This document shows, piece after piece, positions 1 to 64,000 of a stretch of 64,000 nucleotides of DNA. Source of the DNA: a virus; the IMG/VR virus record IMGVR_UViG_3300029922_000042, positions 1-64,000 of that record, one strand, 5' to 3'. A program made the position numbers and the translations under genes. Below the pieces are notes generated by a model, which made no database searches, was not told where the DNA came from, and saw only the letters and a program-made list of their open reading frames with translations. Positions within the stretch are counted from its first letter, which is position 1. Each line of letters begins with the position of its first letter.

Positions 1-1
1 T

Positions 2-2425
2 GGAAGTACAACTACATTAAGTGGATCAGCTACTAATTATATAATTTTTACTGGTACATTAACTCAGATTTGTGTACTACCTAATGCCACTACACTTTCT
101 AATGGGGCGTCATTCTTTATTGATAATAGTTCAACTGGAGCTGTTACTGTAAATATGAATGGTGGAACTACTTTATGGATTGTAGGAGCTGGAGCATTTT
201 TAGAGTTAGTATTAACTAGTAATGGAACTTCAGCTGGTACCTGGAATACTCAATATTTTGGTAGTACGGTATCAACAGGAAAAGTCATTAACTTAGCTGA
301 TAATTTAACATCAGTAGCCAATACTCCAGGGGTATTTCAGAATGATGGAAGTGGTAATATATCTTACGGTCCACCACCACCTACTATAACCCAACTTGAT
401 CTTTGGGGACATTCCTGGCTTGATGATATAGTTTATATTACTGGCGCAAATCAAATTACTGATCCTGCTGAAATATTAAATAACGTACTTACAAATGCTT
501 TGGGAATTTCTCAAGATAGAGTAAGAAATCATGCTAGGAGTGGTGCAAACCTTACGTCTCAAGGATGTTTAATGGGCGGTTATATGAGGTTTTTAACTGA
601 AATAACTCGTACCAAAAAATATTCTCCATTTTATCGACAAGGTGGTTTATCTGTAATTGTATATGGTATTAATGATTTAGGTAATAATACATCAGCTAAT
701 CAATCATTAATGCGCTCAGTATTTTCGCAAGCCTTAACCATGGCTATTAGTAGAATAAGAGCTTCAGCTATTTTTCCTTGTGGCACTGGGTTAGCTCAAT
801 GGGCTTTTGGTACTAATTATGCAGCCGGTCCAGTAGCTAACCTTGAGTGGATGTCTACTGTTGGAATGCAAGCAACAGTAGTAGATTCTGGTGGTACTTC
901 TACAGCAACTTTCACCATTCCATTTGGCTATAAAGGAGAACCAATAGGATTTCTATTAGTTGGTACTTCCGGAGCAACTTCAGGTATTGTTACTTGGGGT
1001 GGAAATATTACTGGAACTAGTGGTATTATTGGAACTACTACCACTTTAAACTCTACTTCCATAGATGCTCATGGACCTGTATTCGTTAGATGGACTTCTG
1101 GTACTAATGGATTATCAGCTGCTAATGCTGGTCAGACTATTACTATCAAGGTAACTACTGCGAGTGGGACAGTACAATTAGATTCAGCCTGGATTGAATC
1201 TCTTAAACCAAATCCTGTAGTTGTAGCCAATGTATATCAATGTGATTGTAGAACTATTACTTACGCTTTAGGGGATGGGGTAACTTCTGGTGTTACTACT
1301 TCTTTTACTTCTGGTTCAGCCAATTTTAATTCAAGTACTGATGCTGGAAATTCAATAACTGAGACTGATGCTCAAGGTGCTTTTACTTCTGGTAAGACTA
1401 TTTCATCTGTAACTAATGCAACCACCATAGTATTATCAGGAAATGCTACTGGTGCTTTTACATCCATTAAATATACTTTTGGGCGTATTTTAAACGGTTA
1501 CGCTAATTATGCTACTAATACAGATTTTAGTGGGGCAACTCCAGCTAGTCATAGTGCAGCAGACACAGATTTACAAAATTTAAATAGCACAATTACTACA
1601 GTAGTTAATTCATTCGATTCAATGGTTCAATTAGCTGACGTAAATACAGCTATGGGGATTGGTGGAACTGGAACTCTGCCTACTAACGTCTATACAACAT
1701 CTGCTGATGGTTATCATCCTAATGCGGTTGGAGCAGCTTTGGCAACTAATGCTATATTTGCTGCTATTAAGAAGCTAGTACCTGTTGCTGATGGTTTAGG
1801 GACTCTAGGTGTATTAGAGACACAGACTCCACAAGGTTATCCAGTCGCTCCTAAACGAAATATTATTCGTCCTGGTAGTAATGTTTATTTACCTGAATTT
1901 GGTGTTTGGGGTGCTACATATACTGCAGTTGCTGGTGATACGTTTGCTATTCCTTTCTGGGTATCAGAAGGTGGGGCTAATATTACTGCATTCCAAGTAC
2001 AACAAACCAATGCTCCTGCTACAGCTGGATCTAACGTAAGATTTGGTATTTATGATGATACTATGTTTACAGGTTATCCTTGTAACCTTAGATATGAAGT
2101 TACATCAGGCGGTGCATTTGCGATGGGAACTACTGCAGCTATAAAGACTATTGGAACTAATACTTTTGGATGGCTACGATCAGGACTTTATTGGCAAGTA
2201 TTTAAGATAGATTCCCTCGGTACAACTGCTAGTATAGTTAATACAATTGGAGGTCCTAGTCCGTATATGCCACAGTGGTTGGCCGCTGGTGGTACTGCTT
2301 CACCTATTGCTTGGAAAGTAACTAGTGTAGCTGCTGGTGCTTTACCTAATGAATTTAGTGCATTAGCTGCTGGTACTGCAGTTACTACAGCTCCAGCTGT
2401 AGGAATGACAATAACTGTAACATAA
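2..2425 (+). CDS. Tail fibre / receptor-binding protein with SGNH esterase domain, 5' end outside the window
   Basis: The reading frame is open from the first base, so the N-terminus lies upstream; 807 residues are visible and the first in-frame ATG (155) is probably internal. The first ~120 residues are Gly/Thr/Ser/Asn-rich, as in phage fibre shafts. An SGNH (GDSL-like) hydrolase domain follows: GHSW (Ser ~138, block I), GINDLG (Asn ~224, block III) and DGYH (Asp ~569, His ~572, block V). A long beta-type insertion lies between blocks III and V. Such domains remove acetyl or other ester groups from surface glycans, so it probably acts outside the cell during adsorption. The last ~200 residues are another beta-rich domain. 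The next gene starts 4 bases after the stop. The fibre role is inferred from composition and from the neighbouring repeat protein; the hydrolase call rests on the motifs. Confidence 0.72.
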   Translation, partial: GSTTTLSGSATNYIIFTGTLTQICVLPNATTLSNGASFFIDNSSTGAVTVNMNGGTTLWIVGAGAFLELVLTSNGTSAGTWNTQYFGSTVSTGKVINLADNLTSVANTPGVFQNDGSGNISYGPPPPTITQLDLWGHSWLDDIVYITGANQITDPAEILNNVLTNALGISQDRVRNHARSGANLTSQGCLMGGYMRFLTEITRTKKYSPFYRQGGLSVIVYGINDLGNNTSANQSLMRSVFSQALTMAISRIRASAIFPCGTGLAQWAFGTNYAAGPVANLEWMSTVGMQATVVDSGGTSTATFTIPFGYKGEPIGFLLVGTSGATSGIVTWGGNITGTSGIIGTTTTLNSTSIDAHGPVFVRWTSGTNGLSAANAGQTITIKVTTASGTVQLDSAWIESLKPNPVVVANVYQCDCRTITYALGDGVTSGVTTSFTSGSANFNSSTDAGNSITETDAQGAFTSGKTISSVTNATTIVLSGNATGAFTSIKYTFGRILNGYANYATNTDFSGATPASHSAADTDLQNLNSTITTVVNSFDSMVQLADVNTAMGIGGTGTLPTNVYTTSADGYHPNAVGAALATNAIFAAIKKLVPVADGLGTLGVLETQTPQGYPVAPKRNIIRPGSNVYLPEFGVWGATYTAVAGDTFAIPFWVSEGGANITAFQVQQTNAPATAGSNVRFGIYDDTMFTGYPCNLRYEVTSGGAFAMGTTAAIKTIGTNTFGWLRSGLYWQVFKIDSLGTTASIVNTIGGPSPYMPQWLAAGGTASPIAWKVTSVAAGALPNEFSALAAGTAVTTAPAVGMTITVT

Positions 2426-2429
2426 TGAA

Positions 2430-4193
2430 ATGTTTGGCTCTTCATACTTTGGAGAAGGTTATTTTGGTGGCGATCCTCCATTACCAGATAGGGTAATTGA
2501 GGCAGCTAGTGCAGTTGATTCAGTTAGTGGTATAGCAGTATATAATGTTTCCGTAACAGAAACAGCTTCAGCTTCAGATTCAGTTGATTTAGCAGGTACA
2601 GTTTCAGTAACTTTCGGTGGTTTTTATCTCGCTCAGAATCAATTTGCTGGTGGTACAGCAATTCCTACTTCTCAAACTTATCTAGTTAGTGTAAGTGAAT
2701 CAGCTTCAGCTCTAGATAGCCCTTCTAGTATAGCTGTATATGGAGCAAGTGATAGTGAATCTGCATCTGCTACTGATACTCCTAGTTCTACTGCTATATA
2801 TCCAGGTTCTACTACAGAATCAGGTAGTGCAGTAGATAGTCCTTCTGTTAATGCTATATTTGCTGCAAGTACTTCAGAAAGTGGTACAGCAACTGACAAT
2901 CCTTCAGCTAATTCTACTCTTCAAGCTAGTACTAGTGAATCTAATAGTGCAGTAGATAGTCCTAGTTCAACAGCTACATTTGCAGGGTCCATAACTGAGT
3001 CTGCTTCAGCTCTAGATAGTCCAGCTGGCGGTTATTTAGTAACTATATCTGAATCTGCTTCAGCTACAGAGTCACCCTCAGCTAATGATTTATTAGCAGC
3101 AACAGTATCAGAAAGTGGTTCAGCTTCAGATAATCCTAGTGCTAATGCTTTATTTGCAGGAAGTGTAACTGAATCTGCTAGTGCTTCTGATAACCCTTCT
3201 GCTAATGCTATATTTGCAGGTTCAGTAAGTGAAGCTGCTAGTGCTTCTGATAGTCCTTCATCTACTGCTAAATACAGTGTAAGTATTAGTGAATCTGGTA
3301 GTGCAACAGATTCTCCTTCAGCTAATTCTACCCTACAAGCTAGTGTAACAGAATCAGCTTCAGCTCTAGATAGTATAGTTGGTGGTTATTTAGTAACTAT
3401 AACAGAATCAGGAACAGCAACGGATAATCCTAGTTCTACTGCTATATATGCATGTTCTACTACAGAATCAGGTAGTGCAGTAGATAACCCTTCAGCCAAT
3501 GATTTATTAGCAGCTTCTATCACAGAATCAGTTACCACAATTGATACTCCTAGTTCTACTGCTAATTATAGTGTAACTATATCAGAGTCAGTCTCAGCTA
3601 ATGACAATCCTTCAGCCAATGATTTATTAGCAGCTTCTATTACGGAGTCAGGCAGTGCTTCTGATAGTCCTAGCTCAACTGCTACTTATCAAGTTAGTAT
3701 AAATGAGTCAGGAACAGCCCTAGACAGCCCTACAGCTAATTCTACACTATTAGCTAGTATATCAGAGTCAGTCTCAGCTAATGATACTCCTACAGCTAAT
3801 GATTTATTAACAAGTTCTATTACAGAGTCAGGTAGTGCAAGTGATTCTAGTTCAGCTTCAGTACTATTCAATACTTCTATTACTGAAACAGCTTCAGCCT
3901 TGGATAGTTTATCAGCTATTATAAGTTCTATAAATAGTGAGTCTGAAAGTGCCTCAGCTATAGATAATACTGATGCCACACTATTAACTCTAGCTAGTGT
4001 ATTAGAATCTATTACCGCAATTGATACAGCTTCAACTAATGCCCCACCTATTATTTATAGTGTAAATGTATTAGAAGCAGCCTTGGCTTTAGACAGTAAT
4101 ATCAACAATAACCCATTTGTTGAAGGTGTGATTAATAAGAAATTTATAAGTAGATTTCCGGTTCGAAAATCTAAATTATTGGCGAATGTTTAA
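2430..4193 (+). CDS. Ser/Ala-rich ~20-residue repeat protein, probable tail appendage
   Basis: This protein of 587 residues opens with MFGSSYFGEGYFGG, a Gly/aromatic N-terminus I associate with phage virion proteins. It is then built from about two dozen imperfect repeats of 20 residues (18 in a few copies). Each has the form ESxSAxDSPSxxAxxxxSxT, with Glu, Ser, Ala and Asp-Ser/Asn-Pro at fixed positions. The C-terminus breaks the pattern and is basic (FISRFPVRKSKLLANV). The repeats suggest an elongated solenoid or fibrous rod. It sits directly behind the esterase fibre gene, probably in the same transcript, and shares its orientation. No enzymatic motif is visible. Repeat number could change by recombination because the DNA repeats are similar. 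Function is inferred from context only. Confidence 0.6.
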   Translation: MFGSSYFGEGYFGGDPPLPDRVIEAASAVDSVSGIAVYNVSVTETASASDSVDLAGTVSVTFGGFYLAQNQFAGGTAIPTSQTYLVSVSESASALDSPSSIAVYGASDSESASATDTPSSTAIYPGSTTESGSAVDSPSVNAIFAASTSESGTATDNPSANSTLQASTSESNSAVDSPSSTATFAGSITESASALDSPAGGYLVTISESASATESPSANDLLAATVSESGSASDNPSANALFAGSVTESASASDNPSANAIFAGSVSEAASASDSPSSTAKYSVSISESGSATDSPSANSTLQASVTESASALDSIVGGYLVTITESGTATDNPSSTAIYACSTTESGSAVDNPSANDLLAASITESVTTIDTPSSTANYSVTISESVSANDNPSANDLLAASITESGSASDSPSSTATYQVSINESGTALDSPTANSTLLASISESVSANDTPTANDLLTSSITESGSASDSSSASVLFNTSITETASALDSLSAIISSINSESESASAIDNTDATLLTLASVLESITAIDTASTNAPPIIYSVNVLEAALALDSNINNNPFVEGVINKKFISRFPVRKSKLLANV

Positions 4194-4207
4194 GAAGCCC
4201 TCTTCTT
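4192..4207. terminator. Short inverted repeat between convergent genes
   Basis: AAGAAG (4192-4197) and CTTCTT (4202-4207) can pair around a 4-base loop. They sit exactly between the convergent stop codons of the repeat protein and the RpoB-like gene. The stem is AT-rich and short, so terminator activity is only possible. Confidence 0.25.
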
Positions 4208-4211
4208 TCAT

Positions 4212-4898
4212 TTAGTATTCAGGGATTAATACTTGTTTATCTAGAATTTCTTTGTGACTCATCCATTTAAGTTTTCCGTGCTTATCCTTCATAATCCTAT
4301 ATAAATTACAATCTGCTCCTTTAGCTACATTTTGATTTATATAATTAGTAACACCTATCTTCGTGTTTTCTGCAATATGAACGGGATCATAAAAGCCAAA
4401 ACTAGAAGGACTTACATTTCTAGATTCATCTGGTATTGCTGACTCTGATACAATTCCTCCCTGCCCCATCTTAGTTACTTTATGACTATTATCAAAGTGT
4501 TCTAATGGATTAATACCTTCAACGTTATTAGCTAAAGGATTTCCTACAATAACCGACCTGACTTGCTGAGAGAAGAAACCAGGAGTAAGCCAGTTAAGAT
4601 TCTTTTTCATTTGCATTTTATAAGCTGCTTTTTGTTGTATTTTACCTGCATCCTTATTTATATGGTCGGCTATAAAATCCTCTAGTCCCATAAATTTGGA
4701 GAATTTAAGGTTATCTCGATCATCACCTTCAACCTCACCTTTATTAATCTTAATTAATTTTGCTGAACTAGCTAATAAGACTTGGGGACTTATTTTATCC
4801 TCATCTACTCCAATATTATTCTTAACAATATCTTTATCTAGGGAGGTATGATTTAACCATTCCTTAAATTTAGTTAGTTTCTCGGTTCTAGTTAACAT
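4212..4898 (-). CDS. rpoB: RNA polymerase beta subunit (RpoB) fragment, split multisubunit RNAP
   Basis: This 228-residue protein matches the central part of bacterial RpoB. Residues 130-148 contain NPLEHF...HKVTKMGQGG, corresponding to NPLSEITHKRR...LGPGG in the cellular protein. Residues 159-172 (SRNVSPSSFGFYDP) correspond to the RDVHPTHYGRVCP segment, and ENTKIGVTNYI (177-187) to EGPNIGLINSL. The upstream DDRDNL (59-64) fits the DDIDHL segment. The N-terminal lobes and the C-terminal catalytic part are absent, and nothing similar follows before the convergent repeat gene. A full beta subunit is over 1000 residues, so this is either one piece of a polymerase split over several genes, as known in phiKZ-like phages, or a remnant. 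It is 1 base from the peptidase gene upstream, so the two are co-transcribed. The homology is convincing by eye; activity is unknown. Confidence 0.75.
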   Translation of the reverse strand: MLTRTEKLTKFKEWLNHTSLDKDIVKNNIGVDEDKISPQVLLASSAKLIKINKGEVEGDDRDNLKFSKFMGLEDFIADHINKDAGKIQQKAAYKMQMKKNLNWLTPGFFSQQVRSVIVGNPLANNVEGINPLEHFDNSHKVTKMGQGGIVSESAIPDESRNVSPSSFGFYDPVHIAENTKIGVTNYINQNVAKGADCNLYRIMKDKHGKLKWMSHKEILDKQVLIPEY

Positions 4899-4899
4899 A

Positions 4900-5640
4900 T
4901 TAATTCTGTACTTGTATAAGGTCAGCTACTAATTGATCCATATTAAACCCGGAAGGAGATAAACCAGTATTATTAATCCAATCCTGACTAATCAATGCAT
5001 AAGCTTCCTCAGTCCTATTAGTCACCCAATCATAAGTAGCGGATTGTACAGCACCCCAAGTAATATATTCAAAAGTATTCTCTGAAAATGAAAATGATGG
5101 TATGGCATGTCCTCCAATTATATTCCCAGTAGTATATTGCCAGGTAGTTATGCCACTTTCCACAGCATTCATATCATCCTCAGTCAAATCAACCCCAGTA
5201 TAAACCCCTCCAAATAACCAGATAGCTATTTTTAGATGAAGTATATTCTTAGGATTAACACTTACGAATGCCCCTATCTTATGATTAGCAATACCTGTAG
5301 TTTGCCAGTACTTCAATACCTCAAGTTCAACTGCTCCATTATCAGTAGCAGGATTATTAGGAGTATAGCCAGTAATTGCTTCATAGGCTCTTAATACATC
5401 ATCATTAGTAGGTGTGATGAGTGTAGAACTATTTGCAGTCCAGTTCATAATATAGTGAGCGGCAGCAGCACAAGTACAAATTCCTAGACTATCATTGAGA
5501 AACATCTGATAAGGGTTATTACCTATTTTAGCCCACCAATTAATAGAAGTTGGTGGTATTAGTGTAGGAGCTAAATACTTTTCTAGTTTAAGCGCCCTCT
5601 TATCAAATACAGCCTTATTACGTCCTAATTTATAGTTCAT
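4900..5640 (-). CDS. Papain-like (C1-type) cysteine peptidase domain protein
   Basis: This 246-residue protein has the layout of phage-encoded papain-like proteins. The N-terminal segment ends in NDSLGICTCAAAAH, where Cys55 or Cys57 would be the nucleophile at the start of a helix. GGHAIPSFSF (His178) followed by ITWGA would supply the histidine and the third catalytic position. No signal peptide is seen. It heads a two-gene minus-strand unit with the RpoB fragment and is divergent from the small gene at 5721. Likely roles are virion maturation or processing of a phage or host protein. Cleavage activity is inferred only from the Cys/His arrangement; related phage proteins are mostly uncharacterised. 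Confidence 0.55.
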   Translation of the reverse strand: MNYKLGRNKAVFDKRALKLEKYLAPTLIPPTSINWWAKIGNNPYQMFLNDSLGICTCAAAAHYIMNWTANSSTLITPTNDDVLRAYEAITGYTPNNPATDNGAVELEVLKYWQTTGIANHKIGAFVSVNPKNILHLKIAIWLFGGVYTGVDLTEDDMNAVESGITTWQYTTGNIIGGHAIPSFSFSENTFEYITWGAVQSATYDWVTNRTEEAYALISQDWINNTGLSPSGFNMDQLVADLIQVQN

Positions 5641-5685
5641 AGTATTATTCTACTTTCTTGGAACTACTTAAACAATAAAATAAAG

Positions 5686-5714
5686 TTGACAACATTACCG
5701 TACATTTCTAAAGT
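5686..5714 (+). promoter_or_regulatory. Sigma70-type promoter, start codon at predicted +1
   Basis: TTGACA (5686-5691), a 17-base spacer and TAAAGT (5709-5714) form a consensus-like promoter. The ATG of the next gene begins 6 bases after the -10 element, which would give a leaderless mRNA. Confidence 0.5.
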
Positions 5715-5720
5715 AGTGTT

Positions 5721-5924
5721 ATGCAATTAGAGATAAATTACGAACCAGAAGATGAGGAAGTCACTATTATAGTTGATAATGCTGACGTTCTTAAAGCTAC
5801 ATTAGGGGAAAAGAATTTACTAGTGCTTAATAAGAAGTTTAAAGATATAAAAGATGATAACGAGAAACTTTATACTGCACTTAGAAGTATTACCCTGTCT
5901 TTAATGGAGCTTACTGAGGTTTAA
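5721..5924 (+). CDS. Small acidic protein, unknown function
   Basis: A 67-residue protein rich in Glu and Asp (for example EPEDEEVTIIVD near the N-terminus). A charged helical middle (NKKFKDIKDDNEKLY) could form a coiled coil. I do not recognise the family. It appears to be a single-gene unit: a good promoter lies directly upstream with the ATG at the expected transcription start, and a terminator-like hairpin follows about 55 bases after the stop. It is divergent from the peptidase/RpoB pair. A small acidic protein with its own promoter could be an early regulator or inhibitor, but nothing in the sequence proves this. Confidence 0.6.
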   Translation: MQLEINYEPEDEEVTIIVDNADVLKATLGEKNLLVLNKKFKDIKDDNEKLYTALRSITLSLMELTEV

Positions 5925-5978
5925 TTAGATATAACAAATTTAACGGTAGGCAAGTAAAAAATTTGCCTAAATCTTCCT

Positions 5979-6005
5979 TGTCCCTATTCCTAAGGGGCAT
6001 TTTTT
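5979..6005 (+). terminator. Rho-independent terminator
   Basis: TGTCCCT (5979-5985) pairs with AGGGGCA (5993-5999) and is followed by a run of six T. A second stem, TAGGCAA/TTTGCCTA, lies just upstream (about 5946-5968). Together they close the 5721 gene unit. Confidence 0.6.
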
Positions 6006-6020
6006 ATGATAACTTGATTA
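6005..6020 (+). repeat. 16-bp sequence repeated upstream of two transcripts (copy 1)
   Basis: TATGATAACTTGATTA occurs here and identically at 12556-12571. This copy lies between a terminator and the MazG gene; the other precedes the structured RNA region. It may be part of a phage promoter. Confidence 0.4.
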
Positions 6021-6042
6021 TTCAATCAACAATAATAACTAT

Positions 6043-6369
6043 ATGACAAATGACGAATACTTACAGTTTACAAGAACAACTGCAATCTATCCTAAAGATA
6101 GAGAATTAGAATACCTGGGTTTGGGCTTAGCATCAGAAGCAGGCGAGGTGTGTGGAAAATTAAAGAAAGTGATTAGAGATGATAATGGAGTTTTAAGTGA
6201 TGTAGTAAAGTTAAGGTTGACAGATGAATTAAGTGATGCAGCCTGGTATTTAACTAGACTGGCCGATACTTTAGGTCTTACATTAACTGAATTGTTAGAA
6301 CATAACTATATGAAACTATCTTCTAGGAAAGAAAGAGGAACTATAGGTGGCTCTGGGGATTTGCGTTGA
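6043..6369 (+). CDS. MazG-like nucleotide pyrophosphohydrolase
   Basis: This 108-residue protein carries the all-alpha NTP-PPase signature. ASEAGEVCGKL (around residues 30-40) gives the first pair of metal-binding acids (ExxE), and DELSDAAWYL (around 66-75) the second (ExxD). The length fits single-domain phage MazG proteins. They hydrolyse (d)NTPs to the monophosphate and pyrophosphate, which can clean the pool of unwanted nucleotides or, in some phages, lower alarmone levels. It is the first gene of the nucleotide-metabolism run and abuts the dCMP deaminase. The substrate cannot be read from the sequence. The leader is A/C-rich with no Shine-Dalgarno. Confidence 0.8.
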   Translation: MTNDEYLQFTRTTAIYPKDRELEYLGLGLASEAGEVCGKLKKVIRDDNGVLSDVVKLRLTDELSDAAWYLTRLADTLGLTLTELLEHNYMKLSSRKERGTIGGSGDLR

Positions 6370-6371
6370 TT

Positions 6372-6863
6372 ATGAACTGGGATGAATATTTTATGAGGCG
6401 TGCATATTTAGCAGCCGAGATGAGCAAGGACCCGAGAACTAAAATAGGGGCAGTATTGGTTAGAGATGGTAAGTGGGATATTTCATCAGGTTTTAATGGA
6501 TTCCCTGCTAAAGTTCAAGATTCACCAGAAAGATATAGTGATAGAAATACTAAGCTAAAAATGATAGTACATGCCGAGGCTAATTCTGTACTCCAATGTG
6601 CTAAACTAGGTTATTCTAGTTTAGGAACTACCTTATATACTCTTGGGATGCCTTGTAATGAGTGTATGAAAACAATAATTCAAGGAGGGATTACAAGTAT
6701 AGTACTTCATAAACAATGGCCAGAGATGACTTATTCTGGAGATTGGGTTGAAGCTTTTAGAATATCTACAATTATGGCTAGAGAAGCAGAAATAAATATT
6801 AGTTACTTAGATAAAGTACTAGGGATTAAGGGGTTTTGTGATGGTAAAGAAATGAATGTATAA
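6372..6863 (+). CDS. Deoxycytidylate (dCMP) deaminase
   Basis: The protein is 163 residues from the ATG at 6372; an upstream TTG at 6366 overlaps the MazG stop but is less likely. It has the cytidine/deoxycytidylate deaminase zinc site: HAE (67-69, His ligand and catalytic Glu) and PCNEC (94-98, two Cys ligands). RTKIGAVLV and GFNGFP fit the dCMP deaminase subfamily. The enzyme converts dCMP to dUMP, the substrate that ThyX (11410) methylates to dTMP. Its place in the run MazG, deaminase, RNR, Nudix, Tmk, ThyX supports a role in making thymidylate for phage DNA. Confidence 0.87.
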   Translation: MNWDEYFMRRAYLAAEMSKDPRTKIGAVLVRDGKWDISSGFNGFPAKVQDSPERYSDRNTKLKMIVHAEANSVLQCAKLGYSSLGTTLYTLGMPCNECMKTIIQGGITSIVLHKQWPEMTYSGDWVEAFRISTIMAREAEINISYLDKVLGIKGFCDGKEMNV

Positions 6864-6866
6864 ATT

Positions 6867-8978
6867 ATGGATAATAAAGATAATATTAACTTTTTAGAAG
6901 AAATTGCTAACTTTACTTTCATGAGTAAATATGCAAGGTATAACTCAATAGCTGAAAGAAGAGAAACTTGGGATGAGTGTGTAGATAGAGTAGAAAGTAT
7001 GCATCTTCAAAAGTTTAGGAAATTACCTAAAGAAGATTTGAATGAAATTAAACAAGCATTCAATTTAGTGAAAGAAAAAGGCCTCACACCATCAATGCGT
7101 TCTATGCAATTTGGTGGAAAAGCTATTCTTGCTCATAATAGTAGAATGTTTAATTGTGCTGTAAGACATATAGATAGTATTCGTTCATTTTCTGAATCTT
7201 TTTATTTACTATTGTGTGGTTGTGGTGTCGGGTTTGGTATCTCAGATTATTTTCTTAACAGGTTACCCAAATTAGTAAATGAAAAAGATAAGAACGGTAT
7301 TGTAATAACTTATGTAATCGAAGACACAATAGAAGGATGGGCAGACTCTATTGAAGCATTATTGAACTGTTATTTTAAGAACACTGCTTATACTGGTAGG
7401 AAGATTGTGTTTGACTATAGTAGGATTAGACCTGAAGGTACTCCATTAAAGACCGGCGGCGGCAAAGCTCCTGGTTATAAAGGATTAAAGCAAGCTCACA
7501 TAAAAGTTAAGAAACTACTAGATAAAATTATTGAAGAAAATAAGCAAATCAGTCTTAAAACTATTAATGCTTATGATATTTTAATGCATTGTGCTGATGC
7601 TGTATTAAGTGGAGGTATTAGAAGGTCAGCTTGTGCCATTATATTTGATAAAAACGACCAAGATTTGATTAATGCTAAAACATTATTTAAAGTAACTAGG
7701 TATAATAAATTTGATTTTGACAAGGATACTAATAAATATGAAGGAAAAGTTACTGTAGATGGAGAGAAGTATGAAGTTGTTATTGATAAGTTTGAATATG
7801 ATTTCTTAGTTAAGGATAATACAATTAGCTGGATACATATCGAACCTCAAAGAGCTAGAAGTAATAATAGTGTATTATTACTTAGAGCTAGTACTACGTT
7901 AGAAGAGTTTACAGATATAATTGAAAAGACTAAACAGTTTGGAGAGCCGGGGTTTGTTTGGGCGGACCACCCCCATCAATTATTTAACCCTTGTTTTGAG
8001 ATAGGGTTTATTCCGGTTACTGAAGATGGTAGATGTGGTGTTCAGTTTTGTAACTTAAGTTCAATTAATGGAGCTAAGGTTAAGAATAAACAAGACTTCT
8101 TAAATGCTGCTAAAGCTGCATCGATATTAGGTACTTTACAAGCTTCGTACACAGAAGATATGGTTTATTTATCTAGAGTAACTAAAGAACTTACAGAGAA
8201 AGAAGCTTTGTTAGGAGTGTCGATTACCGGGTTTATGGATTCACCAGATATTCTATTAACTGCTGAAATGTTACAAGAAGGCTCTAAATTAGTTGTTAAG
8301 ACTAATGAATTATGGGCTAAGAAGTTAGGTATTAATCCGGCTGCTAGATGTACTTGTGTTAAGCCAGAAGGAACTAACAGTATTGTATTAATGAGTGCTT
8401 CTGGTGCACATCCACATCATAGTAGAAAGTACTTTAGAAGGATTCAATGTAATAAACACGAACCAATCTATAAGTATTTTAAGAGTATAAACCCTCATAT
8501 GTGTGAGCCTAGCGTATGGAGTGCTAACAAGACAGATGATGTAGTTATGTTTCCTTTAAGTGTAGACGAAAATGCTATAGTTAAAGAAGATCTAACAGCA
8601 TTAAAGCATCTTGAATATATAAAGTTAATTCAGGAAAATTGGGTATTGCCAGGTAGTACCATACATAATGAGAAGAATATTACTCATAATGTATCTTGTA
8701 CTATTCAAGTAGCTGATGATGAATGGGAAGAAGTTACTAAATATATTTATAATAATAAGAAAAATTTTGCAGCGGTTTCCTTTCTAGCTAAGATTGGAGA
8801 CAAGTTATATAAACAAGCTCCTATGGAAAGTGTTTCTACTAAAGAAGATAAAGATAAATGGGATGATATAGTTAGTAATTTTAAGAAAGTAGATTATAAG
8901 AAACTTAAAGAAGAGGAAGATACTACTGCTTTAATGGCAGTTGCAGCATGTAGTGGTGGAAAATGTGATCTTTTATAA
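6867..8978 (+). CDS. nrdJ: Class II (adenosylcobalamin-dependent) ribonucleoside-triphosphate reductase
   Basis: This 703-residue protein resembles monomeric RTPR-type class II reductases (about 740 residues). Visible landmarks are NCAV (Cys97, first redox cysteine), GCGVGFG, GGIRRSA, NPCFEIGF (expected to carry the thiyl-radical cysteine) followed by FCNLSSIN, KPEGTNS, and a C-terminal CSGGKC pair spaced like the thiol-relay cysteines of RTPR. The enzyme reduces ribonucleotides to deoxyribonucleotides using a radical generated from coenzyme B12. It needs no oxygen and no separate radical subunit, so one phage gene is enough. It starts 3 bases after the deaminase stop. A homing endonuclease gene lies directly downstream. 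B12 dependence makes the structured RNA at 12.6 kb of interest as a possible B12 sensor. Confidence 0.9.
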   Translation: MDNKDNINFLEEIANFTFMSKYARYNSIAERRETWDECVDRVESMHLQKFRKLPKEDLNEIKQAFNLVKEKGLTPSMRSMQFGGKAILAHNSRMFNCAVRHIDSIRSFSESFYLLLCGCGVGFGISDYFLNRLPKLVNEKDKNGIVITYVIEDTIEGWADSIEALLNCYFKNTAYTGRKIVFDYSRIRPEGTPLKTGGGKAPGYKGLKQAHIKVKKLLDKIIEENKQISLKTINAYDILMHCADAVLSGGIRRSACAIIFDKNDQDLINAKTLFKVTRYNKFDFDKDTNKYEGKVTVDGEKYEVVIDKFEYDFLVKDNTISWIHIEPQRARSNNSVLLLRASTTLEEFTDIIEKTKQFGEPGFVWADHPHQLFNPCFEIGFIPVTEDGRCGVQFCNLSSINGAKVKNKQDFLNAAKAASILGTLQASYTEDMVYLSRVTKELTEKEALLGVSITGFMDSPDILLTAEMLQEGSKLVVKTNELWAKKLGINPAARCTCVKPEGTNSIVLMSASGAHPHHSRKYFRRIQCNKHEPIYKYFKSINPHMCEPSVWSANKTDDVVMFPLSVDENAIVKEDLTALKHLEYIKLIQENWVLPGSTIHNEKNITHNVSCTIQVADDEWEEVTKYIYNNKKNFAAVSFLAKIGDKLYKQAPMESVSTKEDKDKWDDIVSNFKKVDYKKLKEEEDTTALMAVAACSGGKCDLL

Positions 8979-9004
8979 TTAAAAACCATATATAACACTT
9001 AGCA

Positions 9005-9033
9005 TTGACATATTTTATGTTCTGTGATATATA
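9005..9033 (+). promoter_or_regulatory. Sigma70-type promoter of the HNH endonuclease gene
   Basis: TTGACA (9005-9010), 17 bases, TATATA (9028-9033). The predicted start of transcription is about 2 bases before the ATG at 9042, so the transcript would be nearly leaderless. Confidence 0.55.
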
Positions 9034-9041
9034 TGAGTTAT

Positions 9042-9746
9042 ATGACTAAACCTAATTTGATAGGTAAAATATTTGGTAAATTGACAGTTATTTCAAAAGC
9101 TGATGAACATAAATTTCATCAACAATATTGGAATTGTTTATGTAGTTGCGGTGTTACTACAATAACAACTTCAGCAAAGTTACTTAGTGGGCATACAAAA
9201 TCTTGTGGTTGTTTACACAGAAAAGATTTACTAGGTAAAAAATTTGGTAACTTAGAAGTAATTCGTTTTGATAAAGTAGTTATAGGAAATGCTTATTGGT
9301 TATGTAAATGTAATTGTGGACGTGAAGCTTCTATTAGAGGTAGTAGTTTAATTTCTAAACATACTACAACATGTGGTTGTACACATTTAGCAGGTCATAC
9401 CAATTGTTTATGGGGTGGTGTAGGGAATATTTCTGGAACGTATTGGTGTACAATGTGTGGAGGAGCTAAGCGCCGTGGTATCCCTGTTGAAATTACAAAA
9501 CAATATTTGTGGGATGTATTAGTTAAACAAAATTTTATATGTGCTCTATCTGGTGTTTTGTTGATACTAAATTCAAAAAATGGTTGTTATGATGGAAATG
9601 CTTCTATTGATAGAATTGATTCTTCCAAGGCTTATATTGAAGGAAATATACAATGGGTGCACAAATATGTAAATTTAATGAAATTAGATAAATCCTCAGA
9701 AGAATTTATAAGATGGTGTAAACTCGTAGCAGATAACAACAAATAA
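9042..9746 (+). CDS. HNH homing endonuclease with tandem zinc-binding repeats
   Basis: The start at 9042 (MTKPNL) is chosen because the -10 element ends at 9033; ATG 9033 and GTG 9024 are also in frame. Two repeats of the form GKxFGxLxVI...WxCxCxCG...CGC occupy roughly residues 6-60 and 64-115. This is a zinc/DNA-binding repeat common in phage homing endonucleases. An HNH-type catalytic part follows: CALSG, then ASIDRIDSSKAYIEGNIQWV near the C-terminus. Free-standing genes of this type spread by cutting homologous DNA that lacks them. It sits between the RNR and Nudix genes with its own promoter, like an insertion into the nucleotide-metabolism run. Confidence 0.82.
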   Translation: MTKPNLIGKIFGKLTVISKADEHKFHQQYWNCLCSCGVTTITTSAKLLSGHTKSCGCLHRKDLLGKKFGNLEVIRFDKVVIGNAYWLCKCNCGREASIRGSSLISKHTTTCGCTHLAGHTNCLWGGVGNISGTYWCTMCGGAKRRGIPVEITKQYLWDVLVKQNFICALSGVLLILNSKNGCYDGNASIDRIDSSKAYIEGNIQWVHKYVNLMKLDKSSEEFIRWCKLVADNNK

Positions 9747-9795
9747 TTATGAATTATGAATACATGTCAATTAGAACTTAAGAAGAAATAAATAT

Positions 9796-10236
9796 ATGAC
9801 CAAATATGTACTAGGGTTTTTGTTTTCTACTGATCTATCTAAGGTAGTACTCATTAGAAAACAGCAACCAGAATGGATGAGGGGATTATTGAATGGAGTA
9901 GGCGGTAAGGTCGAATCAAGAGAATTTCCTACCGATACTATGGTAAGAGAGTTTGAAGAGGAGGCTGGGGTTAAGATAATTGACTGGAAATATTACAGTA
10001 TTATGCTTGGTACCGATACTGATAATACTCCTTTTACAGTTTATTGTTATTATACAGTAACTGACCCAATTAACGTAAAAACTATGGAAGAAGAGGAAGT
10101 TGGAATCTTTGAAGTTAGTGAGGTAATAGCAGGGAAATTACCGATAATGAAGAATTTGCCTTGGTTGATCACAGCAGCTTTGGATTTTATCACTAATCCA
10201 AGGCCGCCAAGTTTTATAACTGCTAATTATGAATAG
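9796..10236 (+). CDS. Nudix hydrolase
   Basis: A 146-residue protein with a perfect Nudix box: G-x5-E-x7-REFEEEAGV, running from GKVESRE (around residue 36) to EEEAGV (around 58). The glutamates bind the metal for hydrolysis of a nucleoside diphosphate linked to another moiety. In this gene context, removal of damaged dNTPs (MutT-like) or dNTP-pool control is likely; the exact substrate is unknown. Its 3' end overlaps the start of the next gene by 8 bases, so translation is coupled. Confidence 0.85.
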   Translation: MTKYVLGFLFSTDLSKVVLIRKQQPEWMRGLLNGVGGKVESREFPTDTMVREFEEEAGVKIIDWKYYSIMLGTDTDNTPFTVYCYYTVTDPINVKTMEEEEVGIFEVSEVIAGKLPIMKNLPWLITAALDFITNPRPPSFITANYE

Positions 10237-10498
10237 CTTAGAACAAAGTAAATTAGACAAAATTAAACTAGAAATACATCAGGGTTTACTACCATTTATA
10301 GGAGAATTTAATACTGAATCATTGAGAGAATCAATAGAAGGATTTTTACGAGTATTACAGGAAGAATTTAATAAATGTAATGCTAATAATGATACTATAA
10401 TCACTATTGTTCCAGATACTAGTGATTCAAATATAATTAATATAAGTATGTCTTTAACCTATCATAGACCAATAAATAATATAACAATTTACAACTAA
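10229..10498 (+). CDS. Unknown 89-residue protein
   Basis: I do not recognise this family. The N-terminal half is charged and helical (EQSKLDKIKLEIHQG; ESIEGFLRVLQEEFNK), and the C-terminal half is beta-like with alternating hydrophobics (TIITIVP, NIINISMSL, NNITIYN). It overlaps the Nudix gene at its start and the thymidylate kinase at its stop (TAATG), so it is embedded in the nucleotide-metabolism operon. It may be an accessory or structural protein expressed with these enzymes. Confidence 0.65.
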   Translation: MNSLEQSKLDKIKLEIHQGLLPFIGEFNTESLRESIEGFLRVLQEEFNKCNANNDTIITIVPDTSDSNIINISMSLTYHRPINNITIYN

Positions 10499-11199
10499 TG
10501 AATAACATACCGATTATTGGTGAGAAGAGAGGTTTCCTTATTATAGCAGAAGGCGCAGATGCTTCGGGTAAGGATATGCATGTAGACCTGCTTAGACAGG
10601 CTTTAAACAAGACTGGATTTAGTGTGAAGACGTTTAGATCACCGGGTAGTACAGAATTAGGTGAGAAAATTAGAGAGATATTTAAATCTAGCAATACACC
10701 AATCTGTCCTGAAGCAGAATTGTTACTTATGACTGCTTCTTTCGCACAACTAGTTAAAGATGCTATAAAACCTGCACTACAAGAAGGTAATATAGTTATC
10801 TGTAATAGGTTTTATTGGTCCACGATTATTTATCAAGGATTCGGAAAGTTTGTAGATAAAGATATTATATCCGCTAATCTACATTTTGTGCTTAATGGTT
10901 TGGTTCCAGATTTAACCTTAGTCTTGCATACTACTGATGAAGAGACGGCTAGAAGAATATCAGAAAGAAAGACTACTGATAGATTTGAGTCTGAAAGTAA
11001 AGAATATCATGCCAGAATAAAGCAAGGTTTTGAATGGTTAATGAGTTTACAAGAAGCTAGTAAGGGAGCTATCATACCAATTGATAGCTCTGGTAGTATA
11101 GAAGACACACATAATGAGATATTTAGATGTGTAGCATTTAAAATAGGACAGTTAAAAGAAGGTACAATAGAAGTGGATTTAGCTAAAAAGATTATTTAA
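10498..11199 (+). CDS. tmk: Thymidylate kinase
   Basis: A 233-residue protein with the P-loop EGADASGKD (18-26), followed by the usual basic and hydrophobic helix. FRSPGST fits the dTMP-binding segment. CNRFYWSTIIYQG takes the place of the DRY-type motif, with an altered first residue (Asn for Asp), and a LID-like segment is rich in Arg (ARRISERKTTDRF). It phosphorylates dTMP to dTDP, downstream of ThyX in the same gene run. The start codon overlaps the upstream stop (TAATG). Confidence is good for the kinase family and slightly lower for strict dTMP specificity. Confidence 0.82.
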   Translation: MNNIPIIGEKRGFLIIAEGADASGKDMHVDLLRQALNKTGFSVKTFRSPGSTELGEKIREIFKSSNTPICPEAELLLMTASFAQLVKDAIKPALQEGNIVICNRFYWSTIIYQGFGKFVDKDIISANLHFVLNGLVPDLTLVLHTTDEETARRISERKTTDRFESESKEYHARIKQGFEWLMSLQEASKGAIIPIDSSGSIEDTHNEIFRCVAFKIGQLKEGTIEVDLAKKII

Positions 11200-11203
11200 A
11201 TTT

Positions 11204-11413
11204 ATGGGAAAACAACACTTAGACAATATAAAGATAGTAAAATCAAAAGAAGCAGAACTAAAAAGAGACAAGTTTATTAAAGAAACTGAAGGTAATCATG
11301 CTAGAGTGGAAGATGGAAGAAAAACTGAAGTTACCAAAGCTAGATTATCTGATAAAGAAGTTAGTGAGCAGAATAAAGTTACTGAGAACTGGGTTAACCA
11401 ATACATTAAATGA
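11204..11413 (+). CDS. Small Lys/Glu-rich protein, unknown
   Basis: A 69-residue, very hydrophilic protein with alternating Lys, Glu and Asp and no clear hydrophobic core. It is probably helical or disordered. It lies between tmk and thyX, and its stop overlaps the thyX start (ATGA). No motif is recognised. The tight coupling to ThyX suggests co-expression; a partner role is only a guess. Confidence 0.55.
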   Translation: MGKQHLDNIKIVKSKEAELKRDKFIKETEGNHARVEDGRKTEVTKARLSDKEVSEQNKVTENWVNQYIK

Positions 11414-12183
11414 ATAAAGGAGAGACAATTAACGTTTTAGATCACGGATTTGTAAGATTAATTGATTGGATGGGTAATGATGAACGTATTTGTGAAGCTG
11501 CTAGAATAAGCTATAAAGCACCTAGTAAAGGAATAGAAGGTGACCGTAAACTGATTCAATATCTTTATAAAAATAGGCATACTAGTCCGTTTGAGATGGT
11601 AAAGATTACATTAAATATCAAGTTACCTCTATTTGTTATGCGTCAATATGTTCGTCATAGGATGCAGAATTTAAATGAAGTTAGTGCTAGATATACAGAA
11701 TTACCTAATGAGTTTTATATTCCTTCTAGTTGGAGAGTGCAAGATACTAAAAATAAACAAGGAAGTTTAGTTACTGGAGGTATGGATAACCAAGGTAATC
11801 TTATTGATGATAAATGGAATCCAATTGTAGAACACTATAATCATATTCCAACTATAGAAGAAAATTATAGTAGAATAGATGTAACAGCTACAGAAGCATT
11901 AATAAAACATTGTCACTATTCTTATGAGTTATATCAATCAATGTTGGCGCAAGGTATAGCTAGAGAGATGGCTAGGATGGTATTGCCTGTTAATATTTAT
12001 ACAGAAATATATGCTTGCTGGGATTTAAAGAATCTACTTCACTTTATTACGTTAAGAGAAGATAGTCACGCTCAAGCAGAAATTCAGGAGTATGGTAAAG
12101 CTATTAAATTAATATGTCAGGATAAGTTTCCTTTAGTAATGGAAGCTTATGAAAAATATAAGTGGGTAGTTTTTGAGTCATAG
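11410..12183 (+). CDS. thyX: Flavin-dependent thymidylate synthase ThyX
   Basis: A 257-residue protein with the ThyX signature RHR-x7-S: RHRMQNLNEVSARY at residues 82-95. Other family features are HTSPFEMV near residue 57 and the C-terminal DSHAQAEIQEYG segment. ThyX methylates dUMP to dTMP using methylene-tetrahydrofolate as carbon donor and reduced FAD as hydride donor. It completes the route dCMP to dUMP to dTMP to dTDP encoded here. The gene ends the operon: a strong hairpin follows the stop. Confidence 0.93.
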   Translation: MNKGETINVLDHGFVRLIDWMGNDERICEAARISYKAPSKGIEGDRKLIQYLYKNRHTSPFEMVKITLNIKLPLFVMRQYVRHRMQNLNEVSARYTELPNEFYIPSSWRVQDTKNKQGSLVTGGMDNQGNLIDDKWNPIVEHYNHIPTIEENYSRIDVTATEALIKHCHYSYELYQSMLAQGIAREMARMVLPVNIYTEIYACWDLKNLLHFITLREDSHAQAEIQEYGKAIKLICQDKFPLVMEAYEKYKWVVFES

Positions 12184-12196
12184 CTAAAGAAAAGGG

Positions 12197-12229
12197 TGCT
12201 GAGGTTAGGTATTTAACCCAACCTCAGCA
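12197..12229 (+). terminator. Strong hairpin after thyX
   Basis: TGCTGAGGTT (12197-12206) pairs perfectly with AACCTCAGCA (12220-12229). The tract after it is only modestly T-rich (TCTTGTTATT). It also overlaps the 3' end of a possible minus-strand small ORF, so it may work in both directions. Confidence 0.6.
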
Positions 12230-12338
12230 TCTTGTTATTCGTATAACCCGATCGGGTAGGGAGTAGCAGGTCAGAGAAGGTGATAACGGTAAATACGAAA
12301 GCCAACGCCAGTACCATCATAATAAGTTCGTGTATCAT
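12213..12338 (-). CDS. Possible 41-residue small hydrophobic protein
   Basis: A minus-strand ORF starts at an ATG (complement of 12336-12338) and ends at TAA (12213-12215). The N-terminal two-thirds is hydrophobic (LIMMVLALAFVFTVITF) and could span a membrane; the tail is polar. Upstream on that strand is an A-rich leader (ATTAAAAATTAAACTT) like those before most genes here. It would be the only minus-strand gene in this stretch, and its coding sequence is richer in G+C than its neighbours. It could equally be part of a structured non-coding region. Confidence 0.3.
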   Translation of the reverse strand: MIHELIMMVLALAFVFTVITFSDLLLPTRSGYTNNKMLRLG

Positions 12339-12424
12339 AAGTTTAATTTTTAATGTTGCGGTTGTGGTTAAGAACTACTAATCATTTTATTATACCTTAA
12401 AATATGATAAATATGATGTAGGGT

Positions 12425-12535
12425 CCCCCTCCCTCCCCTCTACCTAACTTAAACTTAAATAGGGTATAATAATTTGAATAACATAAACATTATTCGGAAA
12501 TTTTTACTTATCTATCATACCCCCTCCCCTCCACC
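12425..12535. other. Two C-rich tracts in an otherwise AT-rich intergenic region
   Basis: Runs of three to five C separated by single T occupy 12425-12440 and 12520-12532. The minus strand is correspondingly G-rich and could form G-quadruplexes. A TATAAT (12464-12469) lies between them. No coding sequence is evident in 12340-12600. Confidence 0.45.
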
Positions 12536-12555
12536 AGAATTTTGATTAATTATGG

Positions 12556-12571
12556 TATGATAACTTGATTA
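12556..12571 (+). repeat. 16-bp sequence repeated upstream of two transcripts (copy 2)
   Basis: Identical to 6005-6020 (TATGATAACTTGATTA). It lies about 45 bases upstream of the structured RNA segment. Confidence 0.4.
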
Positions 12572-12599
12572 GGAGTTTTATAGCTTTTAGTCAAATTTG

Positions 12600-12830
12600 A
12601 ATTTCCCACTATAATCCTGGCTACAGTCGGTGCAAATCCGAGGCTTGGACAAAGTGGATATGGCCAAAAGCCCGTTGTTCGTCCGCAAAGTAGCTTAGGA
12701 GGTGACATCTCTTGAGCCAGGGTGACGAATAATGTATCTCTATAGGGAGGGGATTGCGGAAATCTGGCAGAGCGTCAATCTCTGTTACCCAGAATGTATT
12801 GTAGGGTTGATCACCTTATTTACTGATTTC
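12600..12830 (+). ncRNA. Structured RNA, possible cobalamin-type riboswitch
   Basis: This segment has no ORF and is higher in G+C than its surroundings. A long-range stem pairs CCTGGCT (12616-12622) with AGCCAGG (12715-12721). Inside it is TCGG-TGCAAAT-CCGA (12627-12641), which resembles the conserved GGTGcaAATCC hairpin of cobalamin riboswitches. GTCCGCAAAGT and GAGCCAGGGTGAC then loosely recall the CCGCAACTGT segment and the B12 box. A further hairpin is CAGAG/CTCTG near 12768-12784. The class II RNR of this phage needs B12, so a B12-sensing leader would make sense. However, the box sequences are divergent and I cannot score them. It may instead be an unrelated structured phage RNA. Confidence 0.4.
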
Positions 12831-12831
12831 A

Positions 12832-12919
12832 CCACCTCCCTGTTTAATTTCAGTTGCCTTGTTGTGTTGATTGGTCAGAGAAGAGGTGGCTTGAATCTTA
12901 ATTGATTTGGGCCACCTCT
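12832..12919 (+). promoter_or_regulatory. Two mutually exclusive hairpins (switch-like expression platform)
   Basis: AGAGGTGGC (12882-12890) pairs perfectly with GCCACCTCT (12911-12919), forming a terminator-like stem before the gene at 12958. The same GAGGTGG can pair instead with CCACCTC at 12832-12838. The two pairings exclude each other, as in riboswitch or attenuator platforms. Confidence 0.5.
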
Positions 12920-12957
12920 ACTTAAATTCTAAACATACTTAAACTCAATTTTTAGCT

Positions 12958-13521
12958 ATGAACATTAACTGTGAAATAAAAGACGATATAATCTTAATAG
13001 GTACCAAGGTATACATTCCCAGACCTGTTTTTGGAACTGTAGATGAAGATGAAGTTATTGGTTACTATGGTGTATTAACTAAAGAAGGGGAGCAATATGT
13101 ATTAACCCCTACTGACTATGTTTTAAACACTATAAACTTGGACAAGGAAGGTCTAAATTCTGGATGGAAAGCTAGTCAGTTTTTTCTTAGCTATGATGAG
13201 GCTAAAGCTCAGGCAGTGGAATATTTAGTTGATGCTAGTCAAACTGAATGGTTTAAAGCTATAGGATTAAACCAAGATTCTGATAGGTTATACTATGATG
13301 AAAATTGTGAGTTAGCTCCTTGTTGTAACACTATAAGTAATATCAGGAATATTCTTTTTGATGTTTGTAAAGAAGGATGTATTACTGGAGTTGCTAGACT
13401 AGAGTTAATTGAATTACTGGAATCTCATGAATGCTGTGAACCTAAACCTATATTAGACAGTCTTTTGAGACAACTGAAGATAAAATGGAATGACAAAGCT
13501 CCATTTGTAGAATTGCTATAA
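12958..13521 (+). CDS. Unknown 187-residue protein downstream of the structured RNA
   Basis: I do not recognise this family. The N-terminal part looks beta-rich (DDIILIGTKVYIPRPVFG; VIGYYGVLTKEG). The C-terminal half contains several cysteines in close pairs (APCCNT, DVCKEGC, HECCEP), which could bind a metal or form disulphides. It is a single gene between the structured leader RNA and a strong terminator, so its expression may be controlled by the leader. If the leader senses cobalamin, a role in cobalamin use or uptake is conceivable, but no such motif is seen. Confidence 0.65.
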   Translation: MNINCEIKDDIILIGTKVYIPRPVFGTVDEDEVIGYYGVLTKEGEQYVLTPTDYVLNTINLDKEGLNSGWKASQFFLSYDEAKAQAVEYLVDASQTEWFKAIGLNQDSDRLYYDENCELAPCCNTISNIRNILFDVCKEGCITGVARLELIELLESHECCEPKPILDSLLRQLKIKWNDKAPFVELL

Positions 13522-13529
13522 ATTAAAAT

Positions 13530-13556
13530 CCCTGCCAAAGTTATTATTTGGCAGGG
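13530..13556. terminator. Bidirectional terminator between convergent genes
   Basis: CCCTGCCAAA (13530-13539) pairs perfectly with TTTGGCAGGG (13547-13556) around a 7-base loop. It lies between the plus-strand gene ending at 13521 and the minus-strand gene ending at 13600. Confidence 0.75.
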
Positions 13557-13599
13557 ACTATACATATAATTAAAAAGGTGGTCCTTGCCGAATAATAAT

Positions 13600-14904
13600 T
13601 TATTTCTCCACCCTATTTATCGGATTAAACGCATAAATCACGTTTATTAGGTAGTTTCTATAATTAGGCGATACGTTAGGAGGTGTCATACCACTATCCA
13701 GCATAATATCAGATAGTTCTTTTAACAAAGTATGATGATTCAGAAAAGCCTTCCTCTTTATCTTGAAAGCTGCGGTTTCTCCTTCCTTAATAACTAGTCC
13801 AAATTGATAATAAACATCATTTTCTTTCTTTATCTTGGTTAAATCTAGAGCGAAGTTACTATATTCAATCAGATTCTTACCTGACTGATAATAGTAACGG
13901 TCATTGTTTCTAGTAAATCTGGTTCCGCTAATACTGACTTCACTAGTCTTTGATGACAACCAATATTTCTTTAGATCGGTCTTGGTTACTTGTTCCAGTT
14001 CACCTAATTGAGTTATGGTCAAATTCCCTAAACAACCTTTTAATTGTTCAGCCAGATTTTGTGATTTAATCAAGGTTAGAGGATTTACATTGGTAGCTAA
14101 ATTACTTTGATTACTCCAAATCTCGATACATTGCGTTGGTTGTAGTGAATGATGTAGTGTAAGCTTCTTATCTCCAACCCAATTAACTATCTTATTAGAC
14201 CAGGTACATCCCTCATTAGTTAACAAGTCCCTGATACTACCTACTATATTAGTACCTAGTTTACCATACCAACCAGGCCCATCAGTTTGGAAAATCATCT
14301 CATTTATAGACATATCACATATCTCAAATATCTCCAAAGTTGCAATCTTGTAGTTAGGTGCGAAATAGGTCGGTACTAACAATTTATTAGCATGTCTATT
14401 ATGCAGTTTAAGACTGGCAAAGTCTCTACTATTTATCATCTTATAAGTTAACAATCCTACTCCAGTATTGATAAATTGAGTCATCCCTAACTCATTTAAC
14501 AGTTCATTTAATTTATAGTTTCTTCCTTTATAAGTTATCAAGTTCTCTAATGCACACATTCTACTATACTTCCACAATTTCTCATTAGTTCTTAATTGTG
14601 TATAATCATTAACAATACCGGCTTCTATATATTCTGCATACTTGGCTGGTACTTCCAACAAGTCTGGATGCTCCTTGATATAATAACGATAGCATCTACT
14701 CATCAATAACAAGTCATCATTCCTAATCTCTTTAGGTTGATTATAAGCGAATAAATCAATGGCATTAAATGTCATTTGCTCATCTTTTGAAAGGGCATAC
14801 CATCCTAGATTTGGTAGTTTTCTATACATTTTAGGAACCTCCCAGCCGAAATGAGCCACAGCTGAAGGTAAATGTACTTTACTACATAAAGATTTGACAT
14901 CCAT
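13600..14904 (-). CDS. Unknown 434-residue protein
   Basis: I do not recognise this protein. It has no signal peptide or clear membrane segment. The composition is that of a soluble globular protein, with several aromatic-rich stretches (HFGWEVPKMYRKLPNLGWY near the N-terminus). It is a single minus-strand gene flanked by a bidirectional terminator and by a divergent gene with its own promoter at 15000. A phage enzyme with a nucleotide-binding or RNA-interacting role is possible, but no P-loop, toprim or metal-binding motif stands out. Confidence 0.6.
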   Translation of the reverse strand: MDVKSLCSKVHLPSAVAHFGWEVPKMYRKLPNLGWYALSKDEQMTFNAIDLFAYNQPKEIRNDDLLLMSRCYRYYIKEHPDLLEVPAKYAEYIEAGIVNDYTQLRTNEKLWKYSRMCALENLITYKGRNYKLNELLNELGMTQFINTGVGLLTYKMINSRDFASLKLHNRHANKLLVPTYFAPNYKIATLEIFEICDMSINEMIFQTDGPGWYGKLGTNIVGSIRDLLTNEGCTWSNKIVNWVGDKKLTLHHSLQPTQCIEIWSNQSNLATNVNPLTLIKSQNLAEQLKGCLGNLTITQLGELEQVTKTDLKKYWLSSKTSEVSISGTRFTRNNDRYYYQSGKNLIEYSNFALDLTKIKKENDVYYQFGLVIKEGETAAFKIKRKAFLNHHTLLKELSDIMLDSGMTPPNVSPNYRNYLINVIYAFNPINRVEK

Positions 14905-14965
14905 ATTAACAAGTAAGTATAGTCTTGTACTTGTATCAGGTCAACCATATTACTATTAATTTGAC

Positions 14966-14993
14966 TTGTTGATATAATAGATATTGCTATAAT
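14966..14993 (+). promoter_or_regulatory. Promoter with consensus -10, start codon at predicted +1
   Basis: TATAAT (14988-14993) is preceded by TTGTTG (14966-14971) at 16 bases, and a further TTGACT starts at 14961. The ATG at 15000 begins 6 bases after the -10, as at 5721 and 52201. Confidence 0.5.
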
Positions 14994-14999
14994 AGAAAT

Positions 15000-16040
15000 A
15001 TGAAGAAATTTGACATTACTGATGACAACTCTTATAGCGAATTGTATAGATTTGTTGATTTAAATACATTGCCAGCCTATGTTAAAGAAGCGGAAGTATT
15101 GACTAAAACTGCTACAGAAAGTTTGCCAGATACTGCTTTTGCTGATCAGATGCATAGAGCTTTTCCCATTAATACTGCTGAAGATACTTATTTGAGTAAT
15201 GCTTTCTTTATTAATAAAAGGGCTGAACTTACCAAACTTTGTGGTGAAAAGTATATTAATGAGGTAGGTGTCAGAATTGTTAAAGCTGCTCAGATATTTG
15301 ATATCTATGATGACATTGCTAATTATAATGGTGGTCTGGATGTTAAACAAGCTGCTGATTATACTGAACAGTCCATAGTATCTATTGAGATTGGTGGAAA
15401 TGAATATGATTTGTTTCCTTATAAGACTGCTGAAGATCTTAAATTTCAAGCATCAGAATTTGTTAAGAATCTAAACAATTACCCATTTAATTGGCGTACT
15501 AAAATAGCTTCAGCTTTCGTTGAGAAGGCTGTGGAACAGAATATCGAGGATTTACCTGATTTGATTTGTAAGTATGCCGGTCTATTCTATCCAGATACCA
15601 GGGAATTTTCTGATACCCTAGCTGGAAGAATGCATAGGTTGAGTGAAGAGTATCAAACTAAGTATCAACCTATTATAGAGAAGGCAGCTAATATCTCTTC
15701 CAAGACTGAGGCCTTTGAACTTTGTAGTGAAGCTTATAATATAGAAAAATTAGCTGGAGTATATGAAAAACCACTATTATATAGGGAGATGGGAGACTTA
15801 GTTGATCGAACCATGACACTAGATTTGACCAAAATTGCTGATATGCTGAATGTAGTCAAAATTGGTGGTAGTTGTTATCATATAAATGATTTGCAGAAAG
15901 TATCCAAAGATATATATGACAAGGCTTTTGATTGTGGATTAGACCCAAAGAATGCCAATGAATTAATGGATGTCTTGCCTACTGTCCCTCGTTCAGATTT
16001 TGAGCTGTTTAAAGAACTATCCGGCATAACCGCACTTTAA
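15000..16040 (+). CDS. Unknown 346-residue protein, possible virion protein
   Basis: This acidic, mostly helical protein has many Ala-, Lys- and Glu-containing stretches and no recognised catalytic motif. It has its own consensus promoter with the ATG at the predicted transcription start, which suggests substantial expression. It is followed 1 base later by another uncharacterised gene. The pair lies upstream of the terminase region, so structural or assembly functions are plausible but unproven. Confidence 0.6.
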   Translation: MKKFDITDDNSYSELYRFVDLNTLPAYVKEAEVLTKTATESLPDTAFADQMHRAFPINTAEDTYLSNAFFINKRAELTKLCGEKYINEVGVRIVKAAQIFDIYDDIANYNGGLDVKQAADYTEQSIVSIEIGGNEYDLFPYKTAEDLKFQASEFVKNLNNYPFNWRTKIASAFVEKAVEQNIEDLPDLICKYAGLFYPDTREFSDTLAGRMHRLSEEYQTKYQPIIEKAANISSKTEAFELCSEAYNIEKLAGVYEKPLLYREMGDLVDRTMTLDLTKIADMLNVVKIGGSCYHINDLQKVSKDIYDKAFDCGLDPKNANELMDVLPTVPRSDFELFKELSGITAL

Positions 16041-16041
16041 A

Positions 16042-16617
16042 ATGTTTGACGCTTCTATCTTAGTCTTAAAAGATAGTTCTAGTCCTGCTTCAGTACTATT
16101 AGCTGCAATATTCGATCATTACGGTACTGAATGCTTTGATTGGAACCCTGATATTCTAGTTACTGAGATTAGAGATGATTTTAATATTACTCTATCTCCT
16201 ATTCAATCAGATAAGTTACAGGCAGCTATTATAGTGATGTCAACCAATCAATTTGAAAATGATTGGCATGTTTTTAATAGTTGTGTTCATGGGTTAAACG
16301 GTGAACCTTTTGACTATGATGTTTTCTCTCCTATTGATCCTGAGCAGATTATAGCAGCTTTGCCTGAGATTCAAACTATCAGAACTGGATTTATGGGAGA
16401 TGAAGTTATTTTCTCAGATGAAGTAAATGCTTATGCTGGTATTATTTTTTCTGAATATGGTTTAATTTCAGCTCCTAACGAATTTCCTTCCGCAATAATG
16501 CCTGATATAACTACTGAGCATTATTTAGACAGCCAGTCAGAAAAACAAGCTGCATTGGCTGAAATCTATACTAACAAAAAACAAAAAATCGAAGAATACT
16601 TATCTAAGTTCAAATAA
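16042..16617 (+). CDS. Unknown 191-residue protein
   Basis: The protein is acidic and hydrophobic in its N-terminal two-thirds (SVLLAAIFDHYG; KLQAAIIVMSTNQFEND) and ends in a Lys-rich helix (KKQKIEEYLSKFK). It starts 1 base after the stop of the 346-residue gene and is clearly co-transcribed with it. I do not recognise the family. A structural or assembly role together with its neighbour is the simplest guess. Confidence 0.6.
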   Translation: MFDASILVLKDSSSPASVLLAAIFDHYGTECFDWNPDILVTEIRDDFNITLSPIQSDKLQAAIIVMSTNQFENDWHVFNSCVHGLNGEPFDYDVFSPIDPEQIIAALPEIQTIRTGFMGDEVIFSDEVNAYAGIIFSEYGLISAPNEFPSAIMPDITTEHYLDSQSEKQAALAEIYTNKKQKIEEYLSKFK

Positions 16618-16626
16618 CATTCTAAT

Positions 16627-16701
16627 GTGCTTGTGGCAGATTGGAATGCACAAACCAGTTTAAATACTGTTTTGGACAAAGATTCGAATTCTTTCAAGCA
16701 C
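16627..16701 (+). tRNA. Degenerate or unusual tRNA-like element
   Basis: Length is 75 bases. The acceptor stem is perfect (GTGCTTG with CAAGCAC) and the T-arm is canonical (AAAGA-TTCGAAT-TCTTT). A 3-bp D-stem is present (GCA/TGC). The anticodon arm is aberrant: AAAC-c-AGT pairs with ACT-GTTT, leaving a 6-base loop TTAAAT, so no standard anticodon can be placed. No CCA is encoded. It stands alone, far from the tRNA cluster at 54-64 kb. It may be a decaying tRNA, an intron-containing gene or a tRNA mimic. Confidence 0.4.
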
Positions 16702-16708
16702 AACAAAT

Positions 16709-16927
16709 ATGAGTAATCATCTACCTGAAAAACTTAATTTATGGGACAGACTCTTCAATCGTTATAAGAAAACTATTCATGCTAGGGGTAGTGAGCAGTG
16801 GTTTAAAAGTTGTGGCTATACAGGACTCAGAATTCCCGGTTCAGAGTTTCAACGTAACTATGTTGAGTATTTAATTATTGATAGACTTACTGGGTCTGAA
16901 AAAATTGAGAAGATATATCTAAAATAA
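16709..16927 (+). CDS. Unknown 72-residue basic protein
   Basis: A short, basic and aromatic-rich protein (LNLWDRLFNRYKK at the N-terminus) with no recognised motif. It starts 7 bases after the tRNA-like element and leads a run of five small genes that ends at the terminase. Function unknown. Confidence 0.5.
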   Translation: MSNHLPEKLNLWDRLFNRYKKTIHARGSEQWFKSCGYTGLRIPGSEFQRNYVEYLIIDRLTGSEKIEKIYLK

Positions 16928-16931
16928 GAAT

Positions 16932-17135
16932 ATGAAAACAAAGAAACCAAAGAAGATTAATTCTGATACTGAAAAGGTTGTACTAGATGAACATTGGAAG
17001 AAGTATGCTAAAGATAAAGATCCTTGTAACATCATCCCTGCTCAATTATTTACAGATGCTTATTATATTGGATTTATGAGAGGTAGAGAGGTTGAAAAAG
17101 GTTTAACTGATGGAATTATGATTGAAGGAGGCTAA
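16932..17135 (+). CDS. Small protein, paralog of the protein at 17650
   Basis: A 67-residue protein with a Lys-rich N-terminus (MKTKKPKKINSDTEK) and a conserved C-terminal block, YYIGFMRGREVEKG followed by DGIMIEG. The gene at 17650 has the same plan: YELGIERGRNIEKG then DGTMIE. The pair brackets an unrelated 168-residue gene, as if one copy arose by duplication. No known family is recognised. Confidence 0.55.
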   Translation: MKTKKPKKINSDTEKVVLDEHWKKYAKDKDPCNIIPAQLFTDAYYIGFMRGREVEKGLTDGIMIEGG

Positions 17136-17137
17136 AT

Positions 17138-17644
17138 ATGAATGTTTTAATTAATCATTGCTGGTGTTTTGATTCTATTTGGGGAGGTGTATATGACTGT
17201 CAAGTGATTGTTAGTATGGAAAAGTATGCTTGTAGAGAAGACATATATGCTGGTAAGAATACAACTGATTGGAATACTATATTAGATAAATTTCAGATTG
17301 AAGTAGATGAATTTGGACGAAAGAGAATGGAAGACGTTTATTGTCTCAAACCAGAAGTAGTTCAATGGTTAGATGCGAATGTCAAAGACAAAAATTGCAA
17401 AATGGAAGGACGTACCGAGTTATCCCTTTCTAAAGGATGGGGAGTAGGCACAGACCAATACAATGTGAAAGATCAGATTTCCTTTTCTCTCTTTTTTGAG
17501 CGTCCAAAGGATGCACTTGCCTTTATCAAACAGTGGAGTGAATACAAAAATCCAGTGGATTATCTCAATTATTTCCAAGATATTAGGCGTAAACTTAATC
17601 CCAAAACTGGTAGGTTACAACGAATTCCTAGATGGAATAACTAA
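17138..17644 (+). CDS. Unknown 168-residue protein
   Basis: I do not recognise this protein. It is soluble, rich in aromatic and charged residues, with a Cys/Trp-containing N-terminus (NHCWCFDSIWGGVYDC). This is one of the few genes with a good Shine-Dalgarno-like GGAGG upstream (17120s), but those bases also encode the Glu-Gly-Gly C-terminus of the preceding gene, so it may be chance. It is flanked by two paralogous small genes. Confidence 0.55.
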   Translation: MNVLINHCWCFDSIWGGVYDCQVIVSMEKYACREDIYAGKNTTDWNTILDKFQIEVDEFGRKRMEDVYCLKPEVVQWLDANVKDKNCKMEGRTELSLSKGWGVGTDQYNVKDQISFSLFFERPKDALAFIKQWSEYKNPVDYLNYFQDIRRKLNPKTGRLQRIPRWNN

Positions 17645-17649
17645 ACAAT

Positions 17650-17835
17650 ATGAGTACTAAAACAAAGAAACTAAAGAAGATCAGTTTTGAAACTGAACAC
17701 AAAGAACTAAAAAGACAATGGGATAACCTTAAGATTGAAATAGACTTCCTTTCTTTTTCTCTTGGTTATGAGTTAGGGATTGAGAGAGGTAGAAATATCG
17801 AAAAAGGTATTAGAGATGGAACTATGATTGAATGA
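17650..17835 (+). CDS. Small protein, paralog of the protein at 16932
   Basis: A 61-residue protein with a basic N-terminus (KTKKLKKISFETEHKELKR) and the C-terminal block GYELGIERGRNIEKG...DGTMIE shared with the gene at 16932. The block looks helical and amphipathic. Function unknown. It probably arose by local duplication. Confidence 0.55.
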   Translation: MSTKTKKLKKISFETEHKELKRQWDNLKIEIDFLSFSLGYELGIERGRNIEKGIRDGTMIE

Positions 17836-17838
17836 TAA

Positions 17839-18057
17839 ATGAAGAAACTCACTCCAGCTCAGTTTAAAGAGTATATTTCAAATCCTCTAGTTAATGATAG
17901 TAAAGTTCGTAGTTATTGTGATATTCCTGAAGATAAGTATTTTACTGTAAGTATCTGGCCTGAAGAAGGAATAGTAAATGAAACAAGAGGGCTTCATAGA
18001 GTAGTAAAGACTCCTAAAATCTCAAAGTCTAATCAATCAAAAACTACAACCATTTAG
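17839..18057 (+). CDS. Unknown 72-residue protein
   Basis: A short soluble protein whose C-terminal dozen residues are Lys/Ser/Thr-rich. It ends inside the last codons of the minus-strand terminase gene (4-base overlap of convergent genes). No motif is recognised. Confidence 0.5.
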   Translation: MKKLTPAQFKEYISNPLVNDSKVRSYCDIPEDKYFTVSIWPEEGIVNETRGLHRVVKTPKISKSNQSKTTTI

Positions 18058-19730
18058 ATATTGTGAGTAGTAAAGAAGCTATTACCATTCCAGAGATGAG
18101 CAGCACAAGCACACCAAGTAATACAATGAAATGCATCATCAGGGTCACGGTGTCTGTAAAATATCTTGCTTCTAAGGTTATCTTCTTTAACTTCAGTAAA
18201 TATAGAAAGAATATCCTGGCAAGCCTCACTACTATCCTCCCAGCAAGGTAATAGTATCTTGGATTTCTTTATTAGTTCAAAGGTGAAACTCATTACTTCA
18301 CTTCGATTAAGACACCATCTAGTCTGGCTCCAATCCAAAGCATCAGGTGGAAAGTCTGTATATTGAGTTAAATTCATTTCACGGTAACTTACTAATTGTG
18401 TCATTGAGCTATTATATAAGTTACCCAGCATTTTTCCTCTAATCGGGTCAGGTCCGGAATCAGTGAAGAGAGTTGGCTGATATACCCTACAAATGTCAGC
18501 AATCTCTCTTATCTGGAGTTCATAGTCGGTATTCTTAAAAATCCTGATATAGAACACTTCTAGATAACCATCATGTCTTAAACCCATTAATGTAAACACA
18601 GTTCTGGAGCTTTCAGGATTCACTCCCCAATCAACACCACCAACTATATACTGGTATCTAGTTGCATTACGCTGATAGATGGTATTCATTGGACCTAGCA
18701 CACATAATGATTTTAAGTGTTCCTCAGTAATAGGTTTACTACCAATATCATAAGCCAGACCAAATACTTCGTTGTAAACTTGTAGAACACTATAGTTACT
18801 ATCTATATTATGAACCTTATTATATATTTCCTTCCAATCCTTTTCTCTTTGATTGTAATATGGTAGGATAGGTTGAGCTAGATGAAATCCATATAATTCA
18901 TGTTCCCCTGGGTTAAAGTCAATCCACTGACCTATATTAGTATTTAGAAGCTTGCTGCACTTACTGCAACTCAACCCTTGTTTAAGAATCATTTTTAGAG
19001 GCTCATTAGCTTCTGTAAGTGAATTCCAGTGATTGCAGCCTTCACATTTAGTCATCCATTCCATTTGATGCCCCTTCTTCCAGATAGTATTAATAGTATT
19101 ATCTGTAGTAAGAGGAGTACCAGCATATGTTTCTCGTTTAATTGGACTAATAGCCATGGTTTCATTTACAACTGGTATAATATCCAGATTCATCCCCTGG
19201 CACTCGTCGAAGATGTTGGAATCCGTAGCGGGACCTCTAGTACGTGATGCATCCTCACTAGCATAAGTTAGTATGATATTACTATTACTATCAGCTACTT
19301 CCTTAACATAGACATCATTTTTAGATAGTTTGCTGATGATCTTTTGTAGTGGTGGGCTGGCAAATCTGGCAGTTAAATAATCATGTGAAAATCTTTTTGT
19401 AGCCTGTTCGTTAGGTGCAACATACATCATTCGATAGTAATTATATCGAACTAAATTCAAAGCTATCATATTACTGACTAACGTTGATTTTAACGTCTTT
19501 CTTGAACACTTTAATAATAACTTTCTTGGTAGTCCGTCATAGATAGACCGCATCATTGGGAATTTATCCAACTTTTGTGGCTGTCCTTCGTTGTTATATA
19601 GATAAAGTTCTACGAGCTTGGATAGAGGACTATTCAAGAATAGCAGCTGTCTTGCTAGAAATCGTGACTTTTGATCCGTCTGTTTAAACAACGCTGCCGC
19701 TTGCTGATATATATTATGGATAGAAAGCAT
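18054..19730 (-). CDS. terL: Terminase large subunit (DNA-packaging ATPase/nuclease)
   Basis: A 558-residue protein with the TerL domain order. The ATPase part has a Walker-A-like CSRKTLKST (75-83; deviating from GxxGxGKS), Walker B NIFDECQ (172-178) and the coupling motif AGTP (203-206). A zinc-finger insertion follows (Cys229, 232, 255, 258), which is typical of the lambda gpA-like branch. The RNase-H-like nuclease part has VGGVDWGVN (first Asp), LFTDSGPDP and a final DPDDAFH. It packages DNA into the procapsid and cuts the concatemer. It is encoded opposite to all its neighbours and ends in convergence with a small gene. No small terminase subunit is recognised nearby. Confidence 0.9.
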   Translation of the reverse strand: MLSIHNIYQQAAALFKQTDQKSRFLARQLLFLNSPLSKLVELYLYNNEGQPQKLDKFPMMRSIYDGLPRKLLLKCSRKTLKSTLVSNMIALNLVRYNYYRMMYVAPNEQATKRFSHDYLTARFASPPLQKIISKLSKNDVYVKEVADSNSNIILTYASEDASRTRGPATDSNIFDECQGMNLDIIPVVNETMAISPIKRETYAGTPLTTDNTINTIWKKGHQMEWMTKCEGCNHWNSLTEANEPLKMILKQGLSCSKCSKLLNTNIGQWIDFNPGEHELYGFHLAQPILPYYNQREKDWKEIYNKVHNIDSNYSVLQVYNEVFGLAYDIGSKPITEEHLKSLCVLGPMNTIYQRNATRYQYIVGGVDWGVNPESSRTVFTLMGLRHDGYLEVFYIRIFKNTDYELQIREIADICRVYQPTLFTDSGPDPIRGKMLGNLYNSSMTQLVSYREMNLTQYTDFPPDALDWSQTRWCLNRSEVMSFTFELIKKSKILLPCWEDSSEACQDILSIFTEVKEDNLRSKIFYRHRDPDDAFHCITWCACAAHLWNGNSFFTTHNI

Positions 19731-19866
19731 AAGGTTAATGAAGTAGATAGTTTAGATCTAGGTCTTTCTATTTGTTTTCATTTTCTTAAACTATGCTTAA
19801 TTGAAATCCTGTCACTTTTAAACATCTTACTCAAATAACAACTAATCTTAACTAGCTTTACATCTT

Positions 19867-20004
19867 ATGTCAAGATCTGCTAAAAAATACAATTCTCGAT
19901 CCAAACCCAAAAAACATTCTAAAATTAAAGGAGTGTACGAAACTAATACTGCACCTATACTAAACTCTGCCGCTAAATCGAATGTCAAAAAATCTGATAA
20001 ATGA
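19867..20004 (+). CDS. Small basic protein of 45 residues
   Basis: A short ORF starting with ATG at 19867 (MSRSAKKYNSRSKPKKHSK) and ending with TGA at 20002-20004. It is very rich in Lys, Ser and Arg and probably disordered and nucleic-acid binding. It overlaps the next gene by 23 bases. The leader is typical (AACTAGCTTTACATCTT) with no Shine-Dalgarno. It is divergent from the terminase gene. Coding is plausible because of the clean start and the overlap; function is unknown. Confidence 0.45.
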   Translation: MSRSAKKYNSRSKPKKHSKIKGVYETNTAPILNSAAKSNVKKSDK

Positions 20005-20347
20005 AGGAGATACCGTTGTTTTTGCTCAACGGTATCTCGCTGATGATATATTCTCTACTCTATACGGTAAACAAGGCAAGGTTTTATCTGTAAAAGAAGA
20101 ATATGCTGTAATAAACTTCAATGATGCTGCTGTAGAAGTTTATCTTGAAGATTTGGAAAAGCTTAATACTTCCTCAACCCCAGAATTGGAGAATGAGGAG
20201 ATTGAAATAGATAGAGTCGATTTGTTAGAAAACCATGATTGCAGTGGATTACAACCAGCACAATTAATAGCTCATAAACTTTTGGCCCAGGAAACCGATC
20301 CTGGACTGAATAACGAAATAACACAACTACTAAACATAAACCAGTAA
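19982..20347 (+). CDS. Unknown 121-residue protein with a KOW/SH3-like N-terminus
   Basis: Residues 1-60 (INEGDTVVFAQRYL...YGKQGKVLSVKEEYAVINF) have the look of a small SH3-like/KOW beta barrel: Gly-Asp-Thr-Val, then Gly-Lys-Val, then an Ala-Val-Ile strand. The rest is acidic. It ends 1 base before the AAA+ ATPase gene and is probably co-transcribed with it. The function is unknown; it could be an adaptor for the ATPase. Confidence 0.55.
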   Translation: MSKNLINEGDTVVFAQRYLADDIFSTLYGKQGKVLSVKEEYAVINFNDAAVEVYLEDLEKLNTSSTPELENEEIEIDRVDLLENHDCSGLQPAQLIAHKLLAQETDPGLNNEITQLLNINQ

Positions 20348-20348
20348 A

Positions 20349-22331
20349 ATGCAAAAGATATCGTTTGAAGATAAATTTAAGAACTATCTTCGTGCTAGTT
20401 ATCCCATCCTTTGGATCAGGACTCACGAAGAAAGCAGAGTAACCAGAAGTATCATTAATGCGGTTGCTGATGCTAAACAAATAACCATATATAGTTGGGA
20501 TTGTAAGAGATTGTTGGAGAAATATGTTAAAAATGCTGACAAGTCTGTTATTAACAACTTTGAATCCGTTAAAGGTGGTGTTGGCACAAGTACAGGACCT
20601 AATGCAGGACCCAAGGATTATGGCCTGACTAATGCAATTGAGAGCATTAAAGCGTTGCCTAATGGAACTGGACGGAATATTATCATTATGAAGGATTTCC
20701 ATCCTTATATTGAAGCTCCTGGGCAAGTCCGGCCTATTCGTAATGCCATTGATGATTTGAAGTGTAAGGGAAATATGTTGGTGTTTATATCTCCTATCAT
20801 TAAGATTCCTGTAGAGTTGGAGAAGGAGATTCAAATTCTGGATTTCCACCTCCCTGATGAAAAGCAATTAGAGGGTATTTTAATGTCCGTAGTAGCCATC
20901 TTTAATAAAAAGAATGAGGAGAAGGGTGAGCCGGAAAAGAAGATTGATCCTGACATTAAGCAAGCTACTATTGAAGCTCTGAAAGGACTTACATTTAGTG
21001 AAGCTCATGATGCAGTAAGTTTGGCTATTATTGAGAATCATGAATTTAATGCTTCTTTCGTCCTTAGTGTATTTAACGAGAAGGTTAAACAAGTCAAGCG
21101 TGGTGGTCAGTTACAATATCAACAATCTGATATTACTTATGAGCATATTGGTGGTTTGGATGGCTTGAAGAAATGGACAGAAGTGAGATCTAAAGCTTAT
21201 AGTCAGAAAGCTAGAGATTATCATTTGCCGTACCCTAAGGGAGTTCTACTGGCTGGTGAATTAAATTGACGAATACCTTTGGTTATGGTAAATAATATAT
21301 TCGTTAGTTTTTATGCCGGTCGCTCTAGTAATGGAGCGAAGCTTACAGCGGAAAAAATCGGGGACCCTATTAAAAATGAGGGAATCCGACCTGAAGGTTC
21401 TATAGATTATTCTATTTAACCAGGGGCAGAGCATAGTGGATGTAATAAGCCACCAAGAGACCGCTGCAACCTAGAAATAGGTTGAATATATATGCCGAAC
21501 TATGTGCGTAAGATACTAAGCCATAGAAGTAGAGGATAAAAAGCCTTTACGATAACAAAATTGATACCAGGAACAGGGAAAACAGCAATTGCCAAAGCCA
21601 CTGCAAATCAGTTTGGCTTTCCGTTGTTTCAGTTAGATATAGGAAGTTTATTTGGTAAGTATGTGGGTGAAAGTGAGGAAAACTTCCGTAGAGTAATTGA
21701 AACAGTTGATAGTATTGGACGGTGTGTGTTGTTCATCGACGAAATTGAAAAAGGTCTGAATCGTAATGCAGTATCTGGTGCTGGTGACTCAGGTACATCT
21801 TCTCGTACGTTTGCTACACTATTAAGTTGGTTGAGTGATCACAAATCTCCCGTATTTGTTATAGCCACCACTAATGATCATACTAAACTCCCACCCGAGT
21901 TTATTCGTAAAGGCAGGTTTGATGATGTATTCTGGGTCGACTTGCCTACACTAGCTGAGAGAATATCGATCTTTGATGTGTTAATTAAGCGGTATTTTCG
22001 AGAGCCAGCCAAGTATAACCTGGCTAAACTTGCTGAGAAGACTGAAGGTTTTACTGGTGCTGAAATTGAAGAAGTTATCAAAGGTGCCATGTTTAACCGG
22101 TTTGATAAAGATGGTAAGGAATTCACTAACACTGACTTGCTGGATGAGATTAACAGTACTCAACCAATCAGCGTTACGTCCAAAGTTGATATTGATGCTA
22201 TGCGGGAGAAGGCGGTGGGCAAGCTCAGAGTTGCTAGCGTTAGTGGTTCAGTGAAAATGTTTACCATGGATGAAACTAAGCGAAGAACTGAAGGTAACGG
22301 TGAAGACAGAGCGTTAGATCCGTTTAACTAA
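20349..22331 (+). CDS. ycf46: Ycf46-like AAA+ ATPase, interrupted by a group I intron
   Basis: Exon 1 is 20349-21257 (303 codons) and exon 2 is 21564-22331 (255 codons); joined they give 558 residues. The N-terminal ~250 residues match the Ycf46 type of AAA protein: YPILWIRTHEESR, then IIIMKDFHPYI, VRPIRNAIDDL and IQILDFHLPDE. The AAA+ module follows: YEHIGGLDGLKKW, Walker A split by the intron (GVLLAG / IPGTGKT), Walker B VLFIDEIEK, sensor ATTND, and RKGRFDD with the arginine finger. FTGAEIEEVIKGA closes the lid. Ycf46 proteins are widespread in cyanobacteria and other bacteria and remain poorly understood; remodelling of protein complexes is inferred. DUF3150-, DUF1257- and DUF2997-like genes follow. 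Without splicing the protein would be cut off before its catalytic core. Confidence 0.82.
21258..21563 (+). mobile_element. ORF-less group I intron in the Walker A motif of the Ycf46-like gene
   Basis: The 306-base insert begins after a U (GGCTGGT, 21251-21257) and ends in G (21563), as group I introns do. Removing it restores the Walker A motif in frame. The internal guide GCCGGTC (21315-21321) pairs with all seven last exon bases, giving the obligatory U-G pair at the splice site. P3 is CAGCGG (21346-21351) with CCGCTG (21461-21466). P8 is CAACCTA (21467-21473) with TAGGTTG (21478-21484). A P7-like pairing is CATAGT (21432-21437) with ACTATG (21499-21504). TCGG...CCC...GGG...CCGA between 21358 and 21397 fits P4/P5. 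No endonuclease is encoded inside; free-standing endonucleases elsewhere in the window could mobilise it. Confidence 0.88.
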
Positions 22332-22337
22332 AAATAT

Positions 22338-22366
22338 GGGGAAGCTAGCATTAAACTAGCTTCCCC
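22338..22366 (+). terminator. Strong hairpin immediately upstream of a start codon
   Basis: GGGGAAGCTAG (22338-22348) pairs perfectly with CTAGCTTCCCC (22356-22366). It may terminate the ATPase transcript, but the next ATG is only 9 bases away, so an RNA-processing or 5'-stabilising role is equally possible. Confidence 0.6.
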
Positions 22367-22375
22367 TATCTATTT

Positions 22376-22786
22376 ATGGGAATGTTCGATCAAATAAAAT
22401 GCAAATATCCATTACCAGTCACTGAGTTTCAAAATACTACATTTCAAACCAAAGATACTCCTGCCCAAGCTTGTGATTTATACGAGATTAGGGAGGACGG
22501 CACACTTTGGTATGAGAATTATGATCAAGAAGATCAGAGTGAACGAGGTATATGGATTAAAAATCATCCTGACCAAGAACCTCCAGAAGAATTAAAGGGG
22601 TTGCGAGGATTCATAGGTTGTGGTGCCAAGGTTAATAGACGGTGGGAACAAGTTATTTTTACCGGAGAGATTTGTTTTTATGAAGCTCTTGGAAAAGATT
22701 ATACTGGTTGGATAGAGTTTTCCGCCTACTTCGAAAACGGAAAAGTGGTAAGACTTAATCTTATAGCACATAAAAAACCTGATTAA
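22376..22786 (+). CDS. Conserved phage/plasmid protein of unknown function (MGMFD type)
   Basis: A 136-residue protein starting MGMFDQIKCKYPLP, followed by TTFQTKDTPAQ and YEIREDGTLW. I recall this pattern from many uncharacterised phage and bacterial proteins. It looks like a small beta-rich domain and ends in a Lys-rich tail. It starts 9 bases after a strong hairpin and abuts the DUF3150-like gene. No catalytic residues are evident. Confidence 0.6.
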   Translation: MGMFDQIKCKYPLPVTEFQNTTFQTKDTPAQACDLYEIREDGTLWYENYDQEDQSERGIWIKNHPDQEPPEELKGLRGFIGCGAKVNRRWEQVIFTGEICFYEALGKDYTGWIEFSAYFENGKVVRLNLIAHKKPD

Positions 22787-22788
22787 TT

Positions 22789-23775
22789 ATGAAGAATGTA
22801 GCATTGCCTGATTTGGAGAAACGGACTAGAAACTTATTTCAATCAGGAAAATTAGTACAAGTACATGTCAGTAAATGGAGTATGATGGTAGGAGCAGATA
22901 CCAAGGATTTAGGAATCGAGGAAAAAGATAGTAAAATCCCGGCATTTGTGACTATTGGAAAGAAAGCACTTTTTACTGATGAAGTTAGGTTGGTTTTTTC
23001 AAGAATAGAATCGGCAGCCAGGGCATACTTGATCCACAATTCACATCAATATCCAATAGCTGATGCTCATTTTGTCCCCACCAAGCTGTTAGAGAAGGTT
23101 AGTATAGAATTGGATAAGTACCGAGCCGAGTTTTTCAAGCAAGTTGATAATCTTATTACTAATTACGAAGTATACAAACAACAAATGCTGGACAAGTACC
23201 CGGATTATGAAGATAATCTGTTACCTTGTTATCTACCTATAAGTGAAGTTAGAAGCAGGTATAATTTTAGCATAAGTTTGTATGAAGTAGCATTTCCGAA
23301 GAAGATGGATAAGGTGACAAGGACGGAAATTATTGCTCAAAATTTAGCAGCTGAAAAGGCCTCAGCTAAATATGAGGCACTAATGAAAGAACAATATCAG
23401 CATCATTTAACGCAAATGGAATCCTTTCTTAAAGAGAGTACTTTGGCGTTGCGTGGTGAGATAGTAAAGACTTTCGAAGTGATGGCGCAAAAGATACAAA
23501 ATAGAGAAGTTATTTCTGGTGCAAATTTAAAGACAATGAAGGCAGCTATTGATAGTTTTGATGCCTTGGATTTTCTTGATGACCAGAAAGTTAAACAAAA
23601 TCTGGCTATTGTAAAGAAGTTGATTAGTTCTGGAGCTGATTTTAAATCAGACGCTGAGATTGTGCAAAGGCTTAATACAGCCATTAATACTACCCTTGAA
23701 ACTGCAAAATCCATTAGTGATATTGACACCTTGACCGGTGAGTATACTAGAAGATTGGATTTTGATGAACTATGA
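22789..23775 (+). CDS. DUF3150-like protein
   Basis: A 328-residue protein whose N-terminal part (LVQVHVSKWSMMVGADTKDLGI) and long helical remainder resemble the DUF3150 family, often found beside AAA+ ATPase genes in phages and plasmids. The central part has conserved aromatic residues (LLPCYLPISEVRSRY), and the C-terminal third is a predicted coiled coil. The extreme C-terminus, RRLDFDEL, is close to the octapeptide shared by eleven other proteins in this window, with one extra residue. Its position behind the Ycf46-like ATPase suggests that it is a partner or substrate adaptor. Function remains unknown. Confidence 0.55.
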   Translation: MKNVALPDLEKRTRNLFQSGKLVQVHVSKWSMMVGADTKDLGIEEKDSKIPAFVTIGKKALFTDEVRLVFSRIESAARAYLIHNSHQYPIADAHFVPTKLLEKVSIELDKYRAEFFKQVDNLITNYEVYKQQMLDKYPDYEDNLLPCYLPISEVRSRYNFSISLYEVAFPKKMDKVTRTEIIAQNLAAEKASAKYEALMKEQYQHHLTQMESFLKESTLALRGEIVKTFEVMAQKIQNREVISGANLKTMKAAIDSFDALDFLDDQKVKQNLAIVKKLISSGADFKSDAEIVQRLNTAINTTLETAKSISDIDTLTGEYTRRLDFDEL

Positions 23776-23778
23776 ATT

Positions 23779-24141
23779 ATGGTAATATTTGAAGGAATGC
23801 CATACCCGTTAGATATGGTATATATTAAGTTGGCAGGTAAGACAGAAATTGTCAGTATTCCACTTTTTGAAGCAGTGGCAATTCTAAATAATGCTTCTTT
23901 TGATTATAACGGTAGTAAGGCAAAATCAATAGAAAAAGGAGTTGAAACTTATGTCTTTAAAGGTGATACTAGTAAGGAAAAGAACAAGGTATTCGTAGTG
24001 CCTAAAGAAAAGCTTAGAATAACGTTAGAAGCAGATATTTACGATAACAACAAAGCAGATAGAATAACAGATTTAGCTATACAACCAATGGATGAGTTGT
24101 TGGTTAATGAAGTAAAAAAATTAATTGAAATTCAACAATAA
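23779..24141 (+). CDS. Unknown 120-residue protein
   Basis: A soluble, mixed alpha/beta protein with no recognised motif. Positively charged blocks (DTSKEKNKVFVVPKEKLR) lie in the middle. It stands 3 bases after the DUF3150-like gene, inside the Ycf46/DUF1257 gene run, so a function connected with that run is likely. Confidence 0.55.
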   Translation: MVIFEGMPYPLDMVYIKLAGKTEIVSIPLFEAVAILNNASFDYNGSKAKSIEKGVETYVFKGDTSKEKNKVFVVPKEKLRITLEADIYDNNKADRITDLAIQPMDELLVNEVKKLIEIQQ

Positions 24142-24159
24142 ACAACACATAAATAACAT

Positions 24160-24552
24160 ATGTCACACACTGTAAAAATCAACACTCAATTCAAAACCGA
24201 ATTCATGACCTCTTTTCAAAGAGCGCTTACACATTTCGGTTGGAAGATTGAAAACGACAGCAAAATCAACACTTATCCTAGTGACCCGGCTAGAAATGAG
24301 GTTTATCCAATGGTGGCCAAAAACCCCAATAATGGATATGATATCGGAATGAAGTTGAACGAGACTACCGGAGAAATCGAACTGTACGGTGATTTCTATG
24401 ATGGTAGCATCTCCAAGACTTTGGGTAGTAACTGTGAAGCATTGAAGCAGGAGTATGGTTGCTGTGTCATTGAAGACAAACTAGCTTATGAAGGCTATGT
24501 TGCGACCCGGCATGTCCAGGAAAATGGCATTGTCGATATTTACGCTGAATAA
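24160..24552 (+). CDS. ycf35: DUF1257 / Ycf35-like protein
   Basis: A 130-residue protein that begins MSHTVKINTQFK and contains NGYDIGMKLN and GEIELYGDFYDG, matching the DUF1257 (Ycf35) plan of MSHF..I.T.., NGYDIGF and a following Tyr/Asp block. Ycf35 proteins are known mainly from cyanobacteria and plastids, and homologs also occur in other bacteria and phages. Biochemistry is unknown. In cellular genomes DUF1257 genes often lie near Ycf46-type ATPase and DUF2997 genes, and here all three are within 5 kb. The leader is A/C-rich (AAACAACACATAAATAACAT) and typical of well-expressed genes in this window. Confidence 0.7.
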   Translation: MSHTVKINTQFKTEFMTSFQRALTHFGWKIENDSKINTYPSDPARNEVYPMVAKNPNNGYDIGMKLNETTGEIELYGDFYDGSISKTLGSNCEALKQEYGCCVIEDKLAYEGYVATRHVQENGIVDIYAE

Positions 24553-24555
24553 GCT

Positions 24556-24936
24556 ATGGTGAATACTGCTACACAGAAGCAGGGGCAGCAAGGAGCATGG
24601 GGTAATACTCATGCTCCTTCCAAGCCTTTACACAAAAAATATGAAGTTGGCCTGTCTGATAAGTTAAAGAGCAGGGTTGCTAATTTAATTCTTAATTACT
24701 TCTTGTTTGAACAGCCACCAGCACAAAGTATTAAACTGGTTGACAATTCTTTGCGTCAATTAGATGAAGTTAATAATGTCTGGGCTGCTAGTGTACAAAC
24801 AATAGTATATTATAAGAAGATAGCTCCTAGAGTACATACTTCTAGAGTAAGATTCCGCATCCTGTGTGAAAAAGATATCACTAACATCGAAACATCAAAA
24901 ATTAACATCCACAAAAACCAAGTAATATTTATATGA
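24556..24936 (+). CDS. Unknown 126-residue protein
   Basis: The N-terminus is Gln/Gly-rich and probably disordered (ATQKQGQQGAWGNTHAPS). The rest is a small alpha/beta domain with conserved-looking aliphatic residues. Its stop overlaps the start of the DUF2997-like gene (ATGA), so the two are translationally coupled. Not recognised. Confidence 0.55.
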   Translation: MVNTATQKQGQQGAWGNTHAPSKPLHKKYEVGLSDKLKSRVANLILNYFLFEQPPAQSIKLVDNSLRQLDEVNNVWAASVQTIVYYKKIAPRVHTSRVRFRILCEKDITNIETSKINIHKNQVIFI

Positions 24937-25139
24937 ACAAACCAAAAATTCACTTCCAAATTGCCAAAGACGGTAACGTTACTGTCATGGACGTTAAGGG
25001 AGCAGGCACTAGTTGTCTGGAAACTACTTCAGGTATCGAAAAGGCGTTGGGTATTGTAGACGAGAAGTCTCGGGCTACTAATGCCAGTGCTTATGAAGAC
25101 CCTGAACAGATTAAACTCGAAAATACCATCACTGAATGA
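24933..25139 (+). CDS. DUF2997-like small protein
   Basis: A 68-residue protein with the DUF2997 pattern: a first strand IHFQIAKDGNVTVMDVKG, then GTSCLETTSGIEKALG, then a Thr-rich tail with a Tyr. The conserved Cys sits in the GxxC.xxTxxIExxLG segment. DUF2997 proteins are small companions of DUF1257/Ycf46 genes in cyanobacteria and elsewhere; the function is unknown. It overlaps its neighbours on both sides by 4 bases. Confidence 0.7.
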   Translation: MNKPKIHFQIAKDGNVTVMDVKGAGTSCLETTSGIEKALGIVDEKSRATNASAYEDPEQIKLENTITE

Positions 25140-25363
25140 AAATTCGTGTAGGTACTGACGGTGTTATTTCTGCTGTCTATTCTGATAAGTTAATGAACAT
25201 GAATCTGGGTAAATTGAAAGTTACCAGAGCTAGTAATGTTGAGTTTAATGAAACTAGTCAGGAATGGGAAGCTAGAACACCTGAAAATGAGTTGATTGCT
25301 CATGGACCTAACCGGGATGCAGTGATTAAAGAAGAAGTTAGAGTCATTGAATCTAGGTTGTAA
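25136..25363 (+). CDS. Unknown 75-residue protein
   Basis: A small beta-rich domain with the pattern VTRASNVEFN...W and a helical end (DAVIKEEVRVIESRL). I have a sense of similar short proteins in other phages but no function for them. It is the last gene of the Ycf46/DUF1257/DUF2997 run and is followed by a strong hairpin. Confidence 0.55.
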   Translation: MKIRVGTDGVISAVYSDKLMNMNLGKLKVTRASNVEFNETSQEWEARTPENELIAHGPNRDAVIKEEVRVIESRL

Positions 25364-25369
25364 GTAGTA

Positions 25370-25404
25370 GAGGGAGGTAGGCATTTATTTTGTCTACCTC
25401 CCTC
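25370..25404 (+). terminator. Strong hairpin upstream of the first Cys-repeat gene
   Basis: GAGGGAGGTAG (25370-25380) pairs perfectly with CTACCTCCCTC (25394-25404), followed by AATTTATATT. It probably terminates the upstream run, yet the next ATG is only 13 bases downstream. Confidence 0.6.
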
Positions 25405-25417
25405 AATTTATATTCTT

Positions 25418-25864
25418 ATGAAAATAACTAAAAGAGGTAATAGATGGTATGACGAAAATAATAATAGTTGGATAACTGAAGAATCAGCTACTCTATACTC
25501 ACCTACCCTAACTAATTGTATATGGTGTAGAGATTGTAGTGATTGTATTAATTGTAGTTATTGTAGTCATTGTATTAGTTGTATTAGTTGTAGTGATTGT
25601 AGTTATTGTAGTGGTTGTAGTAATTGTAGTAGTTGTAATAATTGTAGTCGCTGTATTAATTGTAGTAGTTGTAGTTATTGTGTTGATTGTAATGATTGTA
25701 GAGATTGTATTAGTTGTAGGTATTGTAGAGATTGTAGTTACTGTGAATCAATTTATGATCTGAGTAATAAGATAAGTTTTGCAGCCCAATTTAAGGATAG
25801 ACAAGAACCAACTATTAGGGTGGAAATAGATATTAATGATAGAAAACTGGAACCAGATTTGTAG
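25418..25864 (+). CDS. Cys-every-third-residue repeat protein 1, with C-terminal tag
   Basis: This 148-residue protein has three parts. An N-terminal module (ITKRGNRWYDENNNSW, then TEESATLYSPTLTNC) is shared with four paralogs. A ladder of about 26 tripeptides xxC follows (SDC, INC, SYC and similar; residues ~35-112), all Cys encoded by TGT. The C-terminal segment ends in DRKLEPDL. The ladder residues other than Cys are mostly Ser, Asn, Asp, Tyr and Ile. This suggests a very regular solenoid with stacked thiols, able to bind metal or cross-link, but that is inference. It precedes SbcD. No characterised family is known to me. Confidence 0.75.
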   Translation: MKITKRGNRWYDENNNSWITEESATLYSPTLTNCIWCRDCSDCINCSYCSHCISCISCSDCSYCSGCSNCSSCNNCSRCINCSSCSYCVDCNDCRDCISCRYCRDCSYCESIYDLSNKISFAAQFKDRQEPTIRVEIDINDRKLEPDL

Positions 25865-25879
25865 TATAGTTCTTTATTT

Positions 25880-27013
25880 ATGAGTGAAAAAATAGTATTT
25901 AATTTAAACAAACCCAGCCCAACTTTTATAGCTAGTGCAGATATTCATTTAGGTAAGAAATTGTATAATTTCCCTGAACTTGAAGAAGATTTACGAGATA
26001 ATTTTGTGAGACTAGTAGAATTAGCTATTGAAAAAGATGTACGGTATTTAATTATTGCTGGTGATCTATTTGAGGATAATAATTATACCAAACCACATAC
26101 TATAGCCTTCATAGCTAAATTAGTGGCAAAATTAGCCTTACATGACATTAAACTGATAGGAATTGCAGGAGATCATGATAAGCCCTTAAAAGGTGAAGCC
26201 TGGATAAGAATTAGTGATATTCTACCAGTTACTATAGAACCATCTTTTACTGGATTGGACTATTTTGATTACTCTTATGTAACTGTCGATGAATTAGTTA
26301 CAGCTCTTACAGGAGATAAAAATCCTGAAAATATTAAGTGGATTTTCCTACATTGTCAATTTCCACAGTTATTCAAGATGGCAGAACCCAAGAAACTAAT
26401 AGATTTCAATAAACTTGAGTTATTTAAGAATTTCCCTAATTTACAAGGTATAATAGCTGGAGACATTCATTCCGGTCCTGAAACCAAGGCTTATGGTGTT
26501 AATAGAGAGGCTTATGTAGGTTATACTGGTAGTTTGGGTATAACGGATATAGCTGAGTCTAGAACTGTAAAGTCAGTGTTATATTGTGATGGAAAGAATC
26601 TAATTAGACTTCCATTCCAGCAAAGAAGAGCCTGGAAAGAAATTAATTTTCAAGGAGAGGCAGCTGTAAATTTTGATGTTTCAGCTGAGTTAGAATGGAT
26701 AAATAAAGAAAAATTTAAACCAGTTTTGAAAATAAACTGGGACAATAATAGTGACCCTTATATAAATAAATTAACAGCCTTATATGAAGCGGCATTGGTT
26801 AAATTACAACAACATCCAATTGGTTCGTTAACAAATGATGAATGTGAAGAAGTACTGACTAGTCGATCAGATATTACTACTGACGTTAAAATTGAAAAAG
26901 CTCTACATTCTTGCTGTGATGGGGATGAGGATTTATATACCTTATCTTTATCTTTGTTAAATAATGATGTCAAAGACACATTAGACCAATTTAAAGCCAA
27001 ATATGAATTATGA
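25880..27013 (+). CDS. sbcD: SbcD/Mre11-like nuclease subunit (T4 gp47 type)
   Basis: A 377-residue protein with the calcineurin-type metallophosphoesterase motifs of Mre11/SbcD: SADIHLGKK (Asp21, His23), IIAGDLFEDN, GIAGDHDKP (in place of GNHD), FLHCQFP, and GIIAGDIHSG followed by YTGSLG. With the SbcC-like ATPase at 28080 it would form the complex that processes DNA ends for recombination and repair. The replacement of GNHD by GDHD in the third motif is noteworthy. Its stop overlaps the next start (ATGA). Confidence 0.85.
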   Translation: MSEKIVFNLNKPSPTFIASADIHLGKKLYNFPELEEDLRDNFVRLVELAIEKDVRYLIIAGDLFEDNNYTKPHTIAFIAKLVAKLALHDIKLIGIAGDHDKPLKGEAWIRISDILPVTIEPSFTGLDYFDYSYVTVDELVTALTGDKNPENIKWIFLHCQFPQLFKMAEPKKLIDFNKLELFKNFPNLQGIIAGDIHSGPETKAYGVNREAYVGYTGSLGITDIAESRTVKSVLYCDGKNLIRLPFQQRRAWKEINFQGEAAVNFDVSAELEWINKEKFKPVLKINWDNNSDPYINKLTALYEAALVKLQQHPIGSLTNDECEEVLTSRSDITTDVKIEKALHSCCDGDEDLYTLSLSLLNNDVKDTLDQFKAKYEL

Positions 27014-27510
27014 GCAGGCCGGGTTATTGGAAAACAAAAGATGCTGGTGAAATACCTTATAGTATAATGGAAAATAGCCACGTTAAACATGCATTACGGT
27101 ACTTACGCAAGACTATATTAGCTACAGATACTAAGCCGAATTATAGAGTATATTGTGAAGGTAAGTTAATAGAGTTAGGAGAAGAAGCACAAAGAAGAGG
27201 TATAATTACTTCAGAAGATATAACTACTGATGCATTAATGGCTCAGATAGAGGTGTGGCAAACTGAATGGGATAGTAGACGAACTGTGATGCCAGTTATA
27301 CAAAGTTCAATTCATACTCCATCTAATATTGATTTAAGTAATATATTTAATACAATACCAACTCCTATTAGTATATATAAACCACGCATTTCAGTTATTA
27401 TAGATGTGGATAAAGAGTTAAGTAGAGTGACTGGTTTAAGAATATACAACCCTAATAAAGAATATGATGAGGGAATGTTCATTAATAGGAGATTGGATAT
27501 GGAACTATGA
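27010..27510 (+). CDS. Unknown 166-residue protein with C-terminal tag
   Basis: A soluble protein with a helical, basic N-terminal half and a beta-like C-terminal half (ISVIIDVDKELSRVTGLRIY). It ends in NRRLDMEL, which fits the octapeptide shared by eleven proteins. It overlaps both neighbours by 4 bases and so lies in one translational chain from SbcD to the Cys-repeat gene. I do not recognise the family. Confidence 0.55.
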   Translation: MSRPGYWKTKDAGEIPYSIMENSHVKHALRYLRKTILATDTKPNYRVYCEGKLIELGEEAQRRGIITSEDITTDALMAQIEVWQTEWDSRRTVMPVIQSSIHTPSNIDLSNIFNTIPTPISIYKPRISVIIDVDKELSRVTGLRIYNPNKEYDEGMFINRRLDMEL

Positions 27511-27677
27511 ACACAGATGATTATGATTTAATAGAACGGATTATTGTAGTAGGTGATCGACTAGTTAATTATATTGATTATCCTCCAGATAAATATGAAG
27601 CTAAAGCATTGGAAGATTGGAAAGAAGCTACTAGAATATTTAGATCAATTATAGAAGAAAATAAAAGAAATCTATGA
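27507..27677 (+). CDS. Small 56-residue acidic protein
   Basis: A short ORF (MNTDDYDLIERIIVVGDRL...) starting in the ATGA overlap with the upstream gene and ending in an ATGA overlap with the Cys-repeat gene downstream. It is helical and charged. The double overlap is strong evidence that it is translated. Function unknown. Confidence 0.6.
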   Translation: MNTDDYDLIERIIVVGDRLVNYIDYPPDKYEAKALEDWKEATRIFRSIIEENKRNL

Positions 27678-28069
27678 CAATAACAAAAAGAGATAATAGA
27701 TGGTATGATGAAAACAATAATAGTTGGAATACTGAAGAAGCAGCTACTATCTATTCACCTACTCTAACTAATTGTAGTAATTGTAGTGATTGTATAGGTT
27801 GTAGTGATTGTACTGATTGTAGTTATTGTAGAGATTGTAGCTATTGTAATAATTGTAGTGATTGTAGTAGTTGTAGAGATTGTATTTATTGTAGTAGTTG
27901 TATTAATTGTAGTAGTTGTAGAGATTGTAGTAATTGTAGAAGTTGTATTGATTGTAGTAGTTGTAGTAGTTGTAGTTATCATGGTGATTGGATTGATGAT
28001 AAGAAATATATACCAGAAGTTAGACCGTTTATAGATTGTAGAGATAGACTATTAGACCCTTATTTATGA
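27674..28069 (+). CDS. Cys-every-third-residue repeat protein 2, with C-terminal tag
   Basis: A 131-residue paralog of the protein at 25418. It has the same N-terminal module (ITKRDNRWYDENNNSW, TEEAATIYSPTLTNC), a ladder of about 23 xxC tripeptides and a tail RPFIDCRDRLLDPYL. The tail is identical to that of the paralog at 61821. It is translationally coupled to the small gene upstream and lies between the two subunits of the SbcCD-like complex, which hints at a role near DNA ends or in the same complex. No known family. Confidence 0.75.
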   Translation: MTITKRDNRWYDENNNSWNTEEAATIYSPTLTNCSNCSDCIGCSDCTDCSYCRDCSYCNNCSDCSSCRDCIYCSSCINCSSCRDCSNCRSCIDCSSCSSCSYHGDWIDDKKYIPEVRPFIDCRDRLLDPYL

Positions 28070-28079
28070 ATATACAATA

Positions 28080-30140
28080 ATGCAATTATTAGAATTAACA
28101 TTACATAATTATAAGCTGCATAGAAACAAAACTTTAGCTTTTGAATCTGGTGTAGTAGGAATAGTGGGAGGTAATGCTAGTGGTAAATCTAGTATTATAA
28201 GTGCCATTTGTTTCTTATTTACTGGGGAAATTGATACACCAAAGAAATCAGATTGTATTACATTAGGAGAAACTGAAGGTTGGGTTAAGGGTAAGTTCTT
28301 ATTAAATGGAAAGGAAGGTACACTAGAAAGACATTTAACCGGCTCTAAAGTTATATTAACTTATGATGATGTTGTTTATAATAAGACTACTGAAGTTAAT
28401 CAGCTTTGGAATGACTTGTTACAAATAGACAGCACTATCTTTAATAATGTTATAGTAGCTAAACAAGGTGAAATTCAAAGTTTATTCAGTGATGAAACCG
28501 TGGTCAGAGAAAAAATATTTCAAAAAATATTCATGGTTCCTAATACTGATAAAATAAGAAACACAGTTTGGGATAACTATATAAAAGTATGCCCACCAGA
28601 GAAATTAGAGGAAGACGTTCAGTTACTTATTGTAGATCAGACTAACGTAGCTATCGAACGTAATAAAGCATTGGCCAAAATAGAAGAATATACTATTGAA
28701 TTAGTAGATGAACATACTTTAAAGTGTTTCCAGGATAGGATTAATTTTCTTGAAAAGTGTATTACAGACCTGGATAAAAGGCCGGAATTAGAAAATCAGA
28801 AAAACTTATATGAAGTAGAAGTAAGTCAATTACATCAAATTATTATCGATCTTCAAGGTAGTTTAGAAAATTACCAGTCTAGCCTGGAATTACTCAATAA
28901 ACTTAATGAATTTGTTGAAACTAGATCAGTATTTAACAGGAGTCAATCTATAATATCTGAACTGGATGCTATAACTAAAAATATAGATTTAAATTTGTTG
29001 GCAGAGAAAAGGAGTGAGCTTATAGTTGCTGAAGATAGGAAAACTAGTAATTATGATTATCTACTCGAATGTAATGCTGATTTAAAAGAAGTTTTGAAAC
29101 AGAAAAACAGTTTATTACAATTAAAGGGTCATGCTAATTGTCCTACTTGTTATCAAGCATTATCGGATGTTCAACCTTTGTTAATTAATCTACAAGTTAC
29201 TGAAGATGAATTGACTAGAAAAATTAATAAAGCTAATACAAGTTATCAAGTAGATTTAAAAGATGTTCAAAGATTGAATATTGAATTGTCTAAATATGAT
29301 TCTTTGTTATCTAGAAAAGGTTATCTAGAACAAGAGCTGGCCAGGACTAAAAAAGTTACTTATTCTGTACAAGAACATACTAATACTCAAACTTTATTAG
29401 ATGGTAGGCATGATATAGAAGGTGAATTGACCAAAGCTAATAATAGGTTAATCGAACTTGATGCTGAAATAAGAGTAATTAATGAAAAGTTAAACAATCT
29501 GGCTATTTATGATGGAGAGAAATCAATAGAAGAGGAATTAGCTATATTACAACAAGTTATAGAGAATAATAATACTACTAAAGATAATATAGCTAATCTA
29601 CAGTTAATTAGTGGTAAATTAGAACATGAGCTGACTTTGTTAGAATCTAGAATAGTTCTTAGCCAGAATAATCATACTTATAATATTAGGAGGAAAACCT
29701 ACTTAGATAAGTTGAATGCTGTTTATGATATGTTTGCAGTTCATAAGTTTCCAAGAAAACTGATTGAAACTTATATGGATAATGTACAAAGCTATATCTC
29801 TAACTATCTGGATTACTTTGATCTACCTTATACTATAGTAGTAAAAGACGGGTTTAGGATTAGGCTATGTGATAGTGCTAAGAGAGTACTACCCACTGTT
29901 TCAGGTGGACAAGAGGTAATGATTGGGTTAAGTTTGAGACTGGCTTTGCATCGAATGTTTGCCAAAGCGTTCCCTATTCTAATAATAGATGAAGGAACAA
30001 ATCATTTGAGTGAAGTGAATAGGCAAAATTATTTTAATTTGATTAATGAACTTAGAAAACAAAAGGTTATCAATCAAATTATAGTAATAGATCATGATGT
30101 TGGTTTGAGCACAGTAGTTGACCAATTAATGGAATTATGA
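28080..30140 (+). CDS. sbcC: SbcC/Rad50-like ATPase (T4 gp46 type)
   Basis: A 686-residue SMC-type ATPase. Walker A is GGNASGKSS (30-38), followed by a long coiled coil with a zinc hook CPTC in the middle. The C-terminal half has the ABC signature VSGGQEV, Walker B ILIIDEGTNHL and a D-loop. Its partner is the SbcD-like nuclease at 25880. Together they would open and trim DNA ends in phage recombination. The protein is shorter than bacterial SbcC (about 1000 residues) but normal for phage versions. Confidence 0.9.
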   Translation: MQLLELTLHNYKLHRNKTLAFESGVVGIVGGNASGKSSIISAICFLFTGEIDTPKKSDCITLGETEGWVKGKFLLNGKEGTLERHLTGSKVILTYDDVVYNKTTEVNQLWNDLLQIDSTIFNNVIVAKQGEIQSLFSDETVVREKIFQKIFMVPNTDKIRNTVWDNYIKVCPPEKLEEDVQLLIVDQTNVAIERNKALAKIEEYTIELVDEHTLKCFQDRINFLEKCITDLDKRPELENQKNLYEVEVSQLHQIIIDLQGSLENYQSSLELLNKLNEFVETRSVFNRSQSIISELDAITKNIDLNLLAEKRSELIVAEDRKTSNYDYLLECNADLKEVLKQKNSLLQLKGHANCPTCYQALSDVQPLLINLQVTEDELTRKINKANTSYQVDLKDVQRLNIELSKYDSLLSRKGYLEQELARTKKVTYSVQEHTNTQTLLDGRHDIEGELTKANNRLIELDAEIRVINEKLNNLAIYDGEKSIEEELAILQQVIENNNTTKDNIANLQLISGKLEHELTLLESRIVLSQNNHTYNIRRKTYLDKLNAVYDMFAVHKFPRKLIETYMDNVQSYISNYLDYFDLPYTIVVKDGFRIRLCDSAKRVLPTVSGGQEVMIGLSLRLALHRMFAKAFPILIIDEGTNHLSEVNRQNYFNLINELRKQKVINQIIVIDHDVGLSTVVDQLMEL

Positions 30141-30156
30141 ATAAAGTGAAAGAATT

Positions 30157-30507
30157 ATGAAGAAACCAAAACCAATAACTGTAAGTCAGTTAGATTGGAG
30201 TGAGTGTATAGAATATTTGGAGAAGAAGTATGATTTTGAATCCCGTAATTATGCCAAGTCTAGTTATAGTACGTTCAATACAAAACCTTATCTAGATTTC
30301 TGGCATTATATATGTGATTCTCAAAATCCTTCTAATGGAGGTACTATTTATTTTGATAAAGATAGTTTGGATATATGTAAGTTTAATCATGAAGACAAAG
30401 ACTTGCCTAAAGAGTTTAGAGGCTGGCGAGAGAAGATAATTGGGTATATCCTCAACGAATTCGGGGAAGGGAAAAACAAACAATGTGAATTCAAAACTGA
30501 ATGGTAA
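30157..30507 (+). CDS. Unknown 116-residue protein
   Basis: A soluble protein rich in Tyr, Trp, Asp and Lys, with a motif-like SSYSTFNTKPYLDFWHY. It lies between the SbcC-like ATPase and the helicase, so a DNA-transaction role is possible. No family recognised. Confidence 0.5.
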   Translation: MKKPKPITVSQLDWSECIEYLEKKYDFESRNYAKSSYSTFNTKPYLDFWHYICDSQNPSNGGTIYFDKDSLDICKFNHEDKDLPKEFRGWREKIIGYILNEFGEGKNKQCEFKTEW

Positions 30508-30514
30508 ATTAATT

Positions 30515-30742
30515 ATGAAAATAACAACTAATATATATGGCGTTTTCTTTAAAGGAAACAATGGTAAATGGTCTAAGAACCCGGTTTACGAAGAACTAGT
30601 AAATGACAGGGAAATTGCTTCTAGTAGTGGGCTTGAAGAAACAGCCTCACCTAGAAAGCATAGAATAGCTTATAATAAAGCCTCAGCTAGAAATCTACAT
30701 AAGAAAACCAAGCTTATGCGGATGGTTTGGGAAGAAGTTTGA
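30515..30742 (+). CDS. Unknown 75-residue basic protein
   Basis: The start is placed at ATG 30515 (MKITTNIYG) after the stop of the previous gene; a longer in-frame ORF begins inside that gene but is unlikely. The protein is strongly basic in its C-terminal half (SPRKHRIAYNKASARNLHKK), suggesting nucleic-acid binding. Function unknown. Confidence 0.5.
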   Translation: MKITTNIYGVFFKGNNGKWSKNPVYEELVNDREIASSSGLEETASPRKHRIAYNKASARNLHKKTKLMRMVWEEV

Positions 30743-30746
30743 TTAT

Positions 30747-30863
30747 ATGTTTTTATCTGGAATAATTGTAGGATTCCTGGTTAGACATATTCTATGGTAT
30801 TCTGATAAGAGAAAAACGTTAGTCAATCTGTTTAAACATAATAAAGATAAAGATGAACATTAA
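30747..30863 (+). CDS. Small 38-residue membrane-type protein
   Basis: A short ORF (MFLSGIIVGFLVRHILWY...) with a hydrophobic N-terminal segment that could enter the membrane, and a basic tail. It starts 4 bases after the previous stop and overlaps the helicase start by 11 bases. The overlap supports translation, but the ORF is short. Confidence 0.4.
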   Translation: MFLSGIIVGFLVRHILWYSDKRKTLVNLFKHNKDKDEH

Positions 30864-32319
30864 TATAACTAGAGTTGATGGAGCTATTTTAATAGACCCA
30901 GCACCTAGTTATATAACATCTTATCTACAATATTCACACAGGAGCTTTGGTTTACAAGGCTATAAGAGAGTTAACAAATTCGAAAAGAAAGAATTGTACA
31001 CCGCAGCTCCTGAAAGTGGTATTATCTCCTTTGCTGGGTTTTTTGACAAAGTTTCTAAGTTAATTGAATCAGAGAATGATACTCTGGTAGTAGATGATTG
31101 TAGAACATTTGTTAAAGAACCCAACTTAGCAGCAGTAAGAGATATTAACTGGGATGGTATAGACAGTACTGGCTTAAGAGACTATCAGATTCCTTTGTTA
31201 GTTGAGTTTTTGTATAAAGCTTGGGCAGGTAACGGTATTTGTTGTGCAGCTGGTGGTGCTGGTAAAACTATATTAATGGCTTGTACTTATGCTGCTTTTC
31301 AAGAAATAGGTCCAACTATTATAGCTATGCCGTTAAAAACTATATTTGATACAACTTATCTTAAATTTACTAAGCTATTTCCTAACAAGCATATAGGTAG
31401 AGTAGGTGGTGGTTTTAATGATATTTCAAATGATATTACTATAACTACATATAAATCATTAAAAAATGCTTCATTAGAGAAGTGTAAGTTATTGATAATG
31501 GATGAGATACAGAGTACTACTGGTGAGACAACGGTATCTACATTAAGTAGTATTACCCCAGTCAGAATGTTAGGGTTTACAGCTACAGATAAAAACTTGT
31601 TTAATGGCGCTGATAAACTGTTAAAAGGTTTATTTGGTGAAAGATTAATATATTTCCCTTACGCTGATGCTGAAGCTGCCGGTGCTGTAGTTCCTTGTAA
31701 TGTATATATGGTTAGAGTTCCAGATTCTGCTAGATTTAGTGGAGATAGTATGGATGCTAAGCTGATTAGAGGTATAAAAAAGAATGAGGTTAGGAATAAG
31801 TTGATAGGTGAAATTTGTAGTTCCATTCCTAACAATTGGCAGAGTTTGACGTTTGTAGATCATATTGCTGACCATCTAATTCCATTATACAATTTCATGC
31901 CTTCTGGTACTAATTATGTACATAGGGGTCAGGGTAAGGAATTTGGAGCCTTTTCTTTAAATGTAAAGACTCAAGATAAAAATTTGAATGACTTTAGAGA
32001 AGGAAAATATCAACACCTAATTGCGACAGATGCTTTGAAAGCTGGTTGTGATTTGCCTGAAATTAGAGTAGTAATTCAAGCTAGTGGTGGAACTAGTGAA
32101 GTAGAAATATTACAGGAAGCTTATAGAGGGGCAAGAACAGCTCCAGATAAAGAAGGTTTTTTCTTAATAGACTTTCTAGATAACCACAATGAAACGCTTG
32201 AAAATATGGCCATGAAAAGAATGGCTATCTATGAAAAACAAGGTTGGAAAGTTAAGATAGTAAATACTCCTAAAGAAATAGATTGGAGTTGGAATAAAGA
32301 AGAATTAAAAGAATTATGA
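30853..32319 (+). CDS. SF2 DNA helicase (UvsW-like)
   Basis: A 488-residue helicase. An N-terminal region precedes GLRDYQIPLL (Q-motif-like), then Walker A AAGGAGKTI, ITTYKSL, DEIQ (motif II, in place of DEAD/DEAH), GFTATD (motif III), and a C-terminal part with LIATDALKAGCDLP and EAYRGARTAPDK (motifs V and VI). Phage UvsW-like enzymes unwind and branch-migrate recombination intermediates and resolve R-loops. The gene context (SbcCD upstream, primase and DnaB downstream) fits replication and recombination. Confidence 0.8.
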   Translation: MNINITRVDGAILIDPAPSYITSYLQYSHRSFGLQGYKRVNKFEKKELYTAAPESGIISFAGFFDKVSKLIESENDTLVVDDCRTFVKEPNLAAVRDINWDGIDSTGLRDYQIPLLVEFLYKAWAGNGICCAAGGAGKTILMACTYAAFQEIGPTIIAMPLKTIFDTTYLKFTKLFPNKHIGRVGGGFNDISNDITITTYKSLKNASLEKCKLLIMDEIQSTTGETTVSTLSSITPVRMLGFTATDKNLFNGADKLLKGLFGERLIYFPYADAEAAGAVVPCNVYMVRVPDSARFSGDSMDAKLIRGIKKNEVRNKLIGEICSSIPNNWQSLTFVDHIADHLIPLYNFMPSGTNYVHRGQGKEFGAFSLNVKTQDKNLNDFREGKYQHLIATDALKAGCDLPEIRVVIQASGGTSEVEILQEAYRGARTAPDKEGFFLIDFLDNHNETLENMAMKRMAIYEKQGWKVKIVNTPKEIDWSWNKEELKEL

Positions 32320-32322
32320 TAA

Positions 32323-33255
32323 ATGAACACAATATTGGAACAACAACTTAAGCTTAAATATAATAAGGTTAAAGTTAGTGGAGATTGGTTTTATATCCCT
32401 TGTCCTACCTGTGCACCTCATAATAAGAATAAAATGAAAAGATATGTGCCAGCAAATGGATATAATAGTGGTTGTTTCATTTGCGGAATTAAACAGGATG
32501 TAGCAACTCTGGTAGATGGTTACTATATACCTTCTAATCTAGTAATTGAAGAAAAGGAAGAAGTAAGAGAAATAAACCAACTATCTCTGGTTCTTCCATA
32601 TAATCATGCTATTCCAGTCAATCAATTAGCAGAAGATCATCCAGCAATTCAATTCTTGTATAAAGATGAATTGAGAGACCTGGATACTTATGCTAATGAA
32701 TACAAGATAGTGTTTGTGCCGTTTGAAGGTGGTAGGAACTTTCATAATGGTAGAACATATATTACTAGTGCTGAGAGACTTATATTCCCGGTATACTTTA
32801 ATAATAGTCTGGTAGGTTGGCAAATGAGAAGTATTCCTGGTACTATATATGGTGATTTGCAAAATGTTGTAAAGTACTACCATCTATTTCATAAAGGTGA
32901 TTACTTATATAACTATGACAATGCTAAAAAGTTTAAGCAAGTAATTGTAGTTGAAGGGGTTAAGAAAGCTTTAAAATTCCCTAATAGTGTGGCTACTTGG
33001 GGTTGTTGTATATCCAAGAATCAATTAAAGTTGATACAAACCTGGCCGGAAGTAGTTATGTTATTAGATTCAGATAAGAATAATGACAATACGCAAAAGA
33101 TGGCTAATAAGTTTGTTGATAACATTAATTTAGGTGGGAGTTCCAAGGCCATAAATATAGATTTAGCAAAATACGATGCTTCTTCACCAGATGACTTACC
33201 TAAGGATATCTTGCAAGAAATAGTTGATAATGAATGGAGGATAAATGTACATTGA
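32323..33255 (+). CDS. dnaG: DNA primase (DnaG-like: zinc finger plus toprim)
   Basis: A 310-residue protein. An N-terminal zinc finger has CPTC (Cys27, Cys30) and CFIC (Cys51, Cys54). A toprim domain follows, with VVEGVKKAL (catalytic Glu) and VMLLDSDKNND (the DxD pair). It would lay RNA primers for the replisome together with the DnaB-like helicase two genes downstream. It is shorter than bacterial DnaG and lacks the C-terminal helicase-binding domain; the intervening 185-residue gene might supply that contact. Confidence 0.82.
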   Translation: MNTILEQQLKLKYNKVKVSGDWFYIPCPTCAPHNKNKMKRYVPANGYNSGCFICGIKQDVATLVDGYYIPSNLVIEEKEEVREINQLSLVLPYNHAIPVNQLAEDHPAIQFLYKDELRDLDTYANEYKIVFVPFEGGRNFHNGRTYITSAERLIFPVYFNNSLVGWQMRSIPGTIYGDLQNVVKYYHLFHKGDYLYNYDNAKKFKQVIVVEGVKKALKFPNSVATWGCCISKNQLKLIQTWPEVVMLLDSDKNNDNTQKMANKFVDNINLGGSSKAINIDLAKYDASSPDDLPKDILQEIVDNEWRINVH

Positions 33256-33802
33256 AAATTCGAATACTGCTTTAATAGAGGAATTTTGCTATGAATTTGC
33301 TAAACAATGTAATTATGTGCTTACTAAGAGTTTAAAAAGCCAGTTATATAATCCAGTTAGTAAAGCATTGGCTATTAGTAGAGAGTTAGAGGTAGAGCCA
33401 AAAGTCTATGTAGCAGCTCATGTCTATTTCTCTCCTTTATTAAAAGGTTATACTAAACTGACTCCAAATCAGCTGTATACTAGAGATTCCAAGACTTATG
33501 TTGAAGAATATCTTAAATTTGACAGACATATAGATAGAGAGTTTGAGACTCAATGTAGAATATTGGCTGAATGCCTGGATAATGGCTGGAAAGAAAGATT
33601 AGCTTTATTAAATTCTACTTTAGACTTTTTACCCTGGTTTAGAGTATTAATATCTACGGAAAGAGATGAAGAAATTATTAGAGTATATAGTGATGTAGCT
33701 ACTAATATGTTAAGAAATGATAAACCTCTGCTAAACTATCTTAAGACAATTAAATCAGATAGTGGTCAGGGATTGGATTTTTCAAGGTTACCTAGATTAT
33801 GA
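33245..33802 (+). CDS. Unknown 185-residue protein between primase and helicase
   Basis: An all-helical, soluble protein that overlaps the primase stop by 11 bases and the helicase start by 4 bases. No motif is recognised. Its position between the primase and the DnaB-like helicase suggests a helicase loader or primase-helicase linker, which is inference from context only. Confidence 0.55.
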   Translation: MYIENSNTALIEEFCYEFAKQCNYVLTKSLKSQLYNPVSKALAISRELEVEPKVYVAAHVYFSPLLKGYTKLTPNQLYTRDSKTYVEEYLKFDRHIDREFETQCRILAECLDNGWKERLALLNSTLDFLPWFRVLISTERDEEIIRVYSDVATNMLRNDKPLLNYLKTIKSDSGQGLDFSRLPRL

Positions 33803-36210
33803 ATGATACAAATTTTACTGAGCCTTTAACCGATGCTGATTTTTCGGAATTGTTGATTAGGCATATGCTATTATCTCCGGAAGTGAGTAATAAAGCTAAA
33901 CAATTGAATATTGTAGGAGATGATTTAGTATTGGATGATACTTATGGTAATCAAGTATATAAAGAGCTGGTAAATATCATTAATAGTATAGATGTTAGAC
34001 CAGTGCCAGCTAATACATTGTTGGATGGCTTAAAACATAAATTTGAGGATGGAACTTTAATTGATAGTTTAAAAGATAATACACTTGAACTATTTGAGTA
34101 CTTCTATAATGCAGATAGGTTGTTGGAGAGTCCTGAGTTCTTTGATAGTAGATTGTTACCTTTCCTAAAGAATAGGAGGGCACAGAAGCTTATTAATAAG
34201 TATAGGGATGATGTTCATACCTTAACCAGTGAATTAAATAAACTCAATTTAGATTTGGCTGGCGATTCTCCTATGAGCAGGCCTAGGGTGATGAATCCTT
34301 TTAGTAGTATCATATTCAAGACTAAGAGTAGTATGATAGGTACAGGTTTAAGTAAGCTGGATGAGAAGTTGGATGGTGGACTATTATCTAGTGAATATGC
34401 TATGTTGCTAGGATTTTCAGGTGGGGGTAAATGTCATGGAAAAGGTACTAAAATATTAATGTATGACGGTTCAATAAAGAATGTTGAAGATATTAAAGTG
34501 GGTGAATTACTAATGGGTAATGATTCAACATCTAGAGAAGTACTTAGTTTGGCTAGGGGTAGTGAGCAAATGTATAAGGTAATTCCTGTTAAGGGGGAAC
34601 CTTGGACTTGTAATGAATCTCATATCCTTAGTTTAGTATGTAATACTCAATGTGGTTTTGGTTATCAATATGGTAAGGGAAATATAGTTAATATGACAGT
34701 TAAGGATTATTGTGCTCTAATAAGAACTAAGAAAGATTGTCTTAAATTATATCGAATTGGTGTTGATTATCCTGTTAAACCTTTGAATATGGACCCGTAT
34801 ATCTTCGGTTGTTGGATAGGAGATGGAACACGAGCAGCACCGAAGATTACAAATACTGATCCAGAAATTATTAGTGTAATGATGGAATGGGCTAAAATCA
34901 ATAAATATAAGGTCAGACAGTATGATATTACTTATTGTTTTAGTAGAAAACCTGAAATAAATATATTTCGTAATGAAATAAAAAGAGCTAATGGTAATAA
35001 TCAAAAGAGAATTCCTAGTGATTATTTGATTAACTCTGAAAGTAATAGGTTGCAGTTATTAGCTGGTATTATAGATACTGATGGATATCTACATCATAAC
35101 TTTTATGAAGTTGTAACTAAGTATGAAGGTTTGAGTCAAGATATTCTTTATTTAGCTAGAAGTTTAGGGTTCGCAGCATATAGTTATCCTAAAATAGCTA
35201 CTATGAAAAGAGAGGATGGATCAATATACAGATGTAAAGTATATAGAGTTAATATAAGTGGACACGTAAATAAAATTCCATGTAAAGTTATTAGAAAGCG
35301 GGCTGGGATAAGACAGCAGATTAAAGATGTATTACATGTTGGTTTTACTGTTGAGCCTATAAACGATAGAGATTATTATGGTTTTGAATTATCAGGTAAT
35401 CATCTTTATCTTTTGGGGGATTTTACAGTAACACATAATACAGCTGTAGGTACTAATATGGTGGGTATATCTGCGGAAATGGGTAGAAAGGCGGTTTATA
35501 TATCTTGTGAAGAGCATGAAGATGATTTAAGCCAAAGATTCTATTCCAGAGTATTTAGAATACCATATAGACAATTAAGACAAGGTAGTGCTAATATAGA
35601 ATTGGAATCAAAGTTTAATGAAGAATTAACTACTGAGAAAATAAAATTTTTAAAAGATAATCTCTGTTTAATGGGTTTAAAGGGGATTGATGGTGCTATA
35701 ACTCCTAATCTGCTATATGAATTGTTAAAACAAAACTATGAAGAAACTGGTTTTATACCAGAACTAGTAATGCTAGATCAATTACAATTCATAACTCCAG
35801 ATGCACCTATAAGAAAGAATATGCAGACTTATGAGATTGAAGGTATGACTGCAGCTGAGTTAGACCAATTATCACATAAACAAATAGGTGGTAAAGGATT
35901 TGTATTGTGGGTACAGCATCAAGCTAAAGGCAAGACTAGGGCATATTTTACTATAGATGAAATTCAAGGTTATAAAGCAATAGTAAATAAGCCAGACTTG
36001 GTTTTAGGTGTAGGCAGAGCTGGTGATAAAAGTGATGAGATAAACTTGTTTCCTTTAAAAATAAGACATTCAGCTGACTTTAAAATAACTCTTAAGACTG
36101 AATTTGAATATATGACAGTAACATCCACGTTAGTTACTAATGACTTACCATATCAAAATTCTACCATGACAGAAGTAGATCGTACTGGTATTAGACCAGT
36201 CACTTATTAA
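33799..36210 (+). CDS. dnaB: DnaB-like replicative helicase containing an intein
   Basis: The ORF is 803 codons. Removing an internal intein (residues 212-547) leaves a 467-residue DnaB-type helicase, the usual size. The N-terminal helical domain is followed by GLSKLDEKLDGGL and Walker A GFSGGGK/T, split by the intein between Lys and Thr. Next come VYISCEEHEDDL, VMLDQLQF (Walker B), WVQHQAKGK and IRHSADF. It would be the ring helicase that drives the phage fork with the primase encoded upstream and the polymerase at 36632. Splicing is needed to restore the ATPase site. Confidence 0.88.
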   Translation: MNDTNFTEPLTDADFSELLIRHMLLSPEVSNKAKQLNIVGDDLVLDDTYGNQVYKELVNIINSIDVRPVPANTLLDGLKHKFEDGTLIDSLKDNTLELFEYFYNADRLLESPEFFDSRLLPFLKNRRAQKLINKYRDDVHTLTSELNKLNLDLAGDSPMSRPRVMNPFSSIIFKTKSSMIGTGLSKLDEKLDGGLLSSEYAMLLGFSGGGKCHGKGTKILMYDGSIKNVEDIKVGELLMGNDSTSREVLSLARGSEQMYKVIPVKGEPWTCNESHILSLVCNTQCGFGYQYGKGNIVNMTVKDYCALIRTKKDCLKLYRIGVDYPVKPLNMDPYIFGCWIGDGTRAAPKITNTDPEIISVMMEWAKINKYKVRQYDITYCFSRKPEINIFRNEIKRANGNNQKRIPSDYLINSESNRLQLLAGIIDTDGYLHHNFYEVVTKYEGLSQDILYLARSLGFAAYSYPKIATMKREDGSIYRCKVYRVNISGHVNKIPCKVIRKRAGIRQQIKDVLHVGFTVEPINDRDYYGFELSGNHLYLLGDFTVTHNTAVGTNMVGISAEMGRKAVYISCEEHEDDLSQRFYSRVFRIPYRQLRQGSANIELESKFNEELTTEKIKFLKDNLCLMGLKGIDGAITPNLLYELLKQNYEETGFIPELVMLDQLQFITPDAPIRKNMQTYEIEGMTAAELDQLSHKQIGGKGFVLWVQHQAKGKTRAYFTIDEIQGYKAIVNKPDLVLGVGRAGDKSDEINLFPLKIRHSADFKITLKTEFEYMTVTSTLVTNDLPYQNSTMTEVDRTGIRPVTY
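34432..35439 (+). mobile_element. Intein (336 residues) with LAGLIDADG homing endonuclease in DnaB Walker A
   Basis: It begins with Cys212 directly after GGGK and ends in THN, with Thr548 as the first residue of the C-extein. The N-terminal splicing block is CHGKGTKILMYDGSIKNVED. ESHIL fits block B. Two LAGLIDADG-type helices are YIFGCWIGDGT and LLAGIIDTDGY. The C-terminal blocks are YYGFELSGNHLYLLGD and TVTHN. The terminal His-Asn and the +1 Thr fit a standard splicing mechanism. Insertion in the P-loop of a replicative helicase is a typical homing site. Confidence 0.9.
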
Positions 36211-36215
36211 ATTTT

Positions 36216-36635
36216 ATGGGAGAAACACTTAATGAAGATACCTTATACTATTTCTTATGCCCATTTAAGGATAGGTACTATACGTTATATTTAGGCTGGT
36301 TGAATAAGATACTAATTGAAGCTTTTAGGAAGTTGGGTGAGGAAGAGGGACATATTTATATACAGAGTGAATTTGAACAACATACTTTCATTAATTATAT
36401 AGACCAGCCCCTTTTCCTCATCGAATTTGATAAAGAAGGCATTGAGAAGTATTATAGTGATGACCATGAATTAGAATTAGAGCCGGAAGAAGGAGAGGTT
36501 TATAAAGATAATGAACCTGACACTATTAATTATCCAGCTTACTTTACTAAAGGTATTGAATCACTTCTAGATTATAAATTAGGCAAACATTTATATGCTA
36601 ATGTAGAAGGAGAATGGATACAGATAAAATTATGA
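36216..36635 (+). CDS. Unknown 139-residue acidic protein
   Basis: A very acidic protein, with runs of Glu and Asp around residues 80-105, and aromatic-rich segments. No motif is recognised. It lies between the DnaB-like helicase and the DNA polymerase and overlaps the polymerase start (ATGA), so it is probably a replication-associated accessory protein. Confidence 0.55.
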   Translation: MGETLNEDTLYYFLCPFKDRYYTLYLGWLNKILIEAFRKLGEEEGHIYIQSEFEQHTFINYIDQPLFLIEFDKEGIEKYYSDDHELELEPEEGEVYKDNEPDTINYPAYFTKGIESLLDYKLGKHLYANVEGEWIQIKL

Positions 36636-39370
36636 TGACAATTGATGAATTTTTAACAGAATATAATACATATAGAGTAGCTGGAGCTTCATTTATACAA
36701 CCTTCAGGAGATCACGAAGCCAAGTTGATGTTAGTTCTTAGTTATCCTAGTTATGATGCTCTACAAACTGGTAACTTATTAGCTGGGGATAATGGTGATG
36801 AACTTAAAGCAGCCCTGGATTTGGCCGGCTTTCAAGAATCTGATTATTATTTAACTGCTATGGTTAAATTTGATGTAGGTTCAGCCGGAAAGCCTACTAA
36901 ACAGATGATTGAACAATGTAGCGGTGTACTGGATTTTGAGATTAAAACAGTTAAACCTAGATTGATCCTTACTTTAGGAGCTGAGCCGTTTAAAAGGATT
37001 AAGAAAGAGAAAAGCAAGGTTACTAGTTATTTAGGCAATATTATAGATTGTCCTTATGACTGCAAGCTGTTACCTAACTATTCTCCTGGAATGATAGTTG
37101 GCCAGGACCCTACACTAAGGTCTGCATTTAGAGAGGTGTTTACTCTAGCTAAAAGATTTATAGAAGATAAGCTGGATTATACTAGATATGATAAACTAGT
37201 AGTAGATGACCCTGAATTAAGTAAAGTTATTATACAAGAATATATAGATAAGAAGGCATTCCTAGTAGGTTATGATGGAGAATGGAAGGGGAAGAAGATG
37301 ACTGATGATGAGGTCATGTATACTTTTCAGTATTCTTGTGAACCTAATGTAGCTATTGTATTGGATATTTCAAAAGATGGTGTAACTGAGAATAAAGAAT
37401 TACTTGATACAGTAAAGCCATTATTAGAACATCCACAAGTACAAAGAATGGGTTGGAATATTAGAGTTGATGATGAAAGGCTTAAATTGAGAGGGTTTAA
37501 TTTATCTGATGACACTCTATTCTTTGATGGTATGAAAGCTTGTGGATTCTTAGATAGTAGGTATCCTAAAGGTCTAGAAACTGGTATTAAGTACTTCACT
37601 AACTATAAACCTTATTATAAAGAGATGCCAGATCTCCTCAAAAAGCATGGGTTGAAGTGGGAAGAGTTAGCCCAATTAAAGTTATTAGAGCCTGATTTCT
37701 TTTATGAGTATTGTGGTGGTGATGCAGTAGCTCATAGGACTGCTTGTTTAGCTATGAAGGAAAGTATGGATAAGTTACCAGAGAAAGTAAGAACTTACTT
37801 TTATAATACATATCTACCTTTAACTCATTATTTCATGGATTTGGAGTTAGCTGGGATACCTATAGATTTGGTGAAAATGGAAGAAATGACTAATCAATAT
37901 GTATCTAAATATGAAGAACTTAAAGATATATTAAAAACTAGATTAACTGGTATCTTCCCAGATTTTAATCCAGCTAGTGCACCTCAAAAGAAGAAGTTAT
38001 TATATCAAGTACTCGGTTTAGCCCCAGCCTTTTATACTAAAAAAGGAAAGATTAAACCCAGAGCTTGGTACGATCAACAAAAAGCAGGTACAAAGAAGCA
38101 TTATTCTCCTAGTACTAATAGTAAATCATTAAGTACTATATGTTTCGATCTAGAGAAGGAATTGGAAAAACCACAACCAGATAACTTAATACAGGATAAA
38201 TATATTATAGTTAAGAATCTATTAGATTTAACTAGAGTAGGAGTATTTGCTACTAAGTTCTTGTGTAAAACTGGTACTGAGTTTGAAGAAATAGATGAAG
38301 CAGATCTGGAAGGTGATGCTGACGAGGATGCCAAAAAGAGTTCATATTGGGCGGCTATTTGTAAAGATGGCAAGATTCACCCAAGTTTTTATGAATGCTT
38401 GGATAACTTTAGAAGTAGTAGCAAGCCTAATGTACAGAATCCAGCTTCCAAAGTGTTAAGTAATATCCCTAATATATTTGTGCCTGGTTATAGTTTAATG
38501 AGTAAAGATGACCAAAAGAAGAATTATCATCTAATACCAAGTAATCTTAGACATATATTCTATTCCGGGGACCCTGATTGGTATTGGGCTGAGATCGACA
38601 TAGCCAGTGCCGACCTCGGAATATTAGCATTCCTAAGTAAAGACCCTAAATATATAAATGACATTCTTAGTGGTGGATTTCATTTAACCAAAGCTAGAGA
38701 GTATTTCCAAGACCCAAATGTAACTAAAAACGATTATTCTAAATATGTGTCAGCAAAGTCTATTACATTTAGAGTATCATACACTTCAGAACTATTAGCT
38801 GCCTCAATGCCTATTCAAGCAGAGATTTATGCAGAAAGTGGCATTTATCTACCTATTCAACGTATCGAATATGCTTTGAAGACATGGGAGCAATATACAC
38901 AATATATGGAGTTTAGGAAGCAATGTATGCAGCAAGTAGAAGAATATAAGTATATAGAGAATGCTAGAGGTTTAAAATACCATTTCGAAGATAGTGATGA
39001 CTTTAGAATATTGGCTGGTTGGAAGAATGAAAGTTTGGCTTTTCCACCTGCTAGTGAATTAGCATTGTTTATGTGGGATATATGTGTAACTATGAAACGT
39101 TATCTAGTTAAAGAAGGGGTCTGGATGAAGTGGATTAAACCAGTAAATAGTGTTCATGATGCTGCATATTATCTTGTACATAAAGATGTTATGAAAGATA
39201 ATTGGTTTCCTGAAGTTTGTAAGAACTACTTTACTAAAGAATGTAAAATAGCTACTGGTGATACTTTAGGAATGGAAATGTCAGTAGGAGATAGATGGAA
39301 ATGTAAGGAGGAGGCTTTTCATGGGGAGACGGTCTGGGACTTCAATAATAAATGCTGGAATTGGAAATAA
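36632..39370 (+). CDS. Family A DNA polymerase with N-terminal uracil-DNA-glycosylase-like domain
   Basis: The start is placed at ATG 36632 or 36635, overlapping the upstream stop; a longer ATG at 36614 is possible. The N-terminal ~180 residues resemble the UDG superfamily (LMLVLSYPSYD, TAMVKFDVG, PRLILTLGAEPFK, LLPNYSPG). A 3'-5' exonuclease follows (LVGYDGEWKG, MGWNIRVDDERL, YCGGDAVAHR). The polymerase domain has motif A AEIDIASADLG, motif B KSITFRVSYTSE and motif C NSVHDAAYY. Motif C has Ala where Glu is usual (VHDE), and motif A has Asp for Glu, so the active site is divergent although both metal-binding Asp remain. SPO1-type phage polymerases also carry a UDG-like domain. It is the replicative polymerase of this phage. 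Confidence 0.85.
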   Translation: MMTIDEFLTEYNTYRVAGASFIQPSGDHEAKLMLVLSYPSYDALQTGNLLAGDNGDELKAALDLAGFQESDYYLTAMVKFDVGSAGKPTKQMIEQCSGVLDFEIKTVKPRLILTLGAEPFKRIKKEKSKVTSYLGNIIDCPYDCKLLPNYSPGMIVGQDPTLRSAFREVFTLAKRFIEDKLDYTRYDKLVVDDPELSKVIIQEYIDKKAFLVGYDGEWKGKKMTDDEVMYTFQYSCEPNVAIVLDISKDGVTENKELLDTVKPLLEHPQVQRMGWNIRVDDERLKLRGFNLSDDTLFFDGMKACGFLDSRYPKGLETGIKYFTNYKPYYKEMPDLLKKHGLKWEELAQLKLLEPDFFYEYCGGDAVAHRTACLAMKESMDKLPEKVRTYFYNTYLPLTHYFMDLELAGIPIDLVKMEEMTNQYVSKYEELKDILKTRLTGIFPDFNPASAPQKKKLLYQVLGLAPAFYTKKGKIKPRAWYDQQKAGTKKHYSPSTNSKSLSTICFDLEKELEKPQPDNLIQDKYIIVKNLLDLTRVGVFATKFLCKTGTEFEEIDEADLEGDADEDAKKSSYWAAICKDGKIHPSFYECLDNFRSSSKPNVQNPASKVLSNIPNIFVPGYSLMSKDDQKKNYHLIPSNLRHIFYSGDPDWYWAEIDIASADLGILAFLSKDPKYINDILSGGFHLTKAREYFQDPNVTKNDYSKYVSAKSITFRVSYTSELLAASMPIQAEIYAESGIYLPIQRIEYALKTWEQYTQYMEFRKQCMQQVEEYKYIENARGLKYHFEDSDDFRILAGWKNESLAFPPASELALFMWDICVTMKRYLVKEGVWMKWIKPVNSVHDAAYYLVHKDVMKDNWFPEVCKNYFTKECKIATGDTLGMEMSVGDRWKCKEEAFHGETVWDFNNKCWNWK

Positions 39371-39414
39371 GTCTGATTCTATAGCAAACAACAAACAATA
39401 ATAACAACAACTAT

Positions 39415-40197
39415 ATGTTAATAATTAATCTAAATACTAAACGTGTCAATCAAAGCACCATTGACCCCGACATTGTAATCTTGACTGGTGCATCACAAGA
39501 ACTGATTACTAGCCTGCAAAAGCATGTATTGTCAGCGTCTGGTACAGCCAAGATTTCAACTAATGAGATTCCGGTAAATACTAATAGGGTTAGTAGGACA
39601 GTGCCAGAAAGTACTTATGCTTCAGCTGATTCAAATTTCACTGAGAACTTTGAGAAGCTGAGTGAGGTAATTGATAATATTACCAACAATGCATTTGAGC
39701 CTGCAGTTAAGGTTAAGACTACAAACTCAAAGCCTAACCGTACTTTGCTCAGGAATAAGGTTAAGGCTAAGGCTAAGAAGAATGTAGTACCTGCTCCTTA
39801 TACACGTGACTTGTTGACAGTAATTGACGATCTTTTAAGTAATGAAGACTTTGTAAGTGAAGTAAGAGCTACCTATCTTGATAGAGGTAATTTCATTTCT
39901 GAGAATACCATTCTTACACCTCAAAATGTTAAAGTAGCATTGGCTTTGTGGGGGTATTATGGAATACAGAATCCATTTAGCTCTAGTAACGGAGTTGATA
40001 CTATTAAAAGTAATATCCGGACTAGCCAAGATACTATTATAAGGTTGAATTCGAAGTTTAAAATTCTTTATGTAGAGGGTGATGGTTCTTCAACCAAATA
40101 TAGTGTTAGTGAAGAATTCGATCAGATTGTAAGACTGGTGCTTGCTTCTGACGAATTTATGGATCTTGCTCAAGTCTTGCCAGCCTATAAAAGTTAA
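39415..40197 (+). CDS. Unknown 260-residue protein
   Basis: I do not recognise this protein. The N-terminal ~100 residues are Ser/Thr/Asn-rich and probably disordered. A basic linker (NKVKAKAKKNVVP) precedes a helical C-terminal domain. A long A/C-rich leader (AACAACAAACAATAATAAC) lies upstream, as in other apparently well-expressed genes here, and a terminator follows. It stands at the head of a group of genes with winged-helix-like C-terminal domains. Confidence 0.55.
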   Translation: MLIINLNTKRVNQSTIDPDIVILTGASQELITSLQKHVLSASGTAKISTNEIPVNTNRVSRTVPESTYASADSNFTENFEKLSEVIDNITNNAFEPAVKVKTTNSKPNRTLLRNKVKAKAKKNVVPAPYTRDLLTVIDDLLSNEDFVSEVRATYLDRGNFISENTILTPQNVKVALALWGYYGIQNPFSSSNGVDTIKSNIRTSQDTIIRLNSKFKILYVEGDGSSTKYSVSEEFDQIVRLVLASDEFMDLAQVLPAYKS

Positions 40198-40209
40198 GTA
40201 AATAACCTC

Positions 40210-40243
40210 AGCCCCAATAACATCTAGTTGTTGGGGCTTTTTC
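40210..40243 (+). terminator. Rho-independent terminator, 2 bases upstream of a start codon
   Basis: AGCCCCAA (40210-40217) pairs with TTGGGGCT (40231-40238), followed by TTTTTCT. The next gene starts at 40246. Confidence 0.75.
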
Positions 40244-40245
40244 TT

Positions 40246-40746
40246 ATGGATGACCCAATTTTATACATAACATTTAAAGATACTGTATCTAGTAGTAATG
40301 ACAAAGGTTTAGGTATAGTGGTTGAGAATTTACGTAATCAACTTCTTAATGTAGCAGACAAAATTAAGGCTGATCCTGAAACCATCTATCATTATATTAG
40401 ACAAGATTTACCTATTCTTCAGATTAATTTATCAGCTCCAATAATTGTATCGCCCAGTGCTGGCTGGCCCCCACCTCAAGAAACAAATAATACACAGATT
40501 AATGGTGAACAAACTTTAATAGATCAAATTTTCAAAGATCTAAAGAAAACCCATAAAAGTGAAGCAATAATCAAATATATGGTTCAAAATTCTGGTATTG
40601 ACCTTACCGTAGACCAGATAGCCCAAGGAGCTTCAATAACTAAACAAGAACTGACTTCCTGGTTATCTCAAACAGCTAAAAAGATTCCTGCAATAGAAAA
40701 TACTTCTAGAGGAATATACAAATTTAACCCTAATCAATTAACTTAA
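40246..40746 (+). CDS. Winged-helix-like protein, paralog of the protein at 40750
   Basis: The start is placed at ATG 40246 (MDDPILYITF), because earlier in-frame codons lie inside the terminator stem. The protein is 166 residues. The C-terminal ~65 residues (IIKYMVQNSG, DQIAQGASITKQELTSWLSQ, ENTSRGIYKFN) look like a winged helix-turn-helix and match the neighbouring protein almost block for block. The N-terminal parts differ but keep a similar pattern. It probably binds DNA; phage gene regulation or nucleoid organisation is possible. It starts 2 bases after a strong terminator stem and T-run. Confidence 0.6.
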   Translation: MDDPILYITFKDTVSSSNDKGLGIVVENLRNQLLNVADKIKADPETIYHYIRQDLPILQINLSAPIIVSPSAGWPPPQETNNTQINGEQTLIDQIFKDLKKTHKSEAIIKYMVQNSGIDLTVDQIAQGASITKQELTSWLSQTAKKIPAIENTSRGIYKFNPNQLT

Positions 40747-40749
40747 ACT

Positions 40750-41394
40750 ATGCCTGTCCCAACTAATAAAATCAGCCTCCTATTTACAGTTCCTTTAGAA
40801 TCGAGTGACTCCAAAGTAGTAAGAGCTGCTTATAAAGAGCTAGCTTCCCAAGTCCTAAGATTTGCTGAAGCTATTAAAATTGATCCTAATATCATGATTG
40901 TACATACTACAGTCTCTGAAGACCTCAAAGACCTTAAAGCTTGTACTCATACTATAGTTGACCCCAAACTAGCAGAACTCCAAACCATTAATAAGAAAGT
41001 AGCTAGTGGTAAGTCTGCGGTAGATAATCCTAATCAACCTATTACTGAACTTTCTAAAGGGTTTGAAGATGAACCGGCTAGAGTTACTTCAATGCCTATG
41101 TCTGAATGGAAGGAAGAGAAGGAGGCAGTATCTATTCCAGTAGTAGATGTAGATAAGTTGAAGGAGAAGCTGCTTGAGCAATTTCAAAGATTAACTACCA
41201 AGACCAAGGCTGTGATTGAGTTTCTAGCCAATAATCATGATAAGGAAGTAACTAGTGAAGAGATTGCTACTGGAGCTAAACTAGAAGCTAAAGAGATTAC
41301 TAGCTGGCTTAGTCAAACTGGTAAAACAGTTAAAGCACTTGAGAATGTTAAACGTGGTGTTTATAAGCTTAATTCAACTAAGGTGAAGATTTAA
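40750..41394 (+). CDS. Winged-helix-like protein, paralog of the protein at 40246
   Basis: A 214-residue protein. The C-terminal domain (VIEFLANNHD, EEIATGAKLEAKEITSWLSQ, ENVKRGVYKLN) is homologous to that of the upstream gene. The N-terminal ~75 residues also correspond (PLESSDSKVVRAAYKELASQ versus the equivalent in the upstream protein), so this is a tandem duplication with divergence. A charged linker joins the two parts. DNA binding is inferred from the winged-helix look. A strong hairpin follows the stop. Confidence 0.6.
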   Translation: MPVPTNKISLLFTVPLESSDSKVVRAAYKELASQVLRFAEAIKIDPNIMIVHTTVSEDLKDLKACTHTIVDPKLAELQTINKKVASGKSAVDNPNQPITELSKGFEDEPARVTSMPMSEWKEEKEAVSIPVVDVDKLKEKLLEQFQRLTTKTKAVIEFLANNHDKEVTSEEIATGAKLEAKEITSWLSQTGKTVKALENVKRGVYKLNSTKVKI

Positions 41395-41400
41395 TTTAGC

Positions 41401-41443
41401 AGCTCCTTAATAGTAAGTATTCAATTACTGAAATTAAGGAGCT
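41401..41443 (+). terminator. Long hairpin upstream of the GP88-like gene
   Basis: AGCTCCTTAAT (41401-41411) pairs perfectly with ATTAAGGAGCT (41433-41443), with an inner AGTAA/TTACT pairing, followed by TTCTTT. The next ATG is at 41454. Confidence 0.65.
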
Positions 41444-41453
41444 TTCTTTAATT

Positions 41454-42188
41454 ATGTTAAGTACTTTAAAACCATCTAATAATAGCAAAGTTAGATTTAT
41501 TCCGAATCATAATAATACGTTTGGATTGACACACGGTTCACCTAAGAATGGTGGGACATGTATTGGTGCAACTTGTGGTCCTGGCGGTTGTTTGGATATA
41601 AGAGATGGGCTTAAACGCCAGACTTGTTATGTTTCCAAGATTGTGCAGATTTATAAGAATGTGGGAAAAGTTTTAACAAGTAATTCTGAATTATTGGTGG
41701 GAAAAACCCAACCAGAAATGACAGAGTTACTTATTAGAACTTTTCAAACATTCAAAGATAACAATAAGAAGGAGAATTGGTATTATAGACTTCATTGGGC
41801 CGGCGATTTCTTTTCCGAAGACTATGCCAGGGCTATGGTCGAAGCTTGTAGTACATTCCCAGAAATAAGATTCTGGGTATATACTAGAAGTTTTGACTTT
41901 GTACCTATTTTAGTTGAGGCTTCAAATTTAGCAGTATATCTTAGTTTAGACCCGGTAAATAAGGATAAAGGGTTAAAGATATATGAGGAATTGAGATATA
42001 GATATAATAATGTAGGGGTGGCTTTTATGGGACCTAGAGATGTTACCAATATTAAGTTTATTAATTGCCCGGAAACTCACGGGAAGATAGAAAATACTAA
42101 AGATAAAGGAGCTTGTGCCAAATGTAAGTTGTGTTTCACTTATACAGATAAGATACAACTAAGAAATATAGCATTTAGCTTACACTAA
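41454..42188 (+). CDS. GP88-like phage protein
   Basis: A 244-residue protein with features of the phage GP88 family. It has FGLTHGSPKNGGTC followed by two Cys-Gly-rich turns (CIGATCGPGGC), then RQTCYV. The central part contains YYRLHWAGDFFSEDY and RFWVYTRSFD, and the C-terminal Cys cluster is CAKCKLCF. The many conserved Cys suggest a metal site; such proteins resemble radical-SAM or zinc proteins, but no function is established. It begins 10 bases after a strong hairpin. Confidence 0.6.
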   Translation: MLSTLKPSNNSKVRFIPNHNNTFGLTHGSPKNGGTCIGATCGPGGCLDIRDGLKRQTCYVSKIVQIYKNVGKVLTSNSELLVGKTQPEMTELLIRTFQTFKDNNKKENWYYRLHWAGDFFSEDYARAMVEACSTFPEIRFWVYTRSFDFVPILVEASNLAVYLSLDPVNKDKGLKIYEELRYRYNNVGVAFMGPRDVTNIKFINCPETHGKIENTKDKGACAKCKLCFTYTDKIQLRNIAFSLH

Positions 42189-42191
42189 ATT

Positions 42192-42461
42192 ATGATAAAT
42201 GAAGAAACAAGCGTAACAGTGGATTACATCAGAGATAATATTGATGAATTATTATCTTTGGCAAAGGAGAAGTTTGACAGGATTTATGGGACAGATGCGC
42301 ATAGTAGAGAACCGATAGCATTTACCCAGTTCGTGCATGCTCTAATATCATTTAGAACTGATATGTTAATTGATTTTTTAGGCAGCAATATAGATGATTT
42401 GAGGAAAGCATTCTTCTTAGCAAACGAGATAGATTCCGATGACCTGAATTCTATTGATTAA
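42192..42461 (+). CDS. Unknown 89-residue acidic protein
   Basis: A helical, acidic protein beginning 3 bases after the GP88-like gene. No motif recognised. It is likely translated because it is packed tightly between genes of the same strand. Confidence 0.5.
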   Translation: MINEETSVTVDYIRDNIDELLSLAKEKFDRIYGTDAHSREPIAFTQFVHALISFRTDMLIDFLGSNIDDLRKAFFLANEIDSDDLNSID

Positions 42462-42466
42462 TTTAT

Positions 42467-42859
42467 ATGAAAAAACTATACGATTATTTAACCGGAAATT
42501 GGGAACATACAGACCTTAGATGTTCTGTTGCTGAACAATTAAAACATATAGATGAAGAATGTCGGAGTGCTTATGCATTAATACCTAAAGTAACTGAGGT
42601 AATTGCTAAGCTACAAAAAAAAGAAAAATTAAGTGAACTTGATAAAAATATTATAAATCTTGCATCGGCTCAGTATACATTAACTACAATAAATGTTAAT
42701 AAACGATTTGCATATCTTACAGGACAAGGACGAAATATTAATGAGTTTTTAACAAAGGTAATTGTAGGTCTTACTGTTATCTTAGTAGTTATTACAACAT
42801 ATCCTTGTATATTTCATGATATATTAGGTTGGTTATATCATATAACAAAAATGTCGTAA
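42467..42859 (+). CDS. Unknown 130-residue protein with C-terminal membrane segment
   Basis: The first ~95 residues are charged and helical (IPKVTEVIAKLQKKEKLSELDKN in two parts). A hydrophobic stretch (FLTKVIVGLTVILVVITTY) near residues 98-116 forms a likely transmembrane helix, followed by a short amphipathic tail. It is therefore tail-anchored in the inner membrane. Roles in lysis control, superinfection exclusion or membrane docking are possible; none is proven. Confidence 0.55.
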   Translation: MKKLYDYLTGNWEHTDLRCSVAEQLKHIDEECRSAYALIPKVTEVIAKLQKKEKLSELDKNIINLASAQYTLTTINVNKRFAYLTGQGRNINEFLTKVIVGLTVILVVITTYPCIFHDILGWLYHITKMS

Positions 42860-42872
42860 ATAACATATCTAT

Positions 42873-43127
42873 ATGGGTAATCAAGTATTAACCAGGGCTA
42901 GTTATTGGACATATCTACCTAATTCGACTAAATCTTATTGGCAGAAGTTGGCAGATAGAAATATAGCTATTATATGTACTCATAGGGCAAGTTCTAGAAC
43001 TTATCAAGGAGAAACTAGAGTAAGAATTGCTTCTACTGCTGGTAAATTCGGTAAAGCAGCAAAGATAGTTAATTTAGATATTTTAAAGATGTTAAATGAT
43101 GGGTATGTCTGGCGAAGCTACCCATAA
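42873..43127 (+). CDS. Unknown 84-residue basic protein
   Basis: A basic protein with aromatic residues (RASYWTYLPNSTKSYWQKL) and an Arg/Thr-rich middle. No family recognised. The 130 bases after it hold a long inverted repeat (CCTGTTTA near 43190 with TAAACAGG near 43225) and an A/C-rich leader for the next gene. Confidence 0.5.
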   Translation: MGNQVLTRASYWTYLPNSTKSYWQKLADRNIAIICTHRASSRTYQGETRVRIASTAGKFGKAAKIVNLDILKMLNDGYVWRSYP

Positions 43128-43259
43128 AATCAAAATTCCCCACAAAAAGCACCACAAAATTAAAAGTCTGGTCTAAAATAATTCGTGACCTGTTTATCGT
43201 GTCGTGATACAATTAATCAATAAACAGGATTAACTGACACTAACTAAACACTAATTATT

Positions 43260-43562
43260 ATGAACAAGACTGATACTAAACCTATTATCGTTAAAATCAA
43301 GATTCTGGACCAAACTGGACACACTACTTTGGAACAGGCTATTGATGATGCAATCAAGACCGCTTTTACCTATAATTTTACAAATGGTAAGAACATTAAT
43401 GTACGTGGTGAAAACGGAGTAGTTCCTTTTGAACTATTCGCCAAGGATATTAATGATACGGAAGGATTGCTCAGTGATACGATTAGACTCCATAAAGCTC
43501 TCACTCAATTCGAAGACCCTTTAATTTTCATTACTGGTGCTTTGGCTGGTGGAGCGAACTAA
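43260..43562 (+). CDS. Unknown 100-residue protein ending in Gly-Gly-Ala-Asn
   Basis: A compact alpha/beta-looking protein (IIVKIKILDQTGHTTLEQAI then two helices). It ends ITGALAGGAN. The long A/C-rich leader (ACTGACACTAACTAAACAC) suggests high expression, and a hairpin follows the stop. A C-terminal Gly-Gly one step from the end, together with a JAB protease and ThiF/E1 enzyme 2.4-3.7 kb downstream, makes a ubiquitin-like modifier conceivable. The sequence itself does not clearly show a beta-grasp fold. Confidence 0.55.
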   Translation: MNKTDTKPIIVKIKILDQTGHTTLEQAIDDAIKTAFTYNFTNGKNINVRGENGVVPFELFAKDINDTEGLLSDTIRLHKALTQFEDPLIFITGALAGGAN

Positions 43563-43575
43563 ACGCGGAACCCTC

Positions 43576-43606
43576 GGAGCAAATCTAATACTAGTAGGTT
43601 TGCTCC
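43576..43606 (+). terminator. Hairpin between genes, 15 bases before a start codon
   Basis: GGAGCAAA (43576-43583) pairs with TTTGCTCC (43599-43606), followed by ACTTAATTTAAACC. Confidence 0.6.
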
Positions 43607-43621
43607 ACTTAATTTAAACCT

Positions 43622-45607
43622 ATGTCTTTTATCTCACCTGAAAACTTTCAATATTACGCTAATTACTTTGCTCAACTAACAAAAGCCAAATTAGACTATG
43701 AAATAAATAGATCTGAAAAATATGTTAGTGATGATCAAGGGAATTCAGCATATCAAGTAACCTTTCATCCAATTTTTAAGAATATTACGACTTTAGACCA
43801 ATTAGCCTCAGTTTGGTCAGCTGCTCCCAACCCTATACCTGTAGATGCTATTAGAGGTGGGGTTATAACTGATGAGTTGCTTAGAAATCCCAACTGTTGC
43901 ATAGTTAGTGGAAGTGTGTATAAACAAAACATTACTTCAATTAAGTTTTATGCTAATAGTGTGTTTGATTCAACTAATTGTAATGTAAAAATTTACTTAA
44001 TAAACAATACTGTCCTTGAAAGAGTGGTAAATGCTAGGACTATCAGAGTATGTAGTTTGGGCAGTCTTTATAACAATGGTAAGATTGTTTTCTGTGGTGA
44101 TGAAAACACTCCCTGGTTTAATTATATAGATAAAGGGCATATCATAATATTTGCTTCTGCTGGAGAACAGATGGAGGGTAATAGCCGTACATTTGTCACA
44201 GATGCTATAACTTTGGATATGAACTATATAATTGCAGCAGCTTCCATCTATCCTCCCGCCATAGATGATATATTACAGAACAAAGCATTTATTCCTAGTA
44301 AGGATAGTAGACTAGCTTTGTTAAGGGTGGAGAAAGCTATTCCAGCCAGATATCGAGAAGCTTATTTAGCTAGAAAAGCCAAGATACAGGAAGACTTTAG
44401 CAAAAATACCACTAATGTAATGATTGGTAAATTGACTAGGAAAGAAAGTCCGTTTATTGAGCTTAACGGTATCAAGATAACTGCTACCAAAGCTGATTAT
44501 ATAGCTGGTCATGTAACAATAGAAGCCAATAATCTAGCTGAAGTTGTCTTTGCTAAACTAAATCCCAATGAAACGGAATGGGATATATTCACATTGATAA
44601 ACATATATACTGATTGGGTTAATGAACAATTCAGAAACTTGCCACTTAATGCTGATGGGTCTGGCTGTTCAGCAGCCAAATCGTTCTCATTTAAAATCAA
44701 TGATATTCCGTTAAAGGTGAGTTGTTTTACTGAGAATACTAGGAGGGCGGTAAATGATCACTTAATCAATGTAGATGAGCTGAGTGCTGTTCTTAAAAGA
44801 GCTAGTTGTTATCAAGCAGTTGAAGGCGAGGATAATGTAAAGAACTTTGACAAGTTTATTTCTAATGTATCCAGGCATTCATTGAAGATTCGTGATATCT
44901 GGTCTAATGGTATGCCAGTTAAAACTGTTTACTTAGAGAGTGACAGGAATAGTTACGGTAAACAGGCTACTATGAAGCATCCTAAGCTAAGGTTTATTCA
45001 TAAAGATAAGAAGGGTTTCTATCTAATAGTGAATCAATATGATAGTAAGAATAAGTCTAAGATCATTTCGACTAATGAGTATAGAATAGGTAAATTTGCA
45101 GCATTCATTAAAAGGGTGGAACAGGCGAACAGAAGTAATTATATGAATTATGTTCATGATTATAGTCGAAATTCTGAAGGTTACTATCTACCACTATCAG
45201 GAACTAACAAATGTGCAACTGAACTATTAATTATTTTAGCTGAATTTGCTGGTGATATTACTGAAGAGGATAAGAAGGCATTGATAGGTTCCATTAATTA
45301 TGAGCTGAGTGAAGCTGAAAAGAAATCTGAAGAATTGTTGAAAGAAGCTTGTCAACTAACTAACTCTAAAGAAGGTACTAGAGACGGCAAGGTTGGCTAT
45401 ATAGTACCAGGAAAGATGAGAACTTATTTCGTTGAAGCTGAAGGTACCCATAAAGTTTACGATAATGACCCCAAAGCTACTAATCCTTATTTCTGTGTAG
45501 TTAATAAAGGAGATATGGGTGTAGGTAGAGATGCATTAGTAGCTCGTATATTCGCGCTACATAATGACCAGATGATGGCTAAACAAATTCACACATTACA
45601 AAGATAA
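43622..45607 (+). CDS. Unknown 661-residue protein
   Basis: A large soluble protein that I do not recognise. It has no P-loop, and no clear nuclease or protease motif stands out. The central part has basic blocks and the C-terminus carries charged helices (EEDKKALIGSINYELSEAEKK split by a turn). It begins a tight run leading to the JAB protease and ThiF genes, so it may be a large partner or target of that pair. A virion role cannot be excluded. Confidence 0.55.
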   Translation: MSFISPENFQYYANYFAQLTKAKLDYEINRSEKYVSDDQGNSAYQVTFHPIFKNITTLDQLASVWSAAPNPIPVDAIRGGVITDELLRNPNCCIVSGSVYKQNITSIKFYANSVFDSTNCNVKIYLINNTVLERVVNARTIRVCSLGSLYNNGKIVFCGDENTPWFNYIDKGHIIIFASAGEQMEGNSRTFVTDAITLDMNYIIAAASIYPPAIDDILQNKAFIPSKDSRLALLRVEKAIPARYREAYLARKAKIQEDFSKNTTNVMIGKLTRKESPFIELNGIKITATKADYIAGHVTIEANNLAEVVFAKLNPNETEWDIFTLINIYTDWVNEQFRNLPLNADGSGCSAAKSFSFKINDIPLKVSCFTENTRRAVNDHLINVDELSAVLKRASCYQAVEGEDNVKNFDKFISNVSRHSLKIRDIWSNGMPVKTVYLESDRNSYGKQATMKHPKLRFIHKDKKGFYLIVNQYDSKNKSKIISTNEYRIGKFAAFIKRVEQANRSNYMNYVHDYSRNSEGYYLPLSGTNKCATELLIILAEFAGDITEEDKKALIGSINYELSEAEKKSEELLKEACQLTNSKEGTRDGKVGYIVPGKMRTYFVEAEGTHKVYDNDPKATNPYFCVVNKGDMGVGRDALVARIFALHNDQMMAKQIHTLQR

Positions 45608-45613
45608 AAAAAT

Positions 45614-46012
45614 ATGACTCGTGAAGATTTAACCTTCGCGACCTGTTATCAACTAGCACAACTTATTTCTGAAGACTGGGAAAACCAGCCTTCAGAAGTA
45701 AAGCATGCTATTTATCTATTAAAACCAATAGATGAACCAGGTGAATTATTTTGGGGAGTTCCTCCAATAGTAAATCCACTTAAGTTAGCAGCGTCAGAAA
45801 GGGAACCAGACTCCATAAGATTGAATAGAAAACTATATGAACTAGAAGTAGTTTCAAAGTGTTTTAAACTAATAATTGAACATTCTGATCAATGGCAAAC
45901 ACAAAATTCTGACGACCTAAAAAAGGAAATCATTTCAAGAGTAAAAGAATATGAAGAAGAAATCATTAGCATCTCTAAACCTGTGCCTTTTACATGCCAT
46001 ATCCAAATATGA
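45614..46012 (+). CDS. Unknown 132-residue protein upstream of the JAB protease
   Basis: An alpha-rich acidic protein. Its last 62 bases overlap the JAB gene in another frame, an unusually long overlap in this window. No E2-like motif is clear, although a single Cys lies near the N-terminus (FATCYQLAQLI). It is probably part of the JAB/ThiF cassette. Confidence 0.5.
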   Translation: MTREDLTFATCYQLAQLISEDWENQPSEVKHAIYLLKPIDEPGELFWGVPPIVNPLKLAASEREPDSIRLNRKLYELEVVSKCFKLIIEHSDQWQTQNSDDLKKEIISRVKEYEEEIISISKPVPFTCHIQI

Positions 46013-46448
46013 TGATGATTTATTAGAAGAACAAGGTGGATTTATATTAAAAGAAGTTGGTGTGGATAACTATGAATTTGTACCAGTTACTAATGCCTTA
46101 ACCGGTACGCATGCCGCTAAAGGTTTGTATATAGCTGAAACAAGTGAATTTAATAATAAGGTTGCAGCTAGAACATTTGATGATACCTGGACTGTCTTTG
46201 CTAGTTATCATACTCATCCTTTAGGTATGCGAGCATTACCTAGCAATACTGATGTCTCAAAATTGTTCACTAATTTCCCGGTTAACTTTATCTATGCTCC
46301 TGATAGAGAGTTGAATAGATTTGATTATAACCCAAACTATGTTAAAGATGGTTCTGATAGTAAGTGGATTTTTACTAATGTAAGTAACTTTAATGGCTTT
46401 AAAGGAGATAATAAAATTGAAAAATGGATTGAATCTGAAAATTTATGA
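45951..46448 (+). CDS. JAB1/MPN (JAMM) metalloprotease
   Basis: A 165-residue protein with the JAMM zinc site: HTH (87-89), then Ser98 and Asp101 in PSNTD. The gap of 8 residues is one more than the usual 7. A Glu in the preceding strands (such as IAET) can serve as the general acid/base. JAMM domains remove ubiquitin-like modifiers or process their precursors. A ThiF/E1 gene lies one gene downstream. In bacteria, E1-JAB pairs occur in ubiquitin-like conjugation, in PRTRC plasmid cassettes and in antiphage systems. The ATG at 45951 overlaps the previous gene by 62 bases; no later ATG leaves a complete domain. Confidence 0.75.
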   Translation: MKKKSLASLNLCLLHAISKYDDDLLEEQGGFILKEVGVDNYEFVPVTNALTGTHAAKGLYIAETSEFNNKVAARTFDDTWTVFASYHTHPLGMRALPSNTDVSKLFTNFPVNFIYAPDRELNRFDYNPNYVKDGSDSKWIFTNVSNFNGFKGDNKIEKWIESENL

Positions 46449-46726
46449 ATACTGAAACTAATACTGAAACTAAACCTGAAACTAATACTGAAACTAAACC
46501 TGTTATAGAAATAGATCCTTCATCAGTTGGGCATTTTTGTACTGTTAAATATGAGGATGAAGAAGAACCTGTTGATGGAATTATAGTTGAATATAATGAT
46601 CCATGGTTTCTAGGTGATCCAACCGTAGCAGTTTTTCTTTTAGATGCGTATATAATTGATGCCTCAGTTGAATTGGACCAGATAATTGAAATAAGAGGGC
46701 TTGTAAAATCTGATAAATCTAAATGA
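46445..46726 (+). CDS. Unknown 93-residue protein between JAB and ThiF
   Basis: The N-terminus is a short tandem repeat (TETNTETKPE twice). A small beta-rich domain follows (GHFCTVKYED, DGIIVEYND, TVAVFLLDAYIID). It overlaps both JAB (ATGA) and ThiF (ATGA) genes, so the three are translated together. The size and beta content allow a modifier or adaptor, but there is no C-terminal Gly-Gly. Confidence 0.55.
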   Translation: MNTETNTETKPETNTETKPVIEIDPSSVGHFCTVKYEDEEEPVDGIIVEYNDPWFLGDPTVAVFLLDAYIIDASVELDQIIEIRGLVKSDKSK

Positions 46727-47334
46727 AATCTAAAGTAAAAATAGATAGGATAGGAATTGCAGGACAAGGCGGAATTGGGGCTTTTTTAACTAGATTCTTG
46801 TTTGATTATGGAGCTAAACGTAATCAATTTGACTTTAGTGGTTGTACAGTTGATACCTTCGATATCGATATCGTCGACGCCTCTAATCTTCTTCATCAAG
46901 ATTTTACAGATGATGATATAGGTAGATACAAAGCTGACATTGTGGCTGAAAAGTGCTTAAATCTTGTAAATCCTAATAAAAGGTTTATGGAGGTTAAGGA
47001 TTTTGAGAACTATGATGTTATTTTTAGCGCTGTAGATTCCATGTCCTTCAGGTCTTCACTCTACAAGTATGGATTCGATCACCCTAGTTTGATGTGGATT
47101 GATGGAAGATGTAGTTCTAGACAGGTAGGACTATATCACTCTAAATTGAGTAGAACGGTATTGGAAAAGGCAATTAATGATAGTAAAGAACGTACTGGAT
47201 GTTTGTTGGAATATGACAAGAAAAATAAAACTTCTCATGTAACTCCTCAAATAATCGCTGCTATGATGACTCAAACTTTTCTCAATTATATTAGAGATGA
47301 ATTACAGCTTGACCCTGTTGTTCTTCTTTTGTAA
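46723..47334 (+). CDS. ThiF/E1-like adenylyltransferase
   Basis: A 203-residue protein with the E1/ThiF/MoeB nucleotide-binding fold: GIAGQGGIGAF (12-22), then FDIDIVDASNLLHQ, the conserved DIGRYKADIVAEK with Arg/Lys, LVNPNKRF, and DVIFSAVDS. A Cys (GCLLEY) lies where the thioester cysteine or a structural Cys could be. Such enzymes activate the C-terminus of ubiquitin-like or sulphur-carrier proteins as acyl-adenylates. The neighbouring JAB protease indicates a modifier-handling module rather than thiamine biosynthesis, for which there are no other genes here. It is short for an E1 and has no separate zinc Cys pairs. A hairpin follows. Confidence 0.78.
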   Translation: MKSKVKIDRIGIAGQGGIGAFLTRFLFDYGAKRNQFDFSGCTVDTFDIDIVDASNLLHQDFTDDDIGRYKADIVAEKCLNLVNPNKRFMEVKDFENYDVIFSAVDSMSFRSSLYKYGFDHPSLMWIDGRCSSRQVGLYHSKLSRTVLEKAINDSKERTGCLLEYDKKNKTSHVTPQIIAAMMTQTFLNYIRDELQLDPVVLLL

Positions 47335-47357
47335 TATGAGATACGAAAATTAAAGCG

Positions 47358-47386
47358 AGGGTTGGCATATAATCTATACCAACCCT
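47358..47386 (+). terminator. Hairpin after the JAB-ThiF run
   Basis: AGGGTTGG (47358-47365) pairs with CCAACCCT (47379-47386). The inner bases (cATA/TATa) extend the stem. The next gene has a 55-base A-rich leader. Confidence 0.65.
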
Positions 47387-47441
47387 TCAAAACTAAAATA
47401 TAAACAATGACAATAAACTAATAACTAATAACTAATTAAAT

Positions 47442-48431
47442 ATGGCAATTATTCGTGCAAGTAAAGCGTTTGAAGGTAGTGAACTTACCCAAAAATCTGC
47501 AACCTATATCAAGTCCAATACCCGGATAGTGGATTTTAAGAATAAGGAGAATGGTGTTTACCTATTCCTTTTAGGGGCATATAAAGAAGATAGTGCTGGT
47601 AATGGTGTGTGGTATAAACCGGTTAAGATTCGTGATAATTACGGGGTGAGCATGTATAAAAAGAAATTTGCTATCCAGCCTAACTGTCCAATTGAGTATT
47701 TTGCAAATAAAGTGCTGCAATTTGCTCCTGATATGGCTAAGAGTAGGGAGATCGAGGAAGATGGCAGAAAGAAATGGATTTATCCAGTTTGGGGTAGGAC
47801 TGCTTGGAGAGTGCTGTATAATGCTGCTATCTTCAATGATTATGGCGCTGGTGTTCATGTTTTGGATTTGCCTCAATCTGGTGGTGCTAGTGTGATTGAT
47901 GAACATGTGAGAGGGAAGCAGGCAGATGGTTCACCAAATCTAGATATTACTGACTATGAGCATGCTGTTCCAATCAATATCAAGCTAGACTTGAAAGTGA
48001 AGGGTCAACCGTGGAAAATAGCTATTCAGACGCAAAAGACTTATCCTTTGCCTCGTGAATTGGCAGATACTGATTATTTGTATAATCTGGATGAAGTTAT
48101 TGCATATCCTGATAAACAAGCGCTTATTGATGAGCTTAAGAGTCTTGTACCTGTGGATATATTTAGAAAGGGCTTGGAAGGTTATTCAGATGGTCTCACT
48201 CCTGAATTTACATCTACTCCTGAAACTCCAGAAGTAGATGTTAGGTCAGAAGTACCTCCAGTATATGAGAATCCGGTAGCTTCCATACCAAGGTCTAACA
48301 CAGCTAAAACTGTGGCACCAACTGTAAGTATTCCAAAAGCTAATACTGAGCCTAAAGCTTCAGAACCAGTAGCTAGTAATAGTGATGTTTTGAAACGGGC
48401 GCAGGAATTCTTGAAGAATAAAGTTAAATAA
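47442..48431 (+). CDS. Probable single-stranded DNA-binding protein
   Basis: A 329-residue protein. The N-terminal two-thirds is a beta-rich domain with aromatic and basic residues (NGVYLFLLGAY, WYKPVKIRDNYG, KKWIYPVWGRTAW). The C-terminal ~90 residues are a Pro/Ser/Thr-rich flexible tail. This is the domain plan of phage ssDNA-binding proteins. It stands immediately upstream of the RecA/UvsX gene and has a strong A-rich leader with repeated AACTAAT, suggesting high expression. No specific SSB signature could be confirmed by eye. Confidence 0.5.
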   Translation: MAIIRASKAFEGSELTQKSATYIKSNTRIVDFKNKENGVYLFLLGAYKEDSAGNGVWYKPVKIRDNYGVSMYKKKFAIQPNCPIEYFANKVLQFAPDMAKSREIEEDGRKKWIYPVWGRTAWRVLYNAAIFNDYGAGVHVLDLPQSGGASVIDEHVRGKQADGSPNLDITDYEHAVPINIKLDLKVKGQPWKIAIQTQKTYPLPRELADTDYLYNLDEVIAYPDKQALIDELKSLVPVDIFRKGLEGYSDGLTPEFTSTPETPEVDVRSEVPPVYENPVASIPRSNTAKTVAPTVSIPKANTEPKASEPVASNSDVLKRAQEFLKNKVK

Positions 48432-48439
48432 GTAACTCT

Positions 48440-48467
48440 GGGAGCACTAATATTAATTAGTGCTCCC
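48440..48467 (+). terminator. Strong hairpin 7 bases upstream of the RecA-like gene
   Basis: GGGAGCACTAAT (48440-48451) pairs perfectly with ATTAGTGCTCCC (48456-48467), followed by TTTTATT and the ATG at 48475. Confidence 0.7.
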
Positions 48468-48474
48468 TTTTATT

Positions 48475-49671
48475 ATGCCTACAAATAACGACGAAATATT
48501 CCAGAAATTGCTGGAAGCTACAGAACATCAGTTTAAGAAGAAGTTTAAAGACACCAATGCCAAGTTTATTCTAGCTAGTGAAGAAAAGCCAGCTATTGGA
48601 TTAATAGTAGATAATCCGGCTCTAGAATATATATTAGATAGAAGGTTTTTAGCTTACGGCAGATTTTATCTAGTATATGGTAAAAAGAGTTCTTCCAAGA
48701 CTTCCTTATTCTATGAAATTGCCAAGATATTTCAAAAGAATAATGGCAAAGTAATCTGGCTTGAGACTGAAAATGCCATTGACTTGGATTACGCTAAGAG
48801 CCAGGGTGTGGATTTGGATAGTGTAATGTTAATTCATCCTCAGACATTGGAAGAAGCATTAAGTATAGCTGAATCATTTATTAGGAATTTAAGTAAGCTA
48901 GATCCGGATGGACAGATGCCTATTTTGATTTGTTTAGATAGTATTGCTGGTAGTACAACTGAATATGAGCAAGACACCTCTAATAATGTAACTGATACAA
49001 TGCCAGGAGCACATGCTAGACTGCTAAGTAGGTTTTATCGAGAGATGGAACATCCTTTAGCAAATGAGCGTTGTGTGTTTCTGGCATTGAACCAGTTAAA
49101 GAAAGCGGTAGGTGGATTTACTCCGTTTGGTGGTGAAGCTGAGAGTATGATGGGTGGAGAAGCACCTAGATTTAGCAGTACATATCAAATTAAAATGGAA
49201 AAGATTAAGGATTTGACTGCTGAAGGAAAAGATGATGGTCCTGAGCGGAAATTTGGCTCCATTCATCAAATAACCTGTACTAGAAATAAGTTAGGGAGGG
49301 AAGGCAATACCCAAAGAATTAGATTCGATCTATATATTGAGGGTGGTATTGATTGGTATTCTCCATTAGTATCTGAAACATTAGCTAAAAGTTATAAAGA
49401 CTTGGTTACTGCTAAAGGTCCTAGGTACTCATGGAACATACCTGGAATGACTTATATTGATAAAGATGGTACGGAAAAACCTCTCAGTACTGAAGAAAGT
49501 TATTATGATAGGGATTTAGGGTATATGATAGCCCATAGTACACAAGCTAAGGAGGCTATTAGAACTGCTTTTGGAATCAGACCTCTTCCACCTCAAGCAG
49601 TAGTGGAAGAAGTTGAAGCTGAAAGACTTACTAAACGTAAGAAGAAGAAAGATGAAGAGAAATCATTATGA
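48475..49671 (+). CDS. uvsX: RecA/UvsX-like recombinase
   Basis: The start is placed at ATG 48475 (MPTNNDEIF), because the earlier in-frame GTG lies inside the hairpin stem. The protein is 398 residues. The RecA core has a Walker A YGKKSSSKTS (deviating from GPESSGKT), VIWLETENAID, Walker B LICLDSIAGS, and the L2-like region ALNQLKKAVGGFTPFGGEAE. The C-terminus is Lys-rich. It would catalyse strand exchange for recombination-dependent replication and repair, with the upstream SSB-like protein. It overlaps the next gene by 4 bases. Confidence 0.85.
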   Translation: MPTNNDEIFQKLLEATEHQFKKKFKDTNAKFILASEEKPAIGLIVDNPALEYILDRRFLAYGRFYLVYGKKSSSKTSLFYEIAKIFQKNNGKVIWLETENAIDLDYAKSQGVDLDSVMLIHPQTLEEALSIAESFIRNLSKLDPDGQMPILICLDSIAGSTTEYEQDTSNNVTDTMPGAHARLLSRFYREMEHPLANERCVFLALNQLKKAVGGFTPFGGEAESMMGGEAPRFSSTYQIKMEKIKDLTAEGKDDGPERKFGSIHQITCTRNKLGREGNTQRIRFDLYIEGGIDWYSPLVSETLAKSYKDLVTAKGPRYSWNIPGMTYIDKDGTEKPLSTEESYYDRDLGYMIAHSTQAKEAIRTAFGIRPLPPQAVVEEVEAERLTKRKKKKDEEKSL

Positions 49672-50084
49672 AGAAATTAATCAAGAAATCTAAAGTAGTT
49701 AAACGAATTGTCAAACCAATTGTCAAACCAGTCAAGGCTAAGGTAAAGACTAAGATAAAATCCAAGACTAAAGCTAAGCTGGTAAGAAAGAAGATCAAAG
49801 TAGAGGAACCTATTGAGCCAGTCAAGTCTCATATTGCAGTGCTTACAAATGTTGAAGTTAAAGTACCTAAGACAGCTGAACAGACTGCAAACTCAAGTAC
49901 AACTACATTTGAGAAAGTAGTCAGAATTAGTAGCATGCCATTTGAGCAACAGATGTCAGTAGTCTTTAATCCGTTACAAACCATGACTAAAACTGAATCT
50001 CCTCCAAACATAAGTGAGGCCACAAAAATAATTGAACATCAAAACGAAAATGAAACAACAACTCCTGATAATAACACCCCATAG
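49668..50084 (+). CDS. Lys-rich unknown protein
   Basis: A 138-residue protein. Residues 1-45 are dominated by Lys and Val (KSKVVKRIVKPIVKPVKAKV), like histone-like tails. The remainder is Thr/Glu/Asn-rich and probably disordered. It overlaps the RecA-like gene (ATGA) and the next gene (35 bases from its chosen start). A DNA-compacting or recombinase-accessory role is possible. Confidence 0.5.
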   Translation: MKKLIKKSKVVKRIVKPIVKPVKAKVKTKIKSKTKAKLVRKKIKVEEPIEPVKSHIAVLTNVEVKVPKTAEQTANSSTTTFEKVVRISSMPFEQQMSVVFNPLQTMTKTESPPNISEATKIIEHQNENETTTPDNNTP

Positions 50085-50895
50085 TTTTGTAGACCTTATC
50101 ACAAATAGTAGTACCGAGCTATTCGTGTGTAGTACTAAGAAATCAGTTGAAATGGTCGAGGAGCTTTTAAAGAAGCTCCTCCTAAACCATAATGAGATGC
50201 TGGATACTCCTAATCAGTATGTTTTTTCCGAAGTATTTAAGCCAGTGGAAATAGCCAAATATACATATGATAAGGAGTTATTCTCTAAAGATGTAGTAGC
50301 TAATTATCATAATTATCATTGGGAAGACGATAATTATAAATATGTTTCACAAAGGCAAAGGCCCGATTCTTATATCCAAGCTGAAATTGAAGAAAATAAG
50401 CTGAGAAAAGAACATCCTGCCATTGTAAATCGTCGTAAGTATGAGGAGGATGAGACAAAGGAAGAACAGAAAAAACGGGAAGAAGAAAATCGAGATTATT
50501 GGAAACAAGAGAATAGAATTTGGACTCAGGTAGGTGTAGAAACATTAGGAACTGAAGTTGATTTGTTTATTGAATTCCTTAAATTAAACAAGGCTGAGCA
50601 GTATATTGATTTAGTGAATACTTGGGCAGATAAAGCTAAAGAAGATCACTTAAAAGAGCAAGGAGGTAAGTTTGTTGGGCTTCATAGAATAGTAAGTGAA
50701 GCTGAAGCTAACGAGGATAAAATACCCAAAGAATTGGCTGAGTTATTTGACTTCTTTACTTTGGTTAACGGATATGAATTTTCTATCCATAAAGGTCAAA
50801 TTCTAATCTATTCAGCTAATGATAACACCATTCCTTATTCATTGTTTGAACAAATAGCTGAATATTTTTCAGCTAGACGATATCACATAGGTTAA
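50050..50895 (+). CDS. Unknown protein with HSFVDLITNSSTE motif (copy 1)
   Basis: The start is taken as ATG 50050 (MKQQLLIITPHSFVDL); ATG 50032 is also in frame. The protein is 281 residues. It carries HSFVDLITNSSTELFV near its N-terminus, a block shared with the protein at 50900, followed by KSVEMVEELLKKLL. The middle is a highly charged coiled coil. The function is not known to me. Start-proximal Asn-Ser-Ser-Thr could be an active-site or cleavage motif. It is a tandem paralog of the next gene. Confidence 0.55.
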   Translation: MKQQLLIITPHSFVDLITNSSTELFVCSTKKSVEMVEELLKKLLLNHNEMLDTPNQYVFSEVFKPVEIAKYTYDKELFSKDVVANYHNYHWEDDNYKYVSQRQRPDSYIQAEIEENKLRKEHPAIVNRRKYEEDETKEEQKKREEENRDYWKQENRIWTQVGVETLGTEVDLFIEFLKLNKAEQYIDLVNTWADKAKEDHLKEQGGKFVGLHRIVSEAEANEDKIPKELAELFDFFTLVNGYEFSIHKGQILIYSANDNTIPYSLFEQIAEYFSARRYHIG

Positions 50896-50899
50896 ATAC

Positions 50900-51301
50900 A
50901 TGATAAATACATTAAAGATTACAGTACATAGTTTCGTTGATCTAATTACGAATAGTAGCACAGAAATCTACATTCAAGCTACACAGAAGACAATAGAATC
51001 AATTACCAAACTAGTTGATAATATTTTAACTGTGGCTGGTAGTACGTTTAAGTGTGAGGATTTGTTTGATATTACCATAGATAAAGAAAGTTTCTATAAG
51101 AATTATTATCATGGTGAGGAGGAAGGTGAACCTAAAAAGACAGTAGAAGAATTTTTTGACATGGAACTTGAAGCAGATGCATATAGAGATATACATATAA
51201 CTGTAAAAGCCAAGATTAACACTTTGGCAGCTAAACAAGCAGCTGAAATATTAAGTAGCTTAACTAGTCTATTTTGTATGGAAGCTCGCTACGATGGATG
51301 A
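50900..51301 (+). CDS. Unknown protein with HSFVDLITNSSTE motif (copy 2)
   Basis: A 133-residue shorter paralog of the upstream protein, with VHSFVDLITNSSTEIYI at residues 8-24 and the following helix TIESITKLVDNILT. The charged coiled-coil middle of the longer copy is missing. The conservation of the motif in two diverged copies shows it is functionally constrained. Function unknown. Confidence 0.55.
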   Translation: MINTLKITVHSFVDLITNSSTEIYIQATQKTIESITKLVDNILTVAGSTFKCEDLFDITIDKESFYKNYYHGEEEGEPKKTVEEFFDMELEADAYRDIHITVKAKINTLAAKQAAEILSSLTSLFCMEARYDG

Positions 51302-51307
51302 TTAAAC

Positions 51308-52168
51308 ATGTTAAAAATAAAAAGAAGAATTGAAAAAGAAGCGAATTATAGTGCGGTATTCTTTGATGGTAAAACATTAAGAATACCGCTTAATCCTTCT
51401 AAACCAATCACAGAATTACGATATCCAGAATTCTATGACCTTAGTTTTGGTGATAAGTGTGTAACTGGAAAATGTCCATGGTGTTATGCTAAAGGAAATC
51501 CTAAAGGTAAGCACTATTCTAATATAGTAGGCAAGATTGAGAAGTATTTTGGTTCAATGACAGAGAACCAACGTTGTTTCCAGGTAGCTGTTGGTGGGCA
51601 GCAAGAACCATTAGAGCATCCTGAATTCTGGGATGCAATGAAGTTGCTAAAAAGTTTGGATATTGTTCCTAACTATACTACTAACGGAGTTCTATTTGAT
51701 GAAAATGTAGTTAACAAGACTAGAGAACATTGTGGTGGAGTAGCAATAACTCTACACCCTCATTTAGAAGATGATTGGAGGAAAGCGTTGGATTTGGCTA
51801 TTAAGTGTAAACTTAAGGTTAATATTCATTTTATAGTATCAGATGAAGATTCAGTAGATAGGTTAATTACACTCTATAATGAATATAACGGCAAAATTGA
51901 TTACTTCGTTCTATTACCTTACATGAATGTTGGTTTTGCTGCTAAGAACCCTAAAACCATAGCTTATGATAAACTTGCTGCTTGGTTAGATAGTGTCCAG
52001 AATTACGCTAATATTGCTTTTGGTGCTAACTTCTATAAGTTCCTTAATACTAATAAGAGGTGGGATGTCTCATTATACCCTCCAGAAATCTTGAGTAAAT
52101 ATCTAGTATTAGATGACAATATGAATTTGTATAATAACAGTTTTGAAATGAAGCTAGTTAGATATTGA
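51308..52168 (+). CDS. Radical-SAM-like protein with CX4CX2C cluster motif
   Basis: A 286-residue protein. Near residue 57 it has CVTGKCPWCYA, a CX4CX2C variant of the radical SAM CX3CX2C motif. GGQQEPLEHPEFW and YTTNGVLFDE follow, as in the GGE and TNG positions of radical SAM barrels, and then HFIVSDED. It would bind a 4Fe-4S cluster and SAM. Phage radical SAM proteins act in nucleotide modification and other pathways; the substrate is unknown. It sits between the HSFVDL paralogs and the resolvase. Confidence 0.65.
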   Translation: MLKIKRRIEKEANYSAVFFDGKTLRIPLNPSKPITELRYPEFYDLSFGDKCVTGKCPWCYAKGNPKGKHYSNIVGKIEKYFGSMTENQRCFQVAVGGQQEPLEHPEFWDAMKLLKSLDIVPNYTTNGVLFDENVVNKTREHCGGVAITLHPHLEDDWRKALDLAIKCKLKVNIHFIVSDEDSVDRLITLYNEYNGKIDYFVLLPYMNVGFAAKNPKTIAYDKLAAWLDSVQNYANIAFGANFYKFLNTNKRWDVSLYPPEILSKYLVLDDNMNLYNNSFEMKLVRY

Positions 52169-52194
52169 CATTAGTGTGTAGTCTGGCATATTAA
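52165..52194 (+). promoter_or_regulatory. Promoter of the RuvC-like gene, start codon at predicted +1
   Basis: TTGACA (52165-52170), 18 bases, TATTAA (52189-52194), then 6 bases to the ATG at 52201. It overlaps the stop codon of the upstream gene. Confidence 0.5.
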
Positions 52195-52200
52195 TCAATT

Positions 52201-52728
52201 ATGTCAGACTACATTCTCAGCTTAGATAATGGTACAGGCAGCACAGGTATCGCTATGTTTGGACCTAATGATTTGGTTAGATACGAAAAGTTCCCTACTA
52301 AAAGTACTATAAACTACCAGAAAGAGGAACAACATATAACTAGAGTGGATGTTCCAGCTCTTAGAATACTATTAGTTAATTGGAACATACCTAAAGATAC
52401 TATTGTACTGTTAGAAAGACCACTTATTAATCCTACTAGATTTAAAGCCAGTATATCTGCTGCTAGATGTTTTGAAGCCACTATTATAGTATTAGAAGAA
52501 TTAGGCCTGGATTATAAAGTGGTTGATTCGAAAGCTTGGCAGAGAGTATTACTACCTAATATAGAAGGTAGTAATGAACTTAAGAAAGCTTCATTAGAAT
52601 TAGGAAAGAAATTATTTCCTAACTTAAAACTAAAGAAAGATGCAGATAGTTTGCTGATTGGATACTGGGCCAAAAATAAAGACAAACTAGAAACAATTAA
52701 ACCTATTAAAAAGAAAATAAAATTATGA
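52201..52728 (+). CDS. RuvC-like Holliday junction resolvase
   Basis: A 175-residue protein with an RNase-H-like fold: ILSLDNGTGSTG (first Asp and the Gly-rich turn), VLLERP (catalytic Glu on the fourth strand), VVDSKAWQRVLLP, and a C-terminal KKDADSLLIGYW (last Asp). The length and motif spacing fit RuvC. It would cut branched DNA before packaging and after recombination, consistent with the RecA-like, SbcCD-like and UvsW-like genes in the window. It has its own promoter. Confidence 0.75.
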   Translation: MSDYILSLDNGTGSTGIAMFGPNDLVRYEKFPTKSTINYQKEEQHITRVDVPALRILLVNWNIPKDTIVLLERPLINPTRFKASISAARCFEATIIVLEELGLDYKVVDSKAWQRVLLPNIEGSNELKKASLELGKKLFPNLKLKKDADSLLIGYWAKNKDKLETIKPIKKKIKL

Positions 52729-52738
52729 AAACTTAACC

Positions 52739-53392
52739 ATGACTAAACCTGAAATTGAACGCTATATCTCTGAAATACCTAGACAAACTGTAACTGAATA
52801 TATCAACTATTGGAATACTATAAAACCTGTAAATAAAGATGAATACTATAATAGATTTGTATTTAGTCATCTTTCTGTGCATTGTAGTTGGCGAGCTAAT
52901 ATAAAAGCTTATAAGATGGTGATAGGTAGAGTAATACCTGATAAACAAACCTTAAAAGATGTAATATCTTATAGTGGGGTAGGACTTATTAACCTTAGAA
53001 CCAAAGGTATGTGGGAGTTTAAGGAATCATTCTATAATAACCCTGCTCAATATTATAAGTCTGAAGCTGAGACTTGGGATTGTTTTCGAGATAGAATAAT
53101 GAATCTCATACATGGATTAGGATATGCTAAAACAGCCTTCGCCCTGGAGTTATGTTATCCTAATGAAGCTGAAGTTACTTGTTTAGATGTGCATATGCTT
53201 AGATTATATGGCTATGATAAGTCACAAACACCTAATAAAGCTTTATATAAGGAATTTGAAGAGCATTGGGTTAATACTTGTAAGACTAATAATATTCCCC
53301 CATTCATAGCTAGATCAATATGGTGGGATAAAAATCAGGTTAATACTAATGAAAGTTTGGGTAAGTATTGGACTTATGTATTCGAAAAATAA
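52739..53392 (+). CDS. HhH-GPD-type DNA glycosylase-like protein
   Basis: A 217-residue, all-helical protein. Residues ~125-160 read IHGLGYAKTAFALEL followed by VTCLDVHMLRLYGY. This fits the helix-hairpin-helix with G-x-G-x-x-K-T-A and the catalytic Asp of the HhH-GPD superfamily (usually VDTHV). There is no Fe-S Cys cluster as in EndoIII. It would excise a damaged or non-standard base. It follows the resolvase gene by 10 bases. Confidence 0.62.
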   Translation: MTKPEIERYISEIPRQTVTEYINYWNTIKPVNKDEYYNRFVFSHLSVHCSWRANIKAYKMVIGRVIPDKQTLKDVISYSGVGLINLRTKGMWEFKESFYNNPAQYYKSEAETWDCFRDRIMNLIHGLGYAKTAFALELCYPNEAEVTCLDVHMLRLYGYDKSQTPNKALYKEFEEHWVNTCKTNNIPPFIARSIWWDKNQVNTNESLGKYWTYVFEK

Positions 53393-53445
53393 TGAATATT
53401 TTCTAGTCAGTTAATTAAAACTAAAGTTAATTGACTAGAGAGTAT

Positions 53446-53628
53446 ATGGATAAACTAACCCAATTCAAAAATCTAACTTGTATTAGAGAGTTACCTATGA
53501 GATGTTATAGTAAGAAATTTAGAATATTACACGAACACCTGCCTAATATAGATAATGAAGTCTATTATCATTTAGAATGTCTGGAATGTAATATGCAATT
53601 TGCTGTAAAGGAACTATATGATAAGTGA
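53446..53628 (+). CDS. Small Cys-containing protein
   Basis: A 60-residue protein from ATG 53446; a TTG at 53431 is less likely because it lies in an inverted repeat (CTAGTC/GACTAG, 53403-53438). It has CLECNMQF near the C-terminus and further Cys and His residues that could form a zinc knuckle. It overlaps the next gene by 11 bases. Function unknown. Confidence 0.5.
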   Translation: MDKLTQFKNLTCIRELPMRCYSKKFRILHEHLPNIDNEVYYHLECLECNMQFAVKELYDK

Positions 53629-53917
53629 CCCTAAAAAACAAATAGTGGATATTAATAAAACTTTTGCCAAAGAACTGACTGTCAAATACGATAAAGGTCA
53701 AAGAGAACATGGTGGTAATTTCTATGCCAAACCTACAGTAAGTAATATTAGGGAAGAGGTGGTTGATCTAGTAGCTTATACTCATGTTCTGGAAAAGCAT
53801 AAAGATAAAGTGGTTCAAGATTTATGTGAGTTATGGGATAAATTGAAAGAAGCCAAATGTAAAAAAGAATTGTTAGATAGGCTAAGTGTTATTATAACTA
53901 ACACTAAATATATTTGA
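53618..53917 (+). CDS. MazG-fold-like small protein
   Basis: A 99-residue, helical protein with KYDKGQREHGGNFY followed by REEVVDLVAYTHVL. This is reminiscent of phage NTP-pyrophosphohydrolase-like proteins, in which EE..D residues bind metal (REEVVDL). It could hydrolyse a nucleotide, but the motif is partial. It is the last gene before a 350-base intergenic region with a terminator. Confidence 0.5.
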   Translation: MISDPKKQIVDINKTFAKELTVKYDKGQREHGGNFYAKPTVSNIREEVVDLVAYTHVLEKHKDKVVQDLCELWDKLKEAKCKKELLDRLSVIITNTKYI

Positions 53918-53975
53918 CATATCATATTCTATTAATTATATTGAACTTAATGCAAAGTTTAGTTACATCAATTAA

Positions 53976-54060
53976 AACTACCTACTCCCCTAATAAGGAA
54001 GGTAGTTGACAGGGTGTATTGATATTTTACACCCTAGGTTTAAGTACCTAGGGTTTTTTT
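53976..54060 (+). terminator. Three stacked hairpins ending in a Rho-independent terminator
   Basis: AACTACCT/AGGTAGTT (53976-53983, 54000-54007), GGGTGTA/TACACCC (54012-54018, 54028-54034) and ACCCTAGGT/ACCTAGGGT (54031-54039, 54046-54054), followed by seven T. The second and third stems share 54031-54034 and cannot both be complete. From 54061 to 54263 there is no ORF: TATAAT occurs twice (about 54184 and 54213), and AGCTGTT/AACAGCT (about 54149-54173) is a further stem. This stretch is probably the leader of the tRNA cluster. Confidence 0.7.
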
Positions 54061-54263
54061 GTGACAATTTGTTTGAGGCGTTACTCTTGTATTGCAGATA
54101 TTGGCAAGACCAATACTCTAGTCAATATAGGTGGGATTCGTTCCTGCTAGCTGTTGTGCCTTTAAATTAACAGCTCGGTTATTATAATGTATGGTGATGA
54201 ACCTAGAGTATAATAGCGTGCGGTGAATATTGATTTATTCTATAACTAATTTCTGATCTTTAA

Positions 54264-54336
54264 GCAGGGGTGATGTAATGGTAGCATGGACGCTTTCTTG
54301 TGTCTTGTATTGGTGTAAACCCAATCCCCTGCTCCA
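54264..54336 (+). tRNA. tRNA with non-canonical anticodon and T arms, identity unclear
   Basis: The acceptor GCAGGGG pairs with CCCCTGC, followed by TCCA. The D-arm is ATG/CAT, and the T-stem ATTGG/CCAAT holds an unusual loop TGTAAAC. The anticodon stem GACGC/GTGTC leaves only a 6-base loop, TTTCTT, so UCU (Arg) or UUC (Glu) cannot be decided. The overall length (70 before CCA) is short. Confidence 0.55.
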
Positions 54337-54339
54337 ACT

Positions 54340-54414
54340 GCTCGTGTCGTATAGTGGCTAATACCTCTGTCTTTCCAACAGAAAAAAGCGGGTCGGAACC
54401 GCTCACGAGTACCA
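54340..54414 (+). tRNA. tRNA-Glu (UUC)
   Basis: Acceptor GCTCGTG/CACGAGT, D-arm GTAT/ATAC, anticodon stem TCTGT/ACAGA with loop CTTTCCA (anticodon TTC). The T-stem AGCGG/CCGCT carries an unusual loop GTCGGAA. ACCA is encoded. Confidence 0.8.
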
Positions 54415-54423
54415 ATTAACATT

Positions 54424-54696
54424 ATGATTGCTGATATTTATGCTTTTTCTAGAGATGGATTTAGACATGATACTTTTCAAAATTTTTTAAACGGTGATTT
54501 TCATGGTGTGTTTCAGTTTGACCGGTCTACTATACCACCATATAATCTGTTTAAAGTATCAATCAATTTAGATGATTATGATATAAGTTGTGGACCTGGT
54601 GTTGTATATAATCATACTGTCTTACATTTTAGAAAGAAAACTATAAACTCCAGACCTGCAGAAAGTGGTGAACGGAGGCTTGAACCTTATTTATGA
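54424..54696 (+). CDS. Unknown 90-residue protein with C-terminal tag
   Basis: A small protein beginning 9 bases after tRNA-Glu, with an aromatic-rich N-terminal half (FRHDTFQNFLNGDFHGVFQF) and a beta-like second half. It ends in GERRLEPYL, a member of the shared octapeptide. It overlaps the next gene by 4 bases. No known family. Confidence 0.6.
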   Translation: MIADIYAFSRDGFRHDTFQNFLNGDFHGVFQFDRSTIPPYNLFKVSINLDDYDISCGPGVVYNHTVLHFRKKTINSRPAESGERRLEPYL

Positions 54697-54962
54697 ATGA
54701 ATATATAGTAGGAGATGAAGTTTCTGTAACTCTTAATTCTGGTAATCGAGTTAAAGCAAAGATTATAAGTATTGATAATGACGAGCTTGCACTAAAGTTT
54801 GTAGAGTATACAGAGCTTGTAAACATTGATGCAAGCGGTGGTTCAAGCGGTGGTTCAGGCGGTTGGCCTACTATTCATAGACACATAAATGAGGTAATCT
54901 CTTTAGTATCTAAAACTAGAAAAGAAAATCCTTTTGATAGGAAACTGGAGTTTGATTTATGA
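54693..54962 (+). CDS. SH3/KOW-like small protein with Gly-Ser linker and C-terminal tag
   Basis: An 89-residue protein. Residues 1-45 look like a small beta barrel (YIVGDEVSVTLNSGNRVKAKI, then LALKFVEY). A flexible GGSSGGSGG linker follows, then a helical end and the tag FDRKLEFDL. The linker-tag arrangement looks like a folded head attached to a docking peptide. It is coupled to neighbours on both sides by 4-base overlaps. Confidence 0.62.
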   Translation: MNEYIVGDEVSVTLNSGNRVKAKIISIDNDELALKFVEYTELVNIDASGGSSGGSGGWPTIHRHINEVISLVSKTRKENPFDRKLEFDL

Positions 54963-55426
54963 AAATAACAAAAATAGCTAATAGATGGTATGACGAAAAC
55001 AATAATAGTTGGTCTACAGAAGAACTAGCTACTCTATACTCACCTACCCTAACTAATTGTAGATGGTGTAGAGATTGTAGAGATTGTAATTATTGTTGTC
55101 TTTGTAGTGATTGTAGTAATTGTAGTAATTGTAGTGGTTGTAGTGGTTGTAGTGGTTGTAGTAATTGTTATAATTGTAATTGGTGTAGTAGTTGTGGTAG
55201 TTGTAATAGTTGTTATAAATGTACTGATTGTAATGATTGTAGAGGTTGTAGTAATTGTAGTAGTTGTTATAGTTGTAGTTATTGTGGTAATTGTAAAGAT
55301 TGTTTTCACTGCTATTTATGTAAAATTTGTAGTAACCTTAGATTTTATGAAAAAGGATCACAATTAAATACTATTATAAGAGTGGAGGCTAATGCTTTTG
55401 ACAGAAAATTAGAAATAGACTTATGA
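54959..55426 (+). CDS. Cys-every-third-residue repeat protein 3, with C-terminal tag
   Basis: This 155-residue paralog has the N-terminal module ITKIANRWYDENNNSW and SPTLTNC, about 31 in-register xxC tripeptides, and a tail ending in FDRKLEIDL. One extra Cys occurs (NYCCLC). The upstream neighbour ends in the near-identical FDRKLEFDL although the two proteins are otherwise unrelated. It is coupled to both neighbours (ATGA). No characterised family. Confidence 0.75.
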   Translation: MKITKIANRWYDENNNSWSTEELATLYSPTLTNCRWCRDCRDCNYCCLCSDCSNCSNCSGCSGCSGCSNCYNCNWCSSCGSCNSCYKCTDCNDCRGCSNCSSCYSCSYCGNCKDCFHCYLCKICSNLRFYEKGSQLNTIIRVEANAFDRKLEIDL

Positions 55427-55728
55427 AAAAAGACACACTTGTAACATTAACCAAATTAAAACCCCTTGAAAATCCAGAGTATCCAACTCCAAATAAAGCA
55501 GACTACAGACCAGGACAATTTAATGGAAATGTAAGTTTACCAATAGATTATACAGCTACTGGAATCTTATTAAAAGATATTGAGGTTGGAGAGCCTATTC
55601 TTATGTTCAGACATATTAGAAATGGGATTAAAACTCCTGGTCATTTTTCTTCTAGCCGAGTCTCTAAAATAGAAGGTAATTTGTTATACACTAATAACAG
55701 TATTTATAAAATTGAAATATTAACTTAA
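55423..55728 (+). CDS. Unknown 101-residue protein
   Basis: A beta-rich protein with the pattern TGILLKDIEVG...ILMFRHIRNG...GHFSSSRVSKI...YTNNSIY. This resembles a family of small phage proteins I have seen without function. It lacks the C-terminal tag. It follows the Cys-repeat gene with a 4-base overlap. Confidence 0.55.
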   Translation: MKKDTLVTLTKLKPLENPEYPTPNKADYRPGQFNGNVSLPIDYTATGILLKDIEVGEPILMFRHIRNGIKTPGHFSSSRVSKIEGNLLYTNNSIYKIEILT

Positions 55729-55733
55729 ACTAT

Positions 55734-56156
55734 ATGGAACAACTATATAAAAAGACAAAAAAGAACGGTAAGACTAAATATGCTAAGGTAAATTTAAAAG
55801 ACTTGGCTGATAATTTACTAGTTGATAGAATGACTCTAAGCCCAGGTCTTTGGCTGGTTAAAGAAGTTCCTAATTGTAAGTCATTAAGTTCAGTTTCTAA
55901 AGTATCTAGAATACCGGATTACCCCTACGATTTTACTAGTATAATCATGAATCGTGACGAACTGGCCGATTTCCTCGTCAAATTTAACAATGATTATTCT
56001 AAAAAACATCCTAGCTCAGGGAATGGATGGCAAATATTTCCGAGTTATTCCGAACTAGCTGAGGCTATTTTAAATGAATTGATTAGACTGGCTGGCCTAG
56101 GATTTGGTGAAAAGCGAGAAGTACCTGTAACTAGAAAATTAGATTTAGAGTTATAA
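55734..56156 (+). CDS. Unknown 140-residue protein with C-terminal tag (family of three)
   Basis: A mixed alpha/beta protein. GLWLVKEVPNCKSLSSVSKV, then IPDYPYD, correspond to GIYLVKPLPN...SIISKL...YPDKPE in the next gene, so the two are paralogs. A helix near the C-terminus (ELAEAILNELIRLAGLGF) is also shared. It ends in VTRKLDLEL. No known family. Confidence 0.6.
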   Translation: MEQLYKKTKKNGKTKYAKVNLKDLADNLLVDRMTLSPGLWLVKEVPNCKSLSSVSKVSRIPDYPYDFTSIIMNRDELADFLVKFNNDYSKKHPSSGNGWQIFPSYSELAEAILNELIRLAGLGFGEKREVPVTRKLDLEL

Positions 56157-56157
56157 T

Positions 56158-56598
56158 ATGGCAGACCTATACTATAAAGTTGGAAAAAGATATAGAGTAG
56201 CTTTATCTGATGTAAGTGAAGGAGCTATGACAACATTTTTATCAGAAGATGGAATAAGACCTACCTTTCTAACTATAGGAAATTTGGAGGCAGGTATATA
56301 TTTGGTAAAACCACTACCTAATACTACTTTAGTGAGCATAATCTCTAAACTAGCTAAATATCCGGATAAACCTGAATTACTGGCTCAAATAAAAGTTACC
56401 CAGTCTGAAATGGAATATTTTATTGCTGAGTATAGAAGAACTAGGATTACTAGAATAGGAACTGATACATTAAGTAATCAAGAAATAGCCAAGGTTATTT
56501 TTGATTATCTTATAGCTAAATCTGGTATTAAATTTTCGGAGAAGCCGGTTGAAAAAGTTGAACATATAGTAGAACGAAAACTAGAACTGGATTTATAA
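56158..56598 (+). CDS. Unknown 146-residue protein with C-terminal tag, paralog of 55734
   Basis: A protein sharing the LVK..PN..L.S..SK....PD.P block and the C-terminal helix (QEIAKVIFDYLIAKSGIKF) with the upstream gene. It ends in VERKLELDL. The stop is directly followed by tRNA-Ala. A third, shorter relative lies after the next two tRNAs. Confidence 0.6.
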   Translation: MADLYYKVGKRYRVALSDVSEGAMTTFLSEDGIRPTFLTIGNLEAGIYLVKPLPNTTLVSIISKLAKYPDKPELLAQIKVTQSEMEYFIAEYRRTRITRIGTDTLSNQEIAKVIFDYLIAKSGIKFSEKPVEKVEHIVERKLELDL

Positions 56599-56599
56599 C

Positions 56600-56671
56600 G
56601 GGGCTATAGTGATAATAGTAGCACGGAAGTTTTGCAAACTTCAGGACACAGAGCGTAACTGTGTAGTTCCA
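56600..56671 (+). tRNA. tRNA-Ala (UGC)
   Basis: Acceptor GGGGCTA/TAGTTCC includes the G3-U70 pair that identifies alanine tRNA. D-arm GTG/CAC. Anticodon stem GAAGT/ACTTC, loop TTTGCAA (TGC). The T-stem CACAG/CTGTG has a non-canonical loop AGCGTAA. CCA is not encoded. It starts 2 bases after a stop codon. Confidence 0.75.
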
Positions 56672-56675
56672 ATCC

Positions 56676-56749
56676 GGTCTGGAAGCATTAAAGTGATGCA
56701 GAGAACTCTTAATTCTCAGAATAGGGAGCGTTACCCTAGCAGACCACCA
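56676..56749 (+). tRNA. tRNA-Lys (CUU)
   Basis: Acceptor GGTCTGG/GCAGACC (last pair mismatched), D-arm GCAT/ATGC, anticodon stem GAGAA/TTCTC with loop CTCTTAA (CTT). The T-stem TAGGG/CCCTA has the same unusual loop type, AGCGTTA. ACCA is encoded. Confidence 0.75.
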
Positions 56750-57025
56750 ATTAAAACGAATGATCAAATTGAACATGTAGAACTTATTACTATACCTCTG
56801 CCTATAGTACTAGAAATAGTAAAGGAGTATATAGAAGCTAAATATAATCTAACTGGTGGAGAAATATTTTTAAGAAAACAAAAAGGACCAACACCTGCTA
56901 CAGGATATATGAAACTAAATGAGCCTGAATTGTATGATTTAAAATATAGAACTGTTGCAACACAAGCTGATATACATAAAGATTTATCAGAATTGCTGGA
57001 AAGAAAGTTAGAAATTGATTTGTAA
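56696..57025 (+). CDS. Truncated third paralog of the 55734/56158 family, overlapping tRNA-Lys
   Basis: The frame is open from 56609 through both tRNA genes, but the only upstream ATG outside tRNA-Ala is at 56696, inside tRNA-Lys. The true start may be a non-ATG codon after 56749. The part after the tRNAs (ELITIPLPIVLEIVKEYIEAKYNLTGG) corresponds to the C-terminal helix region of the two upstream paralogs. It ends in LERKLEIDL. The N-terminal half of the family appears to be replaced by tRNA sequence. It may be expressed as a short tagged protein or be a decaying gene. Confidence 0.45.
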   Translation: MQRTLNSQNRERYPSRPPIKTNDQIEHVELITIPLPIVLEIVKEYIEAKYNLTGGEIFLRKQKGPTPATGYMKLNEPELYDLKYRTVATQADIHKDLSELLERKLEIDL

Positions 57026-57031
57026 GTCATT

Positions 57032-57108
57032 GCAAACGAAGCTTATATGGATAAGCAACCGACTTTTAATCGGTAGATAGCTTGGTTCGAATCCAGCCGT
57101 TTGCACCA
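57032..57108 (+). tRNA. tRNA-Lys (UUU)
   Basis: Acceptor GCAAACG/CGTTTGC, D-arm GCTT/AAGC, anticodon stem ACCGA/TCGGT with loop CTTTTAA (TTT). T-arm CTTGG/CCAGC with canonical loop TTCGAAT. ACCA is encoded. Confidence 0.9.
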
Positions 57109-57120
57109 ATTTAATAATTT

Positions 57121-57206
57121 GCACTGTTATCCCGTAGAGGTAGCGGATTCGACTGTAGATCGAATGCTAAATAGCTCGGGTGGTTCAACTCCATCACAGT
57201 GCACCA
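57121..57206 (+). tRNA. tRNA-Tyr (GUA)
   Basis: Acceptor GCACTGT/ACAGTGC, D-stem TCC/GGA, anticodon stem TTCGA/TCGAA with loop CTGTAGA (GTA). The long variable arm is as expected for bacterial tRNA-Tyr. T-arm GGTGG/CCATC, loop TTCAACT. ACCA is encoded. Confidence 0.9.
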
Positions 57207-57218
57207 AACCAAAACAAA

Positions 57219-57476
57219 ATGAAAATAAAACTAAAATATAATGCAACGGGTGCAATGAAAATTATCATGCACATCTTAAAAAGATCTACTAAACGGCATA
57301 AGGCCCTAACTTTTAAACAAATAATGAGAGAAGGTTTAAGACTTTTTGGACCGTATCTTTATAGTGAAGACTATATGAGAAAAGGTATGGCTGACCTTAG
57401 AAGAATAAAATTTAGACTTGTTAATCATAAACCAAAAGATTTAAGGATACAATATAGTTATAGGTACATATACTAA
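57219..57476 (+). CDS. Unknown 85-residue basic protein
   Basis: The start is placed at ATG 57219 after the tRNA-Tyr CCA; the longer frame runs back into the tRNA. The protein is strongly basic and helical (KIIMHILKRSTKRHKALTFK), probably nucleic-acid binding. The leader is A-rich (AAACCAAAACAAA). No known family. Confidence 0.55.
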   Translation: MKIKLKYNATGAMKIIMHILKRSTKRHKALTFKQIMREGLRLFGPYLYSEDYMRKGMADLRRIKFRLVNHKPKDLRIQYSYRYIY

Positions 57477-57491
57477 TATAGTATAGTGACA

Positions 57492-58481
57492 TTACGAAAC
57501 ATTTTTATGCAAGTGTAATTCAATGGTAGAATGAGGCTCCTCCAAAGCTTTAATGGGCGTTCGACTCGCCTCACTTGCTTGTAATTGTTTAATTAATAAA
57601 TTAGGTTCTTTTACTATTTCCTCCCAATTACCACCATATTTTTTAGTCTTAATGATAACTAGATTTGGCACTTTAGCTGTTTTCATTTTGTACTCTGCTT
57701 CTTTAGTAATATATCCTTTCAATTCAACGAAAATATTGTTTAAAATAAAGTCAGGATAGTAATTGCGGGATTTACCGTCTAACGTAGTATAAGGAAATCC
57801 TTTTAAGTTTCTAGAATAAGATAGATTTAATTGTTCGGCTATTTTGCAAAAATTATATTCCATAGTTGACTGACAGTGTATTATTGTACCATCTTTTTTG
57901 GTATAGTCTGAGTGTTTACCCCAACCTCCACCTTTACGAGGGCCTCCGGTTTTACCTTTCAATACTTTTGATTGCAGTAACTTATAACAAGCTGAAGAAC
58001 ATGTTGACTTTCTGCAGTGTGTTTTAAATGGGTTAAGACATATTATACATATTTTATTCACTATTTTAACGACTTGTCCATTTTTATATCTAAAACGAGG
58101 AATACCGTCGTTTTCGTAACGATTTTTTAATGCTAAACTTATGTTCATATTTTTAGTTTTAATTTGTTTTGTTGTTAGATGACTATTCCTATATTTAGCG
58201 CTGCAAGACTTATTGCAAAAATTTAGTTTTGTTCGTTTGATTTCCTTCTGTAATTTATATCTTGTTTTTCCACACTGAGCACAAGTTACAAGTTTTGCAG
58301 CATTAGGTTTGCATTGTTTTGAACAATAATCGGACACACGACAACTAAGTTTATTTGCAATCTGACGTTGCACTTCATTTTTATTTTTGTAGTATGTTTT
58401 ATGACAATTACAACATTCTAAAGGTATAAGATCTCTAGAACCACAAGTGTCAAATATAGCTTGTAACATCAATATCTTCAT
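57492..58481 (-). CDS. PD-(D/E)XK homing-type endonuclease with zinc-binding Cys clusters
   Basis: Start ATG at 58481 (MKILMLQAIFDTCG); a GTG 8 codons upstream is also in frame. The protein is 329 residues. Several Cys pairs occupy the first half (ECCNCHKTYY, DYCSKQC, VTCAQCGK, NFCNKSC, CIICLNPF), suggesting tandem zinc fingers that read DNA. The C-terminal half has a PD-(D/E)XK nuclease core: YYPDFILNN then IFVELKGYI. The last ~25 residues are translated from sequence antisense to tRNA-Gly. It is the only minus-strand gene in the cluster and is wedged between tRNA-Gly and tRNA-Asp, as expected for a selfish element using a tRNA as target. Confidence 0.72.
   Translation of the reverse strand: MKILMLQAIFDTCGSRDLIPLECCNCHKTYYKNKNEVQRQIANKLSCRVSDYCSKQCKPNAAKLVTCAQCGKTRYKLQKEIKRTKLNFCNKSCSAKYRNSHLTTKQIKTKNMNISLALKNRYENDGIPRFRYKNGQVVKIVNKICIICLNPFKTHCRKSTCSSACYKLLQSKVLKGKTGGPRKGGGWGKHSDYTKKDGTIIHCQSTMEYNFCKIAEQLNLSYSRNLKGFPYTTLDGKSRNYYPDFILNNIFVELKGYITKEAEYKMKTAKVPNLVIIKTKKYGGNWEEIVKEPNLLIKQLQASEASRTPIKALEEPHSTIELHLHKNVS
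57509..57579 (+). tRNA. tRNA-Gly (UCC)
   Basis: Acceptor GCAAGTG/CACTTGC, D-arm ATTC/GAAT, anticodon stem AGGCT/AGCTT, loop CCTCCAA (TCC). Position 33 is C rather than the near-universal U. T-arm GGGCG/CGCCT, loop TTCGACT. CCA is not encoded. It overlaps the 3' end of the minus-strand endonuclease gene. Confidence 0.82.
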
Positions 58482-58528
58482 ATGAGTTATATTACCACTA
58501 TCCACTCCAAACTAGCAACAACGATTAT

Positions 58529-58604
58529 GCTCTATTAATGTAAGGGTTAGCAATGCCGACCTGTCACGCCGGAAGAACGGATTCGAGTTCCGTATAGAGC
58601 GCCA
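58529..58604 (+). tRNA. tRNA-Asp (GUC)
   Basis: Acceptor GCTCTAT/ATAGAGC, discriminator G as in other tRNA-Asp, CCA encoded. Anticodon stem CCGAC/GCCGG with one mismatch, loop CTGTCAC (GTC). T-arm ACGGA/TCCGT, loop TTCGAGT. Confidence 0.88.
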
Positions 58605-58614
58605 CTAAAACAAA

Positions 58615-59139
58615 ATGACAATAACTAAAAGAGACGATAGATGGTATGATGAACGAGGTAATAGTTGGAGAACAGAAGAATCAGCTACTACATACTCACT
58701 TACCCTAATTAATTGTAGAGATTGTAGTAATTGTAATAATTGTATAGGTTGTAGTAGTTGTAGTAGTTGTAGTGGTTGTAATAGTTGTAGTGGTTGTAGT
58801 ACTTGTTATAATTGTAGTGGTTGTAGTGCTTGTAATATTTTTAATTATTGTCATGATTGCAGTAGTTGTTTTAATTGTTATAGTTGTACTGATTGTAGTA
58901 ATTGTAGTGATTGTAATTATTGTAGTCGTTGTAGTGATTGTAGTAGTTGCAGTAATTGTATTGATTGTAATATTTGTAGTGATTGTAGTTATTGTAGTAG
59001 TTGTAGTAGTTGTACTAACTGTAATCATTGTGAATTGTGTGGAAAATTAGTTGATCAAAAGTTTCAAGAAAAGATTAAAGACCCATTAATTAGGACAGAG
59101 TTTAATGTAGAAAACAGGTTACTAGAACCAGACTTATAA
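58615..59139 (+). CDS. Cys-every-third-residue repeat protein 4 (longest), with C-terminal tag
   Basis: This 174-residue paralog has the N-terminal module ITKRDDRWYDERGNSW and SLTLINC, then about 36 xxC tripeptides with one interruption (NIF in place of xxC). The tail ends in ENRLLEPDL. It starts 10 bases after tRNA-Asp. It is the longest of the five ladders, so the number of tripeptides varies from 23 to 36 between copies. Confidence 0.75.
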   Translation: MTITKRDDRWYDERGNSWRTEESATTYSLTLINCRDCSNCNNCIGCSSCSSCSGCNSCSGCSTCYNCSGCSACNIFNYCHDCSSCFNCYSCTDCSNCSDCNYCSRCSDCSSCSNCIDCNICSDCSYCSSCSSCTNCNHCELCGKLVDQKFQEKIKDPLIRTEFNVENRLLEPDL

Positions 59140-59143
59140 ATTT

Positions 59144-59425
59144 ATGCAGTTAATTGAACAAACAATACTAGACTATATTGTAAAACCTGATAAACTTGAA
59201 ACTAAGTTGTCTCATATTATTGGATTTAATATAGTCAAAAACAAGCTATCACCAACCTCAATCAAATGTGTTACTACAATACTAGAACAGGAAAAGGATG
59301 CAGTGGATTATTTTACTGTTCATCCATATACTAGGCTAGGTTGTGATAATACCAATTATGATAGGCAAAATGATTCTTTGTACCAATCACCTAACCAATT
59401 TCGTTACTTAACATACACTGATTAA
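59144..59425 (+). CDS. Unknown 93-residue protein
   Basis: A soluble, helical N-terminal half and a polar C-terminal half rich in Tyr and Asn. It lies 4 bases after the Cys-repeat gene and overlaps the Cas4-like nuclease start (TAATG). No motif recognised. Confidence 0.5.
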   Translation: MQLIEQTILDYIVKPDKLETKLSHIIGFNIVKNKLSPTSIKCVTTILEQEKDAVDYFTVHPYTRLGCDNTNYDRQNDSLYQSPNQFRYLTYTD

Positions 59426-60198
59426 TGACCTGGCGCTTCTCACATTCAAGTATAGGAAGTTACAAGCAATGTCCTAAGAAGTATGAACTTACCTACCTTC
59501 AAAAAGGTAAAGTACAAAAAGAGGATACAGTTGAACTATTCTTAGGAAAAAGGGTGCATGAATGTTTAGAAGTATTATATCACTATGCTAATTTAGGCAA
59601 TACCTGGCTTTTAAAAGATTTGACTGATCTATTTATCGTTTTATGGGAAGAGAAATGGAATAATGATATAAAGATAGTTAGATTCGGCCTACCTGCTCTA
59701 CATTACCTTGATTTAGGTATAAAACAACTAACTGACTACTATAATAAGTATCATCCTTTCAACCAACACAAATCCCTGAGTTTAGAGCAGAAGCTATATT
59801 TTAATTTAGCCCAAGATGAAAAGTATGTAATGTCTGGAGTAATTGATAGGATAGAAGAAATTGAGCCTGACTATCTAGCTATTCATGATTATAAGACTGG
59901 TAAGAATATGATGAGTCAGAAAGAATGTGACTCAGACCGACAACTTGCTACTTATGCTATTGGGGTTTTAAATAAATATCCTGCTACTCAAAAAATTGAT
60001 TTAGTCTGGCATTATCTACTATATAATGTTGAAGTTGTATCTAGTAGGACTGCTGAACAATTAGAAAAGTTAAAGGTTGAACTGATAACAGATATTGATA
60101 CTATATCTAAAGCTGTTACAGATAATAACTTCAAAACTAATATATCACGTTTATGTGATTGGTGTGAAGTTAAGAAATTTTGTCCTGCTCACAAATAA
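59425..60198 (+). CDS. Cas4/RecB-like PD-(D/E)XK exonuclease with probable Fe-S cluster
   Basis: A 257-residue protein. The N-terminus has FSHSSIGSYKQCPKKY (first cluster Cys). The middle has GKRVHECLE, then MSGVIDRIEE (Asp) and AIHDYKTGK (the D-x-K pair), followed by DRQLATYA (QxxxY). The C-terminus has CDWCEVKKFCPAH, providing three more Cys. This is the layout of Cas4/AddB-type nucleases with a 4Fe-4S cluster. There is no CRISPR array in the window, so a role in phage recombination or DNA-end processing is more likely. Confidence 0.8.
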   Translation: MTWRFSHSSIGSYKQCPKKYELTYLQKGKVQKEDTVELFLGKRVHECLEVLYHYANLGNTWLLKDLTDLFIVLWEEKWNNDIKIVRFGLPALHYLDLGIKQLTDYYNKYHPFNQHKSLSLEQKLYFNLAQDEKYVMSGVIDRIEEIEPDYLAIHDYKTGKNMMSQKECDSDRQLATYAIGVLNKYPATQKIDLVWHYLLYNVEVVSSRTAEQLEKLKVELITDIDTISKAVTDNNFKTNISRLCDWCEVKKFCPAHK

Positions 60199-60203
60199 TT
60201 TTA

Positions 60204-60279
60204 GGCTGTATAGTGAAAGTGGATATCATACAATTCTTCTAAATTTGAGTTCCTGGTTCGATCCCAGGTACAGCCACCA
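60204..60279 (+). tRNA. tRNA-Arg (UCU)
   Basis: Acceptor GGCTGTA/TACAGCC with ACCA, D-stem TGA/TCA, anticodon stem CAATT/ATTTG (one mismatch), loop CTTCTAA (TCT). T-arm CCTGG/CCAGG, loop TTCGATC. Confidence 0.85.
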
Positions 60280-60343
60280 TTTTAAAACCGAAGCCGTTGA
60301 ACTTCATTAAATCTTCAACAAACAACAAATAAACACTAACTAT

Positions 60344-60886
60344 ATGAATAAAGTACCTATTACTAAAACCGCCCTACAAGCACTTTCAACTCCTACTAAA
60401 GATGTGATTGACAAGGCTTCACCACTAATTAAACGCTTTGCTGAAATTATCATGGGTTATTATAGCCCTGAAGAACCAGCTGTTTTTGAGTCTGAAGGAG
60501 ATAAGACAGTCCAAGCTTTGTTTGATAAATGGCCTAAAGATGATACTACTTTGCGGCTAGCTGAATTGACTGAGGCTATTTACGGATATAAGCCTGTTGT
60601 TAAAGATAATAAGACGATTAAATTTGGAGAATTGATTAAGTACAATAGTGACGTCTATGTAACTGTGCATAGTGATAGTAATAGTTTTTATGTTGCTTCA
60701 GTGAATGGAGCAAATTGTCTACGTCTATATCCAAATAATGCTATTAATAAAGTTACGGCTGCTGAAGCTGGTATTTTTGTTAAAGAATTCTTGAAAGTTA
60801 AACCTAGTATATTACTTACTACGCTAGGTAAGGTAGCTATCAGTATTGTTTTAGAGTTTTTGGAACAGGTTGGAGATAATATTTAA
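60344..60886 (+). CDS. Unknown 180-residue protein
   Basis: A soluble alpha/beta protein with no recognised motif. It has a strong A/C-rich leader (CAACAAACAACAAATAAAC) like other apparently highly expressed genes in this window. It lies between tRNA-Arg and tRNA-Asn. Confidence 0.55.
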   Translation: MNKVPITKTALQALSTPTKDVIDKASPLIKRFAEIIMGYYSPEEPAVFESEGDKTVQALFDKWPKDDTTLRLAELTEAIYGYKPVVKDNKTIKFGELIKYNSDVYVTVHSDSNSFYVASVNGANCLRLYPNNAINKVTAAEAGIFVKEFLKVKPSILLTTLGKVAISIVLEFLEQVGDNI

Positions 60887-60892
60887 TCTAGT

Positions 60893-60968
60893 TGGTGTGT
60901 AGCTCAATTGGTAGAGCAATCGATTGTTACTCGATAGGTTCTTGGTCCGACTCCAAGCACACCAGCCA
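60893..60968 (+). tRNA. tRNA-Asn (GUU)
   Basis: Acceptor TGGTGTG/CACACCA, discriminator G, CCA encoded. D-arm GCTC/GAGC, anticodon stem ATCGA/TCGAT with loop TTGTTAC (GTT). T-arm CTTGG/CCAAG, loop TCCGACT. Confidence 0.92.
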
Positions 60969-61034
60969 ACATTTGCTAGGTAGTTTAATATTATGTGTTA
61001 TAATGATGACTTCAATAGACTATCTGCTAGCGTA

Positions 61035-61114
61035 GTTGCGACCCATTATTAAACGCACTTGTAAAACCACAGCTTTCTAAGCTGTTGATGTCGTGTCAAG
61101 AACGACCCTGGCTG
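61035..61114 (+). tRNA. Possible aberrant tRNA (UCU-type anticodon arm)
   Basis: A good anticodon arm (ACAGC-TTTCTAA-GCTGT, 61069-61085) and T-arm (GTCGT-GTCAAGA-ACGAC, 61090-61106) are correctly spaced. The following CCTGGCT has no convincing 5' acceptor partner (AGTTGCG near 61034 pairs only with wobbles and a mismatch), and the D-arm is oversized. It may be a degenerate or rearranged tRNA. Confidence 0.35.
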
Positions 61115-61121
61115 TCAATTT

Positions 61122-61304
61122 ATGAATGAACAACAACGTAAGAAAAAACTAGTAGATGTAATAAATCTGGTTGATGATGAACTTAGACTAGTTATCAAAG
61201 CAACTTATGCTAAAGAGCGTACAACTGAGGAAAGACTAGCAATTGCAGATATAATAGAGGCTCAAGGCCGACTATTAGATGCACAGTCACGTCTCGAAAA
61301 ATAA
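61122..61304 (+). CDS. Small 60-residue charged protein
   Basis: A helical, highly charged protein (VDDELRLVIKATYAKERTTEER) with coiled-coil character. It lies between two tRNA genes. Function unknown. Confidence 0.5.
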   Translation: MNEQQRKKKLVDVINLVDDELRLVIKATYAKERTTEERLAIADIIEAQGRLLDAQSRLEK

Positions 61305-61309
61305 ACTTT

Positions 61310-61386
61310 TGCGGGAGGGTAGGTTAGATCTACAGAAGTCTCATAAGCTTCTTTAAACTAGGTGCAATTCCTAGTCTCCGCACCCA
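61310..61386 (+). tRNA. tRNA-Met (CAU)
   Basis: Acceptor TGCGGGA/CTCCGCA (one mismatch) and CCA, D-arm GTAG/CTAC, anticodon stem GAAGT/GCTTC with loop CTCATAA (CAT). T-arm CTAGG/CCTAG, loop TGCAATT. The 5' part resembles initiator tRNA, but CAU could also belong to elongator Met or a lysidine-modified Ile tRNA. Confidence 0.82.
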
Positions 61387-61393
61387 TTTAAAT

Positions 61394-61819
61394 ATGAACC
61401 ATAACCTTTGTCCTAACTGTAATAATACTGGAAAATATCTTGAATACTTTGATTCTTTCTATTGTCCTGACTGTGATAACTGGCTTGAACCAATTTGTGA
61501 GGATAAAGAATGTAGATATTGTAGTGATAGGCCGGAAAAGCCTAGTTTACAATTTTTACCTAATAAAAAGACTTATTCTGACTTAATAGGTGATTTAATG
61601 GAATATAATCATTTCGTAGCTCTAACCGTATCTGGTTCTATAATAACTGAAGATGGTTATGTCGAATCTGTATTTATTGATGGTATTCATAGACCGGAGA
61701 TATATATTGAGGGTGGCTGGACATTGGAACCGGATAGTAAATTTTATAAACACTACGAATTATTAGAGTTGGGTAAAGCATTTCCTGATAAGGTAATTCA
61801 ATTAGAATGGTGTACCTAG
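61394..61819 (+). CDS. Zinc-ribbon-containing protein, unknown
   Basis: A 141-residue protein. The N-terminus has four Cys pairs (CPNCNNTG, YCPDCDNW, CEDKECRYC) typical of zinc ribbons. The rest is an acidic domain with many aromatic residues. It could be a nucleic-acid-binding or adaptor protein. It precedes the fifth Cys-repeat gene by 1 base. Confidence 0.55.
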   Translation: MNHNLCPNCNNTGKYLEYFDSFYCPDCDNWLEPICEDKECRYCSDRPEKPSLQFLPNKKTYSDLIGDLMEYNHFVALTVSGSIITEDGYVESVFIDGIHRPEIYIEGGWTLEPDSKFYKHYELLELGKAFPDKVIQLEWCT

Positions 61820-61820
61820 T

Positions 61821-62228
61821 ATGACAATAACTAAAAGAGACGATAGATGGTATGATGAACGAGGTAATAGCTGGGATACTGAAGAAGCAGCTACTTTATA
61901 CTCACCTACCCTAACCGATTGTACTAATTGTTATAATTGTTATAGTTGTACTAATTGTAGTCATTGTAGTAGTAGTTGTATTAATTGTAAAGATTGTAGT
62001 AGTTGTAGAGATTGTTATAATTGTAGTAATTGTAGTAGTTGTAGAGATTGTTATTATTGTAGTAATTGTATTAATTGTAATAGTTGTAGAAGATGTAGTC
62101 GTTGTGATAGCTGTAGTGATTGTAGTGAGTGTATTGGTTGTAATGACTGGACTAATAATAAGAAATATGAACCAGTAATTAGACCATTTATAGATTGTAG
62201 AGATAGACTATTAGACCCTTATTTATGA
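61821..62228 (+). CDS. Cys-every-third-residue repeat protein 5, with C-terminal tag
   Basis: This 135-residue paralog has the N-terminal module ITKRDDRWYDERGNSW and YSPTLTDC, about 25 xxC tripeptides with one slipped step (SSSC), and the tail RPFIDCRDRLLDPYL. That tail is identical to the paralog at 27674, 34 kb away. The N-terminal module is closest to the copy at 58615. It overlaps the next gene by 4 bases. Confidence 0.75.
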   Translation: MTITKRDDRWYDERGNSWDTEEAATLYSPTLTDCTNCYNCYSCTNCSHCSSSCINCKDCSSCRDCYNCSNCSSCRDCYYCSNCINCNSCRRCSRCDSCSDCSECIGCNDWTNNKKYEPVIRPFIDCRDRLLDPYL

Positions 62229-62602
62229 ATTCCAAATTTGAACAATTATTACGAACTAAAGGCTGGGTAGTTGAAAATAACAATATTTATGTCAAGGATT
62301 ACCATTTTATATTGAATAATATGGATAAGTTAGTATCCATCAATGTATACTTTTCAGGCTATACCAATGATGGATTTCCCAAGTTTGCTAGATATTCAGC
62401 TTTAAATAAATCAAGTATCTATTTATCCAAAGCTAATGCATATACTATAATTAAGAGTAAAGATAGAATTATATTAATGTTGGATCTAGCTGGGCAAGAA
62501 TGTGCTATTAAATTTTTAATGTATAGTGAAGCAGTCCATACACTTATGCATCAAGCTAAACTAATATTGGACCAAGCTAATCAAACTTATGCAAGTATCT
62601 AG
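62225..62602 (+). CDS. Unknown 125-residue protein
   Basis: A soluble alpha/beta protein; the last third is helical (AIKFLMYSEAVHTLMHQ). No motif recognised. It overlaps the Cys-repeat gene (ATGA) and the phosphatase gene by 14 bases, so all three are co-translated. Confidence 0.55.
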   Translation: MNSKFEQLLRTKGWVVENNNIYVKDYHFILNNMDKLVSINVYFSGYTNDGFPKFARYSALNKSSIYLSKANAYTIIKSKDRIILMLDLAGQECAIKFLMYSEAVHTLMHQAKLILDQANQTYASI

Positions 62603-63332
62603 TAATAAGCAAAGAGTGTTAGTACTATCAGATGTTCATCAAGATATAGCTAGACTAAGATATATTTTAACCCACGAAGACTACGATTTTATAGTTAATT
62701 TAGGGGATTTGTTTGATTCATTTGATTATAGGAGAGAAGATGATATAGTAGATACTTGTAAATTCATAACTGAGTATATAGATAATCCTAACTATATTTC
62801 ACTTCAAGGCAATCATGACCTACATTATCTATACAGTAGTCCTATGACTTGGTGCTCTGGTTATCATAAAAATAAAGAGAAAGTAATTAATAGGTACTTT
62901 AAACAGGATAAAATAGAAGTAAGAAAGAAGTTTCGATGGTATTGTTGGATAGATGACTTTCTTTGTACCCATGCTGGACTACATCCTTATTACCTAAGCC
63001 CTATGCAATCTTTAAATAAGGAAGAGTTATCAATTTGGTTAGACAATGAAAGTAAGAAGGCTGAAACTAATTTACTCATAGAACAACCTCATTGGTTTTA
63101 TAGTGCTGGAAAAGCTAGAGGTGGTAGAGCTAGTGTAGGAGGGATTGTTTGGTTAGATTTTAATCAAGAATTTGTAGCAATAGATGGCCTAAATCAGTTA
63201 TGCGGTCATACTCCTTACAATAACATAACTCAATACAAGAATACTAATAGTTATGATATTGATTGTCATGTAGCTCAATATCTTATAATACAGAATGGTA
63301 AGTTAGAAATTAAAGACTATGTAGATTTATGA
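62589..63332 (+). CDS. Calcineurin-type metallophosphoesterase (PPP-like)
   Basis: A 247-residue protein with all metal-binding motifs: VLSDVHQD (Asp, His), NLGDLFDSF, QGNHDLH, CTHAGLHP and a final LCGHTPYN. This matches the PPP-like serine/threonine phosphatase and Ap4A-hydrolase group, including the lambda phosphatase. It could dephosphorylate proteins or nucleotides. It overlaps genes on both sides. Confidence 0.8.
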   Translation: MQVSSNKQRVLVLSDVHQDIARLRYILTHEDYDFIVNLGDLFDSFDYRREDDIVDTCKFITEYIDNPNYISLQGNHDLHYLYSSPMTWCSGYHKNKEKVINRYFKQDKIEVRKKFRWYCWIDDFLCTHAGLHPYYLSPMQSLNKEELSIWLDNESKKAETNLLIEQPHWFYSAGKARGGRASVGGIVWLDFNQEFVAIDGLNQLCGHTPYNNITQYKNTNSYDIDCHVAQYLIIQNGKLEIKDYVDL

Positions 63333-63517
63333 AATATTTCGTCACTTATAAAGAGGCTAACTATCCTAAAACTTGGACTTGTTCTAATGAACCTGCTTGG
63401 GAATCTAGTTTTCGTGAATTCAATAATCTTAAAGATGCCGAAGATCTGATAAATGGTATAATTAATCAAACTGAATATTTTAAAGATATTAATTTATCTG
63501 TTGCAGTAGTTATGTAA
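63329..63517 (+). CDS. Unknown 62-residue protein
   Basis: A small protein with KYFVTYKEANYPKTWTC and a helical middle (EFNNLKDAEDLINGII). It overlaps the phosphatase by 4 bases and ends 3 bases before tRNA-Ser. No family known. Confidence 0.5.
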   Translation: MKYFVTYKEANYPKTWTCSNEPAWESSFREFNNLKDAEDLINGIINQTEYFKDINLSVAVVM

Positions 63518-63520
63518 TTT

Positions 63521-63607
63521 GGCAGCATCGCATAATGGTATTGCCCCTCATTTGAAGTGAGAGTGCGGGTAACACCGGTGAGGGTTCGAGTCCTTCTGCT
63601 GCCTCCA
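63521..63607 (+). tRNA. tRNA-Ser (UGA)
   Basis: Acceptor GGCAGCA/TGCTGCC with TCCA, D-arm GCA/TGC, anticodon loop TTTGAAG (TGA). The long variable arm is typical of serine tRNA. T-arm GAGGG/CCTTC, loop TTCGAGT. Confidence 0.88.
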
Positions 63608-63613
63608 ATTTAA

Positions 63614-63687
63614 CCAGATATAGCGTAATAGTAGCGTACAAGCCCTGGGAGCTTGTGGTGTCTGTGCAACTCAGACTATCTGGACCA
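63614..63687 (+). tRNA. tRNA-Pro (UGG)
   Basis: Acceptor CCAGATA/TATCTGG with ACCA. Anticodon stem CAAGC/GCTTG, loop CCTGGGA (TGG, with G37 as usual for proline). Position 33 is C, not U. T-arm GTCTG/CAGAC, loop TGCAACT. Confidence 0.87.
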
Positions 63688-63694
63688 TTATTTA

Positions 63695-64000
63695 CTAGTT
63701 ACCGGGTCCGAAACTGTCCTTAACCAGACAAAGTAGGTACCAAATACAGATAGAGAACTGTAGTCAACAACGCACACTTAGTAAATGGAGTGTGGACGGA
63801 AATGAGCCAGGGAATCTGGATGATACCGTGCAGCCAACAACTTAGTAATAAGTCTGTGGACATGATAGGTGAAGGTCAGGATAACAACCTGGACAAGTCC
63901 TAAAGGGTTATGTAAATAGTATAGCAATATACAGCCCAGTACCTTGAAATATAGGTGTGTTGAGCCTGGTAATTAGTAAAACATACACACGTAATTTAAT
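63695..64000 (+). ncRNA. Large structured non-coding RNA, continuing past the window
   Basis: No ORF of any length is seen, base composition is more GC than in neighbouring genes, and several local stems are visible: CACACT/AGTGTG (about 63772-63793), CCAG/CTGG (about 63811-63820), CAGG/CCTG (about 63876-63890) inside an outer GGAC/GTCC. It directly follows the tRNA cluster. GOLLD and ROOL RNAs of phages often occur in exactly this position, but I cannot confirm a match to either. Confidence 0.5.

Follow-up and report, generated by a model that had tools for sequence, protein, structure and literature searches.

Why do eleven proteins encoded within one stretch of phage DNA end in nearly the same eight residues? 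The window, a 64,000-nucleotide stretch from a large soil phage, had been described in a preliminary description as carrying eleven such C-terminal octapeptides, and all eleven were recovered letter for letter. All carriers lie on the plus strand. Several are Cys-repeat proteins: a (Cxx)n protein at 25418..25864 (DRKLEPDL; phrog_15341, 1.4e-15) and those at 27674..28069 (DRLLDPYL), 54959..55426 (DRKLEIDL), 58615..59139 (NRLLEPDL), and 61821..62228 (DRLLDPYL). The remaining six are indeed not Cys-repeat proteins, as had been claimed, but they are not all unrelated to one another. The 140-amino-acid protein at 55734..56156 (TRKLDLEL) and the 146-amino-acid protein at 56158..56598 (ERKLELDL) are homologous. 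The others are an orphan of 166 amino acids encoded between SbcD-like and SbcC-like genes (27010..27510; NRRLDMEL), an orphan of 90 amino acids (54424..54696; ERRLEPYL), a small SH3-like protein (54693..54962; DRKLEFDL), and an orphan of 138 amino acids followed by a tRNA-Lys gene (56609..57025; ERKLEIDL). The SH3-like protein, whose family gave a low-confidence AF2 model (pLDDT 60), does contain a Gly-Ser stretch; this stretch is internal, about 30 residues ahead of the tag, and not the linker directly before it that had been described.

The motif is confined to C-termini. Among window open reading frames (ORFs) of ≥30 amino acids, the strict pattern R[KRL]L[ED].[DEY]L matched 11 times, each time at the C-terminus, with no other copy. 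Six-frame translation of the 85,671-base record gave 27 strict matches, 26 of them directly before a stop. We then scanned ~212.6 kb of the phage, assembled from three contigs whose overlaps are 100% identical, with both the strict pattern and a looser one, R[KRLN][LI][ED]x[DEYF]L. Of 338 ORFs, at least 44 have the loose pattern at their C-terminus (38 the strict one), no internal copy occurs in their 65,454 residue positions, and 49 of 50 six-frame matches precede a stop; shuffling the last 20 residues yielded a mean of 0.009 tags (maximum, 1 in 2000). Four further carriers have degenerate tags (DRNLDPNL; RRLDFDEL on a DUF3150 protein; RRLDFGDL on a WGR-like protein; DRALDPFN on an AAA ATPase), bringing the total to ~48 tagged proteins. 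The Arg is invariant across 31 unique tags, and a second conserved piece, R-x-[EFD], often precedes the tag at about position −13 to −15. The carriers represent some twelve or more unrelated families, and a 98%-identical strain retains the tags. These data support a true C-terminal tag, driven neither by DNA nor by homology.

An origin at the DNA level, in which a translational overlap, a ribosome-binding site, or a recombination sequence incidentally encodes the peptide, has next to no probability. An ATGA overlap does terminate 33 of the 44 tags, and tag scars without an ORF lie at record positions 73901 and 74847. However, synonymous codons at the tag are used as in the rest of the genome, so selection acts on the peptide, and this codon diversity by itself refutes a nucleotide-level origin. 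As the preliminary description had argued, the overlap explains only the last codon in some cases: carriers that overlap no gene keep the whole motif, among them the protein ending at 57025, which lacks a translational overlap because a tRNA gene comes next. Rfam and tRNA scans found no RNA element at tag sites, and unrelated phages have the motif with other codons and gene orders.

A near match ending at 23775 led to the genes on which our interpretation centers. The protein, encoded at 22789..23775 (plus strand) and ending in TRRLDFDEL, is a DUF3150 protein (Pfam PF11348, 2.2e-10; 40.7 bits against a cutoff of 24.9, and above cutoff in the whole-record search as well), and the motif Arg occupies one of the 7 columns that are invariant in the DUF3150 family alignment. 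Beside it on the same strand lies the gene of a classic AAA+ ATPase (Ycf46-like), broken inside Walker A into an N-terminal part (20349..21269) and a C-terminal part (21561..22331; PF00004, 1.3e-30; AAA lid, 2.9e-9) that ends in the degenerate tag RRTEGNGEDRALDPFN. The fold is p97/Cdc48/NVL-like, that of a phage homologue being closest to p97/NVL/Rix7, and no peptidase domain was found on the AAA protein. In the AF2 model the AAA tail (residues 468 to 479) is unstructured and would thus be free to dock in trans. Two small proteins encoded downstream on the plus strand recur in the module and are candidate receptors: a DUF1257-like protein at 24160..24552, which scores slightly under the Pfam cutoff (20.1 against 22.2 bits) and clusters with MSH... 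neighbors of other AAA genes, and a DUF2997 protein at 24933..25139 (7.8e-10). DUF1257-like proteins were found in only 39 of 56 loci and DUF2997-like proteins in only 24 of 56.

The two larger module proteins carry related tails in other phages. Using a general core motif, R-x-[LIV]-x-[LIVMF] near the C-terminus, which was phrased after the sequences had been seen, we found matches in the last 20 residues of 45/52 DUF3150 proteins and 38/52 AAA proteins from distant phages, compared to 0/52 for the 20 residues preceding in DUF3150 and 0/52 for the AAA control stretch. Among representatives at 70% identity, 26/37 DUF3150 and 19/54 AAA proteins had the motif, compared to 49/1258 products of other genes at the same loci. 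The AAA motif goes with the presence of DUF3150: 22/33 AAA representatives with DUF3150 in the locus carried the motif and 2/21 without it (P = 5e-5), so that about one-third of those accompanied by DUF3150 lack it. Within a genome, DUF3150 and AAA tails resemble each other (BLOSUM score of 6.70 compared to 4.39 ± 0.46 when permuted; 0/5000), as in one phage where both read RRILI, although some matching is expected from the shared ancestry of AAA and DUF3150. Between one and three unrelated proteins of the same phage have tails matching those of the module; in 5/6 phages the DUF3150 tail is identical to that of an unrelated family of 83 to 94 amino acids. This matching fits a single reader per phage, in line with the earlier proposal of one phage-encoded partner. 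Third carriers adjoining the module include a UDG/exonuclease protein (RRKLSF) and a family-16 protein (KRKLTF).

The tag is amplified in this phage, with ~48 carriers compared to 3 to 5 per phage elsewhere and about 6 in one relative. That relative, G021, has six unrelated proteins ending in R[RKY]I[QS][LI] (0.23 expected), one of them (SRKIQL) at the place equivalent to that of the 27010..27510 carrier. DUF3150 is not detectable in G021, whose contig is a fragment. No tags were found in phage G022 (244 kb), which encodes a related AAA but no DUF3150; the cultured phage Tunturi_3, with a weak DUF3150 match, has no clear tag. Reading the whole of Catdawg for a common tail gave only a vague one, none convincing, and the second half of Aeromonas phage HJ05 gave none that convinced. 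In a DNA-pattern search of IMG/VR, dense tag clusters appeared only in contigs of this phage; other matches were dismissed as lone chance hits, mostly without an ORF. Searches with DNA polymerase, DUF3150, and Cys-repeat sequences found no near relatives among cultured phages or genome contigs.

The tag appears to be separable from the proteins that bear it. Some Cys-repeat proteins end otherwise, in a membrane helix or another domain, which makes the tag an exchangeable attachment module, and the Cys-repeat proteins of other phages have no tag, so it is not a property of that family. The tag-bearing accessory genes vary between strains. Cys-repeat bodies are 48 to 86% identical between strains and their last 16 residues are nearly unchanged; we discarded this constancy as evidence, since it is expected anyway at 98% identity.

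We consider it slightly better than an even bet that the octapeptide is the lineage version of a C-terminal docking motif of the AAA/DUF3150 module, grafted onto adaptors or clients. Because the peptide is an amplified form of the tail of the machine's own parts, the tagged proteins probably plug into that machine. The module would comprise the classic AAA+ ATPase and DUF3150, usually joined by the small DUF1257-like and DUF2997-like proteins. The free tail would bind in a pocket of this complex, for which DUF3150 or DUF1257 is the likeliest site. DUF3150 as sole receptor is disfavored, since G021 has tags and no detectable DUF3150. The tail would have been grafted onto ~48 proteins, chiefly hypervariable Cys-repeat and small SH3-like proteins, whose heads may recognize targets in the host or the phage. 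The tail would deliver these proteins to the ATPase, and the bound target would be remodeled or extracted by it. The preliminary description had proposed a docking or targeting tag: the tag is real, and its candidate receptor, on the present evidence, is the AAA/DUF3150 module. Of the partners it named, the sliding clamp, the capsid, and compartment import drew no positive evidence, while AAA and DUF3150 bear the motif in dozens of phages.

Binding to a replisome hub such as the sliding clamp, which would tether the carriers to phage DNA, is unlikely. The tag does resemble the bacterial beta-clamp hexapeptide, a hydrophobic L-x-L/F peptide that is likewise short, includes an acidic position, and often sits at a terminus; a UDG/3′-5′ exonuclease protein is tagged in phages of the L187/L193/L209 group, as is a WGR-like protein here, and Catdawg has both a related AAA and a beta clamp gene. 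Yet no tag position among the 31 unique tags has a conserved Gln, the invariant residue being Arg, and the carriers here are not replication proteins: the phage's own UDG-polymerase, primase, helicase, and RecA-like protein are untagged. No clamp was recognized among the phage proteins annotated, a set that is incomplete, and it is AAA and DUF3150 that carry the tag most consistently. A degron is distinctly unlikely. ClpXP is known to read C-terminal degrons, and a C-terminal peptide in the same module as a classic AAA unfoldase fold could pass early proteins to a protease, either the host's or one with the phage AAA as its unfoldase, for timed removal; but AAA and DUF3150 would then be targeting themselves for degradation, the AAA has no detected peptidase domain, and a reader supplied by the host is hard to reconcile with tails that match within a phage in a lineage-specific way.

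Little probability attaches to a virion-packaging signal that loads cargo into the head. T4 internal proteins combine hypervariable small cargo with a constant signal, a pattern that the tagged proteins and their strain-to-strain variation resemble, and encapsulin cargo-loading peptides likewise serve diverse cargo with one short signal. The T4 capsid-targeting signal, however, is N-terminal and is cleaved by the prohead protease, whereas every motif match in called genes is C-terminal and its sequence is different. No structural gene is tagged, no capsid link was found in this phage, and AAA and DUF3150, which bear the motif in many phages, are not known virion proteins. It is similarly improbable that the tag brings proteins together at a single host structure, or with one another, the ATPase being just one passenger: a membrane helix replaces the tag in one Cys-repeat protein, but the tails differ between phage lineages, and the reader would have to differ along with them.

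Docking by the module's tails has parallels. Proteasomal (HbYX) and p97/Cdc48 ATPases have C-terminal tails, that of p97 being bound by PUB/PUL domains, and in each case a short free C-terminal peptide of a classic AAA+ ring docks in a partner's pocket. The phage tail differs in being R-x-hydrophobic-x-hydrophobic and in occurring also on DUF3150 and many unrelated proteins; nor is it an HbYX motif, as tags end in [DEYF]L with Tyr at −2 in only 4 of 31 unique tags. In function, though not by homology, there is a likeness to the poxvirus ankyrin/F-box proteins: a single virus has many such variable repeat proteins, whose constant C-terminal piece links bound targets to one machine (PMC9414399). 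In the poxvirus proteins this piece is a folded F-box to which a host ubiquitin ligase binds (PMC9414399), whereas the phage tag is a peptide of 7 to 8 residues.

A literature search returned no paper on DUF3150, and the searched literature held nothing on its AAA partner; the tail offers a first functional handle on both. Docking through a short peptide is familiar in principle; neither the machine, nor the tag, nor its amplification was known. Within a single phage, a common tail can join unrelated proteins, and C-termini can therefore reveal machine membership in uncultivated phages. It is possible, at somewhat less than even chances, that this phage has a plug-in system, in which a single ATPase offers one socket to some four dozen small, fast-evolving proteins that plug in by their shared eight-residue tail and serve as changeable target-recognition heads. 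Its basic form, in which only AAA and DUF3150 have matching tails, is common among uncultivated phages. If the carriers are adaptors, a bacterial virus would have its own equivalent of the variable substrate receptors that surround one machine, and the heads would diversify fast between strains, as expected of host-facing proteins.

All eleven C-terminal octapeptides of the R[KRL]L[ED].[DEY]L type listed in the preliminary description were present in the window, and no further occurrence was found in window open reading frames (ORFs). The window covers bases 1-64000 of an 85,671-base virus record, whose remainder held further carriers. Two IMG/VR contigs (151 and 127 kb) overlap the record or one another at 100% identity, and tag counts therefore cover ~212.6 kb of one phage, with 338 ORFs. 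Across this sequence the strict motif formed the C-terminus of 38/338 ORFs and a looser version, R[KRLN][LI][ED].[DEYF]L, that of 44/338. Neither motif occurred inside called genes (65,454 residue positions). Of 50 loose matches in a six-frame translation, 49 lay directly 5′ of a stop; with the 20 C-terminal residues of every protein shuffled, the mean was 0.009 matches. A weight matrix brought in four more probable, degenerate carriers (DRNLDPNL, RRLDFDEL, RRLDFGDL, and DRALDPFN), for a total of ~48. A second piece, R-x-[EFD], was also frequent among carriers ~13 to 15 residues before the end.

The tag acts as a peptide signal rather than a DNA signal. The conserved Arg, Leu, and Glu/Asp residues use codons as the genome as a whole does, with Arg encoded by AGA, AGG, CGA, CGG, and CGT and Leu by TTA, CTA, TTG, CTT, and CTG. 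Three quarters of tags run into the following gene through an ATGA overlap, and tags without that overlap keep the full motif, as at 57025, 5′ of a tRNA gene.

The tag is also an exchangeable module. With tags removed, carriers fell into about two dozen BLAST clusters, which come down to some dozen or more unrelated families once remote similarity among SH3-like ones is allowed for; the commonest were (Cxx)n Cys-repeat proteins and SH3-like proteins of 72 to 97 amino acids. The tag is missing from two Cys-repeat proteins of this phage. A membrane-helix-like segment takes its place at the end of one; the other closes with a domain also found on Cys-repeat proteins of other phages. Cys-repeat proteins outside this phage carried no tag. 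Orphan tags lacking any gene body occur at record positions 73901 (L001:9901) and 74847 (L001:10847), just 5′ of another gene, and look like deletion scars.

Compared locus by locus with the ~98%-identical strain G005, Cys-repeat bodies were 48 to 86% identical. A block of SH3-like genes was swapped in G005, the incoming genes still ending in the tag, and the carrier at 65856-66167 was frameshifted. One of the two orphan tags is part of an intact SH3-like gene in that strain. The Cys-repeat genes (window 25418-62228 and L041-L042) are hypervariable between strains ~98% identical elsewhere; their N-termini and repeats seem to have been reshuffled among paralogues. Annotated hypothetical proteins of Campylobacter phages CPt10, CP220, and CP21 weakly match the N-terminus of the (Cxx)n family, which seems to be widespread among phages.

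The near match ending at 23775, noted previously, proved to be a DUF3150 protein, whose gene stands two genes 3′ of a classic AAA+ ATPase ending in RRTEGNGEDRALDPFN; we would label this ATPase "Ycf46-like" on our own reading of its sequence. An insert of ~290 to 300 bases (window 21270-21560) splits the ATPase gene within Walker A (..GVLLAG / IPGTGKTAIAK..); the insert matched no Rfam family and has boundaries consistent with group I intron rules (exon end U, insert end G). Other insertions in this phage include an intein with a homing endonuclease (Hom_end_hint, LAGLIDADG) in the DnaB-like helicase gene (window 33799-36210) and a homing-endonuclease-like insert in one of the split multisubunit RNA polymerase beta/beta′-like genes (L028:10816-13155, L028:15485-17206, and L035:11764-14559).

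In uncultivated phages, ATPase homologues end in KRRVQL, KRSLEV, RSINLN, RKLKLN, and similar sequences, and adjoining DUF3150 proteins end in YKRMIDLS, KRSLEF, RDIEL, RKLTF, and RALDF. An alignment of eleven DUF3150 proteins has seven invariant columns, one of them the motif Arg. Among all loci with both genes, a core R-x-[LIV]-x-[LIVMF] lay in the last 20 residues of DUF3150 in 45/52 and of AAA in 38/52, versus 0/52 in upstream control stretches of these proteins. Among 70%-identity representatives, 26/37 DUF3150 and 19/54 AAA proteins ended in the core, versus 49/1258 other same-locus genes. The core was present in 22/33 AAA proteins with DUF3150 nearby and in 2/21 otherwise (Fisher P = 5e-5). 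Tail likeness between DUF3150 and AAA was 6.70 within loci versus 4.39 ± 0.46 between loci (0/5000 permutations), a likeness that owes part to shared ancestry. Because this generic core was defined after the sequences were inspected, the control-stretch, other-gene, and permutation comparisons bear the weight.

Each lineage has one to three further proteins with the same tail as its module. An unrelated family of 83 to 94 amino acids ends in IRAILLD, IRRILID, or IRAVVLN, in 5/6 cases equal to its own phage's DUF3150 across the four variable core positions; a family of 151 to 216 amino acids ends in KRKLTF, as does the DUF3150 alongside; and a uracil-DNA glycosylase (UDG)/3′-5′ exonuclease protein ends in RRKLSF. 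The window phage has a family A DNA polymerase fused to a UDG domain (36614-39370); the L187 and L193 phages encode the UDG/exonuclease part as a protein of its own, which bears the tag. Five such phages with whole contigs have three to four tagged proteins each, and the window phage, with its ~48, is the extreme case. In its nearest relative, G021 (AAA 57% identical, same replication genes), six unrelated proteins end in R[RKY]I[QS][LI], with 0.23 expected, and no DUF3150 was detectable. Among cultured phages only Tunturi_3 had a DUF3150 match, a weak one, and it showed no clear tags; Catdawg tails showed only vague likeness.

Short docking peptides are known in principle. The searched literature contained neither a paper on DUF3150 nor any account of the AAA/DUF3150 module. 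We found no described system that matches the tag, the module, or a comparable amplification in one virus, and tests for membership in the closest known motifs were negative.

Tails shared by unrelated proteins, lineage-specific yet matched within each phage, are what one phage-encoded receptor per genome would yield. The putative receptor most likely lies in the module, since its constant tail bearers are AAA and DUF3150 and the tail on AAA is tied to DUF3150; DUF1257-like (39/56 loci) and DUF2997-like (24/56 loci) proteins, as recurrent untagged members, are also candidates. An AlphaFold2 model of an AAA homologue leaves the tail unstructured (pLDDT ~41 at residues 468 to 479), so binding in cis is not predicted. 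The AAA fold is that of the remodelling ATPases p97/Cdc48, NVL, and Rix7. Taken together, the putative receptor in the module, the free tail, and the remodelling fold suggest that the tail may recruit its bearers to the AAA ATPase complex; target recognition in the window phage would come from variable heads of the Cys-repeat and SH3-like kinds.
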